DNA from: Rufibacter latericius
GTDB lineage: Bacteria > Bacteroidota > Bacteroidia > Cytophagales > Hymenobacteraceae
Reading direction: 5' to 3'
Assembly (NCBI RefSeq): GCF_003721515.1
Contig: NZ_RJJD01000008.1
Coordinates: forward strand, 565,666 to 629,665
DNA: 64,000 bases
Made by a program: the position numbers and the translations under genes. Below the pieces are notes generated by a model that worked only from the letters and a program-made list of their open reading frames with translations, had not been told where the DNA came from and made no database searches. Positions 1-64,000 of this stretch are shown here, piece by piece. The number at the start of each line of letters is the position of its first letter. The stretch's first letter is position 1.

Positions 1-499
1 CCAACACCTGCAGAAGGCTGTTGATCTGCTCCTGAGCAAACGGCTCTGACCCGTTGTTGTCCAGCTCAATCCCGATGGAGGAGGAATTCAGGTCGGTGTT
101 GTTGCCCCATTTGCCCGCGCCGCCATGCCATGCCCGCAAGTAGTCGCTTAGCATGTGGTATACCTTGCCATCTCTCCCGATAACGTAATGCGCGCTCACC
201 TGGCTTTTAGGAATGGTGAAGGTCTTTAGCGTCTGCTCGGTTGAGTTCTGGGCCGTGTGGTGGATGACAACGTAATTGGGTTTCCGGAGGTTGAAGTTGG
301 TGGTGCCTACCCACTGATCACCTTGGCGAAGACTGTCTTCCCCGGGGTTGGTCACCGGTGTGGCCCGCAGGGTTTTGGCAAAGGCTCTGGCTTGTTTCTT
401 ATAAACGCGGTTGGTGGCGGTATAGGGGTGGCTGGTACAGGCCATCAGGACAGTTGACAGCAAAAACGGGAGGCAGAGCGCAATGGGAGCACGTTTCAT
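1..499 (-). CDS. N-acetylmuramoyl-L-alanine amidase, lipoprotein (partial)
   Basis: Only the first 166 codons lie in the window; the C-terminus is beyond the left edge. The reading frame starts at the ATG complementary to 497-499. Residues 1-21 form a lipoprotein signal with a lipobox ending in LMAC (Cys21). From about residue 74 the sequence matches the Amidase_2 (AmiD/T7 lysozyme-like) fold: VVIHHTA with a probable zinc ligand at His80, SAHYVIGRDG, then AWHGGAGKWG (His125) and SIGIEL (Glu145). Family members cleave the amide bond between MurNAc and the stem peptide in the periplasm. The anchored form suggests cell-wall recycling or turnover rather than secreted lysis. Confidence 0.85.
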   Translation of the reverse strand, partial: MKRAPIALCLPFLLSTVLMACTSHPYTATNRVYKKQARAFAKTLRATPVTNPGEDSLRQGDQWVGTTNFNLRKPNYVVIHHTAQNSTEQTLKTFTIPKSQVSAHYVIGRDGKVYHMLSDYLRAWHGGAGKWGNNTDLNSSSIGIELDNNGSEPFAQEQINSLLQVL

Positions 500-848
500 A
501 GAAGATTCATTAGCTACGCCAAAGATGCTAATTTTTCTTTTCGCCCCCTCTCCTTTCGGCCAGAACAAAAAGACAAACAGTGCCAACCTCCTCTTGCCTT
601 CTTTCTCCTCCTCGCGGTTCTCTTTTTGGTTTTCTCTCCTTCTGTTTAAAGCCTGAAATCAGAAAGGAGCATCATAAAGGGTTTTTACTTCTCCAAGGAA
701 TCTTTGCCGCCCATAAGAATGATTTAGGGGAGTCACCGTCGGTTTAGGGCCTACTTTCCAGAAAACAGCACAAAAACACGCTTTCAGGATTTTGCAATCG
801 GGGTAAAACCCTAACTTAGGAGAACCATTCGCTAAACGTCAATTGCCC
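500..848. other. Intergenic region, divergent
   Basis: This 349-nt space separates the minus-strand amidase from the plus-strand gene at 849. It contains one copy of the dispersed palindromic element (743-777). I see no other RNA, promoter box or open frame that I can support. Confidence 0.6.
743..777. repeat. Dispersed palindromic element, copy 1
   Basis: This is the first copy of the family. The general form is a left arm like GTTTTNGGSCNGTTTTC, 0-4 loop bases, and a right arm like GAAAANAGGCCNAAAAC. Here the left arm is TTTAGGGCCTACTTTC and the right arm CAGAAAACAGCACAAAAAC. It lies between divergent genes. Confidence 0.6.
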
Positions 849-1448
849 ATGGATTTACCTCCTATTCACCTGTCACATGAATTTGAGCCTCTGCCCCAGG
901 AATTTTACTCTCAGGCGGCGGGAGAGCCGTTCCATTCCTGTATTTCCTGCCATTCCCCGTTGTTGCAAGACGGGACCAATTATATAGTAGAGAAATCAAT
1001 GCGTGTGTACCCGCAGGACGGCGTGGAGGAGGTGGTTTTTGAGTATGCTATGTGCCTGACCTGCGCCCAACAGTTACGGGATGAATTATCTCTAGAGTCA
1101 AAAAAGAATATAAGAGCCTTCTTTGCGGAGCACGTAGATTTTGTGGCCCGGCGCGAGGCCCTTCTTTCCTTGCCAGATCCGTTGAATCTGGAGAACTGGC
1201 TTTCGCACTGCATCGTTACGGGCACTCCCCGCGAAGCCTGCACAGAATACCAGATCATGGCCCAGTGCGATGGCCGCGATTTGCTTTACACCTACATGCC
1301 TTACCTGATCAGCGGCGAGGCCATGGAAGGACTGCAGGAATGTATGTCGGCGCACACCCGCCAGGTCCTGGACGATTTCATGGATACCCACTTCGGGCTT
1401 CCGCCGGAGCTCAGGGCCCTGCTCCAGGATAGAATGATCCTGATTTAA
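849..1448 (+). CDS. Hypothetical protein with two CxxC motifs
   Basis: I do not recognise this 199-residue protein. It has no signal peptide or membrane segment, so it is probably cytoplasmic. Two CxxC knuckles, CISC (Cys31/Cys34) and CLTC (Cys69/Cys72), are spaced as in a split zinc ribbon, suggesting a structural metal site. The C-terminal half is acidic and helical. A TTG two codons upstream (843) is in frame and cannot be excluded as the start; the ATG at 849 is preferred. It is followed about 95 nt later by an unrelated secreted protein on the same strand. Confidence 0.7.
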   Translation: MDLPPIHLSHEFEPLPQEFYSQAAGEPFHSCISCHSPLLQDGTNYIVEKSMRVYPQDGVEEVVFEYAMCLTCAQQLRDELSLESKKNIRAFFAEHVDFVARREALLSLPDPLNLENWLSHCIVTGTPREACTEYQIMAQCDGRDLLYTYMPYLISGEAMEGLQECMSAHTRQVLDDFMDTHFGLPPELRALLQDRMILI

Positions 1449-1543
1449 CCCAATGAGTCAACCCCGCCGGCCCCTTTCGTTCGAAAACAGGCATCGGTTC
1501 TTTTCACGTCTTTTCAGAAAAACACCTCCAAAACCCATCTCTT

Positions 1544-2065
1544 ATGCGTCTGTCCTTGCTGCTTGTCTTCTGCCTCTTTTTAACTACCGCGGCTTTTGCC
1601 CAGAGCAAGAAAGCCGCTCCAACCCCACTATCAGCAGATGCCAAGGCGGTGGAGGCTGCGGTGGTGCGTTTCTTTGACGGCATGCGGGCCAGTGACAGCT
1701 CCATGGCCCGATCGGTGCTGGCTCCTGAGGCCCGGCTGCTTTCGGTGAGCGCGGGTAAAGACGGAAAGGTCATGCCTCGGGAAACGCCCATCAACAAGTT
1801 CGTGGAGATGATTGCCCAGCCTCACCCGCAGGTGCTGGATGAACGCATCTGGGACGTGAAAGTGAACATAGACGGCGACCTGGCCACCCTTTGGTGCGAG
1901 TACGCCTTTTACGTAGGCGATACCTTCAGCCACTGCGGGGTAGATGCCTTTCAACTGTACCGCAGTCCCCAGGGCTGGAAAATCTTCTCTATCACCGACA
2001 CCCGTCGCAAAGAGGGCTGTGACCTGAAAGCCGCCCAGGCCGCCAAGTCGAAATCCAAGCCTTAA
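1544..2065 (+). CDS. Secreted NTF2-like (SnoaL/DUF4440-type) protein
   Basis: The 173-residue product begins with a clear Sec signal peptide ending at AFAQ (about residue 20). The mature part looks like an NTF2-like cone: an N-terminal helix with AVEAAVVRFFDGM, a middle with DERIWDVKVNIDGDLATLW, and a final strand pair with GWKIFSITDTRR. Such domains serve as small-ligand pockets or dimerisation modules; DUF4440/SnoaL-like periplasmic proteins in this phylum have no fixed function. The basic low-complexity tail (AAQAAKSKSKP) lies outside the fold. The substrate is unknown. Confidence 0.75.
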   Translation: MRLSLLLVFCLFLTTAAFAQSKKAAPTPLSADAKAVEAAVVRFFDGMRASDSSMARSVLAPEARLLSVSAGKDGKVMPRETPINKFVEMIAQPHPQVLDERIWDVKVNIDGDLATLWCEYAFYVGDTFSHCGVDAFQLYRSPQGWKIFSITDTRRKEGCDLKAAQAAKSKSKP

Positions 2066-2222
2066 ACTGCCATTTACTTTCATTTCTTCAGCTAAGGACC
2101 ACGTAGTCCTTCAGGTTTTCTCCCAAGCCCACCCATAAGGGAAAGGTAACTAACCGCCAAGGGTTCCTCGTACATACCCCTTTGCGTTAGTATTCACCTT
2201 CTACTGCCGGGTAGATGCATCT

Positions 2223-3332
2223 ATGGGAGAAATGAACAGACTGTTAAATCAAACCTACTATCATAACAGCGTTTTTGATTACCTCTTCGCTCTGGGGGCC
2301 ATCATTATTGGGCTGCTGTTGCTCAGGTCTTTTAAGCACGTTTTCTTTAACCGGTTCAAAAACTGGGTTAAAGGAACCAAGACGCATATAGATGACCTGG
2401 CGGTGGAAGGTATTGACCGTTTCCTGATGCCTGCGCTGTACTTTGCCATCATCCATGCCGGCATCAGCTATCTTACCCTTTCTGAGAAAGCCCAGAACCT
2501 GCTGAGCGTGGTCACTACCATGGTGATCACCTTTCTGTTTGTGCGCCTCATCTCTTCCACCATTCTGCTGTTGCTTAAGTCGTATGTCCGGAAACAGAGC
2601 CGGGGCGAGGAGAAAGTGAAGCAGTTGGGCGGGCTCATGCTCATCATCAACGCCGTCATCTGGATGGTGGGCCTGCTCTTCCTGTTTGACAACATGGGGT
2701 ACAACGTGACCACCATTATCACTGGTCTTGGAATTGGGGGTATTGCCATTGCCTTGGCGGCGCAGAACATTCTGGGTGACGTGTTCAACTACTTCGTGAT
2801 CTTCTTTGACCGCCCCTTTGAGACCGGCGATTTCATTGTGATAGACGATAAATCGGGCACCGTGGATTACATCGGCATCAAAACCACCCGCGTCAAGAGC
2901 CTTTCAGGCGAGTTGTTGGTATTCGCCAACAGTGACCTGACCAAATCGCGCATCCATAACTACAAACAGATGGTGCGCCGCCGGGTGGTGTTCAAAATCA
3001 CGGTCACGTACCAGACTTCCCTGGAGAACATGAAAGAGATTCCGGGCCTGATTGAAGGCATTGTGAAAGAGCACTCGCCCGTGGAATTTGACCGATCACA
3101 CTTTATGAACTACGGAGACTCCAGCCTTGATTACGAGACATGCTACTATGTGCTGAGCGACCAGTACAACAAGTACATGGACATTCAGCAGAGCATCAAC
3201 TTCAGGATATTTGAGGAGTTCCAGAAAAGAGGAATTGAGTTTGCTTACCCAACCAGAACCCTTTTTGTGGTAAATGACGGCACCGAGGCTCAGGAAGAAC
3301 CCATGCCCCGGCGCAATGCCAGCGGGTTTTAG
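2223..3332 (+). CDS. MscS-family small-conductance mechanosensitive channel
   Basis: This 369-residue inner-membrane protein has four predicted hydrophobic segments (roughly residues 18-38, 70-88, 92-120 and 138-158), followed by the MscS pore and beta domain. The pore-lining signature is visible as ITGLGIGGIAIALAAQNILG, followed by FFDRPFETGDFI and the beta-domain stretch GTVDYIGIKTTRV. Family members release osmolytes on hypo-osmotic shock. The stop codon lies inside a copy of the dispersed palindrome (3327-3360). The length is usual for a compact MscS/YnaI-type protein. Confidence 0.92.
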   Translation: MGEMNRLLNQTYYHNSVFDYLFALGAIIIGLLLLRSFKHVFFNRFKNWVKGTKTHIDDLAVEGIDRFLMPALYFAIIHAGISYLTLSEKAQNLLSVVTTMVITFLFVRLISSTILLLLKSYVRKQSRGEEKVKQLGGLMLIINAVIWMVGLLFLFDNMGYNVTTIITGLGIGGIAIALAAQNILGDVFNYFVIFFDRPFETGDFIVIDDKSGTVDYIGIKTTRVKSLSGELLVFANSDLTKSRIHNYKQMVRRRVVFKITVTYQTSLENMKEIPGLIEGIVKEHSPVEFDRSHFMNYGDSSLDYETCYYVLSDQYNKYMDIQQSINFRIFEEFQKRGIEFAYPTRTLFVVNDGTEAQEEPMPRRNASGF

Positions 3333-3360
3333 GGCCGTTTCCAGAAAAGAGGCCCCAAAA
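3327..3360. repeat. Dispersed palindromic element, copy 2
   Basis: The left arm TTTTAGGGCCGTTTCC contains the TAG stop of the MscS gene; the right arm is AGAAAAGAGGCCCCAAAA. It lies between convergent genes. Confidence 0.7.
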
Positions 3361-3387
3361 GGATGGCAGAAGTAACCGGCAGGAAAG

Positions 3388-3861
3388 TTATTGCCCTATG
3401 GCAACCTGTTCTTCCTGGCAGGCTTTCAACCAGTCCAAGGCTTCCTGCCGACTGCGGAACATCTTGTATTTCAGTTTCTGCCCAATAAGGCTTACCTCCA
3501 TGGCCTCTCCGCTGGCTTCGCCAAACGAATGCGGAGAGGCTACGTGGGCCAAAAAGCGCAAACCCGCTTGCATGGCACGGGGAAGCCAATCTTTCTCCAG
3601 CCACTTCACCGCCTCTGCCCAAGGCCCGTTAAACGCAATATTATCGTTCAGTTTGTAGGCACAGTTGGTTTCCTCCAATACCTTCAGGCCCACTTCCATA
3701 GCTGCGCGCAGGTCGTTCTGAGAAGCGTACCCGTACCAGAGCGTATCTATAATATCCAACTCAGGATTATGCTCTATCACGTAGAACGTCCTGTTAAAAG
3801 AGTTTTTGGTTTCGTACCGCATGACTGAGCGAGTGGAAGGCAAGGGAATAGATTCTAACAT
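3388..3861 (-). CDS. STAS/SpoIIAA-like small protein (unknown function)
   Basis: The product is about 157 residues with no signal peptide. It has alternating strands and helices and a C-terminal KMFRSRQEALDWLK that resembles the end of SpoIIAA/STAS-like proteins of Bacteroidota. The layout (N-terminal strand, W-containing second strand, WLEKDWLPRAMQAG helix, final EALDWL) is shared with the protein at 57248-57688, so the two look like paralogues. The start is uncertain: ATGs occur at 3861 and 3822, and a non-ATG frame extends to 3945. The 3861 start has a purine-rich GAGAAG upstream. No partner kinase or phosphatase is adjacent. Confidence 0.6.
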   Translation of the reverse strand: MLESIPLPSTRSVMRYETKNSFNRTFYVIEHNPELDIIDTLWYGYASQNDLRAAMEVGLKVLEETNCAYKLNDNIAFNGPWAEAVKWLEKDWLPRAMQAGLRFLAHVASPHSFGEASGEAMEVSLIGQKLKYKMFRSRQEALDWLKACQEEQVAIGQ

Positions 3862-3992
3862 AAAGGTAAACTTCTCATTTTGGATTACAACAGAACCTAG
3901 TTGAACTTCTCTAATCAAACCTTCTAAATTCTGTTCACAGGGCACATTTCTAAAGAAACAGGAAGCAGGTATAGATGTTTTCCTATTTTCTG

Positions 3993-4028
3993 TTTTTTAG
4001 CCGGTTTTCAGAAAACAAGCAGAAAGCC
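3993..4028. repeat. Dispersed palindromic element, copy 3
   Basis: The left arm is TTTTTTAGCCGGTTTTC and the right arm AGAAAACAAGCAGAAAGCC. It lies in a divergent intergenic space, upstream of the beta-lactamase. Confidence 0.65.
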
Positions 4029-4094
4029 TCTGTATCAGCCCGGTCCTAAAGAAATATTTAAGTAAACTTAGCCCGGAAAAACCCGCCCCTATCC

Positions 4095-4889
4095 ATGAAA
4101 TATTCAGCTGTTCCTCTCCTGATCTTGGTTCTGTTTCCGATGCTATTGCTGGGCCAGAGTCTACAGAAGCCGTTTGAGGAGTGTGGCCTGGAAGGAAGCA
4201 TTACCGTTTATGACCTCCGGAAAAACCAGTGGACGTACAGTGACCCAGCTGATGCCAGGCGCGCCTCTTTGCCTGCCTCCACCTTCAAGATCCTGAACTC
4301 ACTTATTCTGCTGGAAGAGAAAACCGTTAAGGATGAATACGAGGTGCTGAAATGGGATGGCCAGCAACGGAGCGTCGCCGCCTGGAATGCTGACACCGAC
4401 ATGAAAAGCGCCTTTGCCAATTCAACCGTCTGGTTTTACGTTTGGCTGGCCGAGCGCCTGGGCAAAGACAAATACCAAAGGTGGCTTAAACGCTGCGGGT
4501 ACGGCAACGGCCAATTCATCAATGCCCAAGGCGCCGATTTCTGGAACTACGGTGATTTCGCCATTTCGCCTAAAAGCCAGATTGAGTTCCTGCGGAAGTT
4601 CCACGCCGAGAAACTGCCCTTTTCCAAAGAGACCCTCCGGAAGGTGAAACAGATGATGGTGGTGGAGCAGACCCCGGCCTATACCCTACGCGCCAAAACC
4701 GGCTGGACCAACTACGCCGGCACCGACAGCGGCTGGTGGGTGGGCTACGTGGAGACAAAAGAGAACGTCTACTTCTTCGCCACCCGGCTGCACAAAGACG
4801 TGGCCACCCCAAACGAGCACTTCGCCAATTGCCGCAAAACCATCACCCGCAGAATCCTGCAGCAACTGAACATCCTCCCGGCTTCTTAG
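4095..4889 (+). CDS. Class D (OXA-type) beta-lactamase
   Basis: A 264-residue serine beta-lactamase with a signal peptide ending near LLLGQ (residue 21). All class D landmarks are present: the nucleophile tetrad STFK (Ser62-Lys65, the lysine normally carbamylated), SxV as STV (110-112), YGN (136-138) and KTG as KTGW (201-204). A tryptophan-containing stretch DFWNYGDFAISP matches the OXA omega region. The length is normal for OXA enzymes. It should act in the periplasm on penicillins; the spectrum, including any carbapenem activity, cannot be read from sequence. No transposon, integron or resistance neighbour is seen, so it looks like a resident chromosomal gene. Confidence 0.93.
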   Translation: MKYSAVPLLILVLFPMLLLGQSLQKPFEECGLEGSITVYDLRKNQWTYSDPADARRASLPASTFKILNSLILLEEKTVKDEYEVLKWDGQQRSVAAWNADTDMKSAFANSTVWFYVWLAERLGKDKYQRWLKRCGYGNGQFINAQGADFWNYGDFAISPKSQIEFLRKFHAEKLPFSKETLRKVKQMMVVEQTPAYTLRAKTGWTNYAGTDSGWWVGYVETKENVYFFATRLHKDVATPNEHFANCRKTITRRILQQLNILPAS

Positions 4890-4895
4890 CCTTTT

Positions 4896-4931
4896 GTTTT
4901 GAAGGTATTTTCGCGAAAAGCAGGTAAAAAC
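4896..4931. repeat. Dispersed palindromic element, copy 4
   Basis: The left arm is GTTTTGAAGGTATTTTC and the right arm GCGAAAAGCAGGTAAAAAC. It lies between two co-directional genes, seven bases after the beta-lactamase stop. Confidence 0.65.
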
Positions 4932-4964
4932 GATACCCTAAACCCAACCCTTGTTACCTAAATT

Positions 4965-5390
4965 ATGGAACCTAGAATCACGTTGATCACCCTGGGAGTA
5001 GCCAATGTTGCCACCGCCACTGATTTTTATGAGAGCGTATTTGGCTGGCAGCGCGCAGAAGGCAGCCAGGAAGGCATTACGTTCTTTCAGCTTAACGGCT
5101 TTCAGTTAGCCTTGTTTGGGGCCCAAGAGTTAGCCCATGTTGCGCAGGTTCCGTTTGAGCAAAGCAGCTTCAAGGGGTTTAGCCTGGCGCACAACCTCCG
5201 CAGTGAGGCAGAAGTGGACGCGCTTTTTCAGGAACTGGAAACCAAAGACGTCACTATCGTCAAGAAACCCGAAAAGGTTTTCTGGGGAGGGTACAGTGGC
5301 TATTTCCAGGACCTGGACGGTCATTTGTGGGAGGTAGCCTTTAACCCATTTCTGCCGCTGGACCCTACCGGCAATGTAATGGTCTCGTAA
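4965..5390 (+). CDS. VOC-family (glyoxalase-like) protein
   Basis: The 141-residue cytoplasmic protein has the paired beta-alpha-beta-beta-beta modules of the vicinal-oxygen-chelate fold. The first module opens with ITLGVANVATATDFYESVFGW and the second ends with GYFQDLDGHLWEVAFNP. The final Glu in the HLWEVA strand is the usual metal ligand position. Related proteins include YraH-type glyoxalases and antibiotic-sequestering proteins; the substrate is unknown. It shares orientation with the upstream beta-lactamase, but a palindromic element separates them. Confidence 0.88.
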   Translation: MEPRITLITLGVANVATATDFYESVFGWQRAEGSQEGITFFQLNGFQLALFGAQELAHVAQVPFEQSSFKGFSLAHNLRSEAEVDALFQELETKDVTIVKKPEKVFWGGYSGYFQDLDGHLWEVAFNPFLPLDPTGNVMVS

Positions 5391-5431
5391 GAAAACGGAA
5401 GCAGTCCACCCTGCTTTTTGCCTGAAAAGCG

Positions 5432-5462
5432 GAAAAGACGCCCAAAGCGCCTTTTCTGTTTT
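5432..5462. terminator. Bidirectional terminator hairpin
   Basis: The arms GAAAAGACGC (5432-5441) and GCGCCTTTTC (5447-5456) pair with one mismatch over a 5-nt loop and are followed by TGTTTTTAA. It lies between the convergent VOC and PhnA-like genes. Confidence 0.6.
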
Positions 5463-5477
5463 TAAGGTGTTTCACCT

Positions 5478-5687
5478 TTATACCTTCTTCAGGAAACAAG
5501 TTTTCAAAACCATGACGGTTCTCTCCACACGGCCTTCAATCTCTTCGGCGTCATCGGTGAGCCTGATTTTCTTTACCACCGTTCCTCTCTTGATGGTGGT
5601 GGACGATCCCTTCACTTTCAGATCTTTGATCACGGTGACCGAGTCTCCTTCGTTGAGCAGGGTTCCGTTGCTGTCTTTTACTTCCAT
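5478..5687 (-). CDS. PhnA/YjdM C-terminal domain protein
   Basis: This 69-residue protein consists only of the PhnA C-terminal SH3-like domain: VKDSNGTLLNEGDSVTVIKD, then LKVKGSS, an IKRGTVVKKIRL strand and a terminal VLKTCFLKKV. Full-length E. coli YjdM/PhnA has an additional N-terminal zinc ribbon that is absent here; a stand-alone domain is common in Bacteroidota. The old link to alkylphosphonate use is weak, and the true function is unknown. The ATG sits directly after the coding-strand text AACACAAACATCC with no strong ribosome site. Confidence 0.85.
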   Translation of the reverse strand: MEVKDSNGTLLNEGDSVTVIKDLKVKGSSTTIKRGTVVKKIRLTDDAEEIEGRVERTVMVLKTCFLKKV

Positions 5688-5912
5688 GGATGTTTGTGTT
5701 AACCTGAACTAAGCCTGCTTTCTTCTAACAAAGCCGCTGCCGGCAAAGCTACCGCCATTTCCTGGTCCTCACAACCTGGATCAGTTTCCAGACCCACTCC
5801 TCAAGGCTTTTTGGCGCGATGGAAAACACCGTTTAACTTCAGCGAGATAAGGTTATTACAGGTCCTAGCTCTTAGTGTACTGGGATATTTTCTGTACCAG
5901 TTTACATTGTCT

Positions 5913-5948
5913 GTTTCAAGGCCCTTTCCTGAAAAGCAGGCCCAAAGC
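5913..5948. repeat. Dispersed palindromic element, copy 5
   Basis: The left arm is GTTTCAAGGCCCTTTCC and the right arm TGAAAAGCAGGCCCAAAGC. It ends three bases beyond the stop of the minus-strand aldose epimerase. Confidence 0.65.
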
Positions 5949-5950
5949 GG

Positions 5951-6832
5951 CTACCCTACGGTAATGGAATAGGCCACGTCAAAGGTTTCACCGGTCCCCA
6001 GAGACTGCATCCCTTCTTTATCACGGAGTTCTACCGGGTTTCCGGCCGTACCGGCGATGCCGTACCAGGGTTCAATACACAGGAATGGCGCCCCTACGCG
6101 TTTCGTCCAGATACCTAAGTAGGGGAAGTTAGCGAACTGCATCTGCACAAAATGCGGGTTTTGGTCGCTTTTGAGGGTCACGCGCTCAGACCGGAAATCC
6201 TTGAATACCAAGGCGTCTTTTTCATAGTGTCCGTAGCGCAGGGGCAAAATGGCCATATTCTCCAGGACCGGCTCTGTCTGGCCGTTCTGCAGGCCGGTTC
6301 CGTCCTCCAGCAGGTACCTAGACAACAGCTCGGGTTGGGAGAACTCCAGGTAATAATCCTCAAAGGAGCTGCCGGGCACCAGGGGCACATTGAACGCGGG
6401 GTGCGCGCCAATGGAAAACAGCATTTCTCCCTCGCCGGCGTGGTGCACCTGCCACCGCACCTCCACTGTCTGGTCCTGCAGAGTGTAAACAATGCGCAAC
6501 ACAAACGAAAACGGATACACCTTCAGGCTCTCTGGGGTGGCTTTTAGTTCATACACCAATTGGTGTTGGCTTTCCTCCACCAGTTCAAATTCCTGATCGC
6601 GGGCGAACCCGTGCTGGGGCAACGTATAGGGCTTGCCTTGGTGCAGGTACTGGTCTTGGGGCAAACGGCCTACAATAGGGAAAAGCACCGGCGCGTGCCG
6701 GTTCCAGAACGAGGCATCGGCTTGCCAGAGATACTCCAGGTTGTTGTCTTTCTTGACCAGGCTGCACAGCTCGGCTCCAGCGCTTTTCACGCCCAGGCGT
6801 AGGTATTCGTTTTCCAGGTAGGTGGTTTTCAT
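5951..6832 (-). CDS. Aldose 1-epimerase family protein (LacX-like)
   Basis: This 293-residue protein matches the LacX/YeaD-like branch of galactose mutarotases: ENEYLRLGVKSAGAELCSL near the N-terminus, RHAPVLFPIVGRL at about residue 45, FSIGAHPAFNVPL in the middle (the His is a catalytic candidate) and IEPWYGIAGT near the end. It has no signal peptide, so it is probably cytoplasmic. It likely interconverts anomers of a sugar or sugar phosphate; the exact substrate is unknown. It begins 12 nt after the stop of the NadR-like kinase gene, so the two are probably co-transcribed. Confidence 0.9.
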   Translation of the reverse strand: MKTTYLENEYLRLGVKSAGAELCSLVKKDNNLEYLWQADASFWNRHAPVLFPIVGRLPQDQYLHQGKPYTLPQHGFARDQEFELVEESQHQLVYELKATPESLKVYPFSFVLRIVYTLQDQTVEVRWQVHHAGEGEMLFSIGAHPAFNVPLVPGSSFEDYYLEFSQPELLSRYLLEDGTGLQNGQTEPVLENMAILPLRYGHYEKDALVFKDFRSERVTLKSDQNPHFVQMQFANFPYLGIWTKRVGAPFLCIEPWYGIAGTAGNPVELRDKEGMQSLGTGETFDVAYSITVG

Positions 6833-6844
6833 AGCAGGAGGAAG

Positions 6845-7357
6845 TTAGGAAGGAAGCACTTGTTTCACCGCCCGGATGGCCTGGTGCAGGCGCTCATCGG
6901 CGGAGCCGGAAATCTCTACGAAGTTCGCGCCCATCTGGTCCAGCTCTCGTTTGTACCAGTCATGGAAAAACTGGCGCAGGTGCGGATGCTCGCGCTGCGG
7001 ATCTGGCTGCCAAGGCAAATCTATGTCCATGAGCAGGTACAGGTCTATCTGCTGTTGCTTGAGTTCCTGCAGAATGAACGAGGAAGTAGTGCCGTAGGCG
7101 TGCTCATACCAAATCTTAAGCACCAGCATCTCAGTGTCCAGGAAAAGCAGGGACGTCCTCTCCATTTCCTCCTGCCAAAGGGCCAACTGGCCGCGGGCAA
7201 TCGCCTCCAGGTCTGGGGCCTCGTAGGGTTTCTCCAACTGGTTCAGGTAAGTGCGCGCGTATTCAGGCACCCAGGGCGCGTTGAAGTGCAGCGCCAGTTG
7301 AGCCGCCAAGGTTGATTTGCCGGTACTTTCGGGTCCGGTGATGGCTATCTTTATCAC
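6845..7357 (-). CDS. NadR-like P-loop kinase (probable nicotinamide riboside kinase)
   Basis: This 170-residue single-domain P-loop protein starts with GPESTGKST (residues 8-16, Walker A), followed by VPEYARTYL and FLDTEMLVLKIW, which are characteristic of the C-terminal ribosylnicotinamide-kinase domain of NadR. The NMN adenylyltransferase domain of classical NadR is absent. The expected role is phosphorylation of nicotinamide riboside to NMN in the cytoplasm. A PnuC transporter for the same compound lies 3 kb away on the same strand. The assignment to NR kinase, rather than another AAA_28 ATPase, rests on motif and context. Confidence 0.78.
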   Translation of the reverse strand: MIKIAITGPESTGKSTLAAQLALHFNAPWVPEYARTYLNQLEKPYEAPDLEAIARGQLALWQEEMERTSLLFLDTEMLVLKIWYEHAYGTTSSFILQELKQQQIDLYLLMDIDLPWQPDPQREHPHLRQFFHDWYKRELDQMGANFVEISGSADERLHQAIRAVKQVLPS

Positions 7358-7528
7358 GCTAGGGATGTTTTAAGAGAACGGTGTTTCAGGCCCAAATTCC
7401 TTATTTCAACCCTGAAACGGAAAGGTATTATAACGAAAGTACAGAAAAATTGATCTCGCCGGAATCTACCCGAAACAAGGATCCGCTACTCAATACCAGG
7501 ACCAATGATGGACTTGATTTCGGTAGCC

Positions 7529-8284
7529 TTACAGAGTAGTGGTGGTGGTTTTCTTCCGGAAATCAAGGTTATAGGTGAGGCCTACTTGCAGAGTGTGGTT
7601 ACTTTCAAACCAGATGCCGTTGCGCTGCGCCACGTGTTGGTGCAGATAGCCTACCTCCAGCGTAGCGTCTTTGTGGAAACGGTACCCCACGGCGGCGTAG
7701 GCGCGGTTCTGGTCAAAGACGTTGTTGGTCACGTTCGGTCCGAAATTCACGAACACTTCATCATACAAGCTCAGGTAGAATTCCTTGTCTTCCAGGGTAG
7801 GGCCCGCCAACGGAATAGTGGTTTTAAACTGGTACCGCACCCGGTTTAGGTAAGTGTACTCCTCGGCGCCGGCAAACTTGATCCACCGCTGCTCCAGCCT
7901 GAACCGATGCTGCAATCCAAAGATCCCTTGCTGGTCTTTCAGCTGAAGCTGCTGATAAGTACGGTGCTCAGGAAAATCATCGGCGGCTGGGTTGTCTCCG
8001 TAGGGATAGGTGTGCACATACGCGTACCCCCCTGCCAGAGAAGCCCTGTCTGACAGATTATAAACCAAAGCCAGGCGAGGCATGAACTGCTGCGGATCTG
8101 ACACCACGTGGTACCGCCGCAACTGGAACTCGGTGTGGATACTCCATTTATCGGTTAGCTTGTGGGTCCCGAAATACATAAACCAGCCGTTGTAATTGGT
8201 GTCATGACGGCGGGTGTTCTGGGCCAGGATCTCTGAAGCAGAGACTACAAAAAGGAAAAGGCAGACAAGGAAGATTTTTCTCAT
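7529..8284 (-). CDS. DUF2490 outer-membrane beta-barrel protein
   Basis: The start is taken at the ATG complementary to 8282-8284, giving a 251-residue protein with a signal peptide ending at EILAQ. The mature protein is a series of alternating amphipathic strands typical of DUF2490: NGWFMYFGTHKLTDKWSIHT, RLALVYNLSDRASLAGGYAY, FGLQHRFRLEQRWI and a C-terminal strand LQVGLTYNLDF. A C-terminal aromatic/hydrophobic strand suits BAM-dependent insertion. Members of the family have no established function. The frame extends 21 codons upstream, but that extension would precede the signal peptide and is rejected. Confidence 0.82.
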   Translation of the reverse strand: MRKIFLVCLFLFVVSASEILAQNTRRHDTNYNGWFMYFGTHKLTDKWSIHTEFQLRRYHVVSDPQQFMPRLALVYNLSDRASLAGGYAYVHTYPYGDNPAADDFPEHRTYQQLQLKDQQGIFGLQHRFRLEQRWIKFAGAEEYTYLNRVRYQFKTTIPLAGPTLEDKEFYLSLYDEVFVNFGPNVTNNVFDQNRAYAAVGYRFHKDATLEVGYLHQHVAQRNGIWFESNHTLQVGLTYNLDFRKKTTTTTL

Positions 8285-8440
8285 AGGTAGGTTGGTATAA
8301 GCAAGGCACATTCTGGAAAACACGCCCAGGGATAAGCTGCAAATCAACTACGAAATGGTATGCACCACCAAATTTAACCCGGTTTTTAGCCCGATTTCAT
8401 CAAATAAGCTTAAAACAAGCCTGGTGAACCGAGATAAAAT

Positions 8441-8472
8441 GCAAAACCCGCAACCTTCGTTACGGGTTTTGC
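8441..8472 (-). terminator. Rho-independent-like hairpin
   Basis: The arms GCAAAACCCG (8441-8450) and CGGGTTTTGC (8463-8472) are perfectly paired over a 12-nt loop that itself has a short inner stem. It lies downstream of the minus-strand PAP2 gene. Confidence 0.65.
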
Positions 8473-8480
8473 TGCTATCG

Positions 8481-8516
8481 TTTTAAGTGGTTTTTCCTGG
8501 AATCACCCCTAAAACC
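8481..8516. repeat. Dispersed palindromic element, copy 6
   Basis: The left arm is TTTTAAGTGGTTTTTCC and the right arm TGGAATCACCCCTAAAACC, a diverged copy. It sits 14 nt past the stop of the PAP2 gene. Confidence 0.55.
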
Positions 8517-8530
8517 GCTTTCAGGAAAGG

Positions 8531-9397
8531 CTAGTTAAAGCTCTTGAAATAAGCCGGATTCTTTTTGCGGTTCTTATAGTCATCCAGGTTCATGGTGAAA
8601 GCAAAGCCGGGGGTTCCGTAAATATAGGCGGGCGACAACTGCACGATGGACGGCTTGCGGCCCCAGCGGTTCCGGTGAGAGAGGTAGGCCAAGTGCGAAG
8701 ACAGCATGCCTATACCCGCGCCCACAAACACATCTGATTGCCAGTGCTTATTGTTCAGCATCCGGAAGGCACCCACGCTGGTGGCGATGGTATACGCGCC
8801 AATTCCGTACCACGGGCTCTTGTGCTTTAGCTCTGAGTTCAAGATAGAAGCCGCCAGAAATGCCTGAGCCGTATGCCCCGACGGCATGGACTCCTTGTTT
8901 TCCCCGTTGGGCCGTTCCTGGTTGGAGACTTGCTTTATCCCAAATACCGTAACCGCGAAGATGGCCTCGGCCTTCAGAATCAAAATAGAAGTATTCAGGA
9001 AATCATGGTTGGACTTTATGTTGAAGAGGTTGGCCGCCGCCAGTTCTACGTAAGGCGCAATGAGCAATGGGTTGTCAATTTTGGTTCTGAAATTAGGAAA
9101 GTGTTTCTGAATATCCCGCTTTGCGTCATAACTACTGTAGATGCCGTTGTCTTTAATGGTGGTCAGACCGTATGCAATTAAAATAGTAGGAATAATGGTG
9201 GCTCTAAATGCTTTCGACTTGAAGAAAGGCTGCTTTACCGGTGATGCTACTGAGTCCTGGTATTTCTTTAAGGTATCTTGGGCAACTACCGGGGTCTGGT
9301 ACTTCTTAAGAGAATCTGCCTCCTGCGCCATCAGTTCCTGACTACTCAGGCCGAAACACAGGGTGAGGGCAAGCCAAATACGTACTATGTTTTTCAT
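8531..9397 (-). CDS. PAP2-family membrane-associated phosphatase
   Basis: The product (288 residues from the ATG at 9397) has a signal peptide ending at ELMAQ. The acid-phosphatase/PAP2 motifs are present: KQVSNQERP (C1), MPSGHTAQAF (C2) and FRMLNNKHWQSDVFVGAGIG (C3, the catalytic His next to a conserved Asp). C3 carries Phe-Arg in place of the more common Ser-Arg. Hydrophobic segments flank the motifs, as in lipid phosphatases such as undecaprenyl-pyrophosphate or phosphatidate phosphatases. The substrate is unknown. A TTG two codons further upstream is possible but less likely as the start. Confidence 0.88.
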   Translation of the reverse strand: MKNIVRIWLALTLCFGLSSQELMAQEADSLKKYQTPVVAQDTLKKYQDSVASPVKQPFFKSKAFRATIIPTILIAYGLTTIKDNGIYSSYDAKRDIQKHFPNFRTKIDNPLLIAPYVELAAANLFNIKSNHDFLNTSILILKAEAIFAVTVFGIKQVSNQERPNGENKESMPSGHTAQAFLAASILNSELKHKSPWYGIGAYTIATSVGAFRMLNNKHWQSDVFVGAGIGMLSSHLAYLSHRNRWGRKPSIVQLSPAYIYGTPGFAFTMNLDDYKNRKKNPAYFKSFN

Positions 9398-9622
9398 ATG
9401 CAAATCATTGTGGAATGGGTGAGTAACCTTCTGCTTATCGTTAGAAAAAGTAAAAGAGTTACTTTAAACGGCAGATTTTTTTTTGGACTATTCTTTTCCA
9501 CAAGGCAATAAACAGACTTCAAAGCCTTAGATTTCTTCCACTTTCTCAGAACATTAGAAGAGACCCAATTCATCATCTCCATTTAGGTTTCAAGCTGGCG
9601 GCCACCTCCCGGGCCTCTTCAG

Positions 9623-10165
9623 GTGCTGCACAGAAACTGGGCTGACGTAGGAGGTGTGGGCAAAGGGTATCCCGTTCCCGGACACACTGTTTCAATTGTA
9701 ACAGATGTATTGAGACAGCGGGGAGCTTCCCTTCATGAAGCGGCCGAGATTTATGCCAAAACCGGAATTGTTCATCGGGACGCCATCATTGTGCTATGGA
9801 AAATGAAGTTCCATTATAATCTCATGCGCCCTGTTACCTATATTAATCGGTTCATTGATCCCAACTGGCAGACATTGGTACCTACTCCTCCTTATCCCGA
9901 ATATCCCTCAGCCCTTTCCTATATTGTTGGCGGAGTCATGCAGGTGTTAACCAGAGAATTAGGGAACAACATTCCGGTAACGGATAATACCTACACCTGG
10001 AATGGTTCGGCTGCCAGACAGTATCCCTCCTTTTCCAGTTTAGCCGCCGAAGTAGCCCTCTCACGGGTCTACGCAGGAATTCACTATAAAATTGCGGTAG
10101 ATGAAGGACTTAGGCTCGGGAAAATACTAGGGGATAGAGCCGCTGACATTAGATTGGGCCAGTAA
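9623..10165 (+). pseudogene. Truncated vanadium-haloperoxidase-like (PAP2 superfamily) remnant
   Basis: The 180 codons match only the C-terminal part of vanadium-dependent haloperoxidase-like proteins. The vanadate ligands Lys and Arg are kept (KFHYNLMRP), and so are the final Arg and His (SRVYAGIHY). However, the central PS(G/A)HS motif reads PSALSY, so the catalytic His is replaced by Leu. The usual N-terminal 200 or so residues are missing: the frame is closed by a TAG at 9584, and the only start is a GTG at 9623. A decayed gene is the best reading; a short functional derivative is possible. It lies next to the PAP2 phosphatase, but the two are only distantly related. Confidence 0.65.
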
Positions 10166-10232
10166 TTTTAAACATCAGTATTGTCTCCGTTGGCTACCTC
10201 CTCAAAAACTAACGTGATGAAGTTTCTTTGTT

Positions 10233-10272
10233 AAGAAAAGCCTGTTCATGTAAAGAAAAGCCTGTTCATGTA
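10233..10272. repeat. Two perfect 20-bp tandem copies
   Basis: AAGAAAAGCCTGTTCATGTA occurs twice head to tail (10233-10252 and 10253-10272) in the short space between the haloperoxidase remnant and pnuC. Confidence 0.85.
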
Positions 10273-10309
10273 AGCAGAAATATCAATACCTAAACGAAAG
10301 CACTTCCTT

Positions 10310-10936
10310 CTAACCAGCCAATGCTTGGGCACCATGCTTCTGCTGATCACGCTGTAGGCTCTTCTTCCAGTCTACATAACCCCACCAAGCCAAAGCGAGG
10401 TACAGAAAATACAACACCGCCGTTGGGTAAAGCTCCTTGTAAAGGTAAATGGGCACGTACACCGCATCTACTACAATCCAGATCAGCCAATTTTCCAGTT
10501 TTTTCCGGCTCATGAGCCATTGGGCTCCTAAACTTACGGCAGTGGTGGCGGCATCCCAGTAAGCTAAATCGGCATCGGTGTTGTAGTGCAGGTAGGTACC
10601 CAGACCGGCCGTAAAAAGCGGCACAAACAACAGCAGCCATATCCAGTGCTTAGACGTCATTCTGGTGACGGGTCGCTCCTCCCGGTGGTTTCCTTTGTAG
10701 AGCCATAGGTACCAGCCATAGAAATTGAGCCCGGCAAACATCACTTGCAGGCCCATGTCAGCATACAGGCGGGCGTCGTAGAATATGATGATGTACAAGG
10801 TCACGCTGATGAGCGCGATGGGAAAGGTCCAGATGTTTTGTTTGGCGGCGAGCCACACACACAGCAACCCGGTGATCACGCCTACTACCTCGGTGACCGT
10901 TGCTAGATCCCAAGTACCTGGGGAGAGAAAATCCAT
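10310..10936 (-). CDS. pnuC: Nicotinamide riboside transporter PnuC
   Basis: This 208-residue inner-membrane protein has about seven hydrophobic segments. Diagnostic PnuC features are the opening TEVVGVITGLLCVWLAAKQN, NIWTFPIALISV, LQVMFAGLNFYGWYLW in the middle and ENWLIWIVVDAVYVPIY near the end (the NWxxW motif). It imports nicotinamide riboside by facilitated diffusion, with trapping by cytoplasmic phosphorylation; the NadR-like kinase at 6845-7357 is the obvious partner. The gene is diverged from the rhodanese gene at 11097. Confidence 0.93.
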   Translation of the reverse strand: MDFLSPGTWDLATVTEVVGVITGLLCVWLAAKQNIWTFPIALISVTLYIIIFYDARLYADMGLQVMFAGLNFYGWYLWLYKGNHREERPVTRMTSKHWIWLLLFVPLFTAGLGTYLHYNTDADLAYWDAATTAVSLGAQWLMSRKKLENWLIWIVVDAVYVPIYLYKELYPTAVLYFLYLALAWWGYVDWKKSLQRDQQKHGAQALAG

Positions 10937-10959
10937 AAAGAAAGAATTGGCCTGTTTGG

Positions 10960-10995
10960 GTTTTCGGGCGCTTTCTCAGAAAACAGCCTTAAAAC
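10960..10995. repeat. Dispersed palindromic element, copy 7
   Basis: The left arm is GTTTTCGGGCGCTTTC and the right arm TCAGAAAACAGCCTTAAAAC. It is in the divergent space between pnuC and the rhodanese gene, 23 nt upstream of pnuC. Confidence 0.65.
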
Positions 10996-11084
10996 ACAAA
11001 CGGGCATACGTAACGGGCACAAAAATAGAAGCTTCGGGATAGGTTGCTCCTTTTGCCTGGCCTAAATGGCAAATTTATTTGAGG

Positions 11085-11092
11085 TATCTTTG
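11085..11092 (+). promoter_or_regulatory. Bacteroidota -7 box TATCTTTG
   Basis: The box is an exact match to TAnnTTTG and ends only 4 nt before the rhodanese ATG at 11097. Transcription would therefore begin at or next to the start codon, suggesting a leaderless message. I do not see a clear TTG box at the expected -33 distance. Confidence 0.55.
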
Positions 11093-11096
11093 CGCC

Positions 11097-11417
11097 ATGC
11101 TGCCAGAGATTACACCCCAACAACTGAAAGAACGCCTTGCCCAACAGGAACCCCTGCAGCTCATTGACGTGCGCGAACCGCAGGAATGGGAAATCTGCAA
11201 CCTGGGCGGCCAGCTCATTCCCCTAGCCGATCTCCCCAAACAAGCGGTTAACCTTGACAAAGGCAAAACTACCGTGCTTATTTGCCACCATGGTTTCAGG
11301 AGCGCCCAGGCCTTGATGTTCCTGCAGCAACGCCACGGCTTTACCAATCTGCTGAACCTGAAAGGCGGCGTACATGCCTGGGCAGAAGAAGTAGACCCCT
11401 CGTTTCCGGTATACTAG
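11097..11417 (+). CDS. Rhodanese-like domain protein
   Basis: This 106-residue single-domain rhodanese has LQLIDVREPQEWEICNLGG near residue 20 and the active loop ICHHGFRSAQA, which carries the catalytic Cys. It ends with NLKGGVHAWAEEVDPS. It is cytoplasmic, with no signal peptide. Single-domain rhodaneses of this type (GlpE/PspE-like) transfer sulfane sulfur from thiosulfate or act as sulfur carriers; the physiological acceptor is unknown. The start at 11097 is favoured over a frame extension to 11079, because the extension runs through the -7 promoter box. Confidence 0.9.
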   Translation: MLPEITPQQLKERLAQQEPLQLIDVREPQEWEICNLGGQLIPLADLPKQAVNLDKGKTTVLICHHGFRSAQALMFLQQRHGFTNLLNLKGGVHAWAEEVDPSFPVY

Positions 11418-11459
11418 ACGATACCGCTTTTCCCCTGTTTTTAGGGAAGTAACCCATAA

Positions 11460-13025
<1,566 letters not shown>

Positions 13026-13627
13026 GATTCGGGCAAGTCTGGCTCATTTAATTGATTTACCTCCTGTTTTGCTCTGTCTGGGTTATCCGGGCAGAGCAAA
13101 ATTTGTTTAGAAGGGCAATTTACTGCCTCTCTGCGGAAAGATGCCTTAGGAAGAGCTTTGGAGAAAGTTGGAGAGATGCAGCCAGGAGAAAGGAAAAGTC
13201 CAGAAACAGTTTTTGAAGCCTTTTAAACTAAGGGATATTAGCTTTTTCAAGAAAACAACTTGGTACAGGTTCTTCTTCCTTTCCCCACCCCTGTTCTTTT
13301 AATTCTCTCTGAACCTTACACCAACCCTCTCACTCTCAATTAATTAAAATTAAATTCCATATTATATACAGGTACAGGTTTTATTCTAAGGGAATTTAGG
13401 TGAATCATTGTCAAAAATTTAGCGTTTCCTATATAGATATAACCTATTCTGAGGCCTTATTCAACCAACTCAGATAATAAATAATTGTCTTTCAACCCCT
13501 TTCAGTTAACCTGAAAATCAGACCGAAGGGCAATTGGAAGAACATAACTTTTTTTTAGTTACTTTTAAAAAAATCTCGTATTCACCCACAGAAAATACAT
13601 AACCCGCACAAGCAGGCACTCTTTCCA
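13026..13627. other. Intergenic region, 602 nt, AT-rich
   Basis: After the guaB terminator (13067-13104) the sequence becomes AT-rich (about 13320-13620) before the phosphatase gene. No repeat copy, open frame or exact TAnnTTTG box was seen. It may hold an unrecognised promoter for the partner-switching operon. Confidence 0.5.
13067..13104. terminator. Terminator downstream of guaB
   Basis: TTTTGCTCTGTCTGG pairs with CCGGGCAGAGCAAAA around a short loop, with only two G-U pairs. A/T tails on both sides allow function in either direction. Confidence 0.8.
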
Positions 13628-15706
13628 ATGCCCCAAGACAAAACCATCAAACAGTTATGCTTTTTGACCGGAAGCGTGAGCTGGGTTTTGCTGCTGGGTA
13701 ATGTCTTGTTTTTAGCTCACCAGGGGCATACGGGTCAGGCCAATGCGGCGGTTCCTTACCTGAACAACCTGCTGTCTGTGGTGTTCATCCTGTCGGTTTT
13801 CCTGCATCAGCGCTACAACGTGCCTATTCAGCGCAGTGAGGAGTTTACTTCTCCGCTTTGGGGCCTTTTTGTGAAAGGGGGCCTTGGAGCGTACCTGTGC
13901 CTGCTTTTGCACCTTTTCTATCCTAGCCTGAACCAGCGCTGGGTGAACAGTCCCTACCTGTTGGATATTTTCTACCAGATCTTTTTTGGGTTGCTGGTGT
14001 ATTTCTTAGCCAAAGCCTTTTACACGTGGCGCCAGTTAATCCTTTACCACCGAACCAAGGATGTCCAGAGCCAATGGAAATGGTTCGAGATTCTGGTGTA
14101 TTTGTCGCTGCTGGTGCCTTTGCTGAATGTGGAGTACATGCAGCAAGTGTTCCTTCTACTGGATCTGGCCCTTCTGCTGGGGTACAGCCTGTACATGAGC
14201 GTACACCAGCGCTGGGTAGCTTTCCTGACCCTTGATAAAAAATGGGCCTGCATTTTCCTGCTCACGGCCATCTTAGCCTCCGGGGTTCTGTTCGCCAATT
14301 TCCTGTTTCTCTACACCGATTCTCCCGAACTGGAAGTAGACTACACAGACAACCCTTTCATCCTCCTCACCCTGGCCTTTGTCTTTTTGTATGCGCTGGT
14401 TTCTTTGCTGGTATCGCTTTTCAGTTTACCCACCTCCAGGGTTTTTGAGCAGCGAAACGCCGATCTCCTGAGTTTCCAGCGCCTGAGCCACACCATCCAG
14501 CAGGGACAGAACGAGGAAGAAGTGTACAAAATGCTGTTTGAGAGTGCCATCAAAGCTACTGGGGCAGATGCCGGCTGGCTTGAAATCGGTGATACGCCTC
14601 ACCTGGACACCTCCCATGTGGGGGGTACCAAGGTAGACATTGAAGTACAGACTTGGGTGAAAGCCTTGGTGAAAAAGGTACAGGAACAAGACAAAACCAT
14701 CCAAGACAGGGTGTACGTGAACGGTGATCTGGGTCTTACCCCTGAGTTCAGGCCCTTGGACAGCCCCTACAATTCCCTTTTGTTGGTCCCTTTGGCTTCT
14801 TCTAAACGCCGGTACGGCCACCTGTACCTGTTGCTGGAACTGGAACAAGGCTTTGACCCTGATACCATCAGTGTTGTGCAATCCTTTGCAAACCAGACGG
14901 TACTCACCATTGAAAACCTTCGTCTGGTGCAGGAGTCCTTGCAGAACGAGCGCTACAAAGAGGAACTCAAGATCGCGAGTCTGGTGCAGGACCGCCTGAA
15001 CCCCAAAACCTTCCCCACCGATACTTGGTTTGATATCAGTACCTACTCGCAGGCGGCCAAAGAAGTAGGCGGAGACTTCTATGACTACCTGCAACTGAGC
15101 AAGTCGCGCATCGCCATCATCATCGGGGACGTATCGGGAAAGGGGATCTCGGCGGCGTTTCACATGGCACAGATGAAAGGCATCTTTCACGGGCTCATGC
15201 AGCAGGATTTACTTCCTGATGAGTTCATGATTCAGGCCAACAGCGCCCTGAGCCGCTGCCTGGAGCGCACTTCTTTTATCACATCCTCCTTGTATATCAT
15301 TGACTATGAGATGCAAGGCGTTTCTTTCGCTCGGGCGGGCCATTGCCACACGCTTTACTATAACTCTATGATAGAAGATACGTTCTATTTTCAGACAGAA
15401 GGGTTAGGCTTGGGCATTGTTCGGGACCCGTCTTACGCCAAACGCATCCACCGGCTGCACTATGACTACAACCCCAACGATGTGATGGTCATTTACACCG
15501 ATGGTATCGTAGAGGCCCGCAACGCCCGGCAGGATGAGTACGGCGAGGAACGTTTGAAATACATGCTTTCCCAGACATACCACCTGGAGGCCGAGGACAT
15601 TAAAAGCGCTATCATCAACGACGTCAGCGACTTCAGTAATGATACCCTGCACGATGACCAAACCCTGCTCGTGATCAAGTTCAAACAGCGTCAACCTATT
15701 ATTTAG
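13628..15706 (+). CDS. Membrane SpoIIE-family PP2C phosphatase with GAF domain
   Basis: This 692-residue protein has seven or so hydrophobic segments in residues 10-280, a GAF-like region at about 290-440 (ADAGWLEIG, NSLLLVPLASSKRRYGHLYL), a coiled linker, and a C-terminal SpoIIE/RsbU-type PP2C domain (EVGGDFYDYL, IIGDVSGKGISAAFHMAQMK, RAGHCHTLYY, YTDGIVEARN). RsbU-type enzymes dephosphorylate STAS anti-anti-sigma proteins in response to a signal. The STAS protein and its anti-sigma kinase follow immediately, 20 nt downstream and overlapping, so this is the input phosphatase of a partner switch. The signal sensed by the membrane part is unknown. Confidence 0.92.
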   Translation: MPQDKTIKQLCFLTGSVSWVLLLGNVLFLAHQGHTGQANAAVPYLNNLLSVVFILSVFLHQRYNVPIQRSEEFTSPLWGLFVKGGLGAYLCLLLHLFYPSLNQRWVNSPYLLDIFYQIFFGLLVYFLAKAFYTWRQLILYHRTKDVQSQWKWFEILVYLSLLVPLLNVEYMQQVFLLLDLALLLGYSLYMSVHQRWVAFLTLDKKWACIFLLTAILASGVLFANFLFLYTDSPELEVDYTDNPFILLTLAFVFLYALVSLLVSLFSLPTSRVFEQRNADLLSFQRLSHTIQQGQNEEEVYKMLFESAIKATGADAGWLEIGDTPHLDTSHVGGTKVDIEVQTWVKALVKKVQEQDKTIQDRVYVNGDLGLTPEFRPLDSPYNSLLLVPLASSKRRYGHLYLLLELEQGFDPDTISVVQSFANQTVLTIENLRLVQESLQNERYKEELKIASLVQDRLNPKTFPTDTWFDISTYSQAAKEVGGDFYDYLQLSKSRIAIIIGDVSGKGISAAFHMAQMKGIFHGLMQQDLLPDEFMIQANSALSRCLERTSFITSSLYIIDYEMQGVSFARAGHCHTLYYNSMIEDTFYFQTEGLGLGIVRDPSYAKRIHRLHYDYNPNDVMVIYTDGIVEARNARQDEYGEERLKYMLSQTYHLEAEDIKSAIINDVSDFSNDTLHDDQTLLVIKFKQRQPII

Positions 15707-15726
15707 ATGAACCGTAAAGAAGCACG

Positions 15727-16065
15727 ATGAAAATAAAACATACTATCACCGACAATACTATCACCATCAGCCTGGATGGTGAATTAGACGCCAGCTCCTC
15801 CGTGCTACTGGATGAGGAACTTTCCAATCCCAGCATCATGATGTTTGGCAAGATTCTGGTAGACTGCAAAAACCTCAACTACATCTCCTCAGCGGGGTTA
15901 GGTGTCTTCATCTCGCATCTGCAGCGGTTCGAGGACGCCCAGATCAAGCTGATCTTCTTCAACATGCAGGAGAAGGTGCGCAATGTGTTTGAGATTTTAG
16001 GGCTTGATTTGCTCATGACCATCGTCTCTTCCTACGAAGAAGCCGTGACCATAGCCAATGACTAA
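15727..16065 (+). CDS. STAS-domain anti-sigma-factor antagonist
   Basis: This 112-residue STAS protein of SpoIIAA/RsbV type has GELDASSSVLLDEEL at the start and the phosphorylatable-serine region LNYISSAGLGVFISHL near residues 54-69. The dephosphorylated form normally binds the partner kinase and frees its target. It lies between the phosphatase gene and the kinase gene; its stop overlaps the kinase ATG (ATGACTAA), so translation is probably coupled. Confidence 0.93.
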   Translation: MKIKHTITDNTITISLDGELDASSSVLLDEELSNPSIMMFGKILVDCKNLNYISSAGLGVFISHLQRFEDAQIKLIFFNMQEKVRNVFEILGLDLLMTIVSSYEEAVTIAND

Positions 16066-16468
16066 CAAGATCCGGGTCAGTTGCGACAGGAAGAATCTTA
16101 AAGTTATCCGCGCTTTCGTGACGGATACCCTTGCGCCTGCGCACTTGTCTGAGATCATTCTAAACCAGATCATATTGGCCGTAGACGAGATCTGCGCCAA
16201 CCTGATCATCCATTCCAATAAGGAAGACAGCCGTAAGAACCTTTGCCTTACCATTTTTTACAATACGCAGGAAATTGTCATAGAACTGGAAGACAACGGC
16301 ATTCCTTTTGATCAGAGCAACTATAAGAAGCCTAACATCCTTGCCAAGATAAAGGATGGCGAGAAAGGCGGCGTAGGGGTGGCATTGGTAAACCGTATCA
16401 TGGACAAAGTTGAGTACAGCGTGCAGGACTCCGGCAACATCTGCCGGATGTACAAGTACTTAGTGTAG
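16058..16468 (+). CDS. Anti-sigma regulatory serine kinase (RsbW/SpoIIAB-like HATPase)
   Basis: This 136-residue stand-alone GHKL ATPase has an N-box ILAVDEICANLIIHS, a G1 box IELEDNGIPFD and a G2-like GGVGVALVNRIMD. Such proteins phosphorylate their STAS partner and sequester a sigma factor or other target. The start codon overlaps the STAS gene stop. No sigma factor is encoded here; the only one in the window is an ECF sigma 46 kb away with its own anti-sigma. The target is therefore unknown. Confidence 0.92.
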   Translation: MTNKIRVSCDRKNLKVIRAFVTDTLAPAHLSEIILNQIILAVDEICANLIIHSNKEDSRKNLCLTIFYNTQEIVIELEDNGIPFDQSNYKKPNILAKIKDGEKGGVGVALVNRIMDKVEYSVQDSGNICRMYKYLV

Positions 16469-16504
16469 GAGCAGGTATTTTTTCTTTTTAACACAATAAA
16501 AGGC

Positions 16505-16540
16505 GTTTTAGGCCTGTTTTGTGCAAAAGATGCCAAAAAT
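16505..16540. repeat. Dispersed palindromic element, copy 8
   Basis: The left arm is GTTTTAGGCCTGTTTTG and the right arm GCAAAAGATGCCAAAAAT. It lies downstream of the partner-switching operon. Confidence 0.65.
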
Positions 16541-16676
16541 GAGACAGGTTTTCTGCTCTCATGATTCCTTGGCACTATGTTTTTCAATAGTAGCCTGTTC
16601 TCTCCAAAAAAATGAGTAAAATTGCATATTGTTAGGGATACCTATACCCCAGACATCCTGCATTTTGCTGACATCT

Positions 16677-18962
16677 ATGCGAGTTTCCTCTTTATATGTG
16701 GGCCTAGGTGCCCTGCTCCTTTTTCAGTGCTCCTCCCCTAAAAAGGCCGCTGAACCCGTGCTGCTGACCATTGGCCCCGAGAAAGTGCCGGTTTCTGAGT
16801 TCGCGTACGTGTACGAGAAAAACAACTCCAACCCAGACAGCGCGTTTTCCAGCGCCAGCGTGACCGAGTACCTGAACCTGTACACCAACTTCAAGCTGAA
16901 AGTGGCCGAGGCCAAAAGCCGCGGATTAGATACCACCCAGGCATTTCAGACCGAGTTAGGCGGGTACAAAGAGCAACTAGCCCAACCATTTCTGACGGAG
17001 AAAAGCGTCACTGACCAACTGGTGCGCGAGGCCTATGAGCGCCTGAAAAAAGAAGTAAACGCCACACATATCCTGGTTTCCGTAGACATGGAGGCCGATC
17101 CTAAAGACACCCTAGCCGCTTTTCAAAAGATCACTGATTTAAGAAACCAAGCCATAAACGGAACTCCGTTTGAGCAACTGGCCCAGCGCTACTCAGAAGA
17201 TCCATCGGCGAAGGAAAACAACGGCAACTTAGGCTTCTTTACGGCCCTGCAGATGGTGTACCCATTTGAGAACGCCGCCTTCAACACCCCGGTGGGGCAA
17301 ATTTCGCAGCCGGTAAGGACCCGTTTTGGGTACCACATCATCAAAGTGAACGAGGTGCGTCCCGCCCAGGGCGAGATCAAGGTAGCGCACATCATGGTAC
17401 GGGCCCAGCAAGGCTTGCCCAAAGCCGATTCTTTGGCTGCCAAAAAGAAAATCGATGAGATTTACAGCCGGGTTCAGCGCAAGGAAGACTGGAACAAACT
17501 GGCTTCCCAGTTCTCAGAAGACGCCGCCTCGGCTGACAACGGTGGGGAATTGCCTTGGTTTGGGACTGGTCGCATGATTCCTTCGTTTGAGGAGGCTGCT
17601 TTTGCCCTGGCTCAGCCGGGTGCTATTGCCCCTCCGGTGCAGACCGTCTACGGCTGGCACATCATTAAACTGTTGGAGCGCAAAGAACTGCCGACCTATG
17701 AGGAGATGGAAACCTCCCTGCGGAACCGCATTGCCAAAGACTCCCGCTCAGAACTGAACAAGGCCGCTTTCCTGCGCCGCATTAAGACGGAGAATAAGTT
17801 TCAGGAAAATCAACCTATCAAAACAGCCACGTTGCGCCTGGCAGATTCTACTTTGTTGGCGGGCAAATGGAAATTCAACGTTCCGGCCGAGCCTAAAAAC
17901 CTGCCTACCGCCACGCTGTTCTCCATCAATGGTAAAAACTTTACGGTAGGGAACTTCGCCACGTACATTGAGGCAAACCAGCGTCCGCGCCAGAATGCTT
18001 CGCCGGCACACGCCATGCAACTGTTGTATGACAAGTTTGTAGAAACCAGCCTACTGGACTATGAGCGGGAGCACCTGGAGGAAAAACACCCTGATTACCG
18101 TTTGCTGGTGAACGAGTACCATGACGGTATTCTGCTGTTCCAATTGATGGAGGAGAAAGTTTGGGCCAAAGCAGTGGAAGACACCGTGGGGCTCAAGGCC
18201 TTCTTTGAAGCAAACAAAGACAAATACATGTGGGGCGAACGCGCCCAGGCCACTATCCTAAGTGCCGCCAGCCCGGCCGTGATGGCCCAGGCGCAGGCCC
18301 AGATGACCGCAGGCAAGTTTCCGTCTACCAGAAACAAACCCGTGGATCTGTTATTCACCACGGGCAACACCACCTTGTCTAAAACGTCTACCACGCAATT
18401 AGACCAGCTGGCGACTGCCCTTGTAGCAGATACTTCCCTTAGCCTGGAAGTATCCGGGTTCATGGATTCCCGTGAAAGCGCTAACCAGAAGAATTCCACC
18501 CTTCCTACCCGCCGGGCGACAGCCGTAAAGAACTACCTTCAGCAGAAAGGAGTGAAACCCGAGAATATTAAGGTTGTTCCGGCTCCTGCCCAACTGGTAG
18601 GCACGCGCAGGGTGGCGTTGAAAGTGTATTCCTCAGACCTTCAGGTCTTGGCCGACAACCTGAATCAGGCGAATCCCTTGGCTTTGCAGGTGACCACCCG
18701 TAAGTTCCAGCGCGGCGAAAACAAGGTACTGGATGGCGTAACCTGGAAACCCGGCACTTACAACCTCACTTACGAAGGACGTCCCACCTGGATAAAAATC
18801 GACCAGGTAGAGGCTCCGGCGCCTAAAAAACTAAGTGAAACCCGCGGGGTAGTGATCTCAGATTACCAGAATTACCTGGAGCAGGAATGGATCAAAGAAC
18901 TCCGCCAGAAATATCCGGTAAGCGTGAACCAACCCGAAGTGCAGAAGCTTATTAAGAAGTAA
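16677..18962 (+). CDS. PpiC-type peptidyl-prolyl isomerase with OmpA-like domain, probable lipoprotein
   Basis: The start at 16677 gives 761 residues beginning with a signal sequence and Cys18 (LLFQCSS), a possible though unusual lipobox. Two parvulin domains follow at about residues 125-235 (ATHILVSVD, YSEDPSA, GNLGFFTA, FGYHIIKV) and 240-340 (VAHIMVRAQ, FSEDAASADNGGELPW, YGWHIIKLL). At residues 561-650 there is a degenerate OmpA-like peptidoglycan-binding segment: TTLSKTSTTQLDQLATAL, VSGFMDSRESANQKN and LPTRRATAVKNYLQQKGV. It likely assists outer-membrane protein folding in the periplasm. surA follows 110 nt downstream. Confidence 0.85.
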   Translation: MRVSSLYVGLGALLLFQCSSPKKAAEPVLLTIGPEKVPVSEFAYVYEKNNSNPDSAFSSASVTEYLNLYTNFKLKVAEAKSRGLDTTQAFQTELGGYKEQLAQPFLTEKSVTDQLVREAYERLKKEVNATHILVSVDMEADPKDTLAAFQKITDLRNQAINGTPFEQLAQRYSEDPSAKENNGNLGFFTALQMVYPFENAAFNTPVGQISQPVRTRFGYHIIKVNEVRPAQGEIKVAHIMVRAQQGLPKADSLAAKKKIDEIYSRVQRKEDWNKLASQFSEDAASADNGGELPWFGTGRMIPSFEEAAFALAQPGAIAPPVQTVYGWHIIKLLERKELPTYEEMETSLRNRIAKDSRSELNKAAFLRRIKTENKFQENQPIKTATLRLADSTLLAGKWKFNVPAEPKNLPTATLFSINGKNFTVGNFATYIEANQRPRQNASPAHAMQLLYDKFVETSLLDYEREHLEEKHPDYRLLVNEYHDGILLFQLMEEKVWAKAVEDTVGLKAFFEANKDKYMWGERAQATILSAASPAVMAQAQAQMTAGKFPSTRNKPVDLLFTTGNTTLSKTSTTQLDQLATALVADTSLSLEVSGFMDSRESANQKNSTLPTRRATAVKNYLQQKGVKPENIKVVPAPAQLVGTRRVALKVYSSDLQVLADNLNQANPLALQVTTRKFQRGENKVLDGVTWKPGTYNLTYEGRPTWIKIDQVEAPAPKKLSETRGVVISDYQNYLEQEWIKELRQKYPVSVNQPEVQKLIKK

Positions 18963-18996
18963 GCGGCAGAAGTTTCTTTTAATGAAGCGGTTTGCC

Positions 18997-19004
18997 TAGC
19001 TTTG
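18997..19004 (+). promoter_or_regulatory. -7 box TAGCTTTG upstream of surA-like gene
   Basis: The box is an exact TAnnTTTG match 69 nt before the surA-like ATG. No clear TTG is seen at -33. It would give the gene its own promoter in addition to read-through from the upstream isomerase. Confidence 0.4.
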
Positions 19005-19073
19005 TTTGTTTACCACTATACTATTTTTGCAAGAGAAGCGGTTCTATAGACAGCAACTGCTATACAGAATACC

Positions 19074-20426
19074 ATGAAAATCAGAATTTCTTTTTCTTCT
19101 TTCCTTAAAAGCCTTCTCCTACTATGTGTTCTGGGTTCTATGACGCAACGCGCAGAAGCCCAGCAAGCCACATTGATAGACAACATTGTGGCTAAAGTAG
19201 GAGGACATATCATTTTACGTTCAGAACTGGAGTTCCAGCACGCCAATGCGGTGGGCCAGGGCTATAAATCCCCTAACTTGCGGTGCGAGATTTTGCGGTC
19301 ATTGGTACAGAACAAGCTTCTGTTGGCCCGTGCCGAGGTAGACTCTGTCATTGTGGAAGAAAGCACCATCACTGCCGAGTTGGAGGGACGTCTGAACCAA
19401 TTCGTAGCCCAGATCGGGAGCCCTGAAAAACTGGAGGCTTACTACAACAAACCCATGAGCGAGATCAGAAGCGATCTGCGCCGCAGCCTCAAGGAGCAGT
19501 TGACCGTTCAGAAAATGGAGCGCGAGATTGCCGGTAAAATGAAGGTGACGCCCAAAGAGGTACAGCAATACTTCAACCGCATCCCTAAAGACAGCTTGCC
19601 CTATTTTTCCACTGAGGTAGAGGTAGGCCAAATTGTGAAGATTGCGCAGATTGGAACTGCGCAGAAACAGGCTGCTCGCGAGCAGCTGGAAGAAATCCGG
19701 AAGCGTATCTTGGCTGGGGAAGACTTTGCGGCTTTGGCCCGTCAGTACTCACAGGACCCAGGTTCCGGTGCCGCTGGTGGGGAGCTTGGTTTCTTCAAGA
19801 AACGGGAGTTGGTACCAGAGTACGAAGCTGCGGCGTTGAAACTGCAGCCCGGTGAAACCTCGCCCGTGATTGAGTCTATGTTCGGGTTCCACATCATCCA
19901 GTTGCTGGAGCGCCGCGGCGAAGAATTCAACACCCGCCACATCCTCATCAAACCAGCCACGGCTCAGGTAGACATGCAGCAGACCGCCCGTTTGCTGGAC
20001 AGCGTCCGGACTTTGGTCTCCACGGATAGCATGTCGTTCGCCAAGGCAGCCAAAGAGTTCTCAGATGACATGGCTACGAAAGGAAACGGGGGCATGATCA
20101 CCCTGCCTAACAGCCCCACTACCTACATCCCCGTGGACAAAGTGGATCCGTCGGTTTTCTTCGTGATCGATACAATGCAGGTAGGCTCTATCAGCGGGCC
20201 GCTTCCGTACCGCACCGAAGACGGGAAAGAGGCCATGCGCATCCTTTATCTGAAATCCAAGGCTTCTCCGCACCAGGCCAACATGCGGGACGATTATCAA
20301 AAAATTGCCGCTGCGGCCCTCGCCGACAAGCGCAACAAAGCCATTAGTGAGTGGTTTGAGAAAAACAAGGAAACGGTTTTCGTAGACATCGTTCCTGATT
20401 TCAAAACTTGTAGTTTAGACGACTAA
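19074..20426 (+). CDS. SurA-like periplasmic chaperone/peptidyl-prolyl isomerase
   Basis: The product has 450 residues with a signal peptide ending near AEAQQ. The N-terminal chaperone region starts with LIDNIVAKVGGHIILRSELE, typical of SurA. Parvulin domain 1 is at about residues 175-285 (GQIVKIAQ, YSQDPGSGAAGGELGFF, MFGFHIIQLLERRG); a second, weaker one follows (FNTRHILIKP, EFSDDMATKGNGGMI). It escorts outer-membrane beta-barrel precursors in the periplasm. It lies between the two-parvulin lipoprotein and a MoxR gene that begins 10 nt after its stop. Confidence 0.92.
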   Translation: MKIRISFSSFLKSLLLLCVLGSMTQRAEAQQATLIDNIVAKVGGHIILRSELEFQHANAVGQGYKSPNLRCEILRSLVQNKLLLARAEVDSVIVEESTITAELEGRLNQFVAQIGSPEKLEAYYNKPMSEIRSDLRRSLKEQLTVQKMEREIAGKMKVTPKEVQQYFNRIPKDSLPYFSTEVEVGQIVKIAQIGTAQKQAAREQLEEIRKRILAGEDFAALARQYSQDPGSGAAGGELGFFKKRELVPEYEAAALKLQPGETSPVIESMFGFHIIQLLERRGEEFNTRHILIKPATAQVDMQQTARLLDSVRTLVSTDSMSFAKAAKEFSDDMATKGNGGMITLPNSPTTYIPVDKVDPSVFFVIDTMQVGSISGPLPYRTEDGKEAMRILYLKSKASPHQANMRDDYQKIAAAALADKRNKAISEWFEKNKETVFVDIVPDFKTCSLDD

Positions 20427-20436
20427 ATCCCCTTCT

Positions 20437-21402
20437 ATGCCTCCCTTTGCCTCTGACAAAGAAGCCGCAGATGCGCTTCACCATGCCTACAAGCGTCTGA
20501 CCGCTGAGATCTCCCAAACCATAATTGGCCAGGAGGAAGTGGTGAAACTGGTGCTGACCGCCGTTTTTTGTCAGGGGCACTGTTTATTGGTAGGAGTACC
20601 GGGCCTAGCCAAGACGCTGCTCATCCAGACCATCTCCAACTCGCTGGACCTGTCGTTCAACCGCGTGCAGTTCACCCCAGATTTGATGCCTTCTGACATT
20701 TTGGGCTCCGAAACGCTGGACCAGAACCGCCATTTCCAGTTTGTGAAGGGCCCCGTGTTCGCCAACATTGTGTTAGCGGATGAGATCAACCGGACTCCGC
20801 CTAAAACACAGGCAGCCCTGTTGGAAGCCATGCAGGAATACTCGGTAACGGTAGCCGGTCATCATTACAACCTGCCGCGTCCTTTCTTTGTACTGGCTAC
20901 TCAGAACCCCATTGAGCAGGAAGGAACGTACCCCCTCCCTGAAGCCCAGCTAGACCGTTTCATGTTCCACGTGGCCCTGGAATACCCCAGCTATGAGGCA
21001 GAGCTGCAGATTGTCAAGAACACCACCGGCGACCGCAAACATACCCCTACCGTGGTTCTGCACGGCGAAGAAATCACCGCTTTCCAGCAACTGGTGCGCC
21101 GCGTACCCGTGACCGACAATGTGGTGGAGTATGCCGTCAAACTCGTTCACAAAACCCGTCCTAACACCCAACTGGCAGGGCCGCAAACAAATCAGTACCT
21201 GGAGTGGGGCGCCGGACCACGCGCATCGCAGCACCTGATCATGGGTGCCAAGTGCAACGCCCTCATCCGCGGAAAATATTCTCCGGATATCGAGGACGTG
21301 CAGGCCGTTGCTACTCCCATCCTTCGCCACCGCTTGGTTCGTAACTTCAAAGCCGAGGCAGAGGGCATCACGGTAGAACAAATCATAAAAGGATTACTGT
21401 AA
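20437..21402 (+). CDS. MoxR-family AAA+ ATPase
   Basis: This 321-residue MoxR AAA+ protein has Walker A GVPGLAKT near residue 54, the Walker B region IVLADEINRTPPKTQAALL, sensor 1 ATQNPIEQEGTYPLPEAQLD and the C-terminal lid with GPRASQHLIMGAKCNAL. MoxR ATPases usually work with VWA-domain proteins as chaperones that insert cofactors or mature envelope complexes. No VWA gene is adjacent; instead the gene is 10 nt behind the SurA-like gene, suggesting co-expression with envelope folding factors. Confidence 0.93.
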   Translation: MPPFASDKEAADALHHAYKRLTAEISQTIIGQEEVVKLVLTAVFCQGHCLLVGVPGLAKTLLIQTISNSLDLSFNRVQFTPDLMPSDILGSETLDQNRHFQFVKGPVFANIVLADEINRTPPKTQAALLEAMQEYSVTVAGHHYNLPRPFFVLATQNPIEQEGTYPLPEAQLDRFMFHVALEYPSYEAELQIVKNTTGDRKHTPTVVLHGEEITAFQQLVRRVPVTDNVVEYAVKLVHKTRPNTQLAGPQTNQYLEWGAGPRASQHLIMGAKCNALIRGKYSPDIEDVQAVATPILRHRLVRNFKAEAEGITVEQIIKGLL

Positions 21403-21406
21403 GCTG

Positions 21407-21441
21407 CTTTCAGCCTCTTTTGAAAATAAGAGGCCTAAAAC
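21407..21441. repeat. Dispersed palindromic element, copy 9
   Basis: The left arm is CTTTCAGCCTCTTTTG and the right arm AAAATAAGAGGCCTAAAAC. It starts 4 nt after the moxR stop. Confidence 0.6.
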
Positions 21442-21559
21442 ATCCTTTCCGCCTTTCGGAAGGCTAAGATTCATCTTGCGCCAAAAAGAGCAAAGCGCCT
21501 CGCTCTGGCTTCCCTGATGAGAAAAAGATGCAAAGAAAGCCTACGGTTTACCTATCCCT

Positions 21560-21595
21560 GTTTTCGGATTTATTTCCCGGAAACAGTCTTAAAAC
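21560..21595. repeat. Dispersed palindromic element, copy 10
   Basis: The left arm GTTTTCGGATTTATTTCC pairs with the right arm CGGAAACAGTCTTAAAAC. It is the second copy within 155 nt in the moxR-21688 interval. Confidence 0.6.
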
Positions 21596-21652
21596 AACAT
21601 ATGCCTGAATAGTCAGGCAACACCGGGTGGTGAAAAAGAGTAACGCATTGTG

Positions 21653-21660
21653 TACTTTTG
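21653..21660 (+). promoter_or_regulatory. -7 box TACTTTTG
   Basis: The box is an exact TAnnTTTG match 27 nt upstream of the ATG at 21688. Its position argues for that start rather than the in-frame TTG at 21658 inside the box. Confidence 0.45.
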
Positions 21661-21687
21661 CCCCCGATTTCTTATAACATACACCGC

Positions 21688-22116
21688 ATGGAAGCAGCAG
21701 CTCTTTACGAACGCTTTGAAAATAACCTGGAAACCATTTTCTCTTACATCAAGAGAGGCCTGGATGTTCGCACTACGCCTTACAACATCTCCATGCCCTT
21801 GGAGCTGAACCTGCTCTGCGATGTTCTGACCCACGCGGGGTTCCCCTGCCGGATAACCAAAGACGGGTTCGATGCTTTGGTGGAGTTCCACGAGCTGTAC
21901 CTACAGCAAGGCAACCGTGTTTCTGAGGTGATGCACCGCATTCTGGAAGATAAACGCGCCTATCTGCGTACCCCTGAGGGAACCGTGCTGCTGAAAGAAC
22001 AATTGATCCGGCGGTTGGAGTATTTCAACGAGATCGCGCATTCCATGGAAGTGATTGCCCGCTTGCAGCAACTGGGTAGCCCTTTGCAGTACAACTATCC
22101 TTTCCTGAACAAATAA
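21688..22116 (+). CDS. Hypothetical cytoplasmic protein, all-helical
   Basis: I do not recognise this 142-residue protein. It has no signal or membrane segment. Predicted helices dominate (AAALYERFENNLETIFSYIK, VSEVMHRILEDKRAYL, LIRRLEYFNEIAHSMEVIA), and it ends with NYPFLNK. The start at 21688 is favoured by the promoter box just upstream. It is convergent with the TIGR02588 gene, separated by a terminator hairpin. Confidence 0.7.
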   Translation: MEAAALYERFENNLETIFSYIKRGLDVRTTPYNISMPLELNLLCDVLTHAGFPCRITKDGFDALVEFHELYLQQGNRVSEVMHRILEDKRAYLRTPEGTVLLKEQLIRRLEYFNEIAHSMEVIARLQQLGSPLQYNYPFLNK

Positions 22117-22174
22117 CTATATCCTGCTTACTAACCAGGAACAAACTTTCTTGTTAGAAAGCACAGCATTTCAC

Positions 22175-22214
22175 GAGCGGGGCTTATCAGGATAAATTCT
22201 GGTGAGCCCCGCTC
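22175..22214. terminator. Bidirectional terminator between convergent genes
   Basis: GAGCGGGGCT (22175-22184) and AGCCCCGCTC (22205-22214) pair perfectly over a 20-nt loop. It lies 58 nt after the plus gene stop and next to the minus gene stop at 22220. Confidence 0.65.
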
Positions 22215-22219
22215 CTACG

Positions 22220-22597
22220 TTAAGGCTTGTTATACCCCAAGATGTGGACAGACATCTTCTGGTCTGCCTGTCGAGGCTTCTTGAACGTGATCCAAGCCTC
22301 CTGTATGCTTTCTTTTGGTGCTATGGGAAATCGCACCTCAGCTTTGTCAATTTCCTTTCCTTTGTGGAGCAGAGTGATCTCCAGCAAGACGTTTTCGGCG
22401 GTCTGTTCGCCCTGGTTCACCAGTTCTACCCGGTGGATGTTCTGGTGGGGTCTCCCCTTCTCGGGGAATATCTTCACCTGAAGGTCCGGTGGGGTGTGTT
22501 CATAGTGGAAGGCCTTCACCCCCAGGTAACCCAGCAGGGCAAGAATCAGCAAGACGCTCAGGCCAAACACAAACCACTCCAGCGGATTTTTTTTCAT
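22220..22597 (-). CDS. TIGR02588-family membrane-anchored protein
   Basis: Starting at the ATG at 22597, which is preceded by AAAGGAAGC, the protein has 125 residues: one N-terminal membrane helix (WFVFGLSVLLILALLGYLGV) and a beta-rich soluble domain (LQVKIFPEKG, HRVELVNQGEQTAENVLLEI, ESIQEAWITFKKP). This matches the uncharacterised family TIGR02588, which pairs with TIGR02587 proteins; the TIGR02587 gene ends 10 nt upstream. The soluble part resembles a small immunoglobulin-like domain outside the membrane. The function is unknown. Confidence 0.8.
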   Translation of the reverse strand: MKKNPLEWFVFGLSVLLILALLGYLGVKAFHYEHTPPDLQVKIFPEKGRPHQNIHRVELVNQGEQTAENVLLEITLLHKGKEIDKAEVRFPIAPKESIQEAWITFKKPRQADQKMSVHILGYNKP

Positions 22598-22607
22598 AAA
22601 GCTTCCT

Positions 22608-23495
22608 TTATTTATACTCCTGGTCAAACAAGAAACGGCCCGCCGAGGCTCCTAAGGCAGAAACCAGCCCCAGCACCACGGTAGCCTCGGTACAGGCCTG
22701 TAATCCCACTCCTTCAAACCTCCCGAAGAACCACAACGCCCCGGCCGAGGTGCAGAACGCGGTTGCATACGTGATGCTCAGGCCATACACTACCTCTAGA
22801 AAGGTGGGAGGCTCATTGGCAGGGGTTTCATAAGATCCCCTGAACCCCACGTAAAAAAGAATAGCTGCACTCAAGGTAAGTGACACCAGGAAGACCAGCA
22901 ACAACTGAAGCGGCGTGGCATCTGAAGAGATTTTCATCACTTCTTCGGTGGGGGCCACATTTGCCCCGAACAGCAAACTGGCGCAGGTAGCCAACATGAT
23001 CTGCTCCAGGGTTGAGGCCGGACCTTCGTCTTGCTTGGCCAGGATACTTTCCTGTGGTTTCTTTTCCTCAGATTCGTCTTCCTCTTCCTCCCCACTCGTG
23101 CCTAACTGTGCCGTACCAATGGAAACCCCGATGGCGATAGGCATGGCCTCGATCACCGTCATGTACACAATGCGTTCTAGGGACATGTCATAGATTTGTA
23201 CCACCCCCAACAACCATAGAAAAAGGAAGGCCAGCACCAGGCCCAGCCCCATTTCCTCAATGGAATCAACGGCTATCTCTTTCCAGGAAGCACTGGAGCG
23301 CAGGCCAGCATAAGTATTGTAGCCCAGCAGCGAGACCGACGTCACCAGGATGTACAGCAACAGCAGCCACGGAGACACGGTAAAACTGGTCCACCAGATC
23401 TCCATGGTATACAGCATGGGCAAACTGAAAAGCAAGCCTCCTATGACGCCTCGGCCGTACTCCTGCAACGATTGGTAAATAGTCTTTTCCTGCAT
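22608..23495 (-). CDS. TIGR02587-family multipass membrane protein
   Basis: This 295-residue integral membrane protein has about seven hydrophobic helices, opening with YGRGVIGGLLFSLPMLYTMEIWW. It has an acidic/charged cytoplasmic insertion (EEEEDESEEKKP near residues 136-147) between transmembrane segments. It matches the uncharacterised TIGR02587 family and lies directly upstream of the TIGR02588 gene in an apparent two-gene operon. No catalytic motif is visible, so a complex of the two proteins in the inner membrane is only an inference. Confidence 0.82.
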   Translation of the reverse strand: MQEKTIYQSLQEYGRGVIGGLLFSLPMLYTMEIWWTSFTVSPWLLLLYILVTSVSLLGYNTYAGLRSSASWKEIAVDSIEEMGLGLVLAFLFLWLLGVVQIYDMSLERIVYMTVIEAMPIAIGVSIGTAQLGTSGEEEEDESEEKKPQESILAKQDEGPASTLEQIMLATCASLLFGANVAPTEEVMKISSDATPLQLLLVFLVSLTLSAAILFYVGFRGSYETPANEPPTFLEVVYGLSITYATAFCTSAGALWFFGRFEGVGLQACTEATVVLGLVSALGASAGRFLFDQEYK

Positions 23496-23519
23496 GTTTT
23501 CCGAAAATCAGGGTAAAAC
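23496..23519. repeat. Dispersed palindromic element, copy 11 (short)
   Basis: A truncated form, GTTTTC then CGAAAATCAGGGTAAAAC; the outer left arm is missing. It abuts the start codon of the TIGR02587 gene. Confidence 0.5.
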
Positions 23520-23577
23520 AAAGCGTCAGTTTCTCGGCATTTCCTTTCTGCCTGGTTGCCCAGGCGAGGAGCAAAGA

Positions 23578-24444
23578 TTACTGGTGTTCCTCCTTGATCT
23601 GGGTATGCCCGTCCTGGCTATGTTGGGTGCGCAGTTCTCCCTGGGGTTCCTGGGTCAGGTTAGAAGGTACTTCATCGCCTACGGGTCCTTTGGCAACCGT
23701 GATGCCGCCATCCACGAAGTACAGGGCCCCGGTCACGTAGGAGGCTTCATCAGAAGCGATAAAAGCATAGACATTGGCTACTTCCTCGGGAGTGCCGCGG
23801 CGGCCCAGGGGCGTGGCCTGCACCATCGTTTTTTCCATTTTGCTGTCCATTGGGCCGGTCTCTTTGTGGGTCCAGGCGGTGTCAATGGGCCCAGGGCAGA
23901 CACAGTTGCACCGAACGCCAAACTGGGCCTGTTCTACGGCCAGTCCGCGCATGAAAGCATGGTTAAAGCCTTTGGTGCCGCCGTACGGTGTGTTCTGGGC
24001 AATCCCGATTAGGCCGGCCTCTGAACCCGCTGACACAATATTGCCCCGGGTCTTGTGAAGTTCCGGCAGCGCGGCGCGGCTCATCATGAAGGTAGAAGCC
24101 ACATTATGGCGCAGCATGTAGTCAAAAGCCTCGGTGGGGTAGTCCTGCAGCAAAGAAGTGGTGGGGAACACACCGGCGTTGTTGATGAGGATGTCCAGTT
24201 TACCGTACTGCTTCACGGCCAACTCCACACACCTTTTGGCATTCGCCTCCAGCGAAATATCGCCGGTGAATTCAATGGCGGTGCCTCCTTCCTCCCGGAT
24301 AGCCTTGGCAACATCGGCCACTGGATCTTCGGGGAACCCGCACACCACCACTTTGGCACCTTCCCTGGCAAACTTTTTGGCGATGGCTTCGCCTATACCG
24401 GTCCCGCCGCCGGTTACAATGGCAACTTTATCTTGTAATCTCAT
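23578..24444 (-). CDS. SDR-family oxidoreductase
   Basis: The start is set at the ATG at 24444 (RLQDKVAIVTGG); a longer open frame to 24636 has no family match. The 288-residue protein has the Rossmann motif TGGGTGIGEAIA, NNAGVF, the catalytic Ser in VSAGSEAGL, YxxxK as YGGTK, and CPGPIDTAWT, a classical short-chain dehydrogenase/reductase. The typical C-terminal YVTGALYFVDGG is present, followed by an unusual hydrophilic tail of about 35 residues rich in Gln, Glu and His. The substrate is unknown. It is divergent from the GNAT gene. Confidence 0.92.
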   Translation of the reverse strand: MRLQDKVAIVTGGGTGIGEAIAKKFAREGAKVVVCGFPEDPVADVAKAIREEGGTAIEFTGDISLEANAKRCVELAVKQYGKLDILINNAGVFPTTSLLQDYPTEAFDYMLRHNVASTFMMSRAALPELHKTRGNIVSAGSEAGLIGIAQNTPYGGTKGFNHAFMRGLAVEQAQFGVRCNCVCPGPIDTAWTHKETGPMDSKMEKTMVQATPLGRRGTPEEVANVYAFIASDEASYVTGALYFVDGGITVAKGPVGDEVPSNLTQEPQGELRTQHSQDGHTQIKEEHQ

Positions 24445-24562
24445 GGAATGAAGTTGGTAGGTGAAACAATCTTCTGTTAACGGCCACTCCTGAGAATTTG
24501 TTGATTTTTGGAATCTACCGGCAAACTGTCTCGTACACCCAAAAAGATTATCCTTTCCGCTT

Positions 24563-25156
24563 ATGCAGTCTCCCATTACCTCTTCTGCCGTCCGAACTGA
24601 GATTTCAACCGAAAGGCTTTGGTTACTGCCGTACACCCAGGAGATGGCGCTTCAGTTCTGGCAGCTCCTGCACCAGAACCGGGCCCGCCTGCTCCCCGAT
24701 TTCCCTGACCGCACCTCCTCGGTCATTACCCTCCCTGACGCCCAGAACCGCATCAGGGTGTTTGCCTCGCAGCAGAAGGCCGGTGACCTGTATACGTTCG
24801 GGATCTGGCGCAAGGAGTTCCATGACTACGTAGGTGACATTACCCTGCGAAGACTGGCCCGCGGCAAACCGTTCTCAGAAGTGGGATATTACCTGGGAGA
24901 CAAGGCCGAAGGCAAGGGCTACGCCACCGAGGCGCTGAAAGCCATTGCCCGCTTCGCCTTCAGAGACCTCCAGATGGAGAGCATTAACCTACGCTGCGCC
25001 GAGACAAATCACCGGAGCCGTCGGGTAGCCGAACGCAGTGGCTTCACCCACTTGAAAACCTACACGCCCGTGCTCCAAGATCCCAACGGGGAAACTTTCC
25101 CGATTCAGGTATTCCAACTGAAGAAAGGCGATGTCAATGCCGCTTCGCTGCGGTAA
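24563..25156 (+). CDS. GNAT-family N-acetyltransferase (RimJ/RimL-like)
   Basis: This 197-residue acetyltransferase has ISTERLWLLPYTQEMALQFW at the start, typical of RimJ/RimL, the strand YVGDITLRR, the acetyl-CoA loop region EVGYYLGDKAEGKGYATEAL and the later stretch NLRCAETNHRSRRVAERSGF. Family members acetylate N-terminal residues of ribosomal proteins or small amines; the acceptor here is unknown. It is cytoplasmic. Confidence 0.9.
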   Translation: MQSPITSSAVRTEISTERLWLLPYTQEMALQFWQLLHQNRARLLPDFPDRTSSVITLPDAQNRIRVFASQQKAGDLYTFGIWRKEFHDYVGDITLRRLARGKPFSEVGYYLGDKAEGKGYATEALKAIARFAFRDLQMESINLRCAETNHRSRRVAERSGFTHLKTYTPVLQDPNGETFPIQVFQLKKGDVNAASLR

Positions 25157-25157
25157 C

Positions 25158-25193
25158 GTTTTGGGCCTGTTTTCAAGAAATGAGGTGGTAAAC
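25158..25193. repeat. Dispersed palindromic element, copy 12
   Basis: The left arm is GTTTTGGGCCTGTTTTC and the right arm AAGAAATGAGGTGGTAAAC. It lies between convergent genes and abuts both stops. Confidence 0.65.
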
Positions 25194-25197
25194 GGCT

Positions 25198-26367
25198 TTA
25201 CTTTTTTTTCAGGTGGGCCAGAAAGAAATCTGAGTTGAAGTTCAGGTACAGACTGTTGGAGAACTCCAGCTTAGGGTTATCGAAGTCAATATAGGGTTCC
25301 AGGCGCAGAGTCAAGGAAAGACCTTCCATGAGGTCAATGTCATGCATGAAGCGCACAATGAGCAGTTGCCGGGTTTTGTCTGTATAATCGGGGGTTTTGA
25401 AGTTGGAGGAAACCGAGGGGAACAGCTTCCCGCCCATTTCTGAATAATACCCGCTGCCGCGCCAGTAACTCAGCATCACGTTTTGGTATTTGGTATCTAT
25501 GCCCGCATTGAGGTACAGCCCGCCGCCCTGCTGGAATGCCTGCTCCTTGGTATTGGAGAAGTCTTTCCAGCCCACTACGTACGGCTGAAAATGCAGGGCC
25601 TTCAATACTCTCTTGTTGTAATTCTTCCTGATGACCAAACCGGCCGCCACGTTGGTCAAGGTCACCAACGGAAGATCGGTGACGTCAATCTGGCCGCCTC
25701 TATGCTGAGCCGTGAACTGCAGCGGTAACCCGATGTACGTTTCCGTTTCGGCCCCGTTTTCTGAAGAACCCACTGAAACGGGAGTGCGGTACAGCGTGAG
25801 TTCAGCCGAGGCGCCGCCAGCAACTTCCTCCTGAAAAGGGTCCATGCGCCGAAGGTACCGCTGCCAATCAATCCAGACATCCAGCTTCACGCCGGGTTTG
25901 TCCAGCAGAAACTGCAAGCCGTTCTCTAAGCGGTTGGTGATTACGCGTTCAAAGTCATAGAGCGGTTCAATGTAGCCGTGGTTCAGGTTGCCCTGTAGCG
26001 TCCCAAAGATCAAGGCCATGCCGTTCTCTTCGTAGCGGATGGTGAAGGTGGGCTGCATGAGCGAGTATCGCCGGGAACCGAAGTCTTTCTGCACCTGCAC
26101 GCCAGCGTCAATGCGCACAGTGGGCGAGGCAAAATAGACGAGGCGCGGGTTCAGGTGGTACCCGAACAGGGTATACCCCTCGGCGATGTCATTGAAGTAC
26201 TCGTTGTTTTTCTGATAACCAAAGGCATTAAGCCCCAACTGCAATTCCCCGGCCTGCTCGGGCTTTACCGGCTGCCTGAATTCCAAAGCTTTGTTGTTGA
26301 GCTGGGCCAGGGCAGCCTGGCCTGTGAAAAGAGTTGTGGCGGCCAGCAAGAGCCATTTCTTTGACAT
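25198..26367 (-). CDS. Probable outer-membrane beta-barrel protein
   Basis: The 389-residue protein has a signal peptide ending at AALAQ and a mature sequence of alternating amphipathic strands (LQLGLNAFGYQKNNEYFN, LNPRLVYFASPTVRIDAGVQ, PTFTIRYEENGMALIFGTL). The final strand SDFFLAHLKKK ends in basic residues rather than an aromatic one. I cannot assign a named family; a porin-like or uncharacterised barrel is likely. It is divergent from recA across 548 nt. Confidence 0.65.
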   Translation of the reverse strand: MSKKWLLLAATTLFTGQAALAQLNNKALEFRQPVKPEQAGELQLGLNAFGYQKNNEYFNDIAEGYTLFGYHLNPRLVYFASPTVRIDAGVQVQKDFGSRRYSLMQPTFTIRYEENGMALIFGTLQGNLNHGYIEPLYDFERVITNRLENGLQFLLDKPGVKLDVWIDWQRYLRRMDPFQEEVAGGASAELTLYRTPVSVGSSENGAETETYIGLPLQFTAQHRGGQIDVTDLPLVTLTNVAAGLVIRKNYNKRVLKALHFQPYVVGWKDFSNTKEQAFQQGGGLYLNAGIDTKYQNVMLSYWRGSGYYSEMGGKLFPSVSSNFKTPDYTDKTRQLLIVRFMHDIDLMEGLSLTLRLEPYIDFDNPKLEFSNSLYLNFNSDFFLAHLKKK

Positions 26368-26915
26368 AAGATTTCGTAAACGCCTCGTTTAGAGACAAGA
26401 ATTATAAAATGGTTGAATGCCTTCCGCCCGCTGCCTCACCCCAACGCGAAAGGTAACTAAAGACCGGAAGAAAAGAAACGGGCCAGCTTTTCAGTCCTTC
26501 GGTACCCAAAGTCTGGAAGCATTTGTTTTGAAGCCGATTTCCTGAAACCAGCCTTTAAACAGGAAATCGTGAAAAGGGCTGTTTGGGTTGTGTTATTAGG
26601 CAAAATACCTGCCTTTGGGTGTAACTAAAGTAGCCGAACCGTTGTTGTAAAGAAGCCAGTGAAAGACCCTGCGGCCGTTCTTTGTGTTAACTATTTGCTT
26701 TTTAGCAGGTTGCCGTTTTGCTATTTACACTAGCAAAAAGAGATAAAAAATAACTAAAAAAAATAGTAAATGATGGCACAAATCCGGTACTTTGGGTGTT
26801 TCATTTTTACACCTCCGGAATAGATCTGAAAAGCAAAACAAACGCCGCGGCTCGCGTTTGCAGATTGGCTCAGGAAGTTGTAAATTCATCAAAATAAAGC
26901 AAAGAAAACACAGAC
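26368..26915. other. Intergenic region upstream of recA
   Basis: This 548-nt divergent space holds palindromic element copy 13 and, just before recA, an A-rich stretch (about 26730-26770) followed by GGTACTTTGGG, one base short of a TAnnTTTG box. I see no LexA-like palindrome and no other gene. Confidence 0.5.
26525..26560. repeat. Dispersed palindromic element, copy 13
   Basis: The left arm is GTTTTGAAGCCGATTTCC and the right arm TGAAACCAGCCTTTAAAC. It lies in a divergent intergenic space. Confidence 0.6.
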
Positions 26916-27953
26916 ATGAGTGTACAAAGCGAAAAATTGAAAGCCCTCCAACTCACCATCGACAAGCTGGACAAGACCTACGGAAAAGGTACGGTCATGA
27001 AGCTGAACGATACGCAGGTAGAGGACATTCCGGCCATTTCTACCGGTTCTCTAGGCTTAGACATTGCCTTGGGTATTGGAGGTCTTCCGCGCGGACGTGT
27101 GGTGGAGATCTACGGACCAGAGTCTTCCGGTAAAACCACTCTTACCATGCACTGCATTGCAGAGGCACAGAAAAAAGGTGGCCTTGCCGCGTTCATTGAC
27201 GCTGAGCACGCTTTCGACAAAGCATACGCTGAGAAACTAGGCATTGACACCGAGAACCTCCTGATCTCTCAGCCAGACAATGGTGAGCAGGCTCTGGAGA
27301 TTGCTGATCATCTGATCCGTTCCGGTGCTATCGATATTATTGTGATTGACTCTGTGGCCGCCTTGGTACCGAAAGGTGAACTGGAAGGCGACATGGGCGA
27401 GAGCAAAATGGGCCTTCAGGCTCGTTTGATGTCTCAGGCACTGAGAAAATTAACTGGTACCATCAACAAAACCGGTTGCTGCTGTATCTTCATCAACCAG
27501 CTTCGTGAGAAGATTGGGGTGATGTTTGGTAACCCAGAGACCACTACCGGTGGTAACGCCCTGAAGTTCTACGCTTCAGTGCGTCTGGATATCCGTCGTA
27601 TCGGTCAGATCAAAGAAGGTCCGGACAGCATCACTGGTAACCGCACCAAAGTGAAAGTGGTGAAAAACAAAGTGGCGCCTCCGTTCAAAGTAGTGGAGTT
27701 TGACATTATGTACGGTGAAGGTATCTCTAAAGTAGGTGAGATCCTTGACTTGGGTGTTGAGCTGAGCGTGGTTCAGAAATCAGGTTCCTGGTTCTCTTAC
27801 AACGGCGACCGCTTAGGCCAGGGCCGCGATGCCGTGAAGCAGTTCTTGTTAGACAATGAAGAGCTGATGCAGGATATTGAAAACAAGATCCGGGCGATTG
27901 TGAAAGGTGAGCCAGAGAAAGTGGCCGCCGCACTGGAAGACACCGGAGAATAA
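26916..27953 (+). CDS. recA: Recombinase RecA
   Basis: This 345-residue strand-exchange ATPase of homologous recombination has Walker A GPESSGKT (67-74), Walker [19 protein letters not shown], the L1/L2 loops with [20 protein letters not shown] and [17 protein letters not shown], and the C-terminal domain ending in acidic residues. The length is normal. No recX follows; the next genes are unrelated and a strong terminator comes directly after the stop. Confidence 0.98.
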
Positions 27954-27972
27954 TCTCTTATATTTATTTCAC

Positions 27973-28003
27973 GAAACGGCACCTTTTGAGGTGCCGTTTC
28001 TGT
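27973..28003 (+). terminator. recA terminator
   Basis: GAAACGGCACC and GGTGCCGTTTC form an 11-bp perfect stem with a 6-nt loop, starting 20 nt after the recA stop and followed by TGTTTAAG. Confidence 0.85.
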
Positions 28004-28008
28004 TTAAG

Positions 28009-28038
28009 TTGAGTTCCACTGGAAAACCTATAACTTTG
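28009..28038 (+). promoter_or_regulatory. Bacteroidota promoter TTG-N19-TAACTTTG
   Basis: TTG at 28009-28011 and TAACTTTG at 28031-28038 are separated by 19 nt, matching the sigma-ABfr-type promoter consensus. The DUF3108 gene starts 70 nt downstream. Confidence 0.65.
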
Positions 28039-28108
28039 TGTACGCCCCTGTTCTTTCAGGATTTGGTACGACATTTGAATAGTCCAGGCATATAGGATAG
28101 ATTGGCTT

Positions 28109-28918
28109 ATGCGTGTAAAACATCAACTATTATTGATAGTACCTCTGTTAGGATTAGTTTTGAGCGGCTTTGCTATAAATGACACCTTACGTACCGTGAA
28201 GAACGATTCCTTTGCCCCCGGCGAGGTGCTGCAATACAAAGTGCATTACGGGATTATCAACGCCGGTGAAGCGACGATCAATGTGTCCCCCAACCTGCAC
28301 CGTATCAATAACCGCCCCTGCTACCAGACCACGGTAAGCGGCAGAACCATTGGGTCATTTGACTTCTTCCACCGCGTGCGCGACACCTGGACCTCTTTCA
28401 TAGATACGTCTTCCATGTTGCCGCTGCGTTTTCACCGCAACATTGAGGAAGGCAAATACCGCCGCAAAGAAACCACTGAGTTTGATCACTTCAAAAATAC
28501 CGTGGTAGTCAATGACAGCCGTGACGAAAAGAAAAACCAGGTCTTCAAGGTGCCAGACAACGCCCAGGACATGGTGAGCGGTTTCTACTACCTGCGCACC
28601 CTGGATCTGGACAGTTACAAACCAGGGCAGACCATCAGAATGCAAGGTTTTTTAGGCGATGAAGTCTTTGACATGACGGTTACCTACCGCGGCAAGACCG
28701 TAGTAGAAACCAAGGCCGGAAAGATCAGGGCGCACCGCCTCGTACCTAGAATGCCTAAGAACAAACTTTTCAGCGGCGAAGACGCTATCACGGTGTATTT
28801 TTCCGATGACGAAAACAAAATCCCAGTGATGTTCCAGGCCGAAATGTTCGTGGGTTCCGTGAAAGTGGACCTTTACAAATACAACGGCTTGCAGAGCAGA
28901 TTGAATGTAGTGAAGTAA
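28109..28918 (+). CDS. DUF3108-domain secreted protein
   Basis: The 269-residue protein has an N-terminal signal (LLLIVPLLGLVLSGFA). DUF3108 features include FAPGEVLQYKVHYGIINAGE, PCYQTTVSGRTIGSFDFFHR and MVSGFYYLRTLDL, followed by a lipocalin-like series of strands ending in VGSVKVDLYKYNGL. Members are periplasmic or outer-membrane-associated proteins of unknown role in Bacteroidota. It is probably expressed from the promoter at 28009-28038, possibly together with the small secreted protein that follows 48 nt later. Confidence 0.88.
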   Translation: MRVKHQLLLIVPLLGLVLSGFAINDTLRTVKNDSFAPGEVLQYKVHYGIINAGEATINVSPNLHRINNRPCYQTTVSGRTIGSFDFFHRVRDTWTSFIDTSSMLPLRFHRNIEEGKYRRKETTEFDHFKNTVVVNDSRDEKKNQVFKVPDNAQDMVSGFYYLRTLDLDSYKPGQTIRMQGFLGDEVFDMTVTYRGKTVVETKAGKIRAHRLVPRMPKNKLFSGEDAITVYFSDDENKIPVMFQAEMFVGSVKVDLYKYNGLQSRLNVVK

Positions 28919-28966
28919 TACACTATCCCCATAAACCAACCTTGACTCCACGTAAACGCTGAAAAA

Positions 28967-29359
28967 ATGAAAAACAGGCACCTCTCCGGACTCCTTCTAA
29001 TTGCCTTCCTTTTTCTTTTCTCTGGAAGAGTTGGTGCCCAGAACGTGACAAACGCCGTTCTTTCAAAGGAGGGAACCCTTACCCTGATGGTTGAGAAAAC
29101 GGCTTTTCAGGTTATTCTCTCCCTGGAAGGCAAAATCATAAGCTATGCGATCAAGGCAGACGGAGACATTTCTTATGACCTACACGGGCGCTTGAAACAG
29201 GTAGGCTATGTGGAGATTTCGTATGACATCCACGACCGCATCAACAAAATAGCCTCAGAGGAATTCTCTTATGACCTTCATGGGCGGTTGTCTAAGATAG
29301 GGAAAACAGAAATCAACTATCATTTCGTATCCGGGAAGATAGAACGCATCAAGGGCTGA
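28967..29359 (+). CDS. Small secreted protein with 16-residue repeats
   Basis: This 130-residue protein has a signal peptide ending at RVGAQ. Its C-terminal half is four consecutive 16-residue repeats (67-82, 83-98, 99-114, 115-130) of the form [DE][IF]SYD[LI]H[GD]R[LI]xKI, the last one degenerate (INYHFVSGKIERIK). The pattern is like a minimal YD/RHS-type repeat, but far shorter than in toxins. I do not recognise a named family. It is likely exported to the periplasm or surface. Confidence 0.75.
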   Translation: MKNRHLSGLLLIAFLFLFSGRVGAQNVTNAVLSKEGTLTLMVEKTAFQVILSLEGKIISYAIKADGDISYDLHGRLKQVGYVEISYDIHDRINKIASEEFSYDLHGRLSKIGKTEINYHFVSGKIERIKG

Positions 29360-29400
29360 ACGAAAGCCTTCTTTACAAAACTTTTTTCACTGAGAAACAT

Positions 29401-29436
29401 AAAACGCTGCCGGGTTCCTCCTGTCAGCGTTTTCCT
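29401..29436 (+). terminator. Terminator hairpin
   Basis: AAAACGCTG (29401-29409) pairs with CAGCGTTTT (29425-29433), followed by CCTTTT. It lies 42 nt downstream of the repeat protein and directly before palindromic element copy 14. Confidence 0.65.
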
Positions 29437-29470
29437 TTTGGGCCTGTTTTCTGAAAATCAGGGCCAAAAC
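29436..29470. repeat. Dispersed palindromic element, copy 14
   Basis: The left arm TTTTGGGCCTGTTTTC and the right arm TGAAAATCAGGGCCAAAAC form one of the clearest copies. Confidence 0.75.
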
Positions 29471-29555
29471 CGACATCAAAATCGGTCTAAGATTAAGAAA
29501 TTGTTACCATCTGGTTACTGGCGGGTAAAAGGAGCGGCAGGCAACAACTATTCCC

Positions 29556-29563
29556 TATATTTG
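29556..29563 (+). promoter_or_regulatory. -7 box TATATTTG upstream of the two-component operon
   Basis: The box is an exact TAnnTTTG match 99 nt before the response-regulator ATG. No TTG is visible at the expected upstream distance. Confidence 0.35.
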
Positions 29564-29662
29564 CTTACGATTTCAGGACAACCCAGGTTACAATCTCCTG
29601 TTAATACCTGATTCTCATAGAGATTACCAATCCGAACTGCTCCTTTACCTAACCCGCTTTTT

Positions 29663-30355
29663 ATGCAAACGTCGGCTAAATACAAGATACTGGTAGTGGA
29701 CGATGATCCAGACATTGTGGAACTGCTGCAGTACAACCTGGAGAAAGAAGGCTACGAAGTGGCCCATGCCCAAAACGGCCAGGTAGCCCTGGACACCGCC
29801 CGAAAATTCACCCCAGACATCATTCTCCTGGACGTGATGATGCCGGTAATGGACGGAATCACCGCCTGCCGCCAGTTGCGCGAGAACCCCAAGTTCAAAG
29901 ACACACACATCCTGTTCCTGACAGCCCGCTCCGAGGAATTCTCTGAAGTAGCCGCCTTTGACGCCGGCGCTGATGACTTCATCGTGAAACCTATCAAACC
30001 AAGGGCCCTGATCAGTCGGTTGGCCGCCTACAAACGCCGAGACATCAGCCAGGGAACAGACCAAGTTCCGGTCATTGAGATTGCCGGCCTGCGCATTGAT
30101 CGCACCAGCTTTATCGTACATAAAGGCGAGCAGAAGATCACCCTGCCCAAAAAAGAGTTTGAGTTGCTTTCGTTTCTGGCTACCACGCCCAATAAGGTAT
30201 TCAGCCGCGACGAACTGCTCAACAATGTGTGGGGGAATGACGTGTTTGTGATTGCGCGTACCGTAGATGTGCACATCAGGAAAGTGCGCGAGAAAATAGG
30301 CGAAGACCAAATCAAGACCATCAAAGGAGTTGGCTACAAATTCAACACCGATTAA
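29663..30355 (+). CDS. OmpR/PhoB-family response regulator
   Basis: This 230-residue regulator has an acidic pocket VVDDD (residues 11-15), phospho-acceptor Asp57 in ILLDVMMP, the conserved Thr in LFLTARS and Lys in DDFIVKPI. The C-terminal winged helix has LPKKEFELLSFLA, NKVFSRDELLNNVWG and RTVDVHIRKVREKIG, ending with IKGVGYKF. The gene is followed by, and overlaps, its cognate histidine kinase, a PhoB/PhoR-like arrangement. The regulon is not evident from the neighbours. Confidence 0.95.
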   Translation: MQTSAKYKILVVDDDPDIVELLQYNLEKEGYEVAHAQNGQVALDTARKFTPDIILLDVMMPVMDGITACRQLRENPKFKDTHILFLTARSEEFSEVAAFDAGADDFIVKPIKPRALISRLAAYKRRDISQGTDQVPVIEIAGLRIDRTSFIVHKGEQKITLPKKEFELLSFLATTPNKVFSRDELLNNVWGNDVFVIARTVDVHIRKVREKIGEDQIKTIKGVGYKFNTD

Positions 30356-31451
30356 GCCCAGCGTTGCCCCGGCCCCTTCTACCCCATCCGGGCAGATACC
30401 CAGAGGGATCAAACTGAGTTCACAGCGCATTGCCATCCTTATCTCGGTGCTGGTGGCCCTCATCATTGCCATTTACCTGGGCATTTCGCCGTACCTGGAG
30501 TTCAAGCAGCGGGTGCTGGCCCTGGCGTTGACCTTCTCTGCCTGCTTTCTGCTGGTGTATTTCTCCTACGAGGCTTTGATCTTCCGGGAGATCAACAACA
30601 TCTACGCCGGCCTGGAGAAATTCAAACGGAAGGAGTTCAAGCAGATGAGCACCAAATTTCTTTTTCGGCCAGATCCTTTGCAGCGCATCAAAGACGAAAT
30701 TTATCTTTTGGCCGAGCGCAATCAGAAGGAGATTGAGGAGCTCAAGCGCCTGCAGGCCATGCGCCGCGAGTTCCTGGCCGATGTCTCCCACGAACTCAAA
30801 ACCCCCATTTTTGCTGCCCAGGGCTTCATCCATACTCTGCTGGATGGGGCCATGGACGATGAACTCGTTCGGGACAAGTTTCTGAAAAAGGCCGCTAAAA
30901 GCCTGGATGGCCTGGACACCCTGGTGCAGGACCTCATCACCATCTCACAGTTGGAGAAGGGTGTCATCCGGATGAAGAAATCGGCTTTTGATTTGAACGA
31001 GCTGGGCCAGGAGGTCTTTGAGCAACTGGAAGGCAAAGCAGGCTCCCGGAACATCACCATTCACCTGCTCAACGACCCCGAAGATCTTTTTATGGTGGTA
31101 GGGGACCGCGGCCGGATCAAGCAAGTCCTGGTCAACCTGATTGACAATGCCATCAAGTACGGCCTGGAGAACGGCAACATCTGGCTCTCGTTTCAGGACG
31201 GCCGCAAAAAGACCCTGGTGACCGTGCGCGATGATGGGCCGGGTATTCCCAAGGAACACCACAACCGTATTTTTGAGCGGTTTTACCGCATAGACAAAAG
31301 CCGCACCCGCGACATCTCGGGCGGAGGTTCTGGCTTGGGACTGGCTATTTCCAAGCACATTGTGGAGGCGCATAAATCGGTGATTGCCGTTGACTCAGAG
31401 GTGGGTCAGGGCACAACCCTGCGGTTCAAACTCCCGAAACAGAAATCGTGA
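30330..31451 (+). CDS. Sensor histidine kinase (PhoR-like)
   Basis: Two N-terminal membrane helices (IAILISVLVALIIAIYLGI and LALALTFSACFLLVYFSY) with almost no periplasmic loop are followed by a linker, the HisKA H-box EFLADVSHELKTPIFAAQGF, the N-box LVNLIDNAIKYG, and G boxes VRDDGPGIP and GGGSGLGLAISKHI. It autophosphorylates and passes phosphate to the regulator encoded just upstream. There is no ATG or GTG before the first helix; the only standard start is a TTG at 30330, inside the end of the regulator gene (26-nt overlap) and directly abutting AAAGGAG. The exact start is therefore uncertain. Confidence 0.88.
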   Translation: MATNSTPIKPSVAPAPSTPSGQIPRGIKLSSQRIAILISVLVALIIAIYLGISPYLEFKQRVLALALTFSACFLLVYFSYEALIFREINNIYAGLEKFKRKEFKQMSTKFLFRPDPLQRIKDEIYLLAERNQKEIEELKRLQAMRREFLADVSHELKTPIFAAQGFIHTLLDGAMDDELVRDKFLKKAAKSLDGLDTLVQDLITISQLEKGVIRMKKSAFDLNELGQEVFEQLEGKAGSRNITIHLLNDPEDLFMVVGDRGRIKQVLVNLIDNAIKYGLENGNIWLSFQDGRKKTLVTVRDDGPGIPKEHHNRIFERFYRIDKSRTRDISGGGSGLGLAISKHIVEAHKSVIAVDSEVGQGTTLRFKLPKQKS

Positions 31452-31458
31452 TTTTCCA

Positions 31459-31493
31459 TTTTGGTGTCTTTTTCCTGAAAATCGGGGTAAAGC
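31459..31493. repeat. Dispersed palindromic element, copy 15
   Basis: The left arm is TTTTGGTGTCTTTTTCC and the right arm TGAAAATCGGGGTAAAGC. It starts 8 nt after the kinase stop. Confidence 0.6.
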
Positions 31494-31522
31494 AGGGAAA
31501 GGGGCAAGCGGAAAATAATCGG

Positions 31523-31530
31523 TACCTTTG
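31523..31530 (+). promoter_or_regulatory. -7 box TACCTTTG upstream of rluA-like gene
   Basis: The box is an exact TAnnTTTG match 90 nt before the chosen ATG at 31621. The in-frame TTG at 31528 falls inside the box and is therefore not the start. Confidence 0.5.
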
Positions 31531-31552
31531 CAGAATTGCAACGGAAGCCTCC

Positions 31553-31588
31553 GTTTTAGCCTCGTTTTCGTAAAAGCAGGGCATAAAC
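31553..31588. repeat. Dispersed palindromic element, copy 16
   Basis: The left arm is GTTTTAGCCTCGTTTTC and the right arm GTAAAAGCAGGGCATAAAC. It would lie in the 5' leader of the pseudouridine synthase message, if the box at 31523 is the promoter. Confidence 0.65.
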
Positions 31589-31620
31589 AGGAGGCCCGTC
31601 TGCCCATCACAGCCATTTCT

Positions 31621-32334
31621 ATGAAGTTACCCGCTTTCCGCGACCTTATTGTTTTTGAGAACGATGATTACATTGTAGTCAACAAGCCTCCGTTTCTGGC
31701 TACCCTGGAAGACCGTTCCTATAACGCCACAAACCTACTCACCCTGGCCCGCCAGTACCACGATGATGCCCAAGCTTGCCACCGTTTGGACAAGGAAACC
31801 TCCGGCTGTCTGGCCATCGCTAAGAACCCCGAGGCGTACCGGCACCTTTCCATGCAGTTTGAAAACCGGCAGGTTCAGAAAATCTACCATGCTGTAGCCT
31901 GGGGCAGCCATGAATTTGACAACTTGTTGGTAGATCGTGCTATTCAACCTGGCTTGAAGGGAATTGCTAAACTGGCGTTCAAAGGCAAACCAGCGCAGAC
32001 TTATTTCACCACTTTGGAGAAATTCGGGCGACACACGCTGCTGGAATGCAAGCCCATTACTGGACGTATGCACCAGATCAGGTTGCACCTGGCGTATCTG
32101 AAAGCTTCTATTGTGCAGGACGAGATGTACGGCGGCGAGCCTTTGTATCTGTCCAACCTCAAACGGAAATTCAACTTAGCCAAAGACACCGAGGAACAAC
32201 CCCTGATCAAACGCTTTGCGCTGCACTCCTACCAACTGGGCTTCACCCTGCTGAACGGAGAACCCATTACTGTCACTGCCGATTACCCCAAAGACTTTGA
32301 GGTGCTCCTGAAACTGCTTCGGAAGAACGGCTAA
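31621..32334 (+). CDS. RluA-family pseudouridine synthase
   Basis: The start at 31621 gives 237 residues. The catalytic motif HRLDKETSGCLAIAKN with the active Asp is near residue 55, preceded by FENDDYIVVNKPPFLATLED and followed by the RluA-type KIYHAVAWG and CKPITGRMHQIRLHLAYL. It lacks an S4 domain, so it belongs to the shorter RluA/RluC-like branch. It isomerises uridine in rRNA or tRNA; the site is unknown. It precedes the ribosomal-protein operon but is separated by a strong hairpin. Confidence 0.93.
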   Translation: MKLPAFRDLIVFENDDYIVVNKPPFLATLEDRSYNATNLLTLARQYHDDAQACHRLDKETSGCLAIAKNPEAYRHLSMQFENRQVQKIYHAVAWGSHEFDNLLVDRAIQPGLKGIAKLAFKGKPAQTYFTTLEKFGRHTLLECKPITGRMHQIRLHLAYLKASIVQDEMYGGEPLYLSNLKRKFNLAKDTEEQPLIKRFALHSYQLGFTLLNGEPITVTADYPKDFEVLLKLLRKNG

Positions 32335-32392
32335 GGCTTATTCTTCGATTGTTGGTTGCTGGTAGTTAGCAGCCTATCAAAAGGTATTCTTT

Positions 32393-32444
32393 GCCGGGGT
32401 GTTTAGGAGGCGTTTTCTGTAAAACGCCTCCTAAACACCCCGGC
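32393..32444. repeat. Dispersed palindromic element, copy 17: perfect 24-bp hairpin
   Basis: The arms 32393-32416 and 32421-32444 are perfectly complementary over the tetraloop CTGT; the core is GTTTAGGAGGCGTTTT and its exact complement. It is followed by TTCTTTG. It is the most symmetric member on this side and probably works as the terminator of the pseudouridine synthase gene. Confidence 0.8.
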
Positions 32445-32534
32445 TTCTTTGTGCTAAACGCTTCAGGAATAGCGGGAAAGTGATTCAAATCAGCTTAATT
32501 CTATTGATTTTCAGGGGAATAAATGAAAGTGGGG

Positions 32535-32565
32535 TTGCACACCAAGAAGAAAGCTTGTATCTTTG
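32535..32565 (+). promoter_or_regulatory. Ribosomal operon promoter TTG-N20-TATCTTTG
   Basis: TTG at 32535-32537 and TATCTTTG at 32558-32565 are separated by 20 nt, a good match to the Bacteroidota housekeeping promoter. The rplM start codon is 52 nt further on. Confidence 0.75.
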
Positions 32566-32617
32566 TGTCCATTTTCAAGAAAAAGCATACATTCTTTTCA
32601 CCCGTTAACCATTTACA

Positions 32618-33067
32618 ATGGACCATTTAAGTTATAAGACGCTATCAGTTAATAAGGCGGCCGCAAATAAAGGCTGGGTAGTGATAGACGCCGGAGACTC
32701 AACCCTTGGCCGTGTGGCCTCTCAGATCGCGATGATCCTTCGCGGCAAAACCAAACCTTCTTTCACGCCTAACGCTGACTGCGGCGATAACGTGATCGTG
32801 ATCAATGCGGACAAAGTTCGTATGACCGGTAAGAAGTGGGACAAAAAAACCTTCGTGACGCACACTGGTTACCCAGGTGGTCAGCGCACTTTCACTCCCC
32901 GTGAGTTGAAAGCCAAATCTTCTACTTTGTTGGTAGAGCGCGCGGTAAGAGGTATGTTGCCAAGAACCCGTTTGGGCCGTGAGCAATTCCGTAACCTGTT
33001 TGTGTACGCTGGAACTGAGCATCCGCATGAGGCACAACAGCCTGTTCAAGTAAAACTTACAAAATAA
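32618..33067 (+). CDS. rplM: 50S ribosomal protein L13
   Basis: This 149-residue protein, at its normal length, opens with DHLSYKTLSVNKAAANKGWV and contains VIDAGDSTLGRVASQIAMIL, DCGDNVIVINADKVRMTGKK, THTGYPGG and RAVRGMLPRTRLGREQFRNL, all L13 signatures. L13 is an early assembly protein of the large subunit. It is the first gene of rplM-rpsI-rpsB. Confidence 0.98.
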   Translation: MDHLSYKTLSVNKAAANKGWVVIDAGDSTLGRVASQIAMILRGKTKPSFTPNADCGDNVIVINADKVRMTGKKWDKKTFVTHTGYPGGQRTFTPRELKAKSSTLLVERAVRGMLPRTRLGREQFRNLFVYAGTEHPHEAQQPVQVKLTK

Positions 33068-33081
33068 TCTAGACATATTTA

Positions 33082-33468
33082 ATGGAAGTTCTCAATACAT
33101 CTGGTAGAAGAAAAACCTCGGTGGCGCGCATTTACATGACGTCAGGGCAAGGGAATATCACTATTAACGATAGAGATATTAAGGAATACTTCCCTAGTGA
33201 AGTATTGCAAACCATCGTGCAGCAGCCATTGTCGCTGATTGACGCGGTTGGCAAATACGACATTAAGGCGAATATCAAAGGCGGTGGCGTTGCCGGTCAG
33301 GCAGAAGCCCTTCGTTTGGCTATCACCAAAGCTTTGGTGGAAGAAAACGCTGAAACCCGTCCAGCCCTGAAAAAAGAAGGATTCTTAACGCGTGACCCAC
33401 GTATGGTGGAGCGTAAGAAATTCGGTCGCCGCAAAGCCCGTCGCTCCTTCCAGTTCTCTAAACGTTAA
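33082..33468 (+). CDS. rpsI: 30S ribosomal protein S9
   Basis: This 128-residue protein has NTSGRRKTSVARIYM at the start, GGGVAGQAEALRLAITKAL in the middle and the typical C-terminal tail FGRRKARRSFQFSKR, whose last residues contact P-site tRNA. It begins 14 nt after rplM. Confidence 0.98.
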   Translation: MEVLNTSGRRKTSVARIYMTSGQGNITINDRDIKEYFPSEVLQTIVQQPLSLIDAVGKYDIKANIKGGGVAGQAEALRLAITKALVEENAETRPALKKEGFLTRDPRMVERKKFGRRKARRSFQFSKR

Positions 33469-33492
33469 TATTTTATCAGCTGTAAAACCATC

Positions 33493-34254
33493 ATGGCTAA
33501 TACCACATATAAAGATTTACTGGACGCCGGTGTACACTTTGGTCACCTTACCAGAAAATGGGATCCTAAAATGGCTCCGTACATTTTCATGGAGAAAAAC
33601 GGCATCCACATCATTGACCTGAACAAAACGCTTGCTTCTCTGGATGACGCTACTGCCGCTATTAAGCAGATCGCGAAATCTGGCCGTAAGATTTTGTTTG
33701 TCGCCACCAAGAAACAAGCACAGGACATTGTGGCTGAAGAGGCAAAACGCCTTAAAATGCCTTACGTGACCGACCGTTGGTTAGGTGGTATGTTGACTAA
33801 CTTCCAGACTGTTCGTAAGTCTTTGAAGAAAATGTCAACCATTGACAAAATGGTGAAAGAAAACACTGCGTATGCCGCTATGGCGAAACGTGAGCGTTTG
33901 ATGTTGTCTCGTGAGCGTGAGAAACTTGACCGTGTGTTGGGTGGTATCGCTGACTTGTCACGTCTTCCAGCCGCTTTGTTCGTTGTGGACGTGAAGCGTG
34001 AAGGCATCGCCATCAAAGAAGCACAGAAACTGAACTTGCCCGTTTTCGCGATCGTGGATACTAACTCTAACCCAGAGACAGTAGATTTCCCAATCCCGGC
34101 GAACGATGATGCTTCTAAGTCTATCTCTTTGATCACTTCTTTGATTGGCCGCGCCATTGAAGAAGGTCTGTCTGAGCGTAAAGTAGACAAAGAAGATACT
34201 GACAGAAAGCGTTCAGAAGACGAAGGCATCCAGGAGAAAATTGACGCTGAATAA
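33493..34254 (+). CDS. rpsB: 30S ribosomal protein S2
   Basis: This 253-residue protein has [58 protein letters not shown] and [16 protein letters not shown], all S2 hallmarks. The C-terminal tail is charged ([19 protein letters not shown]). It begins 24 nt after rpsI in the same operon and is followed by a hairpin before tsf. Confidence 0.98.
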
Positions 34255-34280
34255 GCCTCTGATCTCTTTATAGCATTGTA

Positions 34281-34330
34281 AAAGAAACTGAACATTAGGA
34301 AGCGTAGCCACTGATGTTCAGTTTCTTTTT
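34281..34330 (+). terminator. Hairpin between rpsB and tsf
   Basis: AAAGAAACTGAACAT (34281-34295) and ATGTTCAGTTTCTTT (34314-34328) pair perfectly over 15 bp, followed by a T run. It may end or attenuate the ribosomal transcript before tsf. Confidence 0.7.
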
Positions 34331-34409
34331 ACCCTAACCGTGCCTGCAACCTTTACAGGCGCACCCCTTCTAGTAAATCTTATTAACCGTAATTCTTAAT
34401 AAAAGAACA

Positions 34410-35243
34410 ATGGCTATTACAGCACAAGATGTAAACAGACTTCGTCAGGAAACTGGCGCCGGTATGATGGATTGCAAAAAAGCGTTGACCGAAGCAAACG
34501 GCGACTTTGAAGCAGCCAAAGATATTCTCCGTAAACAAGGTCAAAAAATTGCCAGCAAGCGTGCTGACAACGCTACTTCTGAAGGAGCTGTGTTGACGCA
34601 AGTGAACGCTGATGGTACTGTTGGAACAGTAATCGCCCTTGCCTGCGAAACTGAGCCAGTATCTAAAGTAGAAGACTTCAAGAATTTGGCCCAAACGGTT
34701 TTGGCTGCTGCTGTTTCTAACACTTCTGGCACCAAAGAAGATTTGTTAGCTACGCCACAGGCTGATGGCCGCTCACTGCAAGACCACATCACTGACCTGA
34801 TGGGTAAAATTGGTGAGAAAATTGACGTGGTTTCTTATGAAACTGTAACCGCTGAGAGAGTAGTTGCTTACAACCACTCTAACGGTAAACTGGGTGTATT
34901 GGTAGGCTTGACTAACACCGGCGGTAACGAAGTTACTGAGGTTGGGAAAGACGTTGCCATGCAGATTGCTGCCATGAAACCAATTGCAGTGGACAAAGAT
35001 GGTGTTGATGCAAATACCATCCAGCGCGAGATCGAGATTGGAAAAGAGCAGGCCCGTCAGGAAGGCAAACCAGAAGAAATGCTGGAGAAGATTGCCCAAG
35101 GTAAACTGAACAAATTCTACAAAGAAAGCACTTTGCTGAACCAGGAGTTTGTGAAAGATCCATCTGTAACCATTGCCAAGTTATTGGATAACACTTCCAA
35201 AGGCATGACGGTTACTGAGTTCAAGCGTGTAGCCATCGGGTAA
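34410..35243 (+). CDS. tsf: Translation elongation factor Ts
   Basis: This 277-residue nucleotide-exchange factor for EF-Tu opens with VNRLRQETGAGMMDCKKALT and shows ILRKQGQKIASKRADNATSEG, then GVLVGLTNTGGNEVTEVGKD and VAMQIAAMKPIAVDKDGV, standard for EF-Ts. It lies 155 nt after rpsB, with a strong hairpin between, so it may have its own promoter, although no exact -7 box was found. Confidence 0.98.
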   Translation: MAITAQDVNRLRQETGAGMMDCKKALTEANGDFEAAKDILRKQGQKIASKRADNATSEGAVLTQVNADGTVGTVIALACETEPVSKVEDFKNLAQTVLAAAVSNTSGTKEDLLATPQADGRSLQDHITDLMGKIGEKIDVVSYETVTAERVVAYNHSNGKLGVLVGLTNTGGNEVTEVGKDVAMQIAAMKPIAVDKDGVDANTIQREIEIGKEQARQEGKPEEMLEKIAQGKLNKFYKESTLLNQEFVKDPSVTIAKLLDNTSKGMTVTEFKRVAIG

Positions 35244-35271
35244 TCTGATCATACCGTTTCCTGAAAATTCC

Positions 35272-35306
35272 AAAGCCCCGCTGACAAACACAGCGGGGCT
35301 TTTCTT
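35272..35306 (+). terminator. tsf terminator
   Basis: AAAGCCCCGCTG (35272-35283) and CAGCGGGGCTTT (35291-35302) form a perfect 12-bp stem with a 7-nt loop and a T-rich tail. Confidence 0.88.
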
Positions 35307-36261
35307 TTGGATTTATTAATTAGATTAGTTAATTGATAAGGCTGTACCTGTTCAGGCATAGCTGTAGTAGCATGCTTTTAATAAGGTACCCTAACTTATT
35401 TAGTATATATTTTAGGCTATAAAGATTTGATTTCCTTTGTGTAGATGATGTGTTGTATGATAAGGTCAGTCTACTCTACTGCTGTATCAATAACCTCTTA
35501 GTTACCCCCAGCATTCATGGATACTCTTTTCTCAAGCTGCGACACTTGCTCACCTTGTGCTTTGTTGTTGTTAGCACTGTTGGCTTTCAGTTGCTCTTTT
35601 CTTTTTCTCTTTTCAGCAGAAATGTAACTCAAGAAGGTAGCTTTTGCTTTCATAACGTAAAGGTTTCTGATTAAACAATTTTATTACTTATAGATTAATT
35701 TGGTCAAAACTCTTTTGTGGCAATTTTTAAGAAGTTGCTCCTGTTCTTCTATTTTATTCTTATTTCTCTCCTGAACAGACGCAAAAATCAAATCGTTCGC
35801 CTTACTTGAAATAAATTTATAAAAAATATAAACAATTCACCCACTACTTACTAATAAGTAAAAACAAAGTACAACGCCTAAATTTCAAGAGGTAGGTACT
35901 TCTGATTCATACTTCTTACCCTTATAGCATTTTGTTCATCTAATATAGTGCAAAAACAATAGCTTCCAAAATAATATTTACCAAATTCTATAATTAACTG
36001 GATAATACTCATTATTAAGTAATTTTTTAATTAGATAAATGATACAAATACTTAATAATGCCGCTCAAGGGCATATTCGTCTTCTCGTTAGTGAAGGTCT
36101 CCATTTTGATCAGAGGTAAAAAGAACCTGCTGTTCTTATCCTAATAAGACGGCTTTGACTTTACTGAATCTTAGGAGGTCTTAAAAGCTCTTAGGACTTC
36201 TAAATGAAAGCATTAAGCCCTTTTTGCTGGGATTTGGAGGTGGGGCAAACATAAAGGACTC

Positions 36262-36330
36262 CAAATGACCATATCATAAAAAGAGAGGCCTGCTATGGGC
36301 AGGCCTCTCTTTTTATGATATGGTCATTTG
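36262..36330. terminator. Perfect 32-bp inverted repeat downstream of ndh-like gene
   Basis: The arms 36262-36293 and 36299-36330 are fully complementary with a 5-nt loop (TATGG). The inner part AAAAAGAGAGGCCTGC and its complement look like a classical terminator for the minus-strand dehydrogenase (stop at 36350). The outer CAAATGACCATATCAT extension is far longer than needed for termination. Confidence 0.8.
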
Positions 36331-36349
36331 TTTCTGGTTCTTCTATTTC

Positions 36350-37696
36350 TCAATCTAGATCGGCTTGTTTCCTTACGAACTCCTGCCCGGCAATATCATC
36401 TTTCCGGAGGAAAGGCCTGATAATCAAACGAGTTCCGTTCTCGTAGGTAAAAAACTTATAGAGCCAGTTGGCCAAAACTATCAATTTATTCCTAAATCCG
36501 ATGAGATAGTAGATGTGCACGAACAGCCAGGCCATCCAGGCGATGAATCCTTTCAGGTGCATGTTCTTGGGTAAATCGGCGACAGCCCGGTTCCGGCCGA
36601 TGATGGCCAAAGATCCTTTGTCAAAATACTCGAACGGCTCCAGCGGCTCATTCCGGATGATCCGGCGCAAGTTCTTGGCCAAGTGCTTCCCTTGCTGAAT
36701 TGCAGGTTGTGCTACTCCCGGGTGCCCTCTGGGCCACTTTTCGGTTTTCATGAAGGCGATATCTCCAATGGCGAACACATCAGGAAATCCATTCACTTGG
36801 TTAAATGTATTGACCAGGTAGCGCCCTCTGTCGCTGGCTTCCGGGGGCAACCCTCCTACCTGTGCGCCAGACACCCCGGCGGCCCAAATAAGGGTTTGTG
36901 TCCTGATTTGCTCTCCTCCTTTAAAGGTTACGGTTTGCCCGTCATACGACTCCACCAGGGTGTTCAACCTTATTTGGATGCCTACTTCCTCCAGGTACTC
37001 TTTGGTGGTCTGGCTAGACTCCGGTGACATGGGAGGCAATACCCGGTCAAGGCCTTCTACCAGGTAGATGTTCATGCGGCTGAAGTCCATACCCGGATAA
37101 TCACTGGGCAGCACGTGCTTCCGCATTTCGGCCAGAGAACCCGCCAACTCTACCCCGGTAGGACCTCCGCCCACAATCACAATGTTCAGAAGGCTTTGCC
37201 GCACCTCAGGATCTTTGATCATGTTGGCCTGCTCAAAAGACTGCAACAACTGACTGCGCAAGTTCAAGGCATCGGGGATCTGTTTCAGGGGGAAAGAATA
37301 CTTCTTGATCTGCTCGTTCCCGAAGTAGTTGGACTTGGTACCGGTGGCAATCACCACGAAATCATAGGCCAGGTCACCTACCAGCGTTGTCACGGTCTTA
37401 TTCAGGGGATTGATGCCCGTCACCTTTACCTGCCGGAAATGGAAGTCTTCGTAGTCTTCGTCAAACATCTTACGGAGCGGCTCGGCGATGGAGTCTGGTT
37501 CCAGACCAGCGGTTGCTACCTGGTACAGAAGCGGCCAAAACCCATGGTAGTTCTGCCGGTCAAACAACACTACCTGAAACTCTTTGCTGGGCAGGTTCTT
37601 CACCAGGTTCACACCCCCAAAACCACCGCCAATGATAACCACCCGGGGTTTGGTAGTGTCTGGGATATTTAGGGTAAGCTCTTTTATATGAAGCAT
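36350..37696 (-). CDS. Type II NADH:quinone oxidoreductase (NDH-2-like)
   Basis: This 448-residue FAD flavoprotein has an N-terminal FAD-binding Rossmann VVIIGGGFGGVNLVKNL, a second dinucleotide-binding IVGGGPTGVELAGSLAEM near residue 170, FAIGDIAFMKTE for the flavin, and a C-terminal amphipathic/hydrophobic region (GFIAWMAWLFVHIYYLIGF) for membrane attachment. It oxidises NADH and reduces membrane quinone without proton pumping. It is monocistronic, with a terminator at 36262-36330. It lies next to the LacI gene on the same strand, but 185 nt separate them. Confidence 0.92.
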   Translation of the reverse strand: MLHIKELTLNIPDTTKPRVVIIGGGFGGVNLVKNLPSKEFQVVLFDRQNYHGFWPLLYQVATAGLEPDSIAEPLRKMFDEDYEDFHFRQVKVTGINPLNKTVTTLVGDLAYDFVVIATGTKSNYFGNEQIKKYSFPLKQIPDALNLRSQLLQSFEQANMIKDPEVRQSLLNIVIVGGGPTGVELAGSLAEMRKHVLPSDYPGMDFSRMNIYLVEGLDRVLPPMSPESSQTTKEYLEEVGIQIRLNTLVESYDGQTVTFKGGEQIRTQTLIWAAGVSGAQVGGLPPEASDRGRYLVNTFNQVNGFPDVFAIGDIAFMKTEKWPRGHPGVAQPAIQQGKHLAKNLRRIIRNEPLEPFEYFDKGSLAIIGRNRAVADLPKNMHLKGFIAWMAWLFVHIYYLIGFRNKLIVLANWLYKFFTYENGTRLIIRPFLRKDDIAGQEFVRKQADLD

Positions 37697-37881
37697 ATTC
37701 GGTCAATAGAAGTTTTGATAGAAAAGCCCAGGTTAATGGGGCTTCCTTTTGTCCATTGACTTATACTGAATTTCCAGTATATAAGATATTCAATTTAAAG
37801 AGAACTTACAGGCAGGGCGATTTTCTGGTATTCCCCATTAAAGGACGTTTAGAGATATCAATTCTTATGTTTACCCTAGGC

Positions 37882-38952
37882 TTAAAGGTCCGCTTCTATA
37901 TAGTAGTGTAGGTTCTCTTTGGTGATGATGTCCAGCGGCAGGTATTTAATGGGGTTTACCTTCTTTTTGAATACCAATTGATCCGCTAGGCCGTAGATAC
38001 CCCAATAGCCCTGCCCTTTGGGGTTCTGGTTGATCAGAAACTCAATGACGCCCTTATTGAGGTAATGCAGGTTCTTTTCCATGAGATCATACCCAATGAG
38101 CCTTATATGGTTTATTCCCTTCATTTGCAGATAATGTGCTACGGTATGGGCCTTGGAGTTCGTCACGAAGATGCCCTTGATGCCAGGGTTCTCCTGAATA
38201 AGATGATCCAATTGCTCATGGAACGCTTTGGAAGAAGAATTATGCAAGTCCGCTTGCAAAAGGGAATAAGGCGTTTCTGAGCTGATTTGGCCAAAATAGT
38301 CGAAAAACCCCTGCTCTTTGTTCACCAGGTGTGAGGAGTTGGACAGGTCTACGTCAATGTGGGCCACCAAGAAAGTGGCCCCTTGCGGATGTCCGTAATG
38401 CAGCAGCTTCGCAGCCAGAAACCCGCTTTGGTAAGAGTCCTGCCCAATGTAAATAAGCGGTTCATAGTCGGGGATGTGGGTATTGAACAGCGCGAACGGA
38501 ACGCCCAACTCTTTCCATTTCTTGAAGAACGTGAGCGACTCCCGGTAAAAAATAGGCGCCACTAAAATAGCATCGGGGTTCAGGCCCATGAGCTCCACCG
38601 CTTTGGCCCGGAAAGAGGTCGCTTCGTAAGGGTCAAAAATAAATTGGGTAACCCGCACTCCGTATTGGGCCAGTTCACTCTGGGCCTTTTCAATGCCGGT
38701 CTTAGGGGCTTGCCAGTAGATATCCTGCCCAGGATCTGGGATGAGCGCAGCTATTTCGTACACCCGATTGTTCACCAGAGTGCGGGCCAGCATGTTGGGT
38801 TGATAATTGAGTTCCTGCGCAATCTCCAGCACTTTCTGCTTTACGTCTTCAGCCACCCTTCCCCGCTCATGCAGCACCCGGTCTACCGTACCCGTAGAAA
38901 CCCCTGCCCGCTCGGCAATATCCTTGATCCGTACGATACCTTTCTTTACCAT
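37882..38952 (-). CDS. LacI-family transcriptional regulator
   Basis: Starting at the ATG at 38952, the protein has 356 residues. The N-terminal LacI helix-turn-helix is clear: VRIKDIAERAGVSTGTVDRV with hinge ELNYQPNMLARTLV. A periplasmic-binding-protein-like effector domain follows (residues 60-340; IAALIPDPGQDIYWQAPKTG, GLNPDAILVAPIFYRESL, GIYGLADQLVFKKKVNPI). This makes it a sugar-responsive repressor or activator. It lies among sugar-uptake genes, and paired TGTG-to-CACA palindromes upstream of susC and of the nagB operon are candidate operators. The frame extends upstream to 39036, but the extension has no family match. Confidence 0.9.
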   Translation of the reverse strand: MVKKGIVRIKDIAERAGVSTGTVDRVLHERGRVAEDVKQKVLEIAQELNYQPNMLARTLVNNRVYEIAALIPDPGQDIYWQAPKTGIEKAQSELAQYGVRVTQFIFDPYEATSFRAKAVELMGLNPDAILVAPIFYRESLTFFKKWKELGVPFALFNTHIPDYEPLIYIGQDSYQSGFLAAKLLHYGHPQGATFLVAHIDVDLSNSSHLVNKEQGFFDYFGQISSETPYSLLQADLHNSSSKAFHEQLDHLIQENPGIKGIFVTNSKAHTVAHYLQMKGINHIRLIGYDLMEKNLHYLNKGVIEFLINQNPKGQGYWGIYGLADQLVFKKKVNPIKYLPLDIITKENLHYYIEADL

Positions 38953-39164
38953 CAATCTAACGTGTGTCTTTGTGAGCTGTTCTTTTCTCCTGGCATCCCT
39001 TTGCTTGCTGAAAGCATTTAAAAAAGCAAGGTACAAGAAGTGCAGGCAGAAGATAAATGTTTAAACCCAAATCCGTGGGAGCAAATATATAAGAATAACA
39101 TTTGACTATTCTTCACCGCTTGAGGTGCAACCCCGGTCCTGAGCTTTATACTCCAGCGATTTCT

Positions 39165-40265
39165 TTAGAGCCTGAAGAAAATACGTTTTTGGTACAACCA
39201 ATAGCAGAGATACCATTCTATGGCTAAGGTTACCAATGAAGCTAGAACTGCCTGCACCGGCCCGGTCAACTGAAACCAGGAAGAAGCCCCATTGGTAAAA
39301 ATGGACACGGCACCGTTCAGCCACTGCATACCTACCGTCTCGAAAAAAAGGTAAATGAAGATGGGGTTCATGCCTACCACCGTGAAATACAAAACCCAGG
39401 GCCCGGCCTTCTTCACGTCAATGCCCCAGTAACAGAAAGCTAGCAACCACATCACCCAACCGCCAGAAGCCAGCACAAAAGATGCGGTGCAGGTTCTTTT
39501 GATCATGGGGTCTACTCCTGTTACATCCAGTACATGGCCTACAACGATTCCTATCAGCCCCGCTAGCAGGAAAACCTTTATTTTGTGAAAAGGGGTTTTC
39601 TGGGAAGCCAGCTCTTTCCCGACCAATGCGCCCCAGATGGTGTGTGCGGCTGAAGGAAGAAAGTTCATGGCAATCCAATGATCACTGTTCAGTTTTCCCA
39701 TCAGCTGCAGATCCATCCAGGAACCGAAATTATGGGCAGGGGTAAAAGGTTGGTCAAACCCCGGAATTTGCGAGTACCGGTACAACACCTCGGTTAATCC
39801 TATACAAAGAAAGGAGACGGCCAACTGGGTACCGGCCTTAAAACGGAGCAGAAAGTAGGCGATCAGCAACGTCACCGATAGTTGGGAGAGCACATTCCAG
39901 AGTTCCCAGACCAGTTTGCCTGCATAGACACAATGAAGGGCCACACCACAGAGCAACAACTTAAGGCTTCGCTTCAGCACGTGACCGGTGATATCCGAGG
40001 GAGCATCGCCCTTCTGAAGCCGGTTCTGGGTAGAGAAATACAGCGAGGTCCCAGCAATGGTCATGAAGGCGGGCTGCACCAGGTCCCAGAAGTGAAGTCC
40101 GCGCCAGGGCACGTGAAAAAACTGCTGCACCAGGCTACCTGCTATCATCCGTTCTCCGGCTACTTCCTGCAACCGCACATAAAGCAGGGTGCTTTCAGCG
40201 GCCAGAAGAATCATGATGATTCCGCGCATGAAATCAAGGGAAAGCAGACGGTGGGTGGTTTTCAT
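39165..40265 (-). CDS. NagX/DUF5009-like multipass membrane acyltransferase-family protein
   Basis: This 366-residue inner-membrane protein has about ten helices, starting with RLLSLDFMRGIIMILLAAES, a signature of the HGSNAT/NagX/DUF5009 group. Further conserved text is WDLVQPAFMTIAGTSLYFST, LPSAAHTIWGALVGKEL and VVGMNPIFIYLF. Heparan-alpha-glucosaminide N-acetyltransferase relatives transfer acetyl across membranes to glucosamine; bacterial NagX-like proteins are linked to GlcNAc catabolism, but their activity is poorly established. It is divergent from susC, within an apparent amino-sugar locus. Confidence 0.82.
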   Translation of the reverse strand: MKTTHRLLSLDFMRGIIMILLAAESTLLYVRLQEVAGERMIAGSLVQQFFHVPWRGLHFWDLVQPAFMTIAGTSLYFSTQNRLQKGDAPSDITGHVLKRSLKLLLCGVALHCVYAGKLVWELWNVLSQLSVTLLIAYFLLRFKAGTQLAVSFLCIGLTEVLYRYSQIPGFDQPFTPAHNFGSWMDLQLMGKLNSDHWIAMNFLPSAAHTIWGALVGKELASQKTPFHKIKVFLLAGLIGIVVGHVLDVTGVDPMIKRTCTASFVLASGGWVMWLLAFCYWGIDVKKAGPWVLYFTVVGMNPIFIYLFFETVGMQWLNGAVSIFTNGASSWFQLTGPVQAVLASLVTLAIEWYLCYWLYQKRIFFRL

Positions 40266-41130
40266 AAAACAGCCTTAGCGGGTTGTAGAAGAAAAGATAA
40301 AATCAGACAAGGTAAGTAGGCCTTACTAGTCCCCTGGCTCCAACCGACGGAGGTCAAACCCCAAGCCCTTGCTTCAAACCCTTGCCGGGAGTCCAAACAC
40401 GTTTCAGTTCTGGAGCATTGAATTTCCAGTAGTATTCCCTTGCTTCACCTAAGGATCACTTGTCTTTTTCCCTTTAAGTACCTAAATAAAAATCACAAAT
40501 CCATCATTTTACCTTTAATGTGTGTGTTCGTGCACATATATGATAAATCTTTGCGTCTTCGAACACATTTTACACCAAAGTTCTTGCTTATCTAATTTAT
40601 AGTAGTTATGTTTAAAACATAGATACATCAAAATCTCCCCATAAGAGAAGGCTCTGCAACGAAATCAATCCAAGGATTCAACGATCGCGCAGCCAGGAAG
40701 GGATAGGGTACTTGGGAGAGAGAAACATCGGTTTACCGACTGAACGGGTGCCTGGATAGCACTTTCCGTTTAAGGCTGCCAAAATTAGGGGTCACTTTCT
40801 TTCTAATAGATGGTGAACATGGTTCAGATTACTTCCTGTACATACTACAGAACCTAAACAATACCTAACAAACTTACCCTTATGGACAAAACCACCAACC
40901 CTCACTTCTATCTTCTTCCTGAAGGCAGACCTCAGAATCACCTTTAGGCTCGTCTTCCCAGAAGTTTAACTTTTGCCCTTATCATTTATTTGGGCAAAGA
41001 AGATCCTTTCATAAGACAAAGCCTTTTACCTGCTTCCCTTGCTCCTTTGCTTCAGGCTTGTGCCTTTCCGCAGTAGGCGCTCCTTCTCCTCTATTCGCTT
41101 GCTCTTATCATCACCATAAAAATGTAAAAC
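40266..41130. other. Intergenic region with long susC leader
   Basis: This 865-nt divergent space contains the paired operator-like palindromes (40523-40567). A frame of 21 codons at 40882-40947 (MDKTTNPHFYLLPEGRPQNH, then a final Leu) starts 183 nt before susC and could be a leader peptide or the relic of a mutated SusC start. Nothing else is recognised. Confidence 0.5.
40523..40567 (+). promoter_or_regulatory. Paired operator-like palindromes upstream of susC
   Basis: Site A is TGTGTTCGTGCACA (40523-40536) and site B CGTCTTCGAACACA (40554-40567), separated by 17 nt. A weak -7-like AATCTTTG (40546-40553) sits between them. Both sites have a central CG flanked by TGTG/CACA-type ends, as expected for LacI-family operators. 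The same arrangement is at 56707-56751. Confidence 0.7.
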
Positions 41131-44100
41131 ATGAAAAGAATGGTACACCAATTTTTGAAGCTCACGTTTCTGATGCTTTTTCCTGTTCTGCAGGTAATGG
41201 CCCAGGACCGAACCGTGACAGGTACCGTAACCGGCAAAGAAGATGGCCAGGCATTGGCTGGGGTTAGCGTAGTGGTAAAAGGAACCACCAACGGCACTAC
41301 CACCGACCCAAGCGGGGCCTTCAGCATACAGGTACCTAACCCAGATGCCACCCTGGTGTTCTCTTTCATAGGGCTTATCTCACAGGAGGTACCGGTCCAG
41401 AACAGGTCAACCCTTAACATCCAGATGGCGCAGGACCGAAAAGCCCTGGATGAGGTAGTGGTGGTGGGCTACGGCACCCAGAAGAAAAGAGACCTCACGG
41501 GGGCCATCAGTTCAGTGAAAGCCGAGGATCTGGTGGTGAACTCCGGCGCAGCTTCCATCGGGCACATGCTAAAGGGAAAAGCCGCGGGCCTGATGATTCG
41601 GGAAAACAGCGCCCAGCCCGGCGGCGGACTGGATATCCTAATTAGAGGAGCCGGCTCCATCAACGCCAGCAACGCCCCTCTGATTGTGGTAGACGGATTC
41701 CCTATCTCAGACTTACAGCAACCAGAAAGCGGCGGACGGTATCAGGCGGGCACGCAGAGCATTTTAAATTCATTTAACCCAAATGACATTGAATCTGTGG
41801 AGGTCCTGAAAGACGCTAGCGCAACGTCTATCTACGGGGCCCGGGCTGCTAACGGGGTTATCCTTATCACCACCAAACGCGGGAAAGCCGGCAAAGCCGA
41901 AGTCCAGTACTCCAACACCTTCTCGGTGCAGAAATACGACAATCCTTTTGATGTGCTGCCGCTGAACGAATGGATGCAGGTACGCAACGAGGCCGCCTGG
42001 GAGCGCTGGAACTTTGACAACAACGTTTTCCCTTACGGCAACCGAACGCTGGAAGAAGCTCAAGCCGATCCCGTTAATGGGCCATTTCGCAGATTATACA
42101 CCCAAAACGCCATCAACAACGTGGGTAAAGGCACCGATTGGGTAGGCCTGGTTACCCGTGACGGAACTATCCAGCAGCACAATCTTTCCTTGACTGGCGG
42201 CACAGAATCTACCCGCTTCCTCCTCTCGGGTAACTATTACAAGCACAACGGGGTCATCAAAAACTCCGGCATTGAGCGGTTCACCGTTAGGGCCAACATA
42301 GACCAGGAGGTCAATAAATACATCAAGTTCGGGTTGAACCTCACCGCCAGCCGCATCAACAACGATAACAGCCAGTTGGGCGGCGACCAATTTGAAAACT
42401 CAGGCATCATACGGGCGGCCATGCAAATGGGTCCGCACATCAAACCTATCGATGAGAACGGCAACTACCCGGTGAACCCGCTGCTGGCCCTTCAGCCTAA
42501 CCCTTACTCCTTGCTCACCATTTCTGACGAGGGCCGCATAGAGCGCATGTTGCTCAACTCCTTCGTGGACATCATTCCCATTCCAGACCTCACCATTAGG
42601 TTGAAAGGCGGTATGGACCGGGGCCTTACCAAGCGCTGGAACTACCTGCCCAAAACTACCATCCACGGGGCCTTGGAATTCGGGCGGGCTTCCATTGCCG
42701 AAACCGATAAAAATGAATACCTGATGGAGGCAACCGCTTCTTATGTGAAGGCAATCGGTACAGATCACCGCCTCAACCTGCTGGCAGGTGTTTCCCAACA
42801 GAATTTTTACAACGACTACAACAACGTAGGCAACACCAACTTCATTTCAGACGCTTTCCTGTGGAACAACCTGGGAGCTGGCAGCAGCACCAAAACCGTG
42901 GGTTCTTCCCGCTCTGAGAACGTCATGGCCTCCTACTTCGGAAGGCTGAACTACACCCTGAAAGACCGCTACCTGCTCACCTTGACGGTAAGGACCGACG
43001 GGGCCAGCGTATTTGCCCGTAACAACAAGTGGGGTACTTTCCCCTCCATCGCGGTGGGTTGGAACATCGCCGAGGAGCAATTCTTCGGGAGCCTGGCCAA
43101 CGTGGTTTCTCAGTTCAAACTCAGAGCTAGTTACGGGCAAACTGGGAACGCCTCCATTGGGAGCAATGCTTTTGCCGCCTACTACGCCTACCCTGCCTGG
43201 CTTTCGGGCAATGACACGCGCCTGATTGGGGTATCATTGTCAAGATTAGAAAACCCGGACCTGAAGTGGGAAACCACCACAGAGGCGAATTTGGGGCTGG
43301 ATTTCTCGCTCTTCAACGGCAGAATAGACGGTTCATTGGAAGTGTACGACAGAGTTATTTCAGACCTGCTGGCCTTTAAACCCATCAACTCCTACCATCC
43401 TATTAACACCGTGATGGCCAACGTGGGCGAAACCCAAAGCAAAGGCTTTGAATTGACCGTGAGCACCCGCAACATGCAAACCAGTGATTTTGAATGGAGA
43501 TCCATCTTCACCTTCTCCAAATTCAAAAACAACTGGAAAGAACGGGCCCCAGACTGGAAACCGGCCGTTTACCAGAATGTAGATGACCCTATCAGAGCCA
43601 TTTACGCACGTGAGGCGGACGGAATCATGCAGGTGGGCGAAGACGTTCCTTCCCAGCCGGAGCTGAAACCCGGCATGATCAAAATCAAAGACATCAACGG
43701 CTATGTGCGTGACGCCAACGGCAACCCGGTGGTAGACGAAAACGGCAGGTTCCAGCGCACCGGAGCTCCTGACGGGATGATTGACGATGCCGATACCCGA
43801 CTGATCGGGACCTCAGACCCCAGCCTGATTGTGGGCATGACCAACATCTTCACCTACAAAGGCTTCAGCCTGAACCTAGATTTCAACGGCATGTTCGGGC
43901 GCAAAATGGCCGATCCCAATTTCACTACTTACGGCATCAGTGCAGACGGCATCTACACCTACGGGTACAACGCCCTGAGCACCGTGAAGAACCGCTGGAC
44001 TCCTGAGAACCCCTCTACCACCCAGCCCAGTTCTTTCTATGGCTGGTCACCTTACAGCGTAGGTGATTTCTTTCTCCAAGATGCCTGGTTTATTCGGTTG

Positions 44101-44295
44101 CAGAACGTTGCGCTGTCCTACTCTTTGCCATCAAAATGGACCGGAAAGGTATTCTCCAGAGCCTCTATCCACGTGGCTGCCCAGAACCTGTTCGTGATCA
44201 CGCCCTATGATGGCATTGACCCGGAAACCGATGCCTACACGGCCGCTTACCCTAACGTGAAAACCATCACCACGGGCATCAACCTGACTTTCTAA
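41131..44295 (+). CDS. SusC/RagA-family TonB-linked outer-membrane transporter
   Basis: This 1054-residue protein has a signal peptide ending near VMAQ, then a carboxypeptidase-regulatory-like domain (VTGTVTGKEDGQALAGVSVV), the TonB-box/plug region (LDEVVVVGYGTQKKRDLTGA, IRGAGSINASNAPLIVVDGF, NDIESVEVLKDASATSIYGA) and a long C-terminal 22-stranded barrel ending in TTGINLTF. It imports oligosaccharides across the outer membrane with energy from TonB/ExbBD. susD overlaps its stop. It is the core transporter of the putative polysaccharide utilisation locus. Confidence 0.96.
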   Translation: MKRMVHQFLKLTFLMLFPVLQVMAQDRTVTGTVTGKEDGQALAGVSVVVKGTTNGTTTDPSGAFSIQVPNPDATLVFSFIGLISQEVPVQNRSTLNIQMAQDRKALDEVVVVGYGTQKKRDLTGAISSVKAEDLVVNSGAASIGHMLKGKAAGLMIRENSAQPGGGLDILIRGAGSINASNAPLIVVDGFPISDLQQPESGGRYQAGTQSILNSFNPNDIESVEVLKDASATSIYGARAANGVILITTKRGKAGKAEVQYSNTFSVQKYDNPFDVLPLNEWMQVRNEAAWERWNFDNNVFPYGNRTLEEAQADPVNGPFRRLYTQNAINNVGKGTDWVGLVTRDGTIQQHNLSLTGGTESTRFLLSGNYYKHNGVIKNSGIERFTVRANIDQEVNKYIKFGLNLTASRINNDNSQLGGDQFENSGIIRAAMQMGPHIKPIDENGNYPVNPLLALQPNPYSLLTISDEGRIERMLLNSFVDIIPIPDLTIRLKGGMDRGLTKRWNYLPKTTIHGALEFGRASIAETDKNEYLMEATASYVKAIGTDHRLNLLAGVSQQNFYNDYNNVGNTNFISDAFLWNNLGAGSSTKTVGSSRSENVMASYFGRLNYTLKDRYLLTLTVRTDGASVFARNNKWGTFPSIAVGWNIAEEQFFGSLANVVSQFKLRASYGQTGNASIGSNAFAAYYAYPAWLSGNDTRLIGVSLSRLENPDLKWETTTEANLGLDFSLFNGRIDGSLEVYDRVISDLLAFKPINSYHPINTVMANVGETQSKGFELTVSTRNMQTSDFEWRSIFTFSKFKNNWKERAPDWKPAVYQNVDDPIRAIYAREADGIMQVGEDVPSQPELKPGMIKIKDINGYVRDANGNPVVDENGRFQRTGAPDGMIDDADTRLIGTSDPSLIVGMTNIFTYKGFSLNLDFNGMFGRKMADPNFTTYGISADGIYTYGYNALSTVKNRWTPENPSTTQPSSFYGWSPYSVGDFFLQDAWFIRLQNVALSYSLPSKWTGKVFSRASIHVAAQNLFVITPYDGIDPETDAYTAAYPNVKTITTGINLTF

Positions 44296-44324
44296 TGAAT
44301 CAGCATACTTTAATTCAGACGACT

Positions 44325-45788
44325 ATGCGCAAAATACTTCTATCTTTTGCAATGCTCTTCCTGTTGGCCGGTTGCACAGAAGACCTTGATCCTATTGATT
44401 ACTCTGAGATAAACCCCAGCATCTTTCCGCAATCAGAGGCAGATGTGGAAGCCATGGTGAATGCCTGCTATTATCCGCTGCGCGGCGCCTGGGGCGACGG
44501 CATCCATACCACGTCAGAGAACGGCATCATGTACATCAATGACGCCACCACCGAGATCCTGAACGGCTCCTACGGTCCGCAAATGCTCGCTTCTCTCCAC
44601 AACTACAAGCCCACCGACGAAGGCATTACCCGTTTTTACGATGTCTTCTACAACAAAATCAGCTTGATGACCCTCACCATTGACCTGATCAACAAATCAC
44701 AGGTGAGCGAGGCAGTGAAGAAGAAGGCAATTGCTGAAATACGTGCCGCAAGAGGGTTACTCGCCTATGAGTTGTTTGACATGTATGGTCCATTGGTGAT
44801 CGCTCCGTTGGAGGTCTTGCAGAACCCCATGGAAGAAGCGCCGCTGGCCCGCCTCTCACATGAAGAAACGGTCGCCTTCATAGAGGCTGACCTAGCAGCC
44901 GCTGCCGAAGACCTGCCCCACCCTGCCCAAGCCGAGTACGGACGTTTTAGCAAGGGTTTGGCCAAAATGGTGCAAATACGCCTGAACCTGCACGAAAAAA
45001 ATTGGAGCAAGGTAGTAGAGCTGTCCAATGAGATTATTGGTTATGGCTACTATTCGCTTACCCAAGACTACGAAAGCATGTGGGATCTGGAAGGCGCCAA
45101 GAACAGCCGCGAAGTCATCTGGGCTATCCCCTGTGATTATGAGGGAACCAGCGAAAACCAGTGGCAGCTGATGGTACTGCCTTCCAACTATCCGGTAAAA
45201 GGCGGTTGGGGTACCATCCAGAGCACTTGGTGGTTCTATGATACCTTTGAGGAAGCCGACGAAAGAAAAACCATGCTGATTGCCGAATACACCGGCACCG
45301 ACGGCAACACCTACAACCGGGCCAATCCCGGAACCGTGATGAATCTGGGCCCTATTCCTTTGAAAATCAACCCAGATGCCTCCAGAACCACTGCCATTTC
45401 CACGGTAGACATCATCTTGTACCGCTACGCCGATGTGCTGTTGTCTAAGGCCGAAGCCTTGGCCAATGCCGCCGGTGCCCCTACTGCCGAGGCTATGGAA
45501 CTGGTGAACATCGTGCGCCGGAGAGCAGAACTGCAGGACAAAAACCTGGGCGATTACAGCTCCTTGGCTGCCTTCAACGACTTGATCCTGTTGGAGAGAA
45601 GCCACGAATTCTGGTGCGAGAACGGCCAGTACCGCGCCGACCTCATCCGCCACGGTAAGTTCGTGGAACGGGCCCGGGAAGTGAAAGGATCAACCTACAC
45701 TAACGAAGACAAGGTTCTCTACCCCTTCTCTTTGAGGGCCGTGAGCGAAGGCAAAGGGAAATTCATCCAGAACAAAGGCTACAACTAA
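44325..45788 (+). CDS. SusD/RagB-family surface glycan-binding lipoprotein
   Basis: The start at 44325 gives 487 residues with a standard lipoprotein signal (FAMLFLLAGCTED). SusD features follow: the N-terminal SusD-like region (YYPLRGAWGDGIHTTSENGI) with TPR-like helices (KKAIAEIRAARGLLAYELFD, a motif typical of RagB) and the C-terminal RagB segment (YRYADVLLSKAEALANAAG, LLERSHEFWCENGQYRADLI). An in-frame ATG at 44295 overlaps the susC stop (TAATG) and would add ten residues. SusD caps the SusC barrel and selects the glycan ligand. Confidence 0.95.
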   Translation: MRKILLSFAMLFLLAGCTEDLDPIDYSEINPSIFPQSEADVEAMVNACYYPLRGAWGDGIHTTSENGIMYINDATTEILNGSYGPQMLASLHNYKPTDEGITRFYDVFYNKISLMTLTIDLINKSQVSEAVKKKAIAEIRAARGLLAYELFDMYGPLVIAPLEVLQNPMEEAPLARLSHEETVAFIEADLAAAAEDLPHPAQAEYGRFSKGLAKMVQIRLNLHEKNWSKVVELSNEIIGYGYYSLTQDYESMWDLEGAKNSREVIWAIPCDYEGTSENQWQLMVLPSNYPVKGGWGTIQSTWWFYDTFEEADERKTMLIAEYTGTDGNTYNRANPGTVMNLGPIPLKINPDASRTTAISTVDIILYRYADVLLSKAEALANAAGAPTAEAMELVNIVRRRAELQDKNLGDYSSLAAFNDLILLERSHEFWCENGQYRADLIRHGKFVERAREVKGSTYTNEDKVLYPFSLRAVSEGKGKFIQNKGYN

Positions 45789-45796
45789 GCATTGAG

Positions 45797-45825
45797 GGGA
45801 AAGGCATTGATCGCTTGCCTTTCCC
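45797..45825 (+). terminator. Hairpin after susD
   Basis: GGGAAAGGCA (45797-45806) pairs with TGCCTTTCCC (45816-45825) over a 9-nt loop. There is no T tract, so it may be a partial terminator or RNA-stability element within the operon. Confidence 0.45.
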
Positions 45826-45882
45826 GCCCCTACCCTTCAGGAGGATTTAACCCCAGAAATACCCAGTATCCCTGAAATTCAC

Positions 45883-47274
45883 ATGAGAGAATTGCCTAGA
45901 ATGAGAGGAAAAAACATGTTGACCGTTTTCATCCTGAACCTACTGCTAACGGGTTTTTCGGGCTGCTCCAGCGGTAGCGAGGAACCAGAACCGGTGGTTC
46001 AGCCTAAACTCACGTACGCGTTATCCAACGAGATTTTCCCGAATCCGGAACGGGGTTTCATGCACCTGTTTCCGGCCTCTTCTGAGGGAACTCCGCTGAA
46101 TCCGGCTACGCTCACCTCTCTGAAAAACAATAACCTCTCGCTCATCCAGCGGGTCTACTATCTGGAGAAGTTCAAGGATGCACCGCTCAGCGCAGCCCAG
46201 CTTTCCCTGATTCAGACCGATATGGATTTGATCCGTCAGGCGGGTTTGAAGTGCGTGCTCCGGTTTGCCTACACAGACCAGATGAACGGCACCGATGCTC
46301 CGCTGGCCATCATTGAACAGCATCTTGACCAACTCAAAACCCCTTTCGAAGCCAACAAAGACGTGATTGCGTTTGTGCAGGCCGGTTTCATCGGGCCTTG
46401 GGGCGAGTGGCACAACTCTACCAATGGCCTCAATACCCCTGAGAACGAGAAAAGAATCCTATTTAAATTGCTGGACGTGCTACCCACCGAGTTGATGGTA
46501 CAGGTGAGAACACCGGGCAAAAAGCAGCAGATTTTCGGGACTACTTCTCCCCTGAGCAAATCGGTGGCGTATACCGCTGACAAGGTGGCGCGCGTGGGGC
46601 ATCACAATGACTGCTTCATGTCCGGCGGCACCAACTACGGCACATACAACAACATCCAGACAGATAAAACTTACATCAGCAACGAGGCGCTGTACGTGCC
46701 CACCGGGGGCGAGACTTGTCCGCCCCAAGGCGGCTACAACCCTAACTGCACCCAAGGCCGCACCGAGATGCAGCTTCTGAAATGGACCTACCTTAACCTG
46801 GACTACTACCAGCCTACCCTGAACGCCTGGCGGAATTCGGGCTGTTTTGACGAATTCCAGCGAAATCTAGGATACCGGTTGGCACTGGTAGATGCCACGT
46901 TGGCAGCCCAGGCGGGCACCAACCAAGCCTACAAACTGGAGATCAACCTCACCAACAAAGGATACGCGCCGCTGTACAGCCTCAAGAACACCTACCTGGT
47001 CTTGAAAAACAAGGCCTCGGGGGCGCTCCATCAGGTGCAGGTGCCCGTGGACCTGCGCGAAGTCAAGCCCGGCACCACCTACAAGCTGGACCAAAGCGTG
47101 AACCTAACCGGCATTCCGGCGGGCGACTATGACCTGTTCCTCAAAATCACTGATCGGGCCGAGTCCCTGAAAGACCGGCCGGAATACAGCATCCGGCTGG
47201 CCAACACCGATGTTTGGGTAGCCGAGAGCGGCCTGAACAACCTGAAACACCAGTTGAAAATAGGGAGCATGTAA
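45883..47274 (+). CDS. DUF4874/DUF4832 lipoprotein, candidate glycan-active enzyme
   Basis: The 463-residue protein has a lipoprotein signal (LLLTGFSGCSS). The N-terminal domain fits DUF4874 (NPERGFMHLF, AGLKCVLRFAYTD, VQAGFIGPWGEWHNS) and the C-terminal one DUF4832 (MVQVRTPGKKQQIF, ARVGHHNDCFMSGG, VPTGGETCPP, SGCFDEFQRNLGYRL). These families are predicted to be barrel-like and are found in Bacteroidota glycan loci, with no proven activity known to me. The conserved Glu in WGEW and in GGETC are candidate catalytic acids. It is the first of two paralogues in this operon. Confidence 0.85.
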   Translation: MRELPRMRGKNMLTVFILNLLLTGFSGCSSGSEEPEPVVQPKLTYALSNEIFPNPERGFMHLFPASSEGTPLNPATLTSLKNNNLSLIQRVYYLEKFKDAPLSAAQLSLIQTDMDLIRQAGLKCVLRFAYTDQMNGTDAPLAIIEQHLDQLKTPFEANKDVIAFVQAGFIGPWGEWHNSTNGLNTPENEKRILFKLLDVLPTELMVQVRTPGKKQQIFGTTSPLSKSVAYTADKVARVGHHNDCFMSGGTNYGTYNNIQTDKTYISNEALYVPTGGETCPPQGGYNPNCTQGRTEMQLLKWTYLNLDYYQPTLNAWRNSGCFDEFQRNLGYRLALVDATLAAQAGTNQAYKLEINLTNKGYAPLYSLKNTYLVLKNKASGALHQVQVPVDLREVKPGTTYKLDQSVNLTGIPAGDYDLFLKITDRAESLKDRPEYSIRLANTDVWVAESGLNNLKHQLKIGSM

Positions 47275-47324
47275 GCAGCACCCCTGACCCAAGAACCAAT
47301 TGCACTACTTAACGCATCAGAGAC

Positions 47325-48173
47325 ATGAAAAACAAACTACTACTCTTCTTTGGCTTGAGCTTTCTGCTGCTGGCCACCTTTTCCTGTGAGGAAGACGACG
47401 AAACCTCCGGCACCAAGGCGGTTTTCAGCTACGTAGCCGATGGCTTTGTGGTCAACTTCACTGATTTCTCCCAGAATGCCTCTGAGTACCTCTGGGACTT
47501 TGGTGATGACAGCGAGCCTTCCGTGCAATCCAACCCCACGCACATCTACAACAGAAAAGGCGATTACCTGGTGACGCTCACCGTTTCTAACAACGGCCAA
47601 ACCAGCACTTTCCAGGATTCGGTGTACGTGCTGGGCCCCAACATCAAAATTGACGGCGATTTCACCGATTGGGAGCACGTGCCCTACTCCCACACCAATG
47701 ACGAAGGCACCGGCGGCACCCTGCTGGCTGTTAAAACCTTCGCCTCGGCGGGAGCCTTGAACTTCTACCTGGAGGGCACCCAGGATTTCTCTATGGCCGT
47801 GATTGACCTGTACCTGGATGCTGACAACAACCCCGAAACCGGCCTCAAAACCTGGATGTACCCTGCCGCCGCCGGTGCCGATTTCCTATTTGAAGGCAAT
47901 CCATCGGCGGGAAGCGTTTTTGCCCACGTGGGTCCCGGCAACGACTGGGCCTGGAACGAAGTGGCCACCTTTGGCGAACGCATGCAGTTTTCGGCTATGA
48001 AAACCGTCAGCGGTAAAAAAGTAGTGGAATTCTCTATTAAACGCGAAGGACTGGGCACCATGAAGAATTTCGCCAACTTCGCCATTGTGGAAATGAACTC
48101 AGGTTGGACCGAAGTAGGCGATCTGCCAGACAGCAAGCAAGCCACCTCTAAGTTTGCCCAGATAGAATTATAG
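47325..48173 (+). CDS. PKD-domain lipoprotein with CBM9/DOMON-like C-terminus
   Basis: The 282-residue protein has a lipoprotein signal ending at LLATFSC. A PKD domain spans about residues 30-105 (FTDFSQNASEYLWDFGDDSE, HIYNRKGDYLVTLTVSNNG). A second domain begins at IKIDGDFTDWEHVPY, the common opening of CBM9-like/DOMON sugar-binding modules, and continues with AVIDLYLDADNNPETGLKTW. It is positioned like the SusE/SusF surface glycan-binding proteins of other loci. It lies between the two DUF4832 genes. Confidence 0.82.
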   Translation: MKNKLLLFFGLSFLLLATFSCEEDDETSGTKAVFSYVADGFVVNFTDFSQNASEYLWDFGDDSEPSVQSNPTHIYNRKGDYLVTLTVSNNGQTSTFQDSVYVLGPNIKIDGDFTDWEHVPYSHTNDEGTGGTLLAVKTFASAGALNFYLEGTQDFSMAVIDLYLDADNNPETGLKTWMYPAAAGADFLFEGNPSAGSVFAHVGPGNDWAWNEVATFGERMQFSAMKTVSGKKVVEFSIKREGLGTMKNFANFAIVEMNSGWTEVGDLPDSKQATSKFAQIEL

Positions 48174-48188
48174 AGCCAGCCTCTTAGG

Positions 48189-48226
48189 TGTTTCGGGCCT
48201 GTTTTCCGCAAAATAGGCCCGAAACA
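48189..48226. repeat. Dispersed palindromic element, copy 18
   Basis: TGTTTCGGGCCTGTTTT and AAAATAGGCCCGAAACA form a 17-bp stem with one G-U pair and loop CCGC. It lies between the PKD gene and the second DUF4832 gene and rules out a longer N-terminus for the latter. Confidence 0.8.
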
Positions 48227-48325
48227 ATTAAGAGTAAACTAACCTGCTTTCGCTTCGCTGAACCAGAATCAATGTTTGAGTTCCTGTGTCAGCGTCTCCA
48301 TCTGTTCCACCCAGCCTCCTTCTAC

Positions 48326-49861
48326 ATGCCAAACGAACCAACCATCCTTTCTATCCGCAAGAGCAGCTTCATTATGGGCCTTCTCCTCGCGCAGCTCTTT
48401 ATGGTGCCTATCGGCCAGGCCCAGACCAAAATCACCTACACGGAGAGCACCGAGGATTTCGCCAACCCGGAAAGGGGTTTTTACCTGGCCTCCGGCGGAA
48501 AACCGGGCACCTTGTCCTCAGAGGAACTGACCAAGCTGAGGAACCTTCCAGCCACCCAGAACATCACCCCCAGCGCCAAATACTCGGCCAAGGTAACATT
48601 GGTGTACCGCGGCTACCTGCTCTCAGATTTCAAAACCAAACCCATCAGCGAAGAAATTTTGCAGTTAATCCGCCGGGATATGGACGCTACCCGGAAAGCG
48701 GGCCTGAAAATGATTTTGCGGTTTGCCTACACCAATGACACCAAAGCGGGCGACTGCAAAGACGACTACAAAATCTGCCCGCCCTACGGCGATGCTTCCA
48801 AGCCCGTTGTACTGCAACACATCGCGCAGCTCAAACCTATATTCCAGGAAAACGCCGATGTGATTGCCGTCTTGCAGCAGGGCTTTATTGGCATCTGGGG
48901 CGAGAACTACTTCACAGATTATTTCGGGGACGCTTCTAACAACGGGCAAGGCGTCATCAATGACAGCAGCTGGCTCAACCGCAATGAGGTCACCAAGGCC
49001 CTTCTGGACGCGCTGCCCAAAAACCGGATGGTGCAGGTGAGAACGCCCCAAATGAAGCAGCGGTTTGTCTACGGTCCCAAAGCGCCGGTGACCTCCAACC
49101 CCATCTCTGAACAGGAAGCCTTCACCCAGGAAGACCGCGCCCGCGTAGGGCTGCACAATGACTGTTTCCTGGCCAGCGAAGACGATTACGGCACCTTTGC
49201 TGACTACGGCAACTCTTCCACCAAGCGGGGGCCGGCCAACGAGGTCATGCGCAAATACTTCGAGGCCGAGAGCAAGTACGTAGCCGTAGGCGGCGAAACC
49301 TGCGACAATGCTTTCAGCCCCCAGAACGACTGCGCCCCCGCCGGACACGCCGAGCAGGAAATGGCCGCCATGCACTACAGTTACCTCAACAGCTCCTACA
49401 ACAACCAGGTGAACAATGATTGGGTCACCGGCGGCTGCATGGACAACATCAAACGAAGATTAGGCTACCGGATCACCCTGAGATCAGCTACGTTGCCCGA
49501 AAAAGTCAAGAAAGGGAAAACCCTGCCCATCGCGTTGAATCTGGAAAACACCGGTTTCGCCTCTCCTTACAACCCGCGTCCGGTGCAGCTGGTCCTGCGG
49601 AATAAAAGATCCGGTCAACTGCATGTGCTTCCCCTCACCTCCGAGATCAGAAAATGGTTTCCCGGGCAAGTCACCGTCTCTCAGGAACTGACCTTGCCTG
49701 CTTCTTTGGCCAAAGGCGAATATGATGTGCTGCTCAACCTCCCGGATTCCTACGAAAGCCTCTCCAAACGCCCGGAATACAGCATCCGGCTCGCCAACAA
49801 CGATGTCTGGGAAGAGAACACCGGCTTCAACCGCTTGAACCATACTATTAAGATAAATTAG
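48326..49861 (+). CDS. Secreted DUF4874/DUF4832 protein, paralogue of 45883-47274
   Basis: The start at 48326 gives 511 residues with a signal peptide ending at VPIGQAQ. It aligns with the first paralogue throughout: ANPERGFYLASGG, AGLKMILRFAYTN, VLQQGFIGIWGENYF, MVQVRTPQMKQRF, ARVGLHNDCFLAS, VAVGGETCDN and GGCMDNIKRRLGYRI. WGE, HNDCF and GGETC are invariant between the two. There are extra cysteine-containing insertions (GDCKDDYKICPP, QNDCAPAG). It is not lipidated, so it is likely periplasmic or released. The function is unknown; a glycosidase-like role is inferred from context. Confidence 0.84.
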   Translation: MPNEPTILSIRKSSFIMGLLLAQLFMVPIGQAQTKITYTESTEDFANPERGFYLASGGKPGTLSSEELTKLRNLPATQNITPSAKYSAKVTLVYRGYLLSDFKTKPISEEILQLIRRDMDATRKAGLKMILRFAYTNDTKAGDCKDDYKICPPYGDASKPVVLQHIAQLKPIFQENADVIAVLQQGFIGIWGENYFTDYFGDASNNGQGVINDSSWLNRNEVTKALLDALPKNRMVQVRTPQMKQRFVYGPKAPVTSNPISEQEAFTQEDRARVGLHNDCFLASEDDYGTFADYGNSSTKRGPANEVMRKYFEAESKYVAVGGETCDNAFSPQNDCAPAGHAEQEMAAMHYSYLNSSYNNQVNNDWVTGGCMDNIKRRLGYRITLRSATLPEKVKKGKTLPIALNLENTGFASPYNPRPVQLVLRNKRSGQLHVLPLTSEIRKWFPGQVTVSQELTLPASLAKGEYDVLLNLPDSYESLSKRPEYSIRLANNDVWEENTGFNRLNHTIKIN

Positions 49862-49876
49862 CCTCCACTTTTCAGT

Positions 49877-49924
49877 TAAAGCGTTTAGGGCCTGTTTTGT
49901 GGAAAACAGGCCCTAAACGCTTTA
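49877..49924. repeat. Dispersed palindromic element, copy 19: perfect 22-bp hairpin
   Basis: The arms 49877-49898 and 49903-49924 are fully complementary with loop GTGG. The core GCGTTTAGGGCCTGTTTT is close to the consensus of the whole family. It is likely the terminator of the susCD operon. Confidence 0.85.
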
Positions 49925-49986
49925 GTTTCTACTATCGGGAATAATGTCAACTCAGTTGACTTCCGGTAGTTCCGCTTAAAGCGCGG

Positions 49987-50118
49987 ATTCTCCCCTTGAG
50001 GGGTGTTTACACAGGAGAGCTACCATTTTTAAACAGTCATTCCCACTTGGAATCCACCTTACAGATTACTTTGGGAACGCCATAACCGGCAGGTGTAAAC
50101 ACTCCTCAAGGGGAGAAT
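49987..50118. mobile_element. MITE-like element with 26-bp terminal inverted repeats
   Basis: ATTCTCCCCTTGAGGGGTGT... at 49987-50012 is repeated in inverse at 50093-50118 with one mismatch. The 80-nt interior has no open frame. The inverted homology extends weakly about 12 nt further outward on both sides. No target-site duplication could be fixed with confidence. Confidence 0.5.
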
Positions 50119-50203
50119 ACGCTCTTAGCAGACGCAGTTGACGGAGCTGAACAGCATCTTTCAATTTCCGTTCTCACCCTCAATTATTAAAAAGCTTGGT
50201 CCC

Positions 50204-50238
50204 GTTTCAAGGCTGTTTTCAGAAAATAGCCTTAAAAC
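50204..50238. repeat. Dispersed palindromic element, copy 20
   Basis: The left arm GTTTCAAGGCTGTTTTC and the right arm AGAAAATAGCCTTAAAAC are embedded in a longer imperfect palindrome that adds GGT-CCC/GAACCGGG. It lies 30 nt past the GH109-like gene stop. Confidence 0.65.
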
Positions 50239-50268
50239 AGAACCGGGCTTACTTTTGGGGGATCTTTA

Positions 50269-51711
50269 CTAGGCTCTCACATTCGTAGTTCCGCCGCCTT
50301 GCAGGGTGAGTTCTACTGGTTTGTTTTTCTGCCAGGCACCAACGGTGAAATCAGGCACGTCAATGGAGTTGGAGCGGTTGGCTACGGACCACTCGCTGAG
50401 TGGCGCGACGGAGCTCCAAAGAGCGGCATCGTACACATCCTGGTCCAGCGGCAGGCCGTTGCGGAGGCAGTCTACCAGGCGCCATTCCATGAGGAAGTCC
50501 ATGCCGCCGTGGCCGCCAATCTTCTTGGCCATCTCGCCTAGTTTCTTGATGAGCGGCGGCGTGTACTGCTCTTCCACTTTCTTGAACTGCTCCGGCGAGA
50601 GCCAGTCCTCGTGGCTGGAGGCGATGCGGGCGGGATCAGGCCATTTCTGGGCTGCGCCTTTGGTGCCACTTACTAGGTGAATGCGGGAGTAAGGACGCGT
50701 GGAAGAGACATCGTGCTGGATCATGATGGTTCTGCCCCGCTTGGTTCTGATGGTGGTGGTGTTCATGTTTCCCCGGAAATTCATTTGTGCGAACTCCTGG
50801 TAAAAATTGTCTTTAGCAGCTAGCTCCTTCGCTTTAGGTCTCATGGAGAAATCGTTGGAAGACACGGAGGTGAGATAATCCATCTGGTCACCGCGGTTGA
50901 TGTCCATGACCTGGCAGATAGGCCCTAGGCCGTGGGTTGGGTACAGGCTGCCGTTGCGGCCGTTTTCCTTCAGGCGCCACATGTTGTAGTAGGCCTCCTC
51001 GGTATCGCTGGTTTTGGCGAAGTTCAGGTCAATGAGGTTGTGGATGTAGGCGCCCTCGCCGTGCACCAGTTCCCCGAAGAATCCCTGCCGGGCCATGTTG
51101 AGCGTGAGCATCTCGAAGAAATCATAGCAGCAGTTCTCCAGCATCATGCAATGCTTTTTGGTGCGCTCAGATGTCTCCACCAATTGCCAGCATTCCTCCA
51201 GGGTTTTGGCGGCGGGTACCTCCACCGCTACGTGTTTGCCGTGTTCCATGGCGTAAACGGCCATGGGCGTATGCAGGTGCCAGGGCGTTGCGATGTACAC
51301 CAAATCAATATCGTCTCGGTTGACCATTTCCTTCCAGGCGTCTTCTTTGCCCGAGTAAGTCACCGGCTTATGGATGGAGCCTTCAATTTTCTTCAGAGTA
51401 GCTGCTACCCGTTCCGGCCGAATGTCACAGAGCGCATTGATCTCCACCCCTTCAATGTGGTTCAAGCGTACCACCGAGGCGGGTCCGCGCATGCCCAACC
51501 CGATGTAGCCCACCCGCACTTTGTCCATTCTTGGCGCGGCGTACCCGCTCATGTTGAAGTTCTGCCGATGCGTTTTCTTCGCCTGCGTCTGAATTTGCTG
51601 TAAGGCACCACCCGGCGCCGAGGAGGCACAGCCGCTGATGAAACCACTGCTGACCAGGCCCACGCCCGCCAGACCCGCCAGCTTCAAAAAGTCTCTCCGA
51701 TCGTTACTCAT
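50269..51711 (-). CDS. GH109-like Gfo/Idh/MocA-family Tat lipoprotein
   Basis: The 480-residue protein begins with a twin-arginine motif DRRDFLK (Arg5-Arg6) and a lipobox-like FISGC (Cys28). The NAD-binding Rossmann opens with VRVGYIGLGMRGPASV near residue 65. The body follows the GH109 pattern: YIATPWHLHTPMAVYAMEHG, VEVPAAKTLEECWQLVETSE, LENCCYDFFEML, THGLGPICQVMDINRGD and IGGHGGMDFLMEWRLVDCL. GH109 enzymes are NAD+-dependent alpha-N-acetylgalactosaminidases; Tat export fits folding with the cofactor bound. It is the last gene of the nag-type operon. Another Gfo/Idh oxidoreductase activity is possible. Confidence 0.85.
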   Translation of the reverse strand: MSNDRRDFLKLAGLAGVGLVSSGFISGCASSAPGGALQQIQTQAKKTHRQNFNMSGYAAPRMDKVRVGYIGLGMRGPASVVRLNHIEGVEINALCDIRPERVAATLKKIEGSIHKPVTYSGKEDAWKEMVNRDDIDLVYIATPWHLHTPMAVYAMEHGKHVAVEVPAAKTLEECWQLVETSERTKKHCMMLENCCYDFFEMLTLNMARQGFFGELVHGEGAYIHNLIDLNFAKTSDTEEAYYNMWRLKENGRNGSLYPTHGLGPICQVMDINRGDQMDYLTSVSSNDFSMRPKAKELAAKDNFYQEFAQMNFRGNMNTTTIRTKRGRTIMIQHDVSSTRPYSRIHLVSGTKGAAQKWPDPARIASSHEDWLSPEQFKKVEEQYTPPLIKKLGEMAKKIGGHGGMDFLMEWRLVDCLRNGLPLDQDVYDAALWSSVAPLSEWSVANRSNSIDVPDFTVGAWQKNKPVELTLQGGGTTNVRA

Positions 51712-51809
51712 AGATATTTTTCTTTGTGGGGTTAAAGAGCTAAGCTTAATTCAGAAACAGGTTCTCCCAACACTGGCATACAGATCTTTCCTGCTAAAGA
51801 AGGAAGATG

Positions 51810-51845
51810 GTTTTGAGGCCGATTTCCCAGAATCAGGCCCAAAAC
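51810..51845. repeat. Dispersed palindromic element, copy 21
   Basis: The left arm is GTTTTGAGGCCGATTTCC and the right arm CAGAATCAGGCCCAAAAC. It separates the GH109-like gene from the CBM9-like gene within the operon. Confidence 0.65.
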
Positions 51846-51875
51846 AGCCGAGAGTTTTCATGCGACTTCCTTCCG

Positions 51876-52526
51876 CTACAGAAACTGCAGTTCCCCGAAA
51901 TACTCCGGCAGATGGAAGTTGGGCGCGGCGGCTTTGATGCCGTTCCAGGTCAGGTAATGGGGCTGGGGCAGGTCATCACCGCACTTATAGAAGTTCACCT
52001 TGCAGCTTTGTTCGTTCAGGGAGGTAAAGCCATGGAAACAGAAAACCTCCACCGGGATCACCAGCGTCAGTTCCCACTTAACTGCAGCTTCCTTATCTGT
52101 CTCCTCGCTCACCGATAGCTGGGCGTACCGTTTTATCTCCTTTATGACTGACTCTGACAGGAACTGGCGGTTCTCTTTTTCGGAGCCGTAGGCCATGAGG
52201 CAAGAACCCAGGCTATTGAACTCCAGATTGTAATAGGCTTTCTCGTCATTGAAGGCGATGAACAACTCCACGCAGCTGTCGCGGTACACGGGGTCGTTGG
52301 TTTTGCGGAACACGGCCCTGATGGCGGCTTCCTCCACATAGAACTTCACAAAGAAGCAGTCGTTGCTGTGGGCTACGGAAAACCACACGAAAGGCTTATA
52401 GGGGTAATCGGGCCAGGGTGCAGTGTCTATGGCATGTTTTTCCAATATGTCCAACTGATCGGAGACTTCCTGCAAGCCAGATTCACGATCTAGCCGAAAT
52501 AAAAGCGGCACGTCTAATTGCTTCAT
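51876..52526 (-). CDS. CBM9-like carbohydrate-binding protein without signal peptide
   Basis: The start at 52526 gives 216 residues. The family-9-like sugar-binding pattern is visible: YKPFVWFSVAHSNDCFFVKF, NDPVYRDSCVELFIAFN, YYNLEFNSLGSCLMAYGSE, and the ending NFYKCGDDLPQPHYLTWNG plus FHLPEYFGELQFL. These proteins are usually secreted, but no signal peptide is evident, so it may be cytoplasmic or start elsewhere. It begins 7 nt after the nahK stop, so co-transcription is likely. It probably binds a mono- or oligosaccharide; no catalysis is assumed. Confidence 0.8.
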   Translation of the reverse strand: MKQLDVPLLFRLDRESGLQEVSDQLDILEKHAIDTAPWPDYPYKPFVWFSVAHSNDCFFVKFYVEEAAIRAVFRKTNDPVYRDSCVELFIAFNDEKAYYNLEFNSLGSCLMAYGSEKENRQFLSESVIKEIKRYAQLSVSEETDKEAAVKWELTLVIPVEVFCFHGFTSLNEQSCKVNFYKCGDDLPQPHYLTWNGIKAAAPNFHLPEYFGELQFL

Positions 52527-52533
52527 GGGTGCA

Positions 52534-53682
52534 TCAGGCTTTGGTGGATATTTCGGCCAGCCGGGTTTCCTGCACAACTTTCTCTAAAATGGCTTGAAGC
52601 GCCGATTGCTGCGCCTCCAATTGCTTCACCAACTGAAACTGCGCGCGGCACCGCTGCAGGTTATGTTCTGGGAAATGGATCTTGTAGTAATGGTCGCCGT
52701 CAATGTAATCGGTGAGGAAGCGCAGGCCCATGATAAAGGGCAGCAACAATACCCCGTGCAACAAAGAAGCGATCTCGGAATCAGTGAGGGCGCTGCTGGT
52801 CTCTTCCAGGAAACCTTTGGCGAAGGCCTCGAACAAGGAAAGGTCTACCTGGATTCTCTCCAGTTGCGGTTCGTCCTCGGGCGCAGTATTGACGGTGGTC
52901 CGGATGGCGTCCCCGAAGTCATAGGCCACGTACCCGGGCATCACCGTATCCAGATCGATAACACATTGCGCTTTTCCGTCCTTGCCCAGGAGCACGTTGT
53001 TGAACTTAGTGTCATTGTGGGTGATGCGCAACGGCAACTCTCCTTTTTGGCCCATGTAATAGATGGTGCTCATGGCCTGGGCGCGTTCTTCCACAAAAGC
53101 GATTTCAGCTTCTACTTCCGCTACCCTCCCTACCGGATTGGCTTGTACGGTCTCCCGGAACAGCCGTAGCCGGTTCACTACGTTATGGAAATCGGGGATG
53201 GTATCGTGCAACAACTCTACGGGCAGGTCAGACAACAGGGCCTGGAACTTCCCGAAGGCCTTACCACCTTCGTAGGCTTGCGCCGGGGTAGTCACCATGT
53301 CATGCCCAAAAGTGCCATCCAGGAAAAGATACATGCGCCAGTAGTTACCCTCTTCGTCGTGGTAAAACCATTTCTGGTGCACGGTTGGAATAAGGGTGAG
53401 TACTTCTTTTTGGGGCTTCGCGTCTGGCAGGCCCTCCAGTTTTTGACGCAGGTGGGTGGTCACCACCTGAATGTTGTCCATAAGGGCCGGCACGTTCTTG
53501 AAGACATGATGGTTCACGCGCTGCAGCAGGTAATCTGGAGCATCGGCTTGGGAATTCACCACCTGAAAAGTATCATGGATGTGCCCCGAGCCATACGGCA
53601 CTACCTTGGCGACTCCCCCCTTAAGGGTGAATTGCGCCAGGATGGAAGGTACTTTGCCGTCAAGCGTTCCTATCTGTCTCAT
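52534..53682 (-). CDS. N-acetylhexosamine 1-kinase-like (NahK) phosphotransferase
   Basis: This 382-residue APH-fold kinase has GSGHIHDTFQV near residue 32, YLLQRVNHHVFKNVPALMDN, the catalytic loop ITHNDTKFNNVLL and the metal loop CVIDLDTVMPGYVAYDFGDA, a combination characteristic of NahK/LnpB of the lacto-N-biose pathway. NahK phosphorylates C1 of GlcNAc or GalNAc. It is placed between a sugar-1-phosphate nucleotidyltransferase (stop 1 nt upstream) and the CBM9-like gene. The order kinase plus nucleotidyltransferase supports HexNAc-1-P to UDP- or other NDP-HexNAc conversion. Confidence 0.86.
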   Translation of the reverse strand: MRQIGTLDGKVPSILAQFTLKGGVAKVVPYGSGHIHDTFQVVNSQADAPDYLLQRVNHHVFKNVPALMDNIQVVTTHLRQKLEGLPDAKPQKEVLTLIPTVHQKWFYHDEEGNYWRMYLFLDGTFGHDMVTTPAQAYEGGKAFGKFQALLSDLPVELLHDTIPDFHNVVNRLRLFRETVQANPVGRVAEVEAEIAFVEERAQAMSTIYYMGQKGELPLRITHNDTKFNNVLLGKDGKAQCVIDLDTVMPGYVAYDFGDAIRTTVNTAPEDEPQLERIQVDLSLFEAFAKGFLEETSSALTDSEIASLLHGVLLLPFIMGLRFLTDYIDGDHYYKIHFPEHNLQRCRAQFQLVKQLEAQQSALQAILEKVVQETRLAEISTKA

Positions 53683-53683
53683 G

Positions 53684-54604
53684 TTATCGTACGGTTTCTG
53701 AATTCTTTTTCCATAGCTGCTCAGGGTAAACGCCTGCTGCTACCAGCCTCCTCAGCGACTCCACGGCCACGGGTTTATCTTCTGGATAGGTCACGCCAAA
53801 CCATTTCTCGGAGGTAGGCAGCAGCTTCACCTGGGTAACTCCGGCTTTTACTAGTTTGTCCAGTACCAGCGGCAGGAAAAATTCTGCCTTAGGCACCTGG
53901 GCACTTTTCTGGAGAAATGCGGTAAGATACTCTTCAAAATACGGCAGCAGGTCTGGTGAAAATCCCATCAGGTTCATTGATACCAATTGGTCTGGGGCCA
54001 GCGGAATCTGTCCCTGGTCTGCACCAATGGCCACGATGCCCCCGTCGGTTTTCTCAATGTGTGTTTGCTCGGTAATGCCTATCAGGTTGCCGTCTTCATC
54101 TACCTCGCAGATGCCCCTGGAAACCGCCCCGTGCTCAGACAGGGTATTGGTCAGCAGATAACCCACCAAACCGCATTTTTCGTCCCTTTTCAGGAAATCG
54201 GCCATAATCTGGAAAGACTGGTAACCGTAGAAATCGTCTCCGTTGATCACCGCAAAAGGCTCGGTGAGACTGGCCCGGGCTACCCACACGGCATGGGCCG
54301 TTCCCCAGGGTTTCACCCTTTCGGCCGGCACGGTAAAGCCCGGGGGCAGCACATCCAGTTCCTGAAGCACATATTCTACCTTCACCTCCGGAGGAAACTT
54401 GCCCTGCATGGCGGCTTTGAATTCTTTTTCAATGGATTGCCGGATGATGAACACCACTTTCCCGAAACCGGCCCTGAGGGCATCATAGATAGAATACTCA
54501 ATGATGGTTTCCCCGTTGGGGCCAAAGGATTCCAATTGTTTTAAGCTCCCGTAGCGGGTGGCCATGCCGGCCGCCAAGACCAGTAATGTTGGTTTTACCT
54601 CCAT
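53684..54604 (-). CDS. Sugar-1-phosphate nucleotidyltransferase
   Basis: This 306-residue NTP-transferase has an N-terminal LLVLAAGMATRYGSLKQLES as the nucleotide-binding signature (a variant of GxGxRxG), then EFKAAMQGKFPPEVKVEYVL, the Mg2+-binding AVINGDDFYGYQSF, and YLLTNTLSEHGAVSRGICEV. It resembles the family seen next to NahK-type kinases in Bacteroidota. It probably converts a HexNAc-1-phosphate plus UTP to UDP-HexNAc; the nucleotide is not certain. Its stop is 1 nt from the nahK start and it lies 83 nt after nagB. Confidence 0.84.
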   Translation of the reverse strand: MEVKPTLLVLAAGMATRYGSLKQLESFGPNGETIIEYSIYDALRAGFGKVVFIIRQSIEKEFKAAMQGKFPPEVKVEYVLQELDVLPPGFTVPAERVKPWGTAHAVWVARASLTEPFAVINGDDFYGYQSFQIMADFLKRDEKCGLVGYLLTNTLSEHGAVSRGICEVDEDGNLIGITEQTHIEKTDGGIVAIGADQGQIPLAPDQLVSMNLMGFSPDLLPYFEEYLTAFLQKSAQVPKAEFFLPLVLDKLVKAGVTQVKLLPTSEKWFGVTYPEDKPVAVESLRRLVAAGVYPEQLWKKNSETVR

Positions 54605-54618
54605 TTGAAGACCGTTGT

Positions 54619-54654
54619 GTTTTTGAATCGTTTTACAGAAAATGCCCCTGAAAG
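54619..54654. repeat. Dispersed palindromic element, copy 22
   Basis: The left arm is GTTTTTGAATCGTTTTAC and the right arm AGAAAATGCCCCTGAAAG. It fills the gap between nagB and the nucleotidyltransferase gene. Confidence 0.55.
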
Positions 54655-54687
54655 AGATTAAATGCTTTGCTTCACCCCTGACGGTCC

Positions 54688-56601
54688 TTAAAAGAGATAG
54701 CGTTTGAAAGCTTCCATGGCCTCGTACTCGGTGAGCCCCAGGCGGTCATAGATCCGGGCGGTGGCGCGGTTCCTTTCCTCGGCGCGCTGCCAGAACTCCC
54801 GCTTGTCATTTCCCGGGAAAACTGGGCTGTCTTTCTGCGATTGGTGCTTGAAAATGGCCTTGCGTTTCCGGAGCAGCTCCTCGGGGCTGATGGGCACTGC
54901 CATCTCAATGTCTTCGATGTCCCACTCCTGCCAGGCGCCACGGTACAGCCATACATAGCAGTCCTGCATCCAGGGTTCGTGCTTCAGGCGATCAATGGCT
55001 TCCAGGATGGCATTGAGGCACACGCGGTGCGTGCCGTGCGGATCTCTCAGGTCGCCGGCGGCGAAGATCTGCTGAGGCTGAACCTTGTTTAACAGGTCTA
55101 CCACCGCCTGCACATCTGCCTGGCTCAACGGTTTTTTCTTCACCTGCCCTGTTTCATAGAAAGGCATGTTCATGAAGTGAATATTCTCTTTCTTTACCCC
55201 GCAAAACCGGCAGGCGGCCAGGGCCTCGCTCTGCCTGATGAGGCCTTTGATGCTCTGCACCATCTCCGTATCCTCGGCACCCAATTTCTTTTGTTCCAGA
55301 AACTCCTCTACCTGGGTGTGCATATTCTGAAACTCCTGCGTGGCAATTCCCAGCTTTCTGGAAAGGCCTAGCGCAAAATCAGCGAACCGGTGGGCATCGT
55401 CATCAAACACGGCAATGTTCCCCGAGGTCTGGTAAGCAACGTGTACCTGATGGCCCTGGTCGGCGAGCCGGATCAAGGTGCCGCCCATGGAGATGACGTC
55501 ATCATCTGGGTGCGGACTGAAAATCAGGGAAGTTTTGGGAAACGGGTTGGCGCGCTCGGGCCGGTGGCTGTCATCGGAGTTGGGTTTGCCGCCGGGCCAA
55601 CCAGTAATGGTGTCCTGGATGGCGTTGTGCACCTGTATGTTCAGGCTGTAGGCAGAACCTACCTGTACCAGCAAATCGGTGAGGCCCCAGGTGCGGTAGT
55701 CTTCATCGGTAAGTTTCAGGAGGGGTTTGTTGGCTTGCAGGCTGAGCCAGATCACGGCCCGCCGCATGAGGTTTTTATCCCAGTCGCAGAGGCCCACGAG
55801 CCAGGGCGTTTTGATGCGGGCCAGCTCAGAGGCAGCCCATTGGTCCAGGATGACGCTCACCCGCTCGTGGTGCTGCAAAAAAGAAGCGGGCACCTCTTCG
55901 GTGATTTTCCCCTCCACCATCTGCCGCACAATTGATGCTTTGCCTTCGCCCCAAGCCATCATGATGATTTTTCGGGCTTTCATGATGGTGCCCACGCCCA
56001 TGGTGATGGCCCGCAGGGGTACAAACTCTTCTTTGATGAAATCCTTGGTGGCATCGGCGATGGTGAGTGGGTCTAATTTCACCAACCGGGTGTGGGACGT
56101 TAACCCCGAGCCCGGCTCATTGAACCCAATGTGACCGGTACGCCCAATGCCCAGAAGCTGCACGTCAATTCCGCCGGCCTCCTCTATCAACTGCTCATAG
56201 GTCGCGCAAAACTCCGTCACCTTTTCTATAGGCAAAGAACCGTCCGGAATGTGCACGTTTTCAGGCAGAATGTCTATGTGCCTGAAAAGATGCTCCTGCA
56301 TGAAATGTACGTAGCTCTGCAAAGCATCGGGCGGCATGGGGTAATACTCGTCCAGGTTGAAGGTGACCACGTTCCTGAAACTCAGGTTTTCATCTTTGTG
56401 GAGGCGTACCAGTTCTTTGTACACCCCAATAGGGGAAGATCCGGTAGCCAAACCCAAGACCACCCTCTCTCCTTTCTTTTGCTTTTCCCTGATGATGCCC
56501 GCAATGGTATGGGCAATACTTTTACTTCCTTGCTCAGGGTTGTCAAAAATGGTGACCGGTAACTTCTCAAGTGCGGTGGTAGAAAAGGTTAGTATTTCCA
56601 T
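54688..56601 (-). CDS. nagB: Glucosamine-6-phosphate deaminase fused to PIG-L deacetylase domain
   Basis: This 637-residue two-domain protein is about 2.4 times the length of E. coli NagB. The deaminase half (about 1-290) has LGLATGSSPIGVYKEL, VTFNLDEYYPM (general-base Asp) and GIGRTGHIGFNEPGS, where the residue equivalent to Asp141 is Thr while His and Glu are kept. The second half is a PIG-L/LmbE deacetylase (SPHPDDDVISMGGTLIRLAD; AAGDLRDPHGTHRVCLNAIL). It converts GlcN6P to Fru6P plus ammonia; the PIG-L part may deacetylate a GlcNAc derivative. It is the first gene of the minus-strand operon, 106 nt downstream of paired operator-like sites. Confidence 0.92.
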   Translation of the reverse strand: MEILTFSTTALEKLPVTIFDNPEQGSKSIAHTIAGIIREKQKKGERVVLGLATGSSPIGVYKELVRLHKDENLSFRNVVTFNLDEYYPMPPDALQSYVHFMQEHLFRHIDILPENVHIPDGSLPIEKVTEFCATYEQLIEEAGGIDVQLLGIGRTGHIGFNEPGSGLTSHTRLVKLDPLTIADATKDFIKEEFVPLRAITMGVGTIMKARKIIMMAWGEGKASIVRQMVEGKITEEVPASFLQHHERVSVILDQWAASELARIKTPWLVGLCDWDKNLMRRAVIWLSLQANKPLLKLTDEDYRTWGLTDLLVQVGSAYSLNIQVHNAIQDTITGWPGGKPNSDDSHRPERANPFPKTSLIFSPHPDDDVISMGGTLIRLADQGHQVHVAYQTSGNIAVFDDDAHRFADFALGLSRKLGIATQEFQNMHTQVEEFLEQKKLGAEDTEMVQSIKGLIRQSEALAACRFCGVKKENIHFMNMPFYETGQVKKKPLSQADVQAVVDLLNKVQPQQIFAAGDLRDPHGTHRVCLNAILEAIDRLKHEPWMQDCYVWLYRGAWQEWDIEDIEMAVPISPEELLRKRKAIFKHQSQKDSPVFPGNDKREFWQRAEERNRATARIYDRLGLTEYEAMEAFKRYLF

Positions 56602-56706
56602 TGGCGTTGAGTTTAGAAAAGCGTGACCAGGAAAAAACCAGGAAAGATGATTTCTTTTCTAAACATAAAAACATTAAACAAGAATCACAAAGAAAAGCTG
56701 TACAAA

Positions 56707-56751
56707 TGTGTTCGAACACGCTAAAAAAAATTTCATTTGTGCACGTACACA
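56707..56751 (-). promoter_or_regulatory. Paired operator-like palindromes upstream of nagB
   Basis: On the minus strand, site A reads TGTGTACGTGCACA (56751-56738) and site B CGTGTTCGAACACA (56720-56707), separated by 17 nt. Compared with 40523-40567, 26 of 28 operator bases are identical, with the same spacer length and the same orientation towards the controlled gene. This is strong evidence for a shared regulator. Confidence 0.75.
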
Positions 56752-56946
56752 GCTATAAACAATCATAAACACACCTCCTATTAGAATGCCGAAGGTTCAA
56801 GAATGATTTTCTAGGGGCATAACAACAAAAAAACACTTAAATAGTGGGAAATGCCTCCTTCCCGAGTTCTTTTCAGATGGTGTGATCTTTACAGAATTCG
56901 CTTTTTACTTGCCGCTCTCAGAACTGAGACCTAGGATTCCCTTCTA

Positions 56947-56982
56947 GTTTTAGGGGAAGTTTTTAGAAAAGGCACTAAAAAC
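56947..56982. repeat. Dispersed palindromic element, copy 23
   Basis: The left arm is GTTTTAGGGGAAGTTTTT and the right arm AGAAAAGGCACTAAAAAC. Confidence 0.6.
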
Positions 56983-57104
56983 AACTCCTCAGTAACAAGC
57001 ACGCGGGAATGTCATCGCCAAACTAAAAGGTGCAAAGGAAAACTCAGGGAAACGGTAGAAGGGTCTATTTTATAAGGAAGGCTGGCTCTTTTGTGAAAGG
57101 ATTG

Positions 57105-57140
57105 GTTTTGGCCCTGTTTTGCGAAAACATCCCTTAAAAG
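57105..57140. repeat. Dispersed palindromic element, copy 24
   Basis: The left arm is GTTTTGGCCCTGTTTTG and the right arm CGAAAACATCCCTTAAAAG. It is the second copy in the nagB upstream region. Confidence 0.65.
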
Positions 57141-57247
57141 AAACAAGAAAGTGAGAATTGGTTTCTGAGGAACAGGCACAGAAGGGCGCAAGGCCGCGTC
57201 AGGGTCCTGGGCCTAAGAAGAAAAAATCAGGAAGATGGAAAGGCGGA

Positions 57248-57688
57248 TTACTGCTGACCGTTGGAACGATGCTCCATCTGAGCCACCGATTCTTCCAACC
57301 ATCTCACTGCCTCATTTTCGGTCAGGAAGGCTTTTCTGCGCACGTCGTCGCAGTCTTGGGTGATCGCGGAAAGTGAGGCTCCCTCCTGCAGGCGTTGCAT
57401 TTGCCGGGGCGCCAGCAACCAGGCCACCAATACGTGCGACGAAACCAACTGCAGGGCTTTGGGATAGAATTCATTGATGAGCCAGTCGCTTTCCAATTGG
57501 GTCATTTCGCCTTTGGAACGGCAATCAAACAACCAGGAGGAAGCCGTATGCTCTTTGGCCGTGGAAAGGATGGCCAGACAGTTCATCTTGAACTCAGTGA
57601 AGGTTACAGGCTGTTGCCAACGGATGATAACCGTTTGCATATCCGCCCGATAGGAGATCTTGATGTGTTTGCTAAATCCTATCTTCAT
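57248..57688 (-). CDS. STAS/SpoIIAA-like small protein, paralogue of 3388-3861
   Basis: The 146-residue cytoplasmic protein has strand IKISYRADMQTVIIRWQQPV, helix FKMNCLAILSTAKEH, strand ASSWLFDCRSKG, then WLINEFYPKALQLVSSHVLV and the ending FLTENEAVRWLEESV. The arrangement and the terminal EAxxWLE match the protein at 3388-3861, with low identity. No kinase, phosphatase or sigma partner is nearby. The function is unknown; a structural SEC14/STAS-like domain is inferred. Confidence 0.72.
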   Translation of the reverse strand: MKIGFSKHIKISYRADMQTVIIRWQQPVTFTEFKMNCLAILSTAKEHTASSWLFDCRSKGEMTQLESDWLINEFYPKALQLVSSHVLVAWLLAPRQMQRLQEGASLSAITQDCDDVRRKAFLTENEAVRWLEESVAQMEHRSNGQQ

Positions 57689-57861
57689 GGCGCTAGGGGG
57701 ACTATACGCTACTTAGTGGCGCTTTGGGTTTAAACTCATACGTAACTGTATTGTTGTCTGTCTGTAATGAATTTAGGCGAAGCATTCCTGAATTGCAAGT
57801 AACTAACTATTTTTCAGTACTAACAGACGAAAAACAGGTACAAATACGAAGAATATTCCTA

Positions 57862-58107
57862 CTACTCGTGCCTGCTACGCGCCTCGTACAGGTTTTTACG
57901 CATAGAAAGAAATAGTTCTATGCTGCCCTGCAGGAAAGGCTCATCCAGCCAGCTTTTCACTTCTTCGTCGCCGCCGGTCACCTCCATCTCGCTCACTTTG
58001 TAGGTCTGTTCAAATGGCCCCAGTTCCAGTTTGAGCAGGTACTTCCCGTTCCAGGCCAGTAAGGTGATCTTGATTTCGGGGTGCGGAATGTCGGCTACAA
58101 CGCGCAT
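57862..58107 (-). CDS. Hypothetical small protein (81 aa)
   Basis: This short protein has alternating strands (IKITLLAWNGKYLLKLELGP, EQTYKVSEMEV) and a helical C-terminus (GSIELFLSMRKNLYEARSRH). It has no signal peptide, no cysteine and no known motif. It looks like a small conserved protein of the family Hymenobacteraceae, although this cannot be checked here. It lies between the STAS-like gene and the MutS-like gene on the same strand, with gaps too long to claim an operon. Confidence 0.65.
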   Translation of the reverse strand: MRVVADIPHPEIKITLLAWNGKYLLKLELGPFEQTYKVSEMEVTGGDEEVKSWLDEPFLQGSIELFLSMRKNLYEARSRHE

Positions 58108-58278
58108 GGGTTAAAAGGATAAAGGTTTATAAATTCCAATTCAGAACTACTGTACGCAAAGGTAGCCGCCAAGGCCACAGGAACATTACCTTAAGTTTAA
58201 GAATTCTTATCGTCTTCGCGCTACTTGCCAGCCATTACTAACTGGCGGTAGCATTATTCAAGACATCAGAGCACAGTT

Positions 58279-58315
58279 GGTTTAAGGGGCAGTTTTCTTA
58301 AAATCGGTCAAAATC
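58279..58315. repeat. Dispersed palindromic element, copy 25
   Basis: The left arm is GGTTTAAGGGGCAGTTTTC and the right arm TTAAAATCGGTCAAAATC. It overlaps the stop codon of the MutS-like gene by two bases. Confidence 0.55.
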
Positions 58316-60116
58316 AGAGTTCAATTCCCATCTGACGCATAAGTTGGCTGGCGTTGAAACTCTGGCAGATTCCCGGGCGCAGGGTATAATCAAAATGAAG
58401 CTGTCCGTCCTCAAAATAGCTGTTGAAACTGTAGTTCTGCACCGATCCGGGCAGTTCCTGCTCCATGTTGCCCAGTTCCAGGTCATGGGTGGAGACAAAG
58501 CCCGAGGCCTGCCGCTGGTGCAGCTGCCGGATGAGGGCCATGGCTCCCTGGTGGCGGTCATGCGAGTTAGTCCCTTTCAGGATCTCGTCCAGGAAGAAGT
58601 ACACGGGTTGGCCGGTCACCGTCAAATCCAGCAGGATTTTAAGGCGTTTGAGCTCGGCGTAGAACGAAGAAGTGTTCTCGGCCAGGTTGTCTTCGGTGCG
58701 CATGCTGGTGTACACCTGGCCCGGAAAAACGGTGGCCCGGCTGGCGCATACCACCGCCCCGGTAAAGGCCAGCACCATGTTCACGCCCACCGCCCGCAGA
58801 AACGTACTCTTGCCCGACATGTTGGAACCCGTAATGAGCACCGTATGCCCGGCGCCCTTGAACGCAATACTGTTGGCCTTACGTCCTTCGCTGAAGATCA
58901 ACGGATGGCTGAGTTCCTGGGTATCGAACTGAAACGGAACGGCACTGATCTTGGGCACGGCATAGTCCGGATTGGCGTATTGGAAAGCGGCCAGACTTGC
59001 CAGGGCCTCAAACTCGGCGGCGGCGCTGAGCACCTGCCCAATGTTCTCTGACATGGTCTTTTTCCAGCGCTCCAGGCGCCACATCCAGATAAAATCCCAC
59101 ATGAGCATGTGGTTCAGGAGGAAATTAAGGTACGTGTTGAGCCTCGCGGAAAGGAACTGAATGATGGAGGCCAGCTTGCGCACGTGTTCAGAGGCCTGTT
59201 GGTCATCAATCTTAAGTTGTTTCTGCAACTCCAGTGCTTTCTGGCTTTGGAAAGTCCGGCCTTCAATATGCACCAAAAGATCTGTGTAGCTGCGCAGGGT
59301 CTCATACATGCCCGTGCTTTCTTCATAGTACGCATCGCGCTCCTGCTGAAATTTGTAGGCGATCAGGAACTGGATCAGCACCAGGCCCAGAAAAGGATAA
59401 TGCGAATGGCCTTGGCCCCAATAGATGGCGGCGCCAATGGTAAGCAGAGGCAACAGAAACGTTAAAGCTACGAGCCAGCTTTTGCCCGCAAAAAAGTCAG
59501 GGGTTTTAAGCCAGAGCAGAAAAGGCTGGGGCAACTGCTGCGTTTTGCGGTGGTGGTGCATGGCCCGGGCCTCCAGGTTCTGGCGCCACTCCAGGTCAGG
59601 CACCAACTCAGCCACCGTTTCCTGCCGGGCGACGATCTCCGCCGCCGAAGCTGGGGCCTTCAGCCACTCAGCCAACCGCTGCTGCCCTAACCGCGTAACG
59701 GCCCGGTTTAGGAGCTGAAAAAGGGAAGTATCGCCAAATACATCCAGGTCAGCGGTGTAGTAATGGTTGAGTTCCTGGAACTCCTCTCCACTGGGGAAAC
59801 CAGCCAGTTCTCCGCGCAGGCGTTCGTTTTCCCGTCGGTTGATCAGGCCCAGGTACAGCTGGTGTTTGCGGGCGTACTCAATTTTGTTGTGCCAGTGGAT
59901 GAGCGTGGCGAAAACAAAGTACCCGCCAAAAAGCAAACTCAAGCCAATGCCGTTGTGCCCGTAGTAAAACAACACCGCGCAACCCAGCACAGAGCCCACA
60001 AAGAAAGACAGCCGAAGCCAGCCTACCCACCGGTACCGGTTGGCTTGCCGCTCCTCGGCGGCGAAAAAGCGCTGCTCCCGTTCGGTGAACAACGCTTCTG
60101 GAGAGGTTTGTATCAT
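58314..60116 (-). CDS. Membrane-associated MutS-family ATPase
   Basis: This 600-residue protein is not a classical MutS. Two N-terminal helices (FFVGSVLGCAVLFYYG, GLSLLFGGYFVFATLIHW) and a hydrophobic pair near residues 205-260 (WLVALTFLLPLLTIGAAIYW, LGLVLIQFLIAYKF) indicate membrane insertion. A MutS core/lever region follows, and the C-terminal MutS ATPase domain has Walker A TGSNMSGKSTFLRAVG and signature/Walker B YFFLDEILKGTNSHDRHQGA. The mismatch-recognition domain (Phe-x-Glu) is absent. Bacteroidota carry such proteins of unknown role; canonical mismatch repair is unlikely. Confidence 0.85.
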   Translation of the reverse strand: MIQTSPEALFTEREQRFFAAEERQANRYRWVGWLRLSFFVGSVLGCAVLFYYGHNGIGLSLLFGGYFVFATLIHWHNKIEYARKHQLYLGLINRRENERLRGELAGFPSGEEFQELNHYYTADLDVFGDTSLFQLLNRAVTRLGQQRLAEWLKAPASAAEIVARQETVAELVPDLEWRQNLEARAMHHHRKTQQLPQPFLLWLKTPDFFAGKSWLVALTFLLPLLTIGAAIYWGQGHSHYPFLGLVLIQFLIAYKFQQERDAYYEESTGMYETLRSYTDLLVHIEGRTFQSQKALELQKQLKIDDQQASEHVRKLASIIQFLSARLNTYLNFLLNHMLMWDFIWMWRLERWKKTMSENIGQVLSAAAEFEALASLAAFQYANPDYAVPKISAVPFQFDTQELSHPLIFSEGRKANSIAFKGAGHTVLITGSNMSGKSTFLRAVGVNMVLAFTGAVVCASRATVFPGQVYTSMRTEDNLAENTSSFYAELKRLKILLDLTVTGQPVYFFLDEILKGTNSHDRHQGAMALIRQLHQRQASGFVSTHDLELGNMEQELPGSVQNYSFNSYFEDGQLHFDYTLRPGICQSFNASQLMRQMGIEL

Positions 60117-60467
60117 TAAAAACTACTTCAATTCATAAAAGAACCGTAGCAAAAGATTCACTTACACTATCAGGTTCTGTACTGCCGCCAGACTCGCGTC
60201 TAACCACCCAGGCAAATTAGGAAACTGCCAGCAGTTATTATTGTTTTAGGGGTCTTTTTTGGAAATCGCCGCTAAAGCATAAAGCCTACTGAAAGGAAGG
60301 CAAACCGCCAGAAATGTTTCCCTACTCAACCCTACATCTTCACCAAGGAAAGGCACTCCCTACTTCCTACCGCATCTGAACGCTGGTGTGAGCCTCTGGT
60401 TCGCGCCAGCGTTTTACCATCCTGTTCAGGGAAATTTGGCAGAAACCCGGGTTGAAAACGGCCCCTG
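60117..60467. other. Intergenic region, 351 nt
   Basis: It lies between the RidA-like gene and the MutS-like gene, both on the minus strand. It contains palindromic copy 26 (60243-60278) only. Confidence 0.55.
60243..60278. repeat. Dispersed palindromic element, copy 26
   Basis: The left arm is GTTTTAGGGGTCTTTTTT and the right arm GGAAATCGCCGCTAAAGC. Confidence 0.55.
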
Positions 60468-60893
60468 TCAGATAGTAGCGATGCACTTGAGCTCTATGGC
60501 GATGGGTGTGGGCAAGGCGTTCACTTCTACCGTGGTGCGGCAGGGCTGGCAGTCTTTGAAGTACTCGGCGTAAAGGCGGTTGTAGGTCTTAAAATCAGCG
60601 GCCATGTTGGTGAGGAACACGGTAACGTCTACCAGATTTTCCCACCTGGAGCCGGCTTCCTCCAGAATGGTACGCACGTTTTGGAAGACCGAGCGGCACT
60701 GGGCTTCTATATCGTAGGAGATGATGTTCCCGGCCTCGTCCAGCGTCACGCCCGGTATTTGGGTCACGCCTTTCTCGCGGGGTCCTACCCCTGACAGGAA
60801 CAGCAGGTTGCCTACTTTGCGGGCGTGCGGGTACAAGCCAACCGGTTCCGGGGCTTTGGAGGAATGTATTGCTTCGGGCGGGGTCTCGGCCAT
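60468..60893 (-). CDS. RidA/YjgF-family protein
   Basis: This 141-residue protein has EPVGLYPHARKVGNLLFLSG, then GVTLDEAGNIISYDIEAQC, VFQNVRTILEEAGSRWENLV and DVTVFLTNMAADFKTYNRLY. It ends with CQPCRTTVEVNALPTPIAIE, which contains the conserved Arg that binds substrate carboxylate in RidA enamine/imine deaminases. A role in hydrolysing 2-aminoacrylate or a related reactive imine is likely, though sub-families differ in substrate. It is cytoplasmic. Confidence 0.92.
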   Translation of the reverse strand: MAETPPEAIHSSKAPEPVGLYPHARKVGNLLFLSGVGPREKGVTQIPGVTLDEAGNIISYDIEAQCRSVFQNVRTILEEAGSRWENLVDVTVFLTNMAADFKTYNRLYAEYFKDCQPCRTTVEVNALPTPIAIELKCIATI

Positions 60894-60904
60894 ATTAAAG
60901 AGGG

Positions 60905-60939
60905 CTTTTAAGGTGTTTTACCAAAAATAAGCTAAAAAC
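60905..60939. repeat. Dispersed palindromic element, copy 27
   Basis: The left arm is CTTTTAAGGTGTTTTAC and the right arm CAAAAATAAGCTAAAAAC, a diverged copy 12 nt upstream of the RidA start. Confidence 0.5.
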
Positions 60940-60942
60940 CCG

Positions 60943-60975
60943 AGCAAAAAAGAAGCGGGCCCGTGAAGGCCCGCT
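60943..60975 (-). terminator. Rho-independent terminator of the sigma operon
   Basis: On the minus strand, AGCGGGCC (60975-60968) pairs with GGCCCGCT (60961-60954) over a 6-nt loop and is followed by TCTTTTTTGC. It lies 25 nt after the DUF4097-like gene stop. Confidence 0.8.
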
Positions 60976-60999
60976 CTTACATTCAAAACCAGTCTAGGT

Positions 61000-62334
61000 T
61001 TAGCGGAAGGCAATGCTGCCGTACCTGCTGGTAACATTCACTGTGCCTTTAGGAGAGGCTTTCCCGTATTTTCCTTTGAAGCTGCCCGAGGTGTTTCTTA
61101 CTTCTTTCAGGCTGAAGTTAGCCAGATCCTGGTCTACCTTGAAATTGCCGTACTCGGTGTCTACCTCAAAGTTGAAGGCTGAGTTATCCGCGAAGCTCAG
61201 GGCCATGCCGGTGTAGCCGCCAATCAACTCCAACTTTTTGAAATTAGAGGACACATTGCTGATCTCAAAGCCCGAGCAGTACTTCACGTTGAGGCTCGCC
61301 GACTCTCTGAGGCTGCCAATTTTGATGCCCGAGTAACTGCCGGTTCCGGTGATTTGCCCGGCGCTGCCAATCATGAACTTAGAGTCATAGCGGCTGGCCA
61401 TGGTGAGCAGGTCCACTTTGTCAATGGTGATGCTACTGTAACCGGTCACGGTATTGATGTCATCGGCCCCTAACAGGCGCATGCTGGAGTACTTGGCCGT
61501 TAAGTCGCCGCCCTTCATATACGATATCTGGCAGTCGCCGCCGCTGTAGGCCACGGTGATCCTGTTTTTAGGATTGTTGAGGCTGCCGGCCATCAGTTTC
61601 CCGTACTTCACTTCTATATCGGTGGGTCCGTCAAAGTCAGGCATCTGCACCGATCCGTATTTGTTACTGATTCTAAGCGGGTTGCTTTTGGGCATCTTCA
61701 CCATGTAGTTGATCTCGAAGGCTTTTTCGCTGCTGCTTTTGATTTGCATGGGCTCCCGCTCGGTCACAAAAGAAATGAGGTTGCCGGCTCTGTCTTCATT
61801 GATTCTCACGTTGATCTTGTTCAGGATCTCCTGGGCTTTCTCTTCGGTGATGGCCCGGGCCACGATGGTCACCTCTACGGCGAATTCGTTTTTGGTCCAG
61901 GTTTGCACGTCTACGCGTCCAAATTGGTTTTCAATGTCCAGCTTGTCTGAGCGGTCCACCTTGAAGGAACGCTCCACTTTCTTTACTTTGGTGTGGGCGT
62001 AAGCACCCTGCAAGTCTGGGATGGTAGCCTTATCGGCTCCTGTTTGTTCCCGCCCTATGGGGTCTGGCTGATCTGGAATAGAAAGTGTCAGCGACAGGTT
62101 TCCCAAGGCGGCTAGGTCTTCACAGGTTGGCAACTGCGACAAGGCTTCTGAAGACACCTGCACCCCACGCGAAGCCAACGACTGCTGAAGATGCTCGGAA
62201 ATCTCAACCTTGATATCTTCTCTTACTGCTTCTTTGCAGGAAGATGTCCGCAGATGCAGGGTTTGTCCCTGGGCCGAGCCTACCGCAATGAAAAAACAGA
62301 AAAAGGAAAGTAGTTTAGATATTGGTAGTCTCAT
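61000..62334 (-). CDS. Secreted DUF4097-like repetitive beta protein
   Basis: The start at 62334 gives 444 residues with a signal peptide ending at AQGQ. After a helical N-terminal part, the sequence from about residue 120 becomes a regular series of short beta segments: SDKLDIENQFGRVDVQTW, PLRISNKYGSVQMPDFDGPT, EVKYGKLMAGSLNNPKNRI, GQITGTGSYSGIKIGSL and VNVTSRYGSIAF. This fits a DUF4097-type putative adhesin/beta-helix. It overlaps the anti-sigma gene by 20 nt and is therefore the third gene of the sigma operon, probably a cell-envelope output. Confidence 0.8.
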   Translation of the reverse strand: MRLPISKLLSFFCFFIAVGSAQGQTLHLRTSSCKEAVREDIKVEISEHLQQSLASRGVQVSSEALSQLPTCEDLAALGNLSLTLSIPDQPDPIGREQTGADKATIPDLQGAYAHTKVKKVERSFKVDRSDKLDIENQFGRVDVQTWTKNEFAVEVTIVARAITEEKAQEILNKINVRINEDRAGNLISFVTEREPMQIKSSSEKAFEINYMVKMPKSNPLRISNKYGSVQMPDFDGPTDIEVKYGKLMAGSLNNPKNRITVAYSGGDCQISYMKGGDLTAKYSSMRLLGADDINTVTGYSSITIDKVDLLTMASRYDSKFMIGSAGQITGTGSYSGIKIGSLRESASLNVKYCSGFEISNVSSNFKKLELIGGYTGMALSFADNSAFNFEVDTEYGNFKVDQDLANFSLKEVRNTSGSFKGKYGKASPKGTVNVTSRYGSIAFR

Positions 62335-62902
62335 GGCGAGCGGTTTTTTTGTCTTCACTTCTATTCTCCAGTACTTCCAGTTGCTGGTTCAAGAGCGCGA
62401 TTCTCATTTTAAGATTATCGCTCATGGCTTGCAGAAGCACTTCTTTGTTGGGCGTGGTGTATAGTTCTTTTTTAAGCTCGTTGTAGGCTGAGTCAAGCTC
62501 GGTGAAACGCACCTGCCCTACGCCCATGGCCTTCAGTTCAGATTTCTTTTGCTCAATCACCTGCACGTACTTGGTTTCTATCTGGCGCACCTCAGGGGCT
62601 ATTTTCTCCAGCGGAACGGGCGGCGCGGCGGCCATAGCAGCGGATGGATTCTGGTTGGCCATATAATACCTTGCCGAGAAGGCCACCATCACCAGCAAGG
62701 CAATGGCAGCGGCGAATTTCCAGGCGTGGTGCCAGTTCATGGAAATCACTTTGGCCTCTTTCTCAGGTTCAACCGGTAGGATGAGGTTTTTCTCCTCGGT
62801 CTGCAGCTCGGCCGCTATGTCCTGCCAGAGATCCGGTCGGGGGGCAAAGGAATCGAACTCTTCGCGGTGGGCCTGTACAAAATCTTTTAATCTATCTTTC
62901 AT
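62315..62902 (-). CDS. Probable anti-sigma factor (single-pass membrane protein)
   Basis: The 195-residue protein has a cytoplasmic N-terminal part (LKDFVQAHREEFDSFAPRPD with LWQDIAAELQTEEK), one membrane helix (AWKFAAAIALLVMVAFSARYY, residues about 59-79) and a periplasmic coiled region (IETKYVQVIEQKKSELKAMG). Its position directly after the ECF sigma gene, and its overlap with the next gene, match an anti-sigma arrangement, although no zinc-binding HxxxCxxC motif is seen. It likely holds the sigma factor at the membrane until an envelope signal arrives. Confidence 0.75.
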   Translation of the reverse strand: MKDRLKDFVQAHREEFDSFAPRPDLWQDIAAELQTEEKNLILPVEPEKEAKVISMNWHHAWKFAAAIALLVMVAFSARYYMANQNPSAAMAAAPPVPLEKIAPEVRQIETKYVQVIEQKKSELKAMGVGQVRFTELDSAYNELKKELYTTPNKEVLLQAMSDNLKMRIALLNQQLEVLENRSEDKKTARHETTNI

Positions 62903-62948
62903 GGCTTATGCTCCTTGTACTCTCTCGTTTTTGGTCCTTTTTACTTTT

Positions 62949-63509
62949 TCAGCTTAAGAACGACTGCTCCTGCATGAGGCTCAGCAATTTTTTGCGGGCC
63001 CGGCTGTACTGTGACTTTGACGTGGCCTCGCTGATACTTAATATGTCTGCGATCTCACCGTGGTCGTACCCTTCCAGCAGGTACAGCGTGAGTACTACCC
63101 GGTAACCGTCTGGCAAAGACTGGATGGCTTTCTTGATGCTCTCCACCTTGTATTCCAGCTCTTCCTGGTCGTACTCGGGCGCCTCCTCGGCGAAATCATG
63201 ATGTTCTTCCATGGGCACCACTTGCAGGCGCCGGCTGCGCACTTTGGTGATGGACTTGTTGATGACGATGCGCTTTAACCAACTCCCGAAGGTAGAATCT
63301 CCCTTGAAGGTATGCAGCTCTCTGAACGCGCTCAGAAACGATTCCTGCAAGACATCCTCGGCCTCGGTATAGTCATTGGTAATGCGCATGCTCACGTTGA
63401 ACATGGACTTACTGTAAAGTTTGTACAGTTCATATTGCGCCTTACGGTCACCCTCTTTACAGCGGGCCACCACGTGCGCGTTTACGTCGGTGTATTCCAG
63501 CGTCTCCAA
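62949..63509 (-). CDS. ECF-type sigma-70 family RNA polymerase sigma factor
   Basis: This 186-residue sigma factor has region 2 (YELYKLYSKSMFNVSMRITN, DYTEAEDVLQESFLSAF) with the typical -10-recognition helix, and region 4 (LPDGYRVVLTLYLLEGYDHG, EIADILSISEATSKSQYSRA) with a helix-turn-helix. It lacks regions 1.1 and 3, as expected for ECF. It is the first gene of an operon with a probable anti-sigma factor and a DUF4097-like protein and likely regulates its own operon in response to envelope stress. Confidence 0.93.
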   Translation of the reverse strand: METLEYTDVNAHVVARCKEGDRKAQYELYKLYSKSMFNVSMRITNDYTEAEDVLQESFLSAFRELHTFKGDSTFGSWLKRIVINKSITKVRSRRLQVVPMEEHHDFAEEAPEYDQEELEYKVESIKKAIQSLPDGYRVVLTLYLLEGYDHGEIADILSISEATSKSQYSRARKKLLSLMQEQSFLS

Positions 63510-63734
63510 ATTGTTACCTTTTAATGCTCATCATGACGGTAATTTCAGTAACAGCAACCCGGAACAACACCAACACTTTTCGCTGAGCCTTGTGGCTCAC
63601 TCCTGTTCCAAACTTCTACTCTAAAGACTATGCAAAAGCCTTATGGTTGCACCGTGCTTCAAAAAAATCCTATGTATTAAATAACCTTTATTTTTTCATT
63701 TTATTTCTCAATTTTGCCCAAAAAACAGAAAACA

Positions 63735-64000
63735 ATGAAACAATTGCGTCCCATTTTGCTGCTCTTGCTGCTGTTTGGCCCTGCTTTTTCAACTTTTGCC
63801 CAGAAAACGCCTTTGGTAACCAACGCCTCGGCCCCGCGTGAACTGCGCCTGACCATGAGCGATGGCACTGAGCTGTATGTAAAGGTCTCGGGCAAAGGCA
63901 AGCCCTGCCTGTTCATCCACGGAGGTCCTGGTGCCTGGAGTCATTCGTTTGAGGTGCTGGGCGTGAATACCCTAGAAGATTCCTTGCAGATGGTGTATGT
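63735..64000 (+). CDS. Alpha/beta hydrolase, proline-iminopeptidase-like (partial)
   Basis: Only the first 88 codons are in the window. The signal peptide is clear (LLLLLLFGPAFSTFAQ). The oxyanion motif HGGPG follows in CLFIHGGPGAWSHSFEVLG, typical of S33-family prolyl aminopeptidases and related hydrolases. The catalytic Ser, Asp and His lie beyond the right edge. It is probably periplasmic, and divergent from the sigma operon. The substrate is not known. Confidence 0.85.
   Translation, partial: MKQLRPILLLLLLFGPAFSTFAQKTPLVTNASAPRELRLTMSDGTELYVKVSGKGKPCLFIHGGPGAWSHSFEVLGVNTLEDSLQMVY

Follow-up and report, generated by a model that had tools for sequence, protein, structure and literature searches.

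LacI-family proteins acting from upstream operators have been described, with IpsA and GalR as examples. IpsA of Corynebacterium glutamicum is a LacI-type, inositol-dependent activator whose sites lie upstream of the −35 element at activated genes and over the −35/−10 region at repressed genes (PMC3899939). In the gal operon of E. coli, GalR bound at an external operator (−60.5) contacts RNA polymerase, whereby P1 is inhibited and P2 is activated (PMC4693257). Comparative genomics of tandem LacI-family operators revealed intersite distance peaks at 13, 22, and 32 bp, and the 22- and 32-bp peaks were interpreted as two dimers binding cooperatively; among the Bacteroides regulators that it names are UxaR, UxuR, and KdgR (PMC4052901). 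In Bacteroidota, NanR controls the use of sialic acid and N-acetylglucosamine, and polysaccharide loci are treated under HTCS and SusR-like regulators (PMC3878776).

The locus described here lies in a 64-kb window (the whole stretch of DNA that was analyzed) of a Rufibacter-like genome. It resembles IpsA in its LacI-family protein and in the two sites that IpsA has in one target promoter (ino1); it differs in phylum, predicted effector, and target genes, and in a fixed tandem geometry, which the part of the IpsA report drawn on here does not give (PMC3899939). The GalR operator at −60.5 is almost at the position of our proximal site (site B); however, the second GalR operator lies at +53.5 and forms a loop, whereas here the second site is 31 bp upstream and a search of the window revealed no site downstream (PMC4693257). 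The operators share the even palindromes and central CG of the catalogued tandem operators, and neither a Hymenobacteraceae amino-sugar regulon nor a promoter-anchored geometry was found in the catalogue's tandem-operator sections (PMC4052901). The predicted substrates recall those of NanR, which in Bacteroides belongs to a different protein family, ROK (PMC3878776). As judged from sequence comparison, we favor, with a probability of about 0.58, the reading that a LacI-family regulator at these tandem operators activates the susC and nagB operons together.

Paired operators, predicted target genes, and the LacI-family gene

Each of the two modules, 40523–40567 (+) on the susC side and 56751–56707 (−) on the nagB side, spans 45 nt and consists of two LacI-type palindromes whose starts are 31 bp apart, with 17 nt of spacer between them. 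The earlier note had described this pair, with 26/28 operator bases identical and each module oriented toward the gene it would control (susC; a nagB-type gene), and every one of these particulars was reproduced in the window. The central CG that it had pointed out proved invariant at both sites in 15/15 modules compared, as in even-palindrome LacI/GalR operators, and the 31-bp spacing agrees with tandem operators whose two sites, 22 or 32 bp apart, fall on approximately the same side of the helix. Site B ends 564 nt before the start of susC (41131) and 106 nt before that of the nagB-type gene (56601). The positions of all features are listed in Table 1.

Table 1. Operators, predicted promoter elements, and genes in the window
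Feature	Position	Strand	Remarks
LacI-family regulator, Peripla_BP_4 sensor domain	37882..38952	−	HMM; alternative ORF start TTG 39036
NagX-like (HGSNAT_cat) membrane protein	39165..40265	−	divergent from susC, upstream of lacI
Operator site A (distal), susC module, TGTGTTCGTGCACA	40523..40536	+	exact match; kept in five relatives
Operator site B (proximal), susC module, CGTCTTCGAACACA	40554..40567	+	exact match
Predicted −33 element TTG, susC promoter	40584..40586	+	16 nt after site B
Predicted −7 element TATGTTTA, susC promoter	40607..40614	+	39 nt after site B
SusC/RagA TonB-linked outer-membrane transporter, predicted target	41131..44295	+	TIGR04056
SusD-like lipoprotein, predicted same operon as susC	44295..45788	+	domain matches (PF07980 in susCD locus)
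Two DUF4874/DUF4832 proteins with a PKD protein between them; downstream of susCD	45883..49861	+	
GH109-type protein (Glyco_hydro_109_C + GFO_IDH_MocA domains)	50269..51711	−	PF21252, PF01408
CBM9_2 protein	51876..52577	−	PF16011
APH-type phosphotransferase, putative sugar kinase	52534..53682	−	PF01636
Nucleotidyltransferase	53684..54604	−	PF00483
Glucosamine-6-phosphate deaminase-like / PIG-L fusion	54688..56601	−	NF002557, PF01182, PF02585
Predicted −7 element TATGTTTA, nagB promoter	56660..56667	−	39 nt after site B
Predicted −33 element TTG, nagB promoter	56688..56690	−	16 nt after site B
Operator site B (proximal), nagB module, CGTGTTCGAACACA	56707..56720	−	exact match
Operator site A (distal), nagB module, TGTGTACGTGCACA	56738..56751	−	exact match

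The combined two-site pattern occurs twice in the window, whereas 100 dinucleotide-preserving shuffles yielded no match. Single 14-mers with ≤3 mismatches numbered 5 against 2.5 expected, a count that is not significant; four of them are the module sites and the fifth lies at 1476. Across the own genome (5.67 Mb), the 14-mer TGTGTTCGAACACA occurs with ≤2 mismatches at nine places, three of them inside these two modules, and the count at 3 mismatches is uninformative (143 vs. 127 for a reversed control). We applied R1, a model of the 45-nt module, to the same genome at E ≤ 1, and it matched only these two modules (E 1.5e-12 and 2.2e-12); both were used to build R1, so these scores are partly by construction, while the absence of a third match is not. 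The scatter of the motif over random positions, which the earlier note had named as counting against its proposal, was thus not seen.

A TIGR04056 transporter with an adjacent PF07980 protein, together with the GH109-type and CBM9 domains, identifies a susCD polysaccharide utilization locus; on the nagB side, the deaminase-like/PIG-L fusion is the first gene of the predicted target operon, the limits of both operons being predictions. The LacI-family gene that had been noted in the same block was confirmed by HMM: its product carries PF00356 (residues 9–53) and PF13407 (residues 70–329), which places it in the LacI/GalR family, and its best solved chain is 3gbv, a putative LacI-family regulator (E 8.7e-47).

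Operator–promoter distance and the sign of control

A predicted promoter follows the operators at a near-constant distance. In 15/15 modules, TTG-N19/20 with a −7 box lies 38–40 nt after site B; the box is TATGTTTA or TAnnTTTG in 13 and CATATTTG in 2, and TTG-N20-TATGTTTA is kept in 11/11 window-type modules (6 susC side, 5 nagB side). Among 13 further full-length modules, eight have a TTG + TAnnTTTR promoter at 38–40 nt, one (L175) has its promoter at 30 nt, one (L182) has a box at 39 nt without TTG, and three (L180, L174, and L181) gave no promoter by script. When loci of another genus (g6) were placed by operator score alone, a promoter close to TTG-N20-TAnnTTTG was found 38–41 nt after the site in 25/28, and an offset of 37–39 nt with TTG-N20 is kept in 8/8 Pontibacter loci with a proximal site before a kinase operon. 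By chance, 7.6e-4 such promoters are expected per 4-nt window of intergenic DNA. Two genomes (G007 and G009) represent a natural variant, in which the offset is 30 and the promoter is about one turn closer. No box lies at 38–41 in the case of an Adhaeribacter susC site (L035:5063), and two sites spaced 32 bp apart ahead of a susC outside the family (L067) are not followed by such a promoter. On the nagX side, boxes were weak and inconsistent by eye and none was found by a strict test, and we claim no promoter there. This near-constant distance between the proximal site and a Bacteroidota promoter is new here.

We discarded a candidate promoter lying within the 17-nt spacer (AATCTTTG in the window), since it is broken in L014 and L018 and absent from nagB spacers, while TTG-N20-TATGTTTA is kept. 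An Rfam search of the window, aimed at riboswitches and other RNA elements of the susC leader, gave nothing at gathering score; within 40266–41140 there was one chance-level snoRNA match (E 0.76).

In Flavobacterium, the −7 box occupies −12 to −5 (PMC9723704). With transcription starts predicted on this basis near 40619 (susC) and near 56655 (nagB), the near-fixed distance of site B to the promoter centers the two operators at about −58.5 and −89.5, both of them upstream of the −33 box. Centers of −57.5 to −60.5, obtained with these predicted starts, correspond to a Class I-type position; an occluding repressor would cover the promoter core, and both sites B in the window end 16 nt before the TTG. 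The promoter geometry therefore favors activation or control by contact over occlusion, a question of sign that the earlier note had not addressed.

Our best reading is that the regulator is the LacI-family protein encoded at 37882–38952, responsive to N-acetylhexosamine and more likely an activator than a repressor. Two LacI dimers would sit on about the same DNA face, 31 bp (three turns) apart and centered near −58.5 and −89.5 of both target promoters, those of the susC operon and of the nagB–nucleotidyltransferase–kinase–CBM9–GH109 operon. We infer that the proximal dimer touches RNA polymerase and that the distal dimer strengthens its hold; when N-acetylhexosamine or its phosphate is present, both promoters would be activated, and uptake and breakdown would be switched on together.

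The same regulator at the same sites could instead repress, holding back RNA polymerase by contact from −58.5/−89.5 until the sugar releases it. We regard this as unlikely, though it is the foremost alternative. Repression is the mode of most LacI-family proteins, and the g6 elements are near consensus, whereas activator-dependent promoters are often weaker than that. Mucilaginibacter orthologue loci, moreover, carry a site over −33, and GalR, a LacI-family protein, inhibits gal P1 by contact from OE at −60.5 (PMC4693257). Against repression, the upstream position is that of the genes activated by IpsA (PMC3899939), and no further site (≤3 mismatches) capable of looping lies near either promoter, the only fifth match in the window being the distant one at 1476.

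Co-occurrence with LacI relatives

The family survey covered 200 genomes, 72 with a LacI relative and 128 without, at an R1 cut-off of E ≤ 0.01. R1 matched in 21/72 LacI-positive genomes vs. 0/128 LacI-negative ones (Fisher p 5.6e-11), many of the compared modules being orthologous and not independent. Matches are full-length in 17 of the 21 and partial in four (G061, G073, G094, and G118), those in G073, G094, and G061 not beside the LacI gene; 51/72 LacI-positive genomes had no match at this cut-off. Within the genus, modules occur in 10/11 genomes with a LacI relative vs. 0/5 without, and G015 has the LacI gene and lacks the full module. The nagB-side module is kept at its own gene and at 4/4 close orthologues (85–91%), and 25 other nagB-homologue loci carry no 31-bp pair. 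In 8/8 genomes inspected around modules, sites lie before susC and before the nagB or kinase operon (one susC side has the proximal site only). The recurrence of this layout in related bacteria makes joint switching of uptake and breakdown probable. The proposal of one regulator that binds adjacent sites and couples uptake to metabolism has thus gained support in those parts that genome comparison can address, and both near-identical paired sites probably answer to one sugar-sensing regulator.

Across 66 LacI-orthologue loci, 63 sites with ≤2 mismatches were detected (mean 7.2, maximum 18 for 14 control palindromes), 61 of them outside or at the edge (30 nt) of reading frames, where non-ORF DNA amounts to 18%. 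The spacing is 31 in 7/17 site pairs 14–80 bp apart at these loci; elsewhere it is 31–33 in g6 modules and 30 in L173.

That another transcription factor, travelling with the neighborhood, binds these sites and the LacI gene is a bystander seems improbable. The own genome does encode seven further LacI-family homologues (E ≤ 0.001); however, these are only 25–31% identical over part of the protein, and in three genera (g1, g4, and g6) full modules accompany the LacI relative, with adjoining susC genes that are only 25–32% identical. Even palindromes with a central CG are also the usual LacI-family form (PMC4052901). Recent copying of one DNA segment, without selected control, might produce the 26/28 agreement but is scarcely credible, as it is already contradicted by two spacers unlike each other and by operators, spacing, and promoter offset maintained separately on each side across species.

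Operator position in Mucilaginibacter and its kin

The control of polysaccharide loci in Bacteroidota is mostly described in terms of hybrid two-component systems, SusR-like regulators, and ECF sigma factors. In the present case, outer-membrane uptake and cytoplasmic amino-sugar breakdown appear to be coupled by a one-component LacI-family regulator, and the promoter-anchored operator geometry is found in several genera. This geometry predicts two start sites, a contact with RNA polymerase that depends on helical phase, and a sign of control that depends on operator position and that orthologues elsewhere may have reversed.

With the odds somewhat against it, we tentatively suggest that LacI orthologues act with opposite sign in two groups of Bacteroidota, as a contact activator at operators near −58.5/−89.5 in Hymenobacteraceae and as an occluding repressor in the group of Mucilaginibacter and its kin. 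In the latter, the repressor would bind across the −33 box, at times together with another site 56–58 bp further on, and the sign would have switched because one and the same operator word was moved with respect to the promoter while the target pathway stayed as it was. A 39-row clade made up mostly of Sphingobacteriaceae branches from among three Hymenobacteraceae groups in the tree, which would make the activator layout ancestral, support at the two deep forks being only 88/71 and 89/88. At Mucilaginibacter loci, this operator word is often found across the −33 box, as expected of a repressor site, and in 14/44 of the other-clade rows the site lies 10–13 nt before TAnnTTTG.

Operator modules and the genes they precede

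The earlier note had described two operator modules in the window, each a pair of LacI-type palindromes 31 bp apart start to start (site A distal and site B proximal to the promoter), and both were found as described. The window has two matches to the two-site pattern and none of 100 shuffles has any; it is the paired sites that are unusual by number, the single 14-mers being unremarkable by count. The genome scan that the earlier note had proposed was carried out on the source genome (G000, 5.67 Mb; window at C23:565666-629665) with R1, a sequence-only model built from 15 modules, and the only places at E ≤ 1 were the two window modules.

Features of the window around the two modules
Feature	Position	Strand	Remark
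LacI-family regulator (LacI protein)	37882-38952	minus	after the NagX-like gene
NagX-like membrane protein	39165-40265	minus	
TTTTACC or TTTACC	40507-40513		a little upstream of site A
susC module	40523-40567	plus	
susC leader	40619-41130		about 0.5 kb, predicted transcription start to ATG
SusC, SusD		plus	
First DUF4874/DUF4832 protein	45883-47274	plus	behind susCD
PKD protein		plus	between the DUF4874/DUF4832 proteins
Second DUF4874/DUF4832 protein	48188-49861	plus	behind susCD
nagB module	56751-56707	minus	
Glucosamine-6-phosphate deaminase-like/PIG-L fusion (nagB-type), nucleotidyltransferase, APH-type kinase, CBM9_2 protein, GH109-type protein		minus	nagB side

Taken together, the genes of the susC and nagB sides point to import and degradation of a glycan that contains N-acetylhexosamine; we infer both this substrate and the operon limits on the two sides. 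The two proteins with DUF4874 and DUF4832 are without known function. Because some Gram-positive pel clusters have a DUF4832 accessory, their polymer presumably being made from UDP-GalNAc (PMC7112168), and because the putatively co-controlled set includes a GH109-type gene, they are candidate enzymes for a GalNAc-rich polymer.

Close orthologues of the nagB-type protein (85-91%) occur in four relatives, and the module lies upstream of the gene in 5/5 cases, the window gene included; the 31-bp site pair was absent from the remaining 25 nagB-type homologue loci fetched. Eight genomes were examined around their modules (G001, G004, G007, and G009 of the genus, and G023 from g4 and G093, G165, and G208 from g6, two other genera of the family), and in all eight the sites precede susC as well as the nagB fusion or the nucleotidyltransferase-kinase-CBM9 genes, with only the proximal site retained on the susC side of G093. 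The SusC proteins beside these modules are only 25-32% identical to that of the window, so that a conserved control element stands before differing transporters.

The window and five relatives agree over the first ~30 nt of the susC leader and diverge beyond them; GAGA...TCTC pairing is possible at its start in 4/6, and an Rfam search of the leader gave no match. The TTTTACC or TTTACC element is kept in 6/6 susC modules (window, L012, L013, L014, L015, and L018), was not found in the 20 nt preceding the nagB modules, and could be part of the divergent nagX promoter.

Link between the sites and the LacI protein

We put the probability that the two window promoters share one LacI-family regulator at about 0.9. 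A search with the LacI protein fetched 79 loci, of which 66 were retained as orthologue loci, the 13 distant ones being removed before any count was made. Judged by this protein, the closest named relatives of the window are seven loci from Rufibacter and Sabulibacter (80-92% identity); Rufibacter glacialis adds an eighth at 62%. The 66 loci contain 63 sites that differ from TGTGTTCGAACACA at two positions or fewer, whereas the control palindromes (all 14 that are possible with identical half-site letters and a central CG) averaged 7.2 sites and reached 18 at most; 61 of the 63 lie outside reading frames or ≤30 nt from a frame edge, non-frame DNA being 18%.

Across 200 family genomes, 72 have a LacI relative (E ≤ 1e-60) and 21 have R1 matches (E ≤ 0.01). 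All 21 handles fall among the 72, so that 21/72 genomes with a LacI relative are R1-positive vs 0/128 without (Fisher p 5.6e-11), where two draws of 200 genomes are taken as one set and only listed handles are compared. Four of the 21 matches are partial (G061, G073, G094, and G118), and those of G061, G073, and G094 do not adjoin the LacI gene; full-length matches alone give 17/72 vs 0/128. Within the genus, a full module occurs in 10/11 LacI-positive genomes (the exception is G015) vs 0/5 LacI-negative ones. R2, a second model built from 14 modules, had matches at E ≤ 1 in 34 of 35 LacI-positive g6 genomes; among 20 LacI-negative genomes it had such matches in six (best 0.16), none full length.

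A 2014 catalogue lists LacI-family site pairs at 22 and 32 bp and interprets them as cooperative binding (PMC4052901); therefore, the two-site form is not new. No report of the regulator, operator word, or geometry was found in the accessible parts of the open-licence literature searched. This is a new predicted regulon within a known type, with an unusually regular promoter geometry.

At two Pontibacter loci (L024:3879 and L029:3901), a good site precedes a second LacI-family gene (35% identical), as though a LacI paralogue either used the operator word too or had taken it over. In Adhaeribacter (L035:9751 and L043:9680-9724), lacI is divergent from a gene that by eye resembles GH20 beta-hexosaminidase, with a site or module in between.

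Promoter layout and sign of control

Downstream of site B, both window modules have 16 nt, TTG, 20 nt, and TATGTTTA; they account for two of the ten TTG-N18-21-TAnnTTTR strings on both strands of the window. In 15/15 R1 modules, many of them mutually orthologous, the -7 box starts 38-40 nt past site B with TTG 19 or 20 nt ahead of it, the box being TATGTTTA or TAnnTTTG in 13 and CATATTTG in two. Thirteen further full-length modules were found without promoter information: eight have TTG-N20-TAnnTTTR at 38-40, L175 has the same promoter at offset 30, L182 has a box at 39 without TTG, and no such promoter was found at L174, L180, and L181. R2 matches in g6 yielded 30 loci, two of them from the R2 training set; in the other 28, whose placement relied solely on the operator score, TTG-N20-TAnnTTTR lies at 38-41 in 25 cases. 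These 28 loci, one each from related genomes, are not independent. Of the three misses, L215 and L216 are not modules, and L210 was misplaced, with the layout at 39 by eye. The intergenic rate of such promoters is 7.6e-4 per 4-nt window.

In Pontibacter, a proximal-type site precedes the kinase operon in 8/13 loci. All eight have TTG-N20-TAnnTTTA at 37-39; none has a distal site at 31 bp, and four show by eye a weak partner 21 bp upstream. At the susC modules of G007 and G009 (L235:6012 and L237:8063), the promoter offset is 30, which is nearer to site B by about one helical turn than the typical 39, and at the Adhaeribacter susC site L035:5063 the box at 38-41 is absent.

Since in Flavobacterium psychrophilum positions -12 to -5 are taken up by the TAnnTTTG box (PMC9723704), site B of the window is predicted to occupy -65 to -52, with its centre at -58.5, and site A to be centred at -89.5. 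At this predicted position, site B would leave the promoter uncovered. That the offset hardly varies points to contact between the regulator and RNA polymerase. Sites of the LacI-type activator IpsA lie upstream of -35 where the gene is activated and over -35/-10 where it is repressed (PMC3899939), and GalR at -60.5 acts by contact in both directions, repressing one gal promoter and activating the other (PMC4693257). Repression by contact from sites upstream of the promoter is a reading we consider rather unlikely; the regulator is probably an activator at both promoters.

Operator layout outside the three genera

The contrast set comprises 44 site rows from orthologue loci that belong to none of Rufibacter, Pontibacter, and Adhaeribacter; most come from Mucilaginibacter and Pedobacter. 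TAnnTTTG lies 10-13 nt past the site in 14/44 rows, all from Mucilaginibacter or MAGs grouping with it and all preceding susC, nagX, GH109-type, or kinase genes; here the -33 box is covered by the site, which runs from about -39 to -23. Eight site pairs are 56-58 bp apart, three with a strict TAnnTTTG in between. Sites over the -33 box and pairs at this spacing make a repressor layout. In the LacI tree (76 rows), a 39-row clade (support 100/98), mostly Sphingobacteriaceae plus two Dyadobacter and some MAGs, is nested among three Hymenobacteraceae groups; the deep forks have support of 88/71 and 89/88, and some branches are long. Relocation of the operator relative to the promoter may have reversed the sign of control. 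At one contrast locus, L067, two sites 32 bp apart precede a susC, without the upstream promoter layout.
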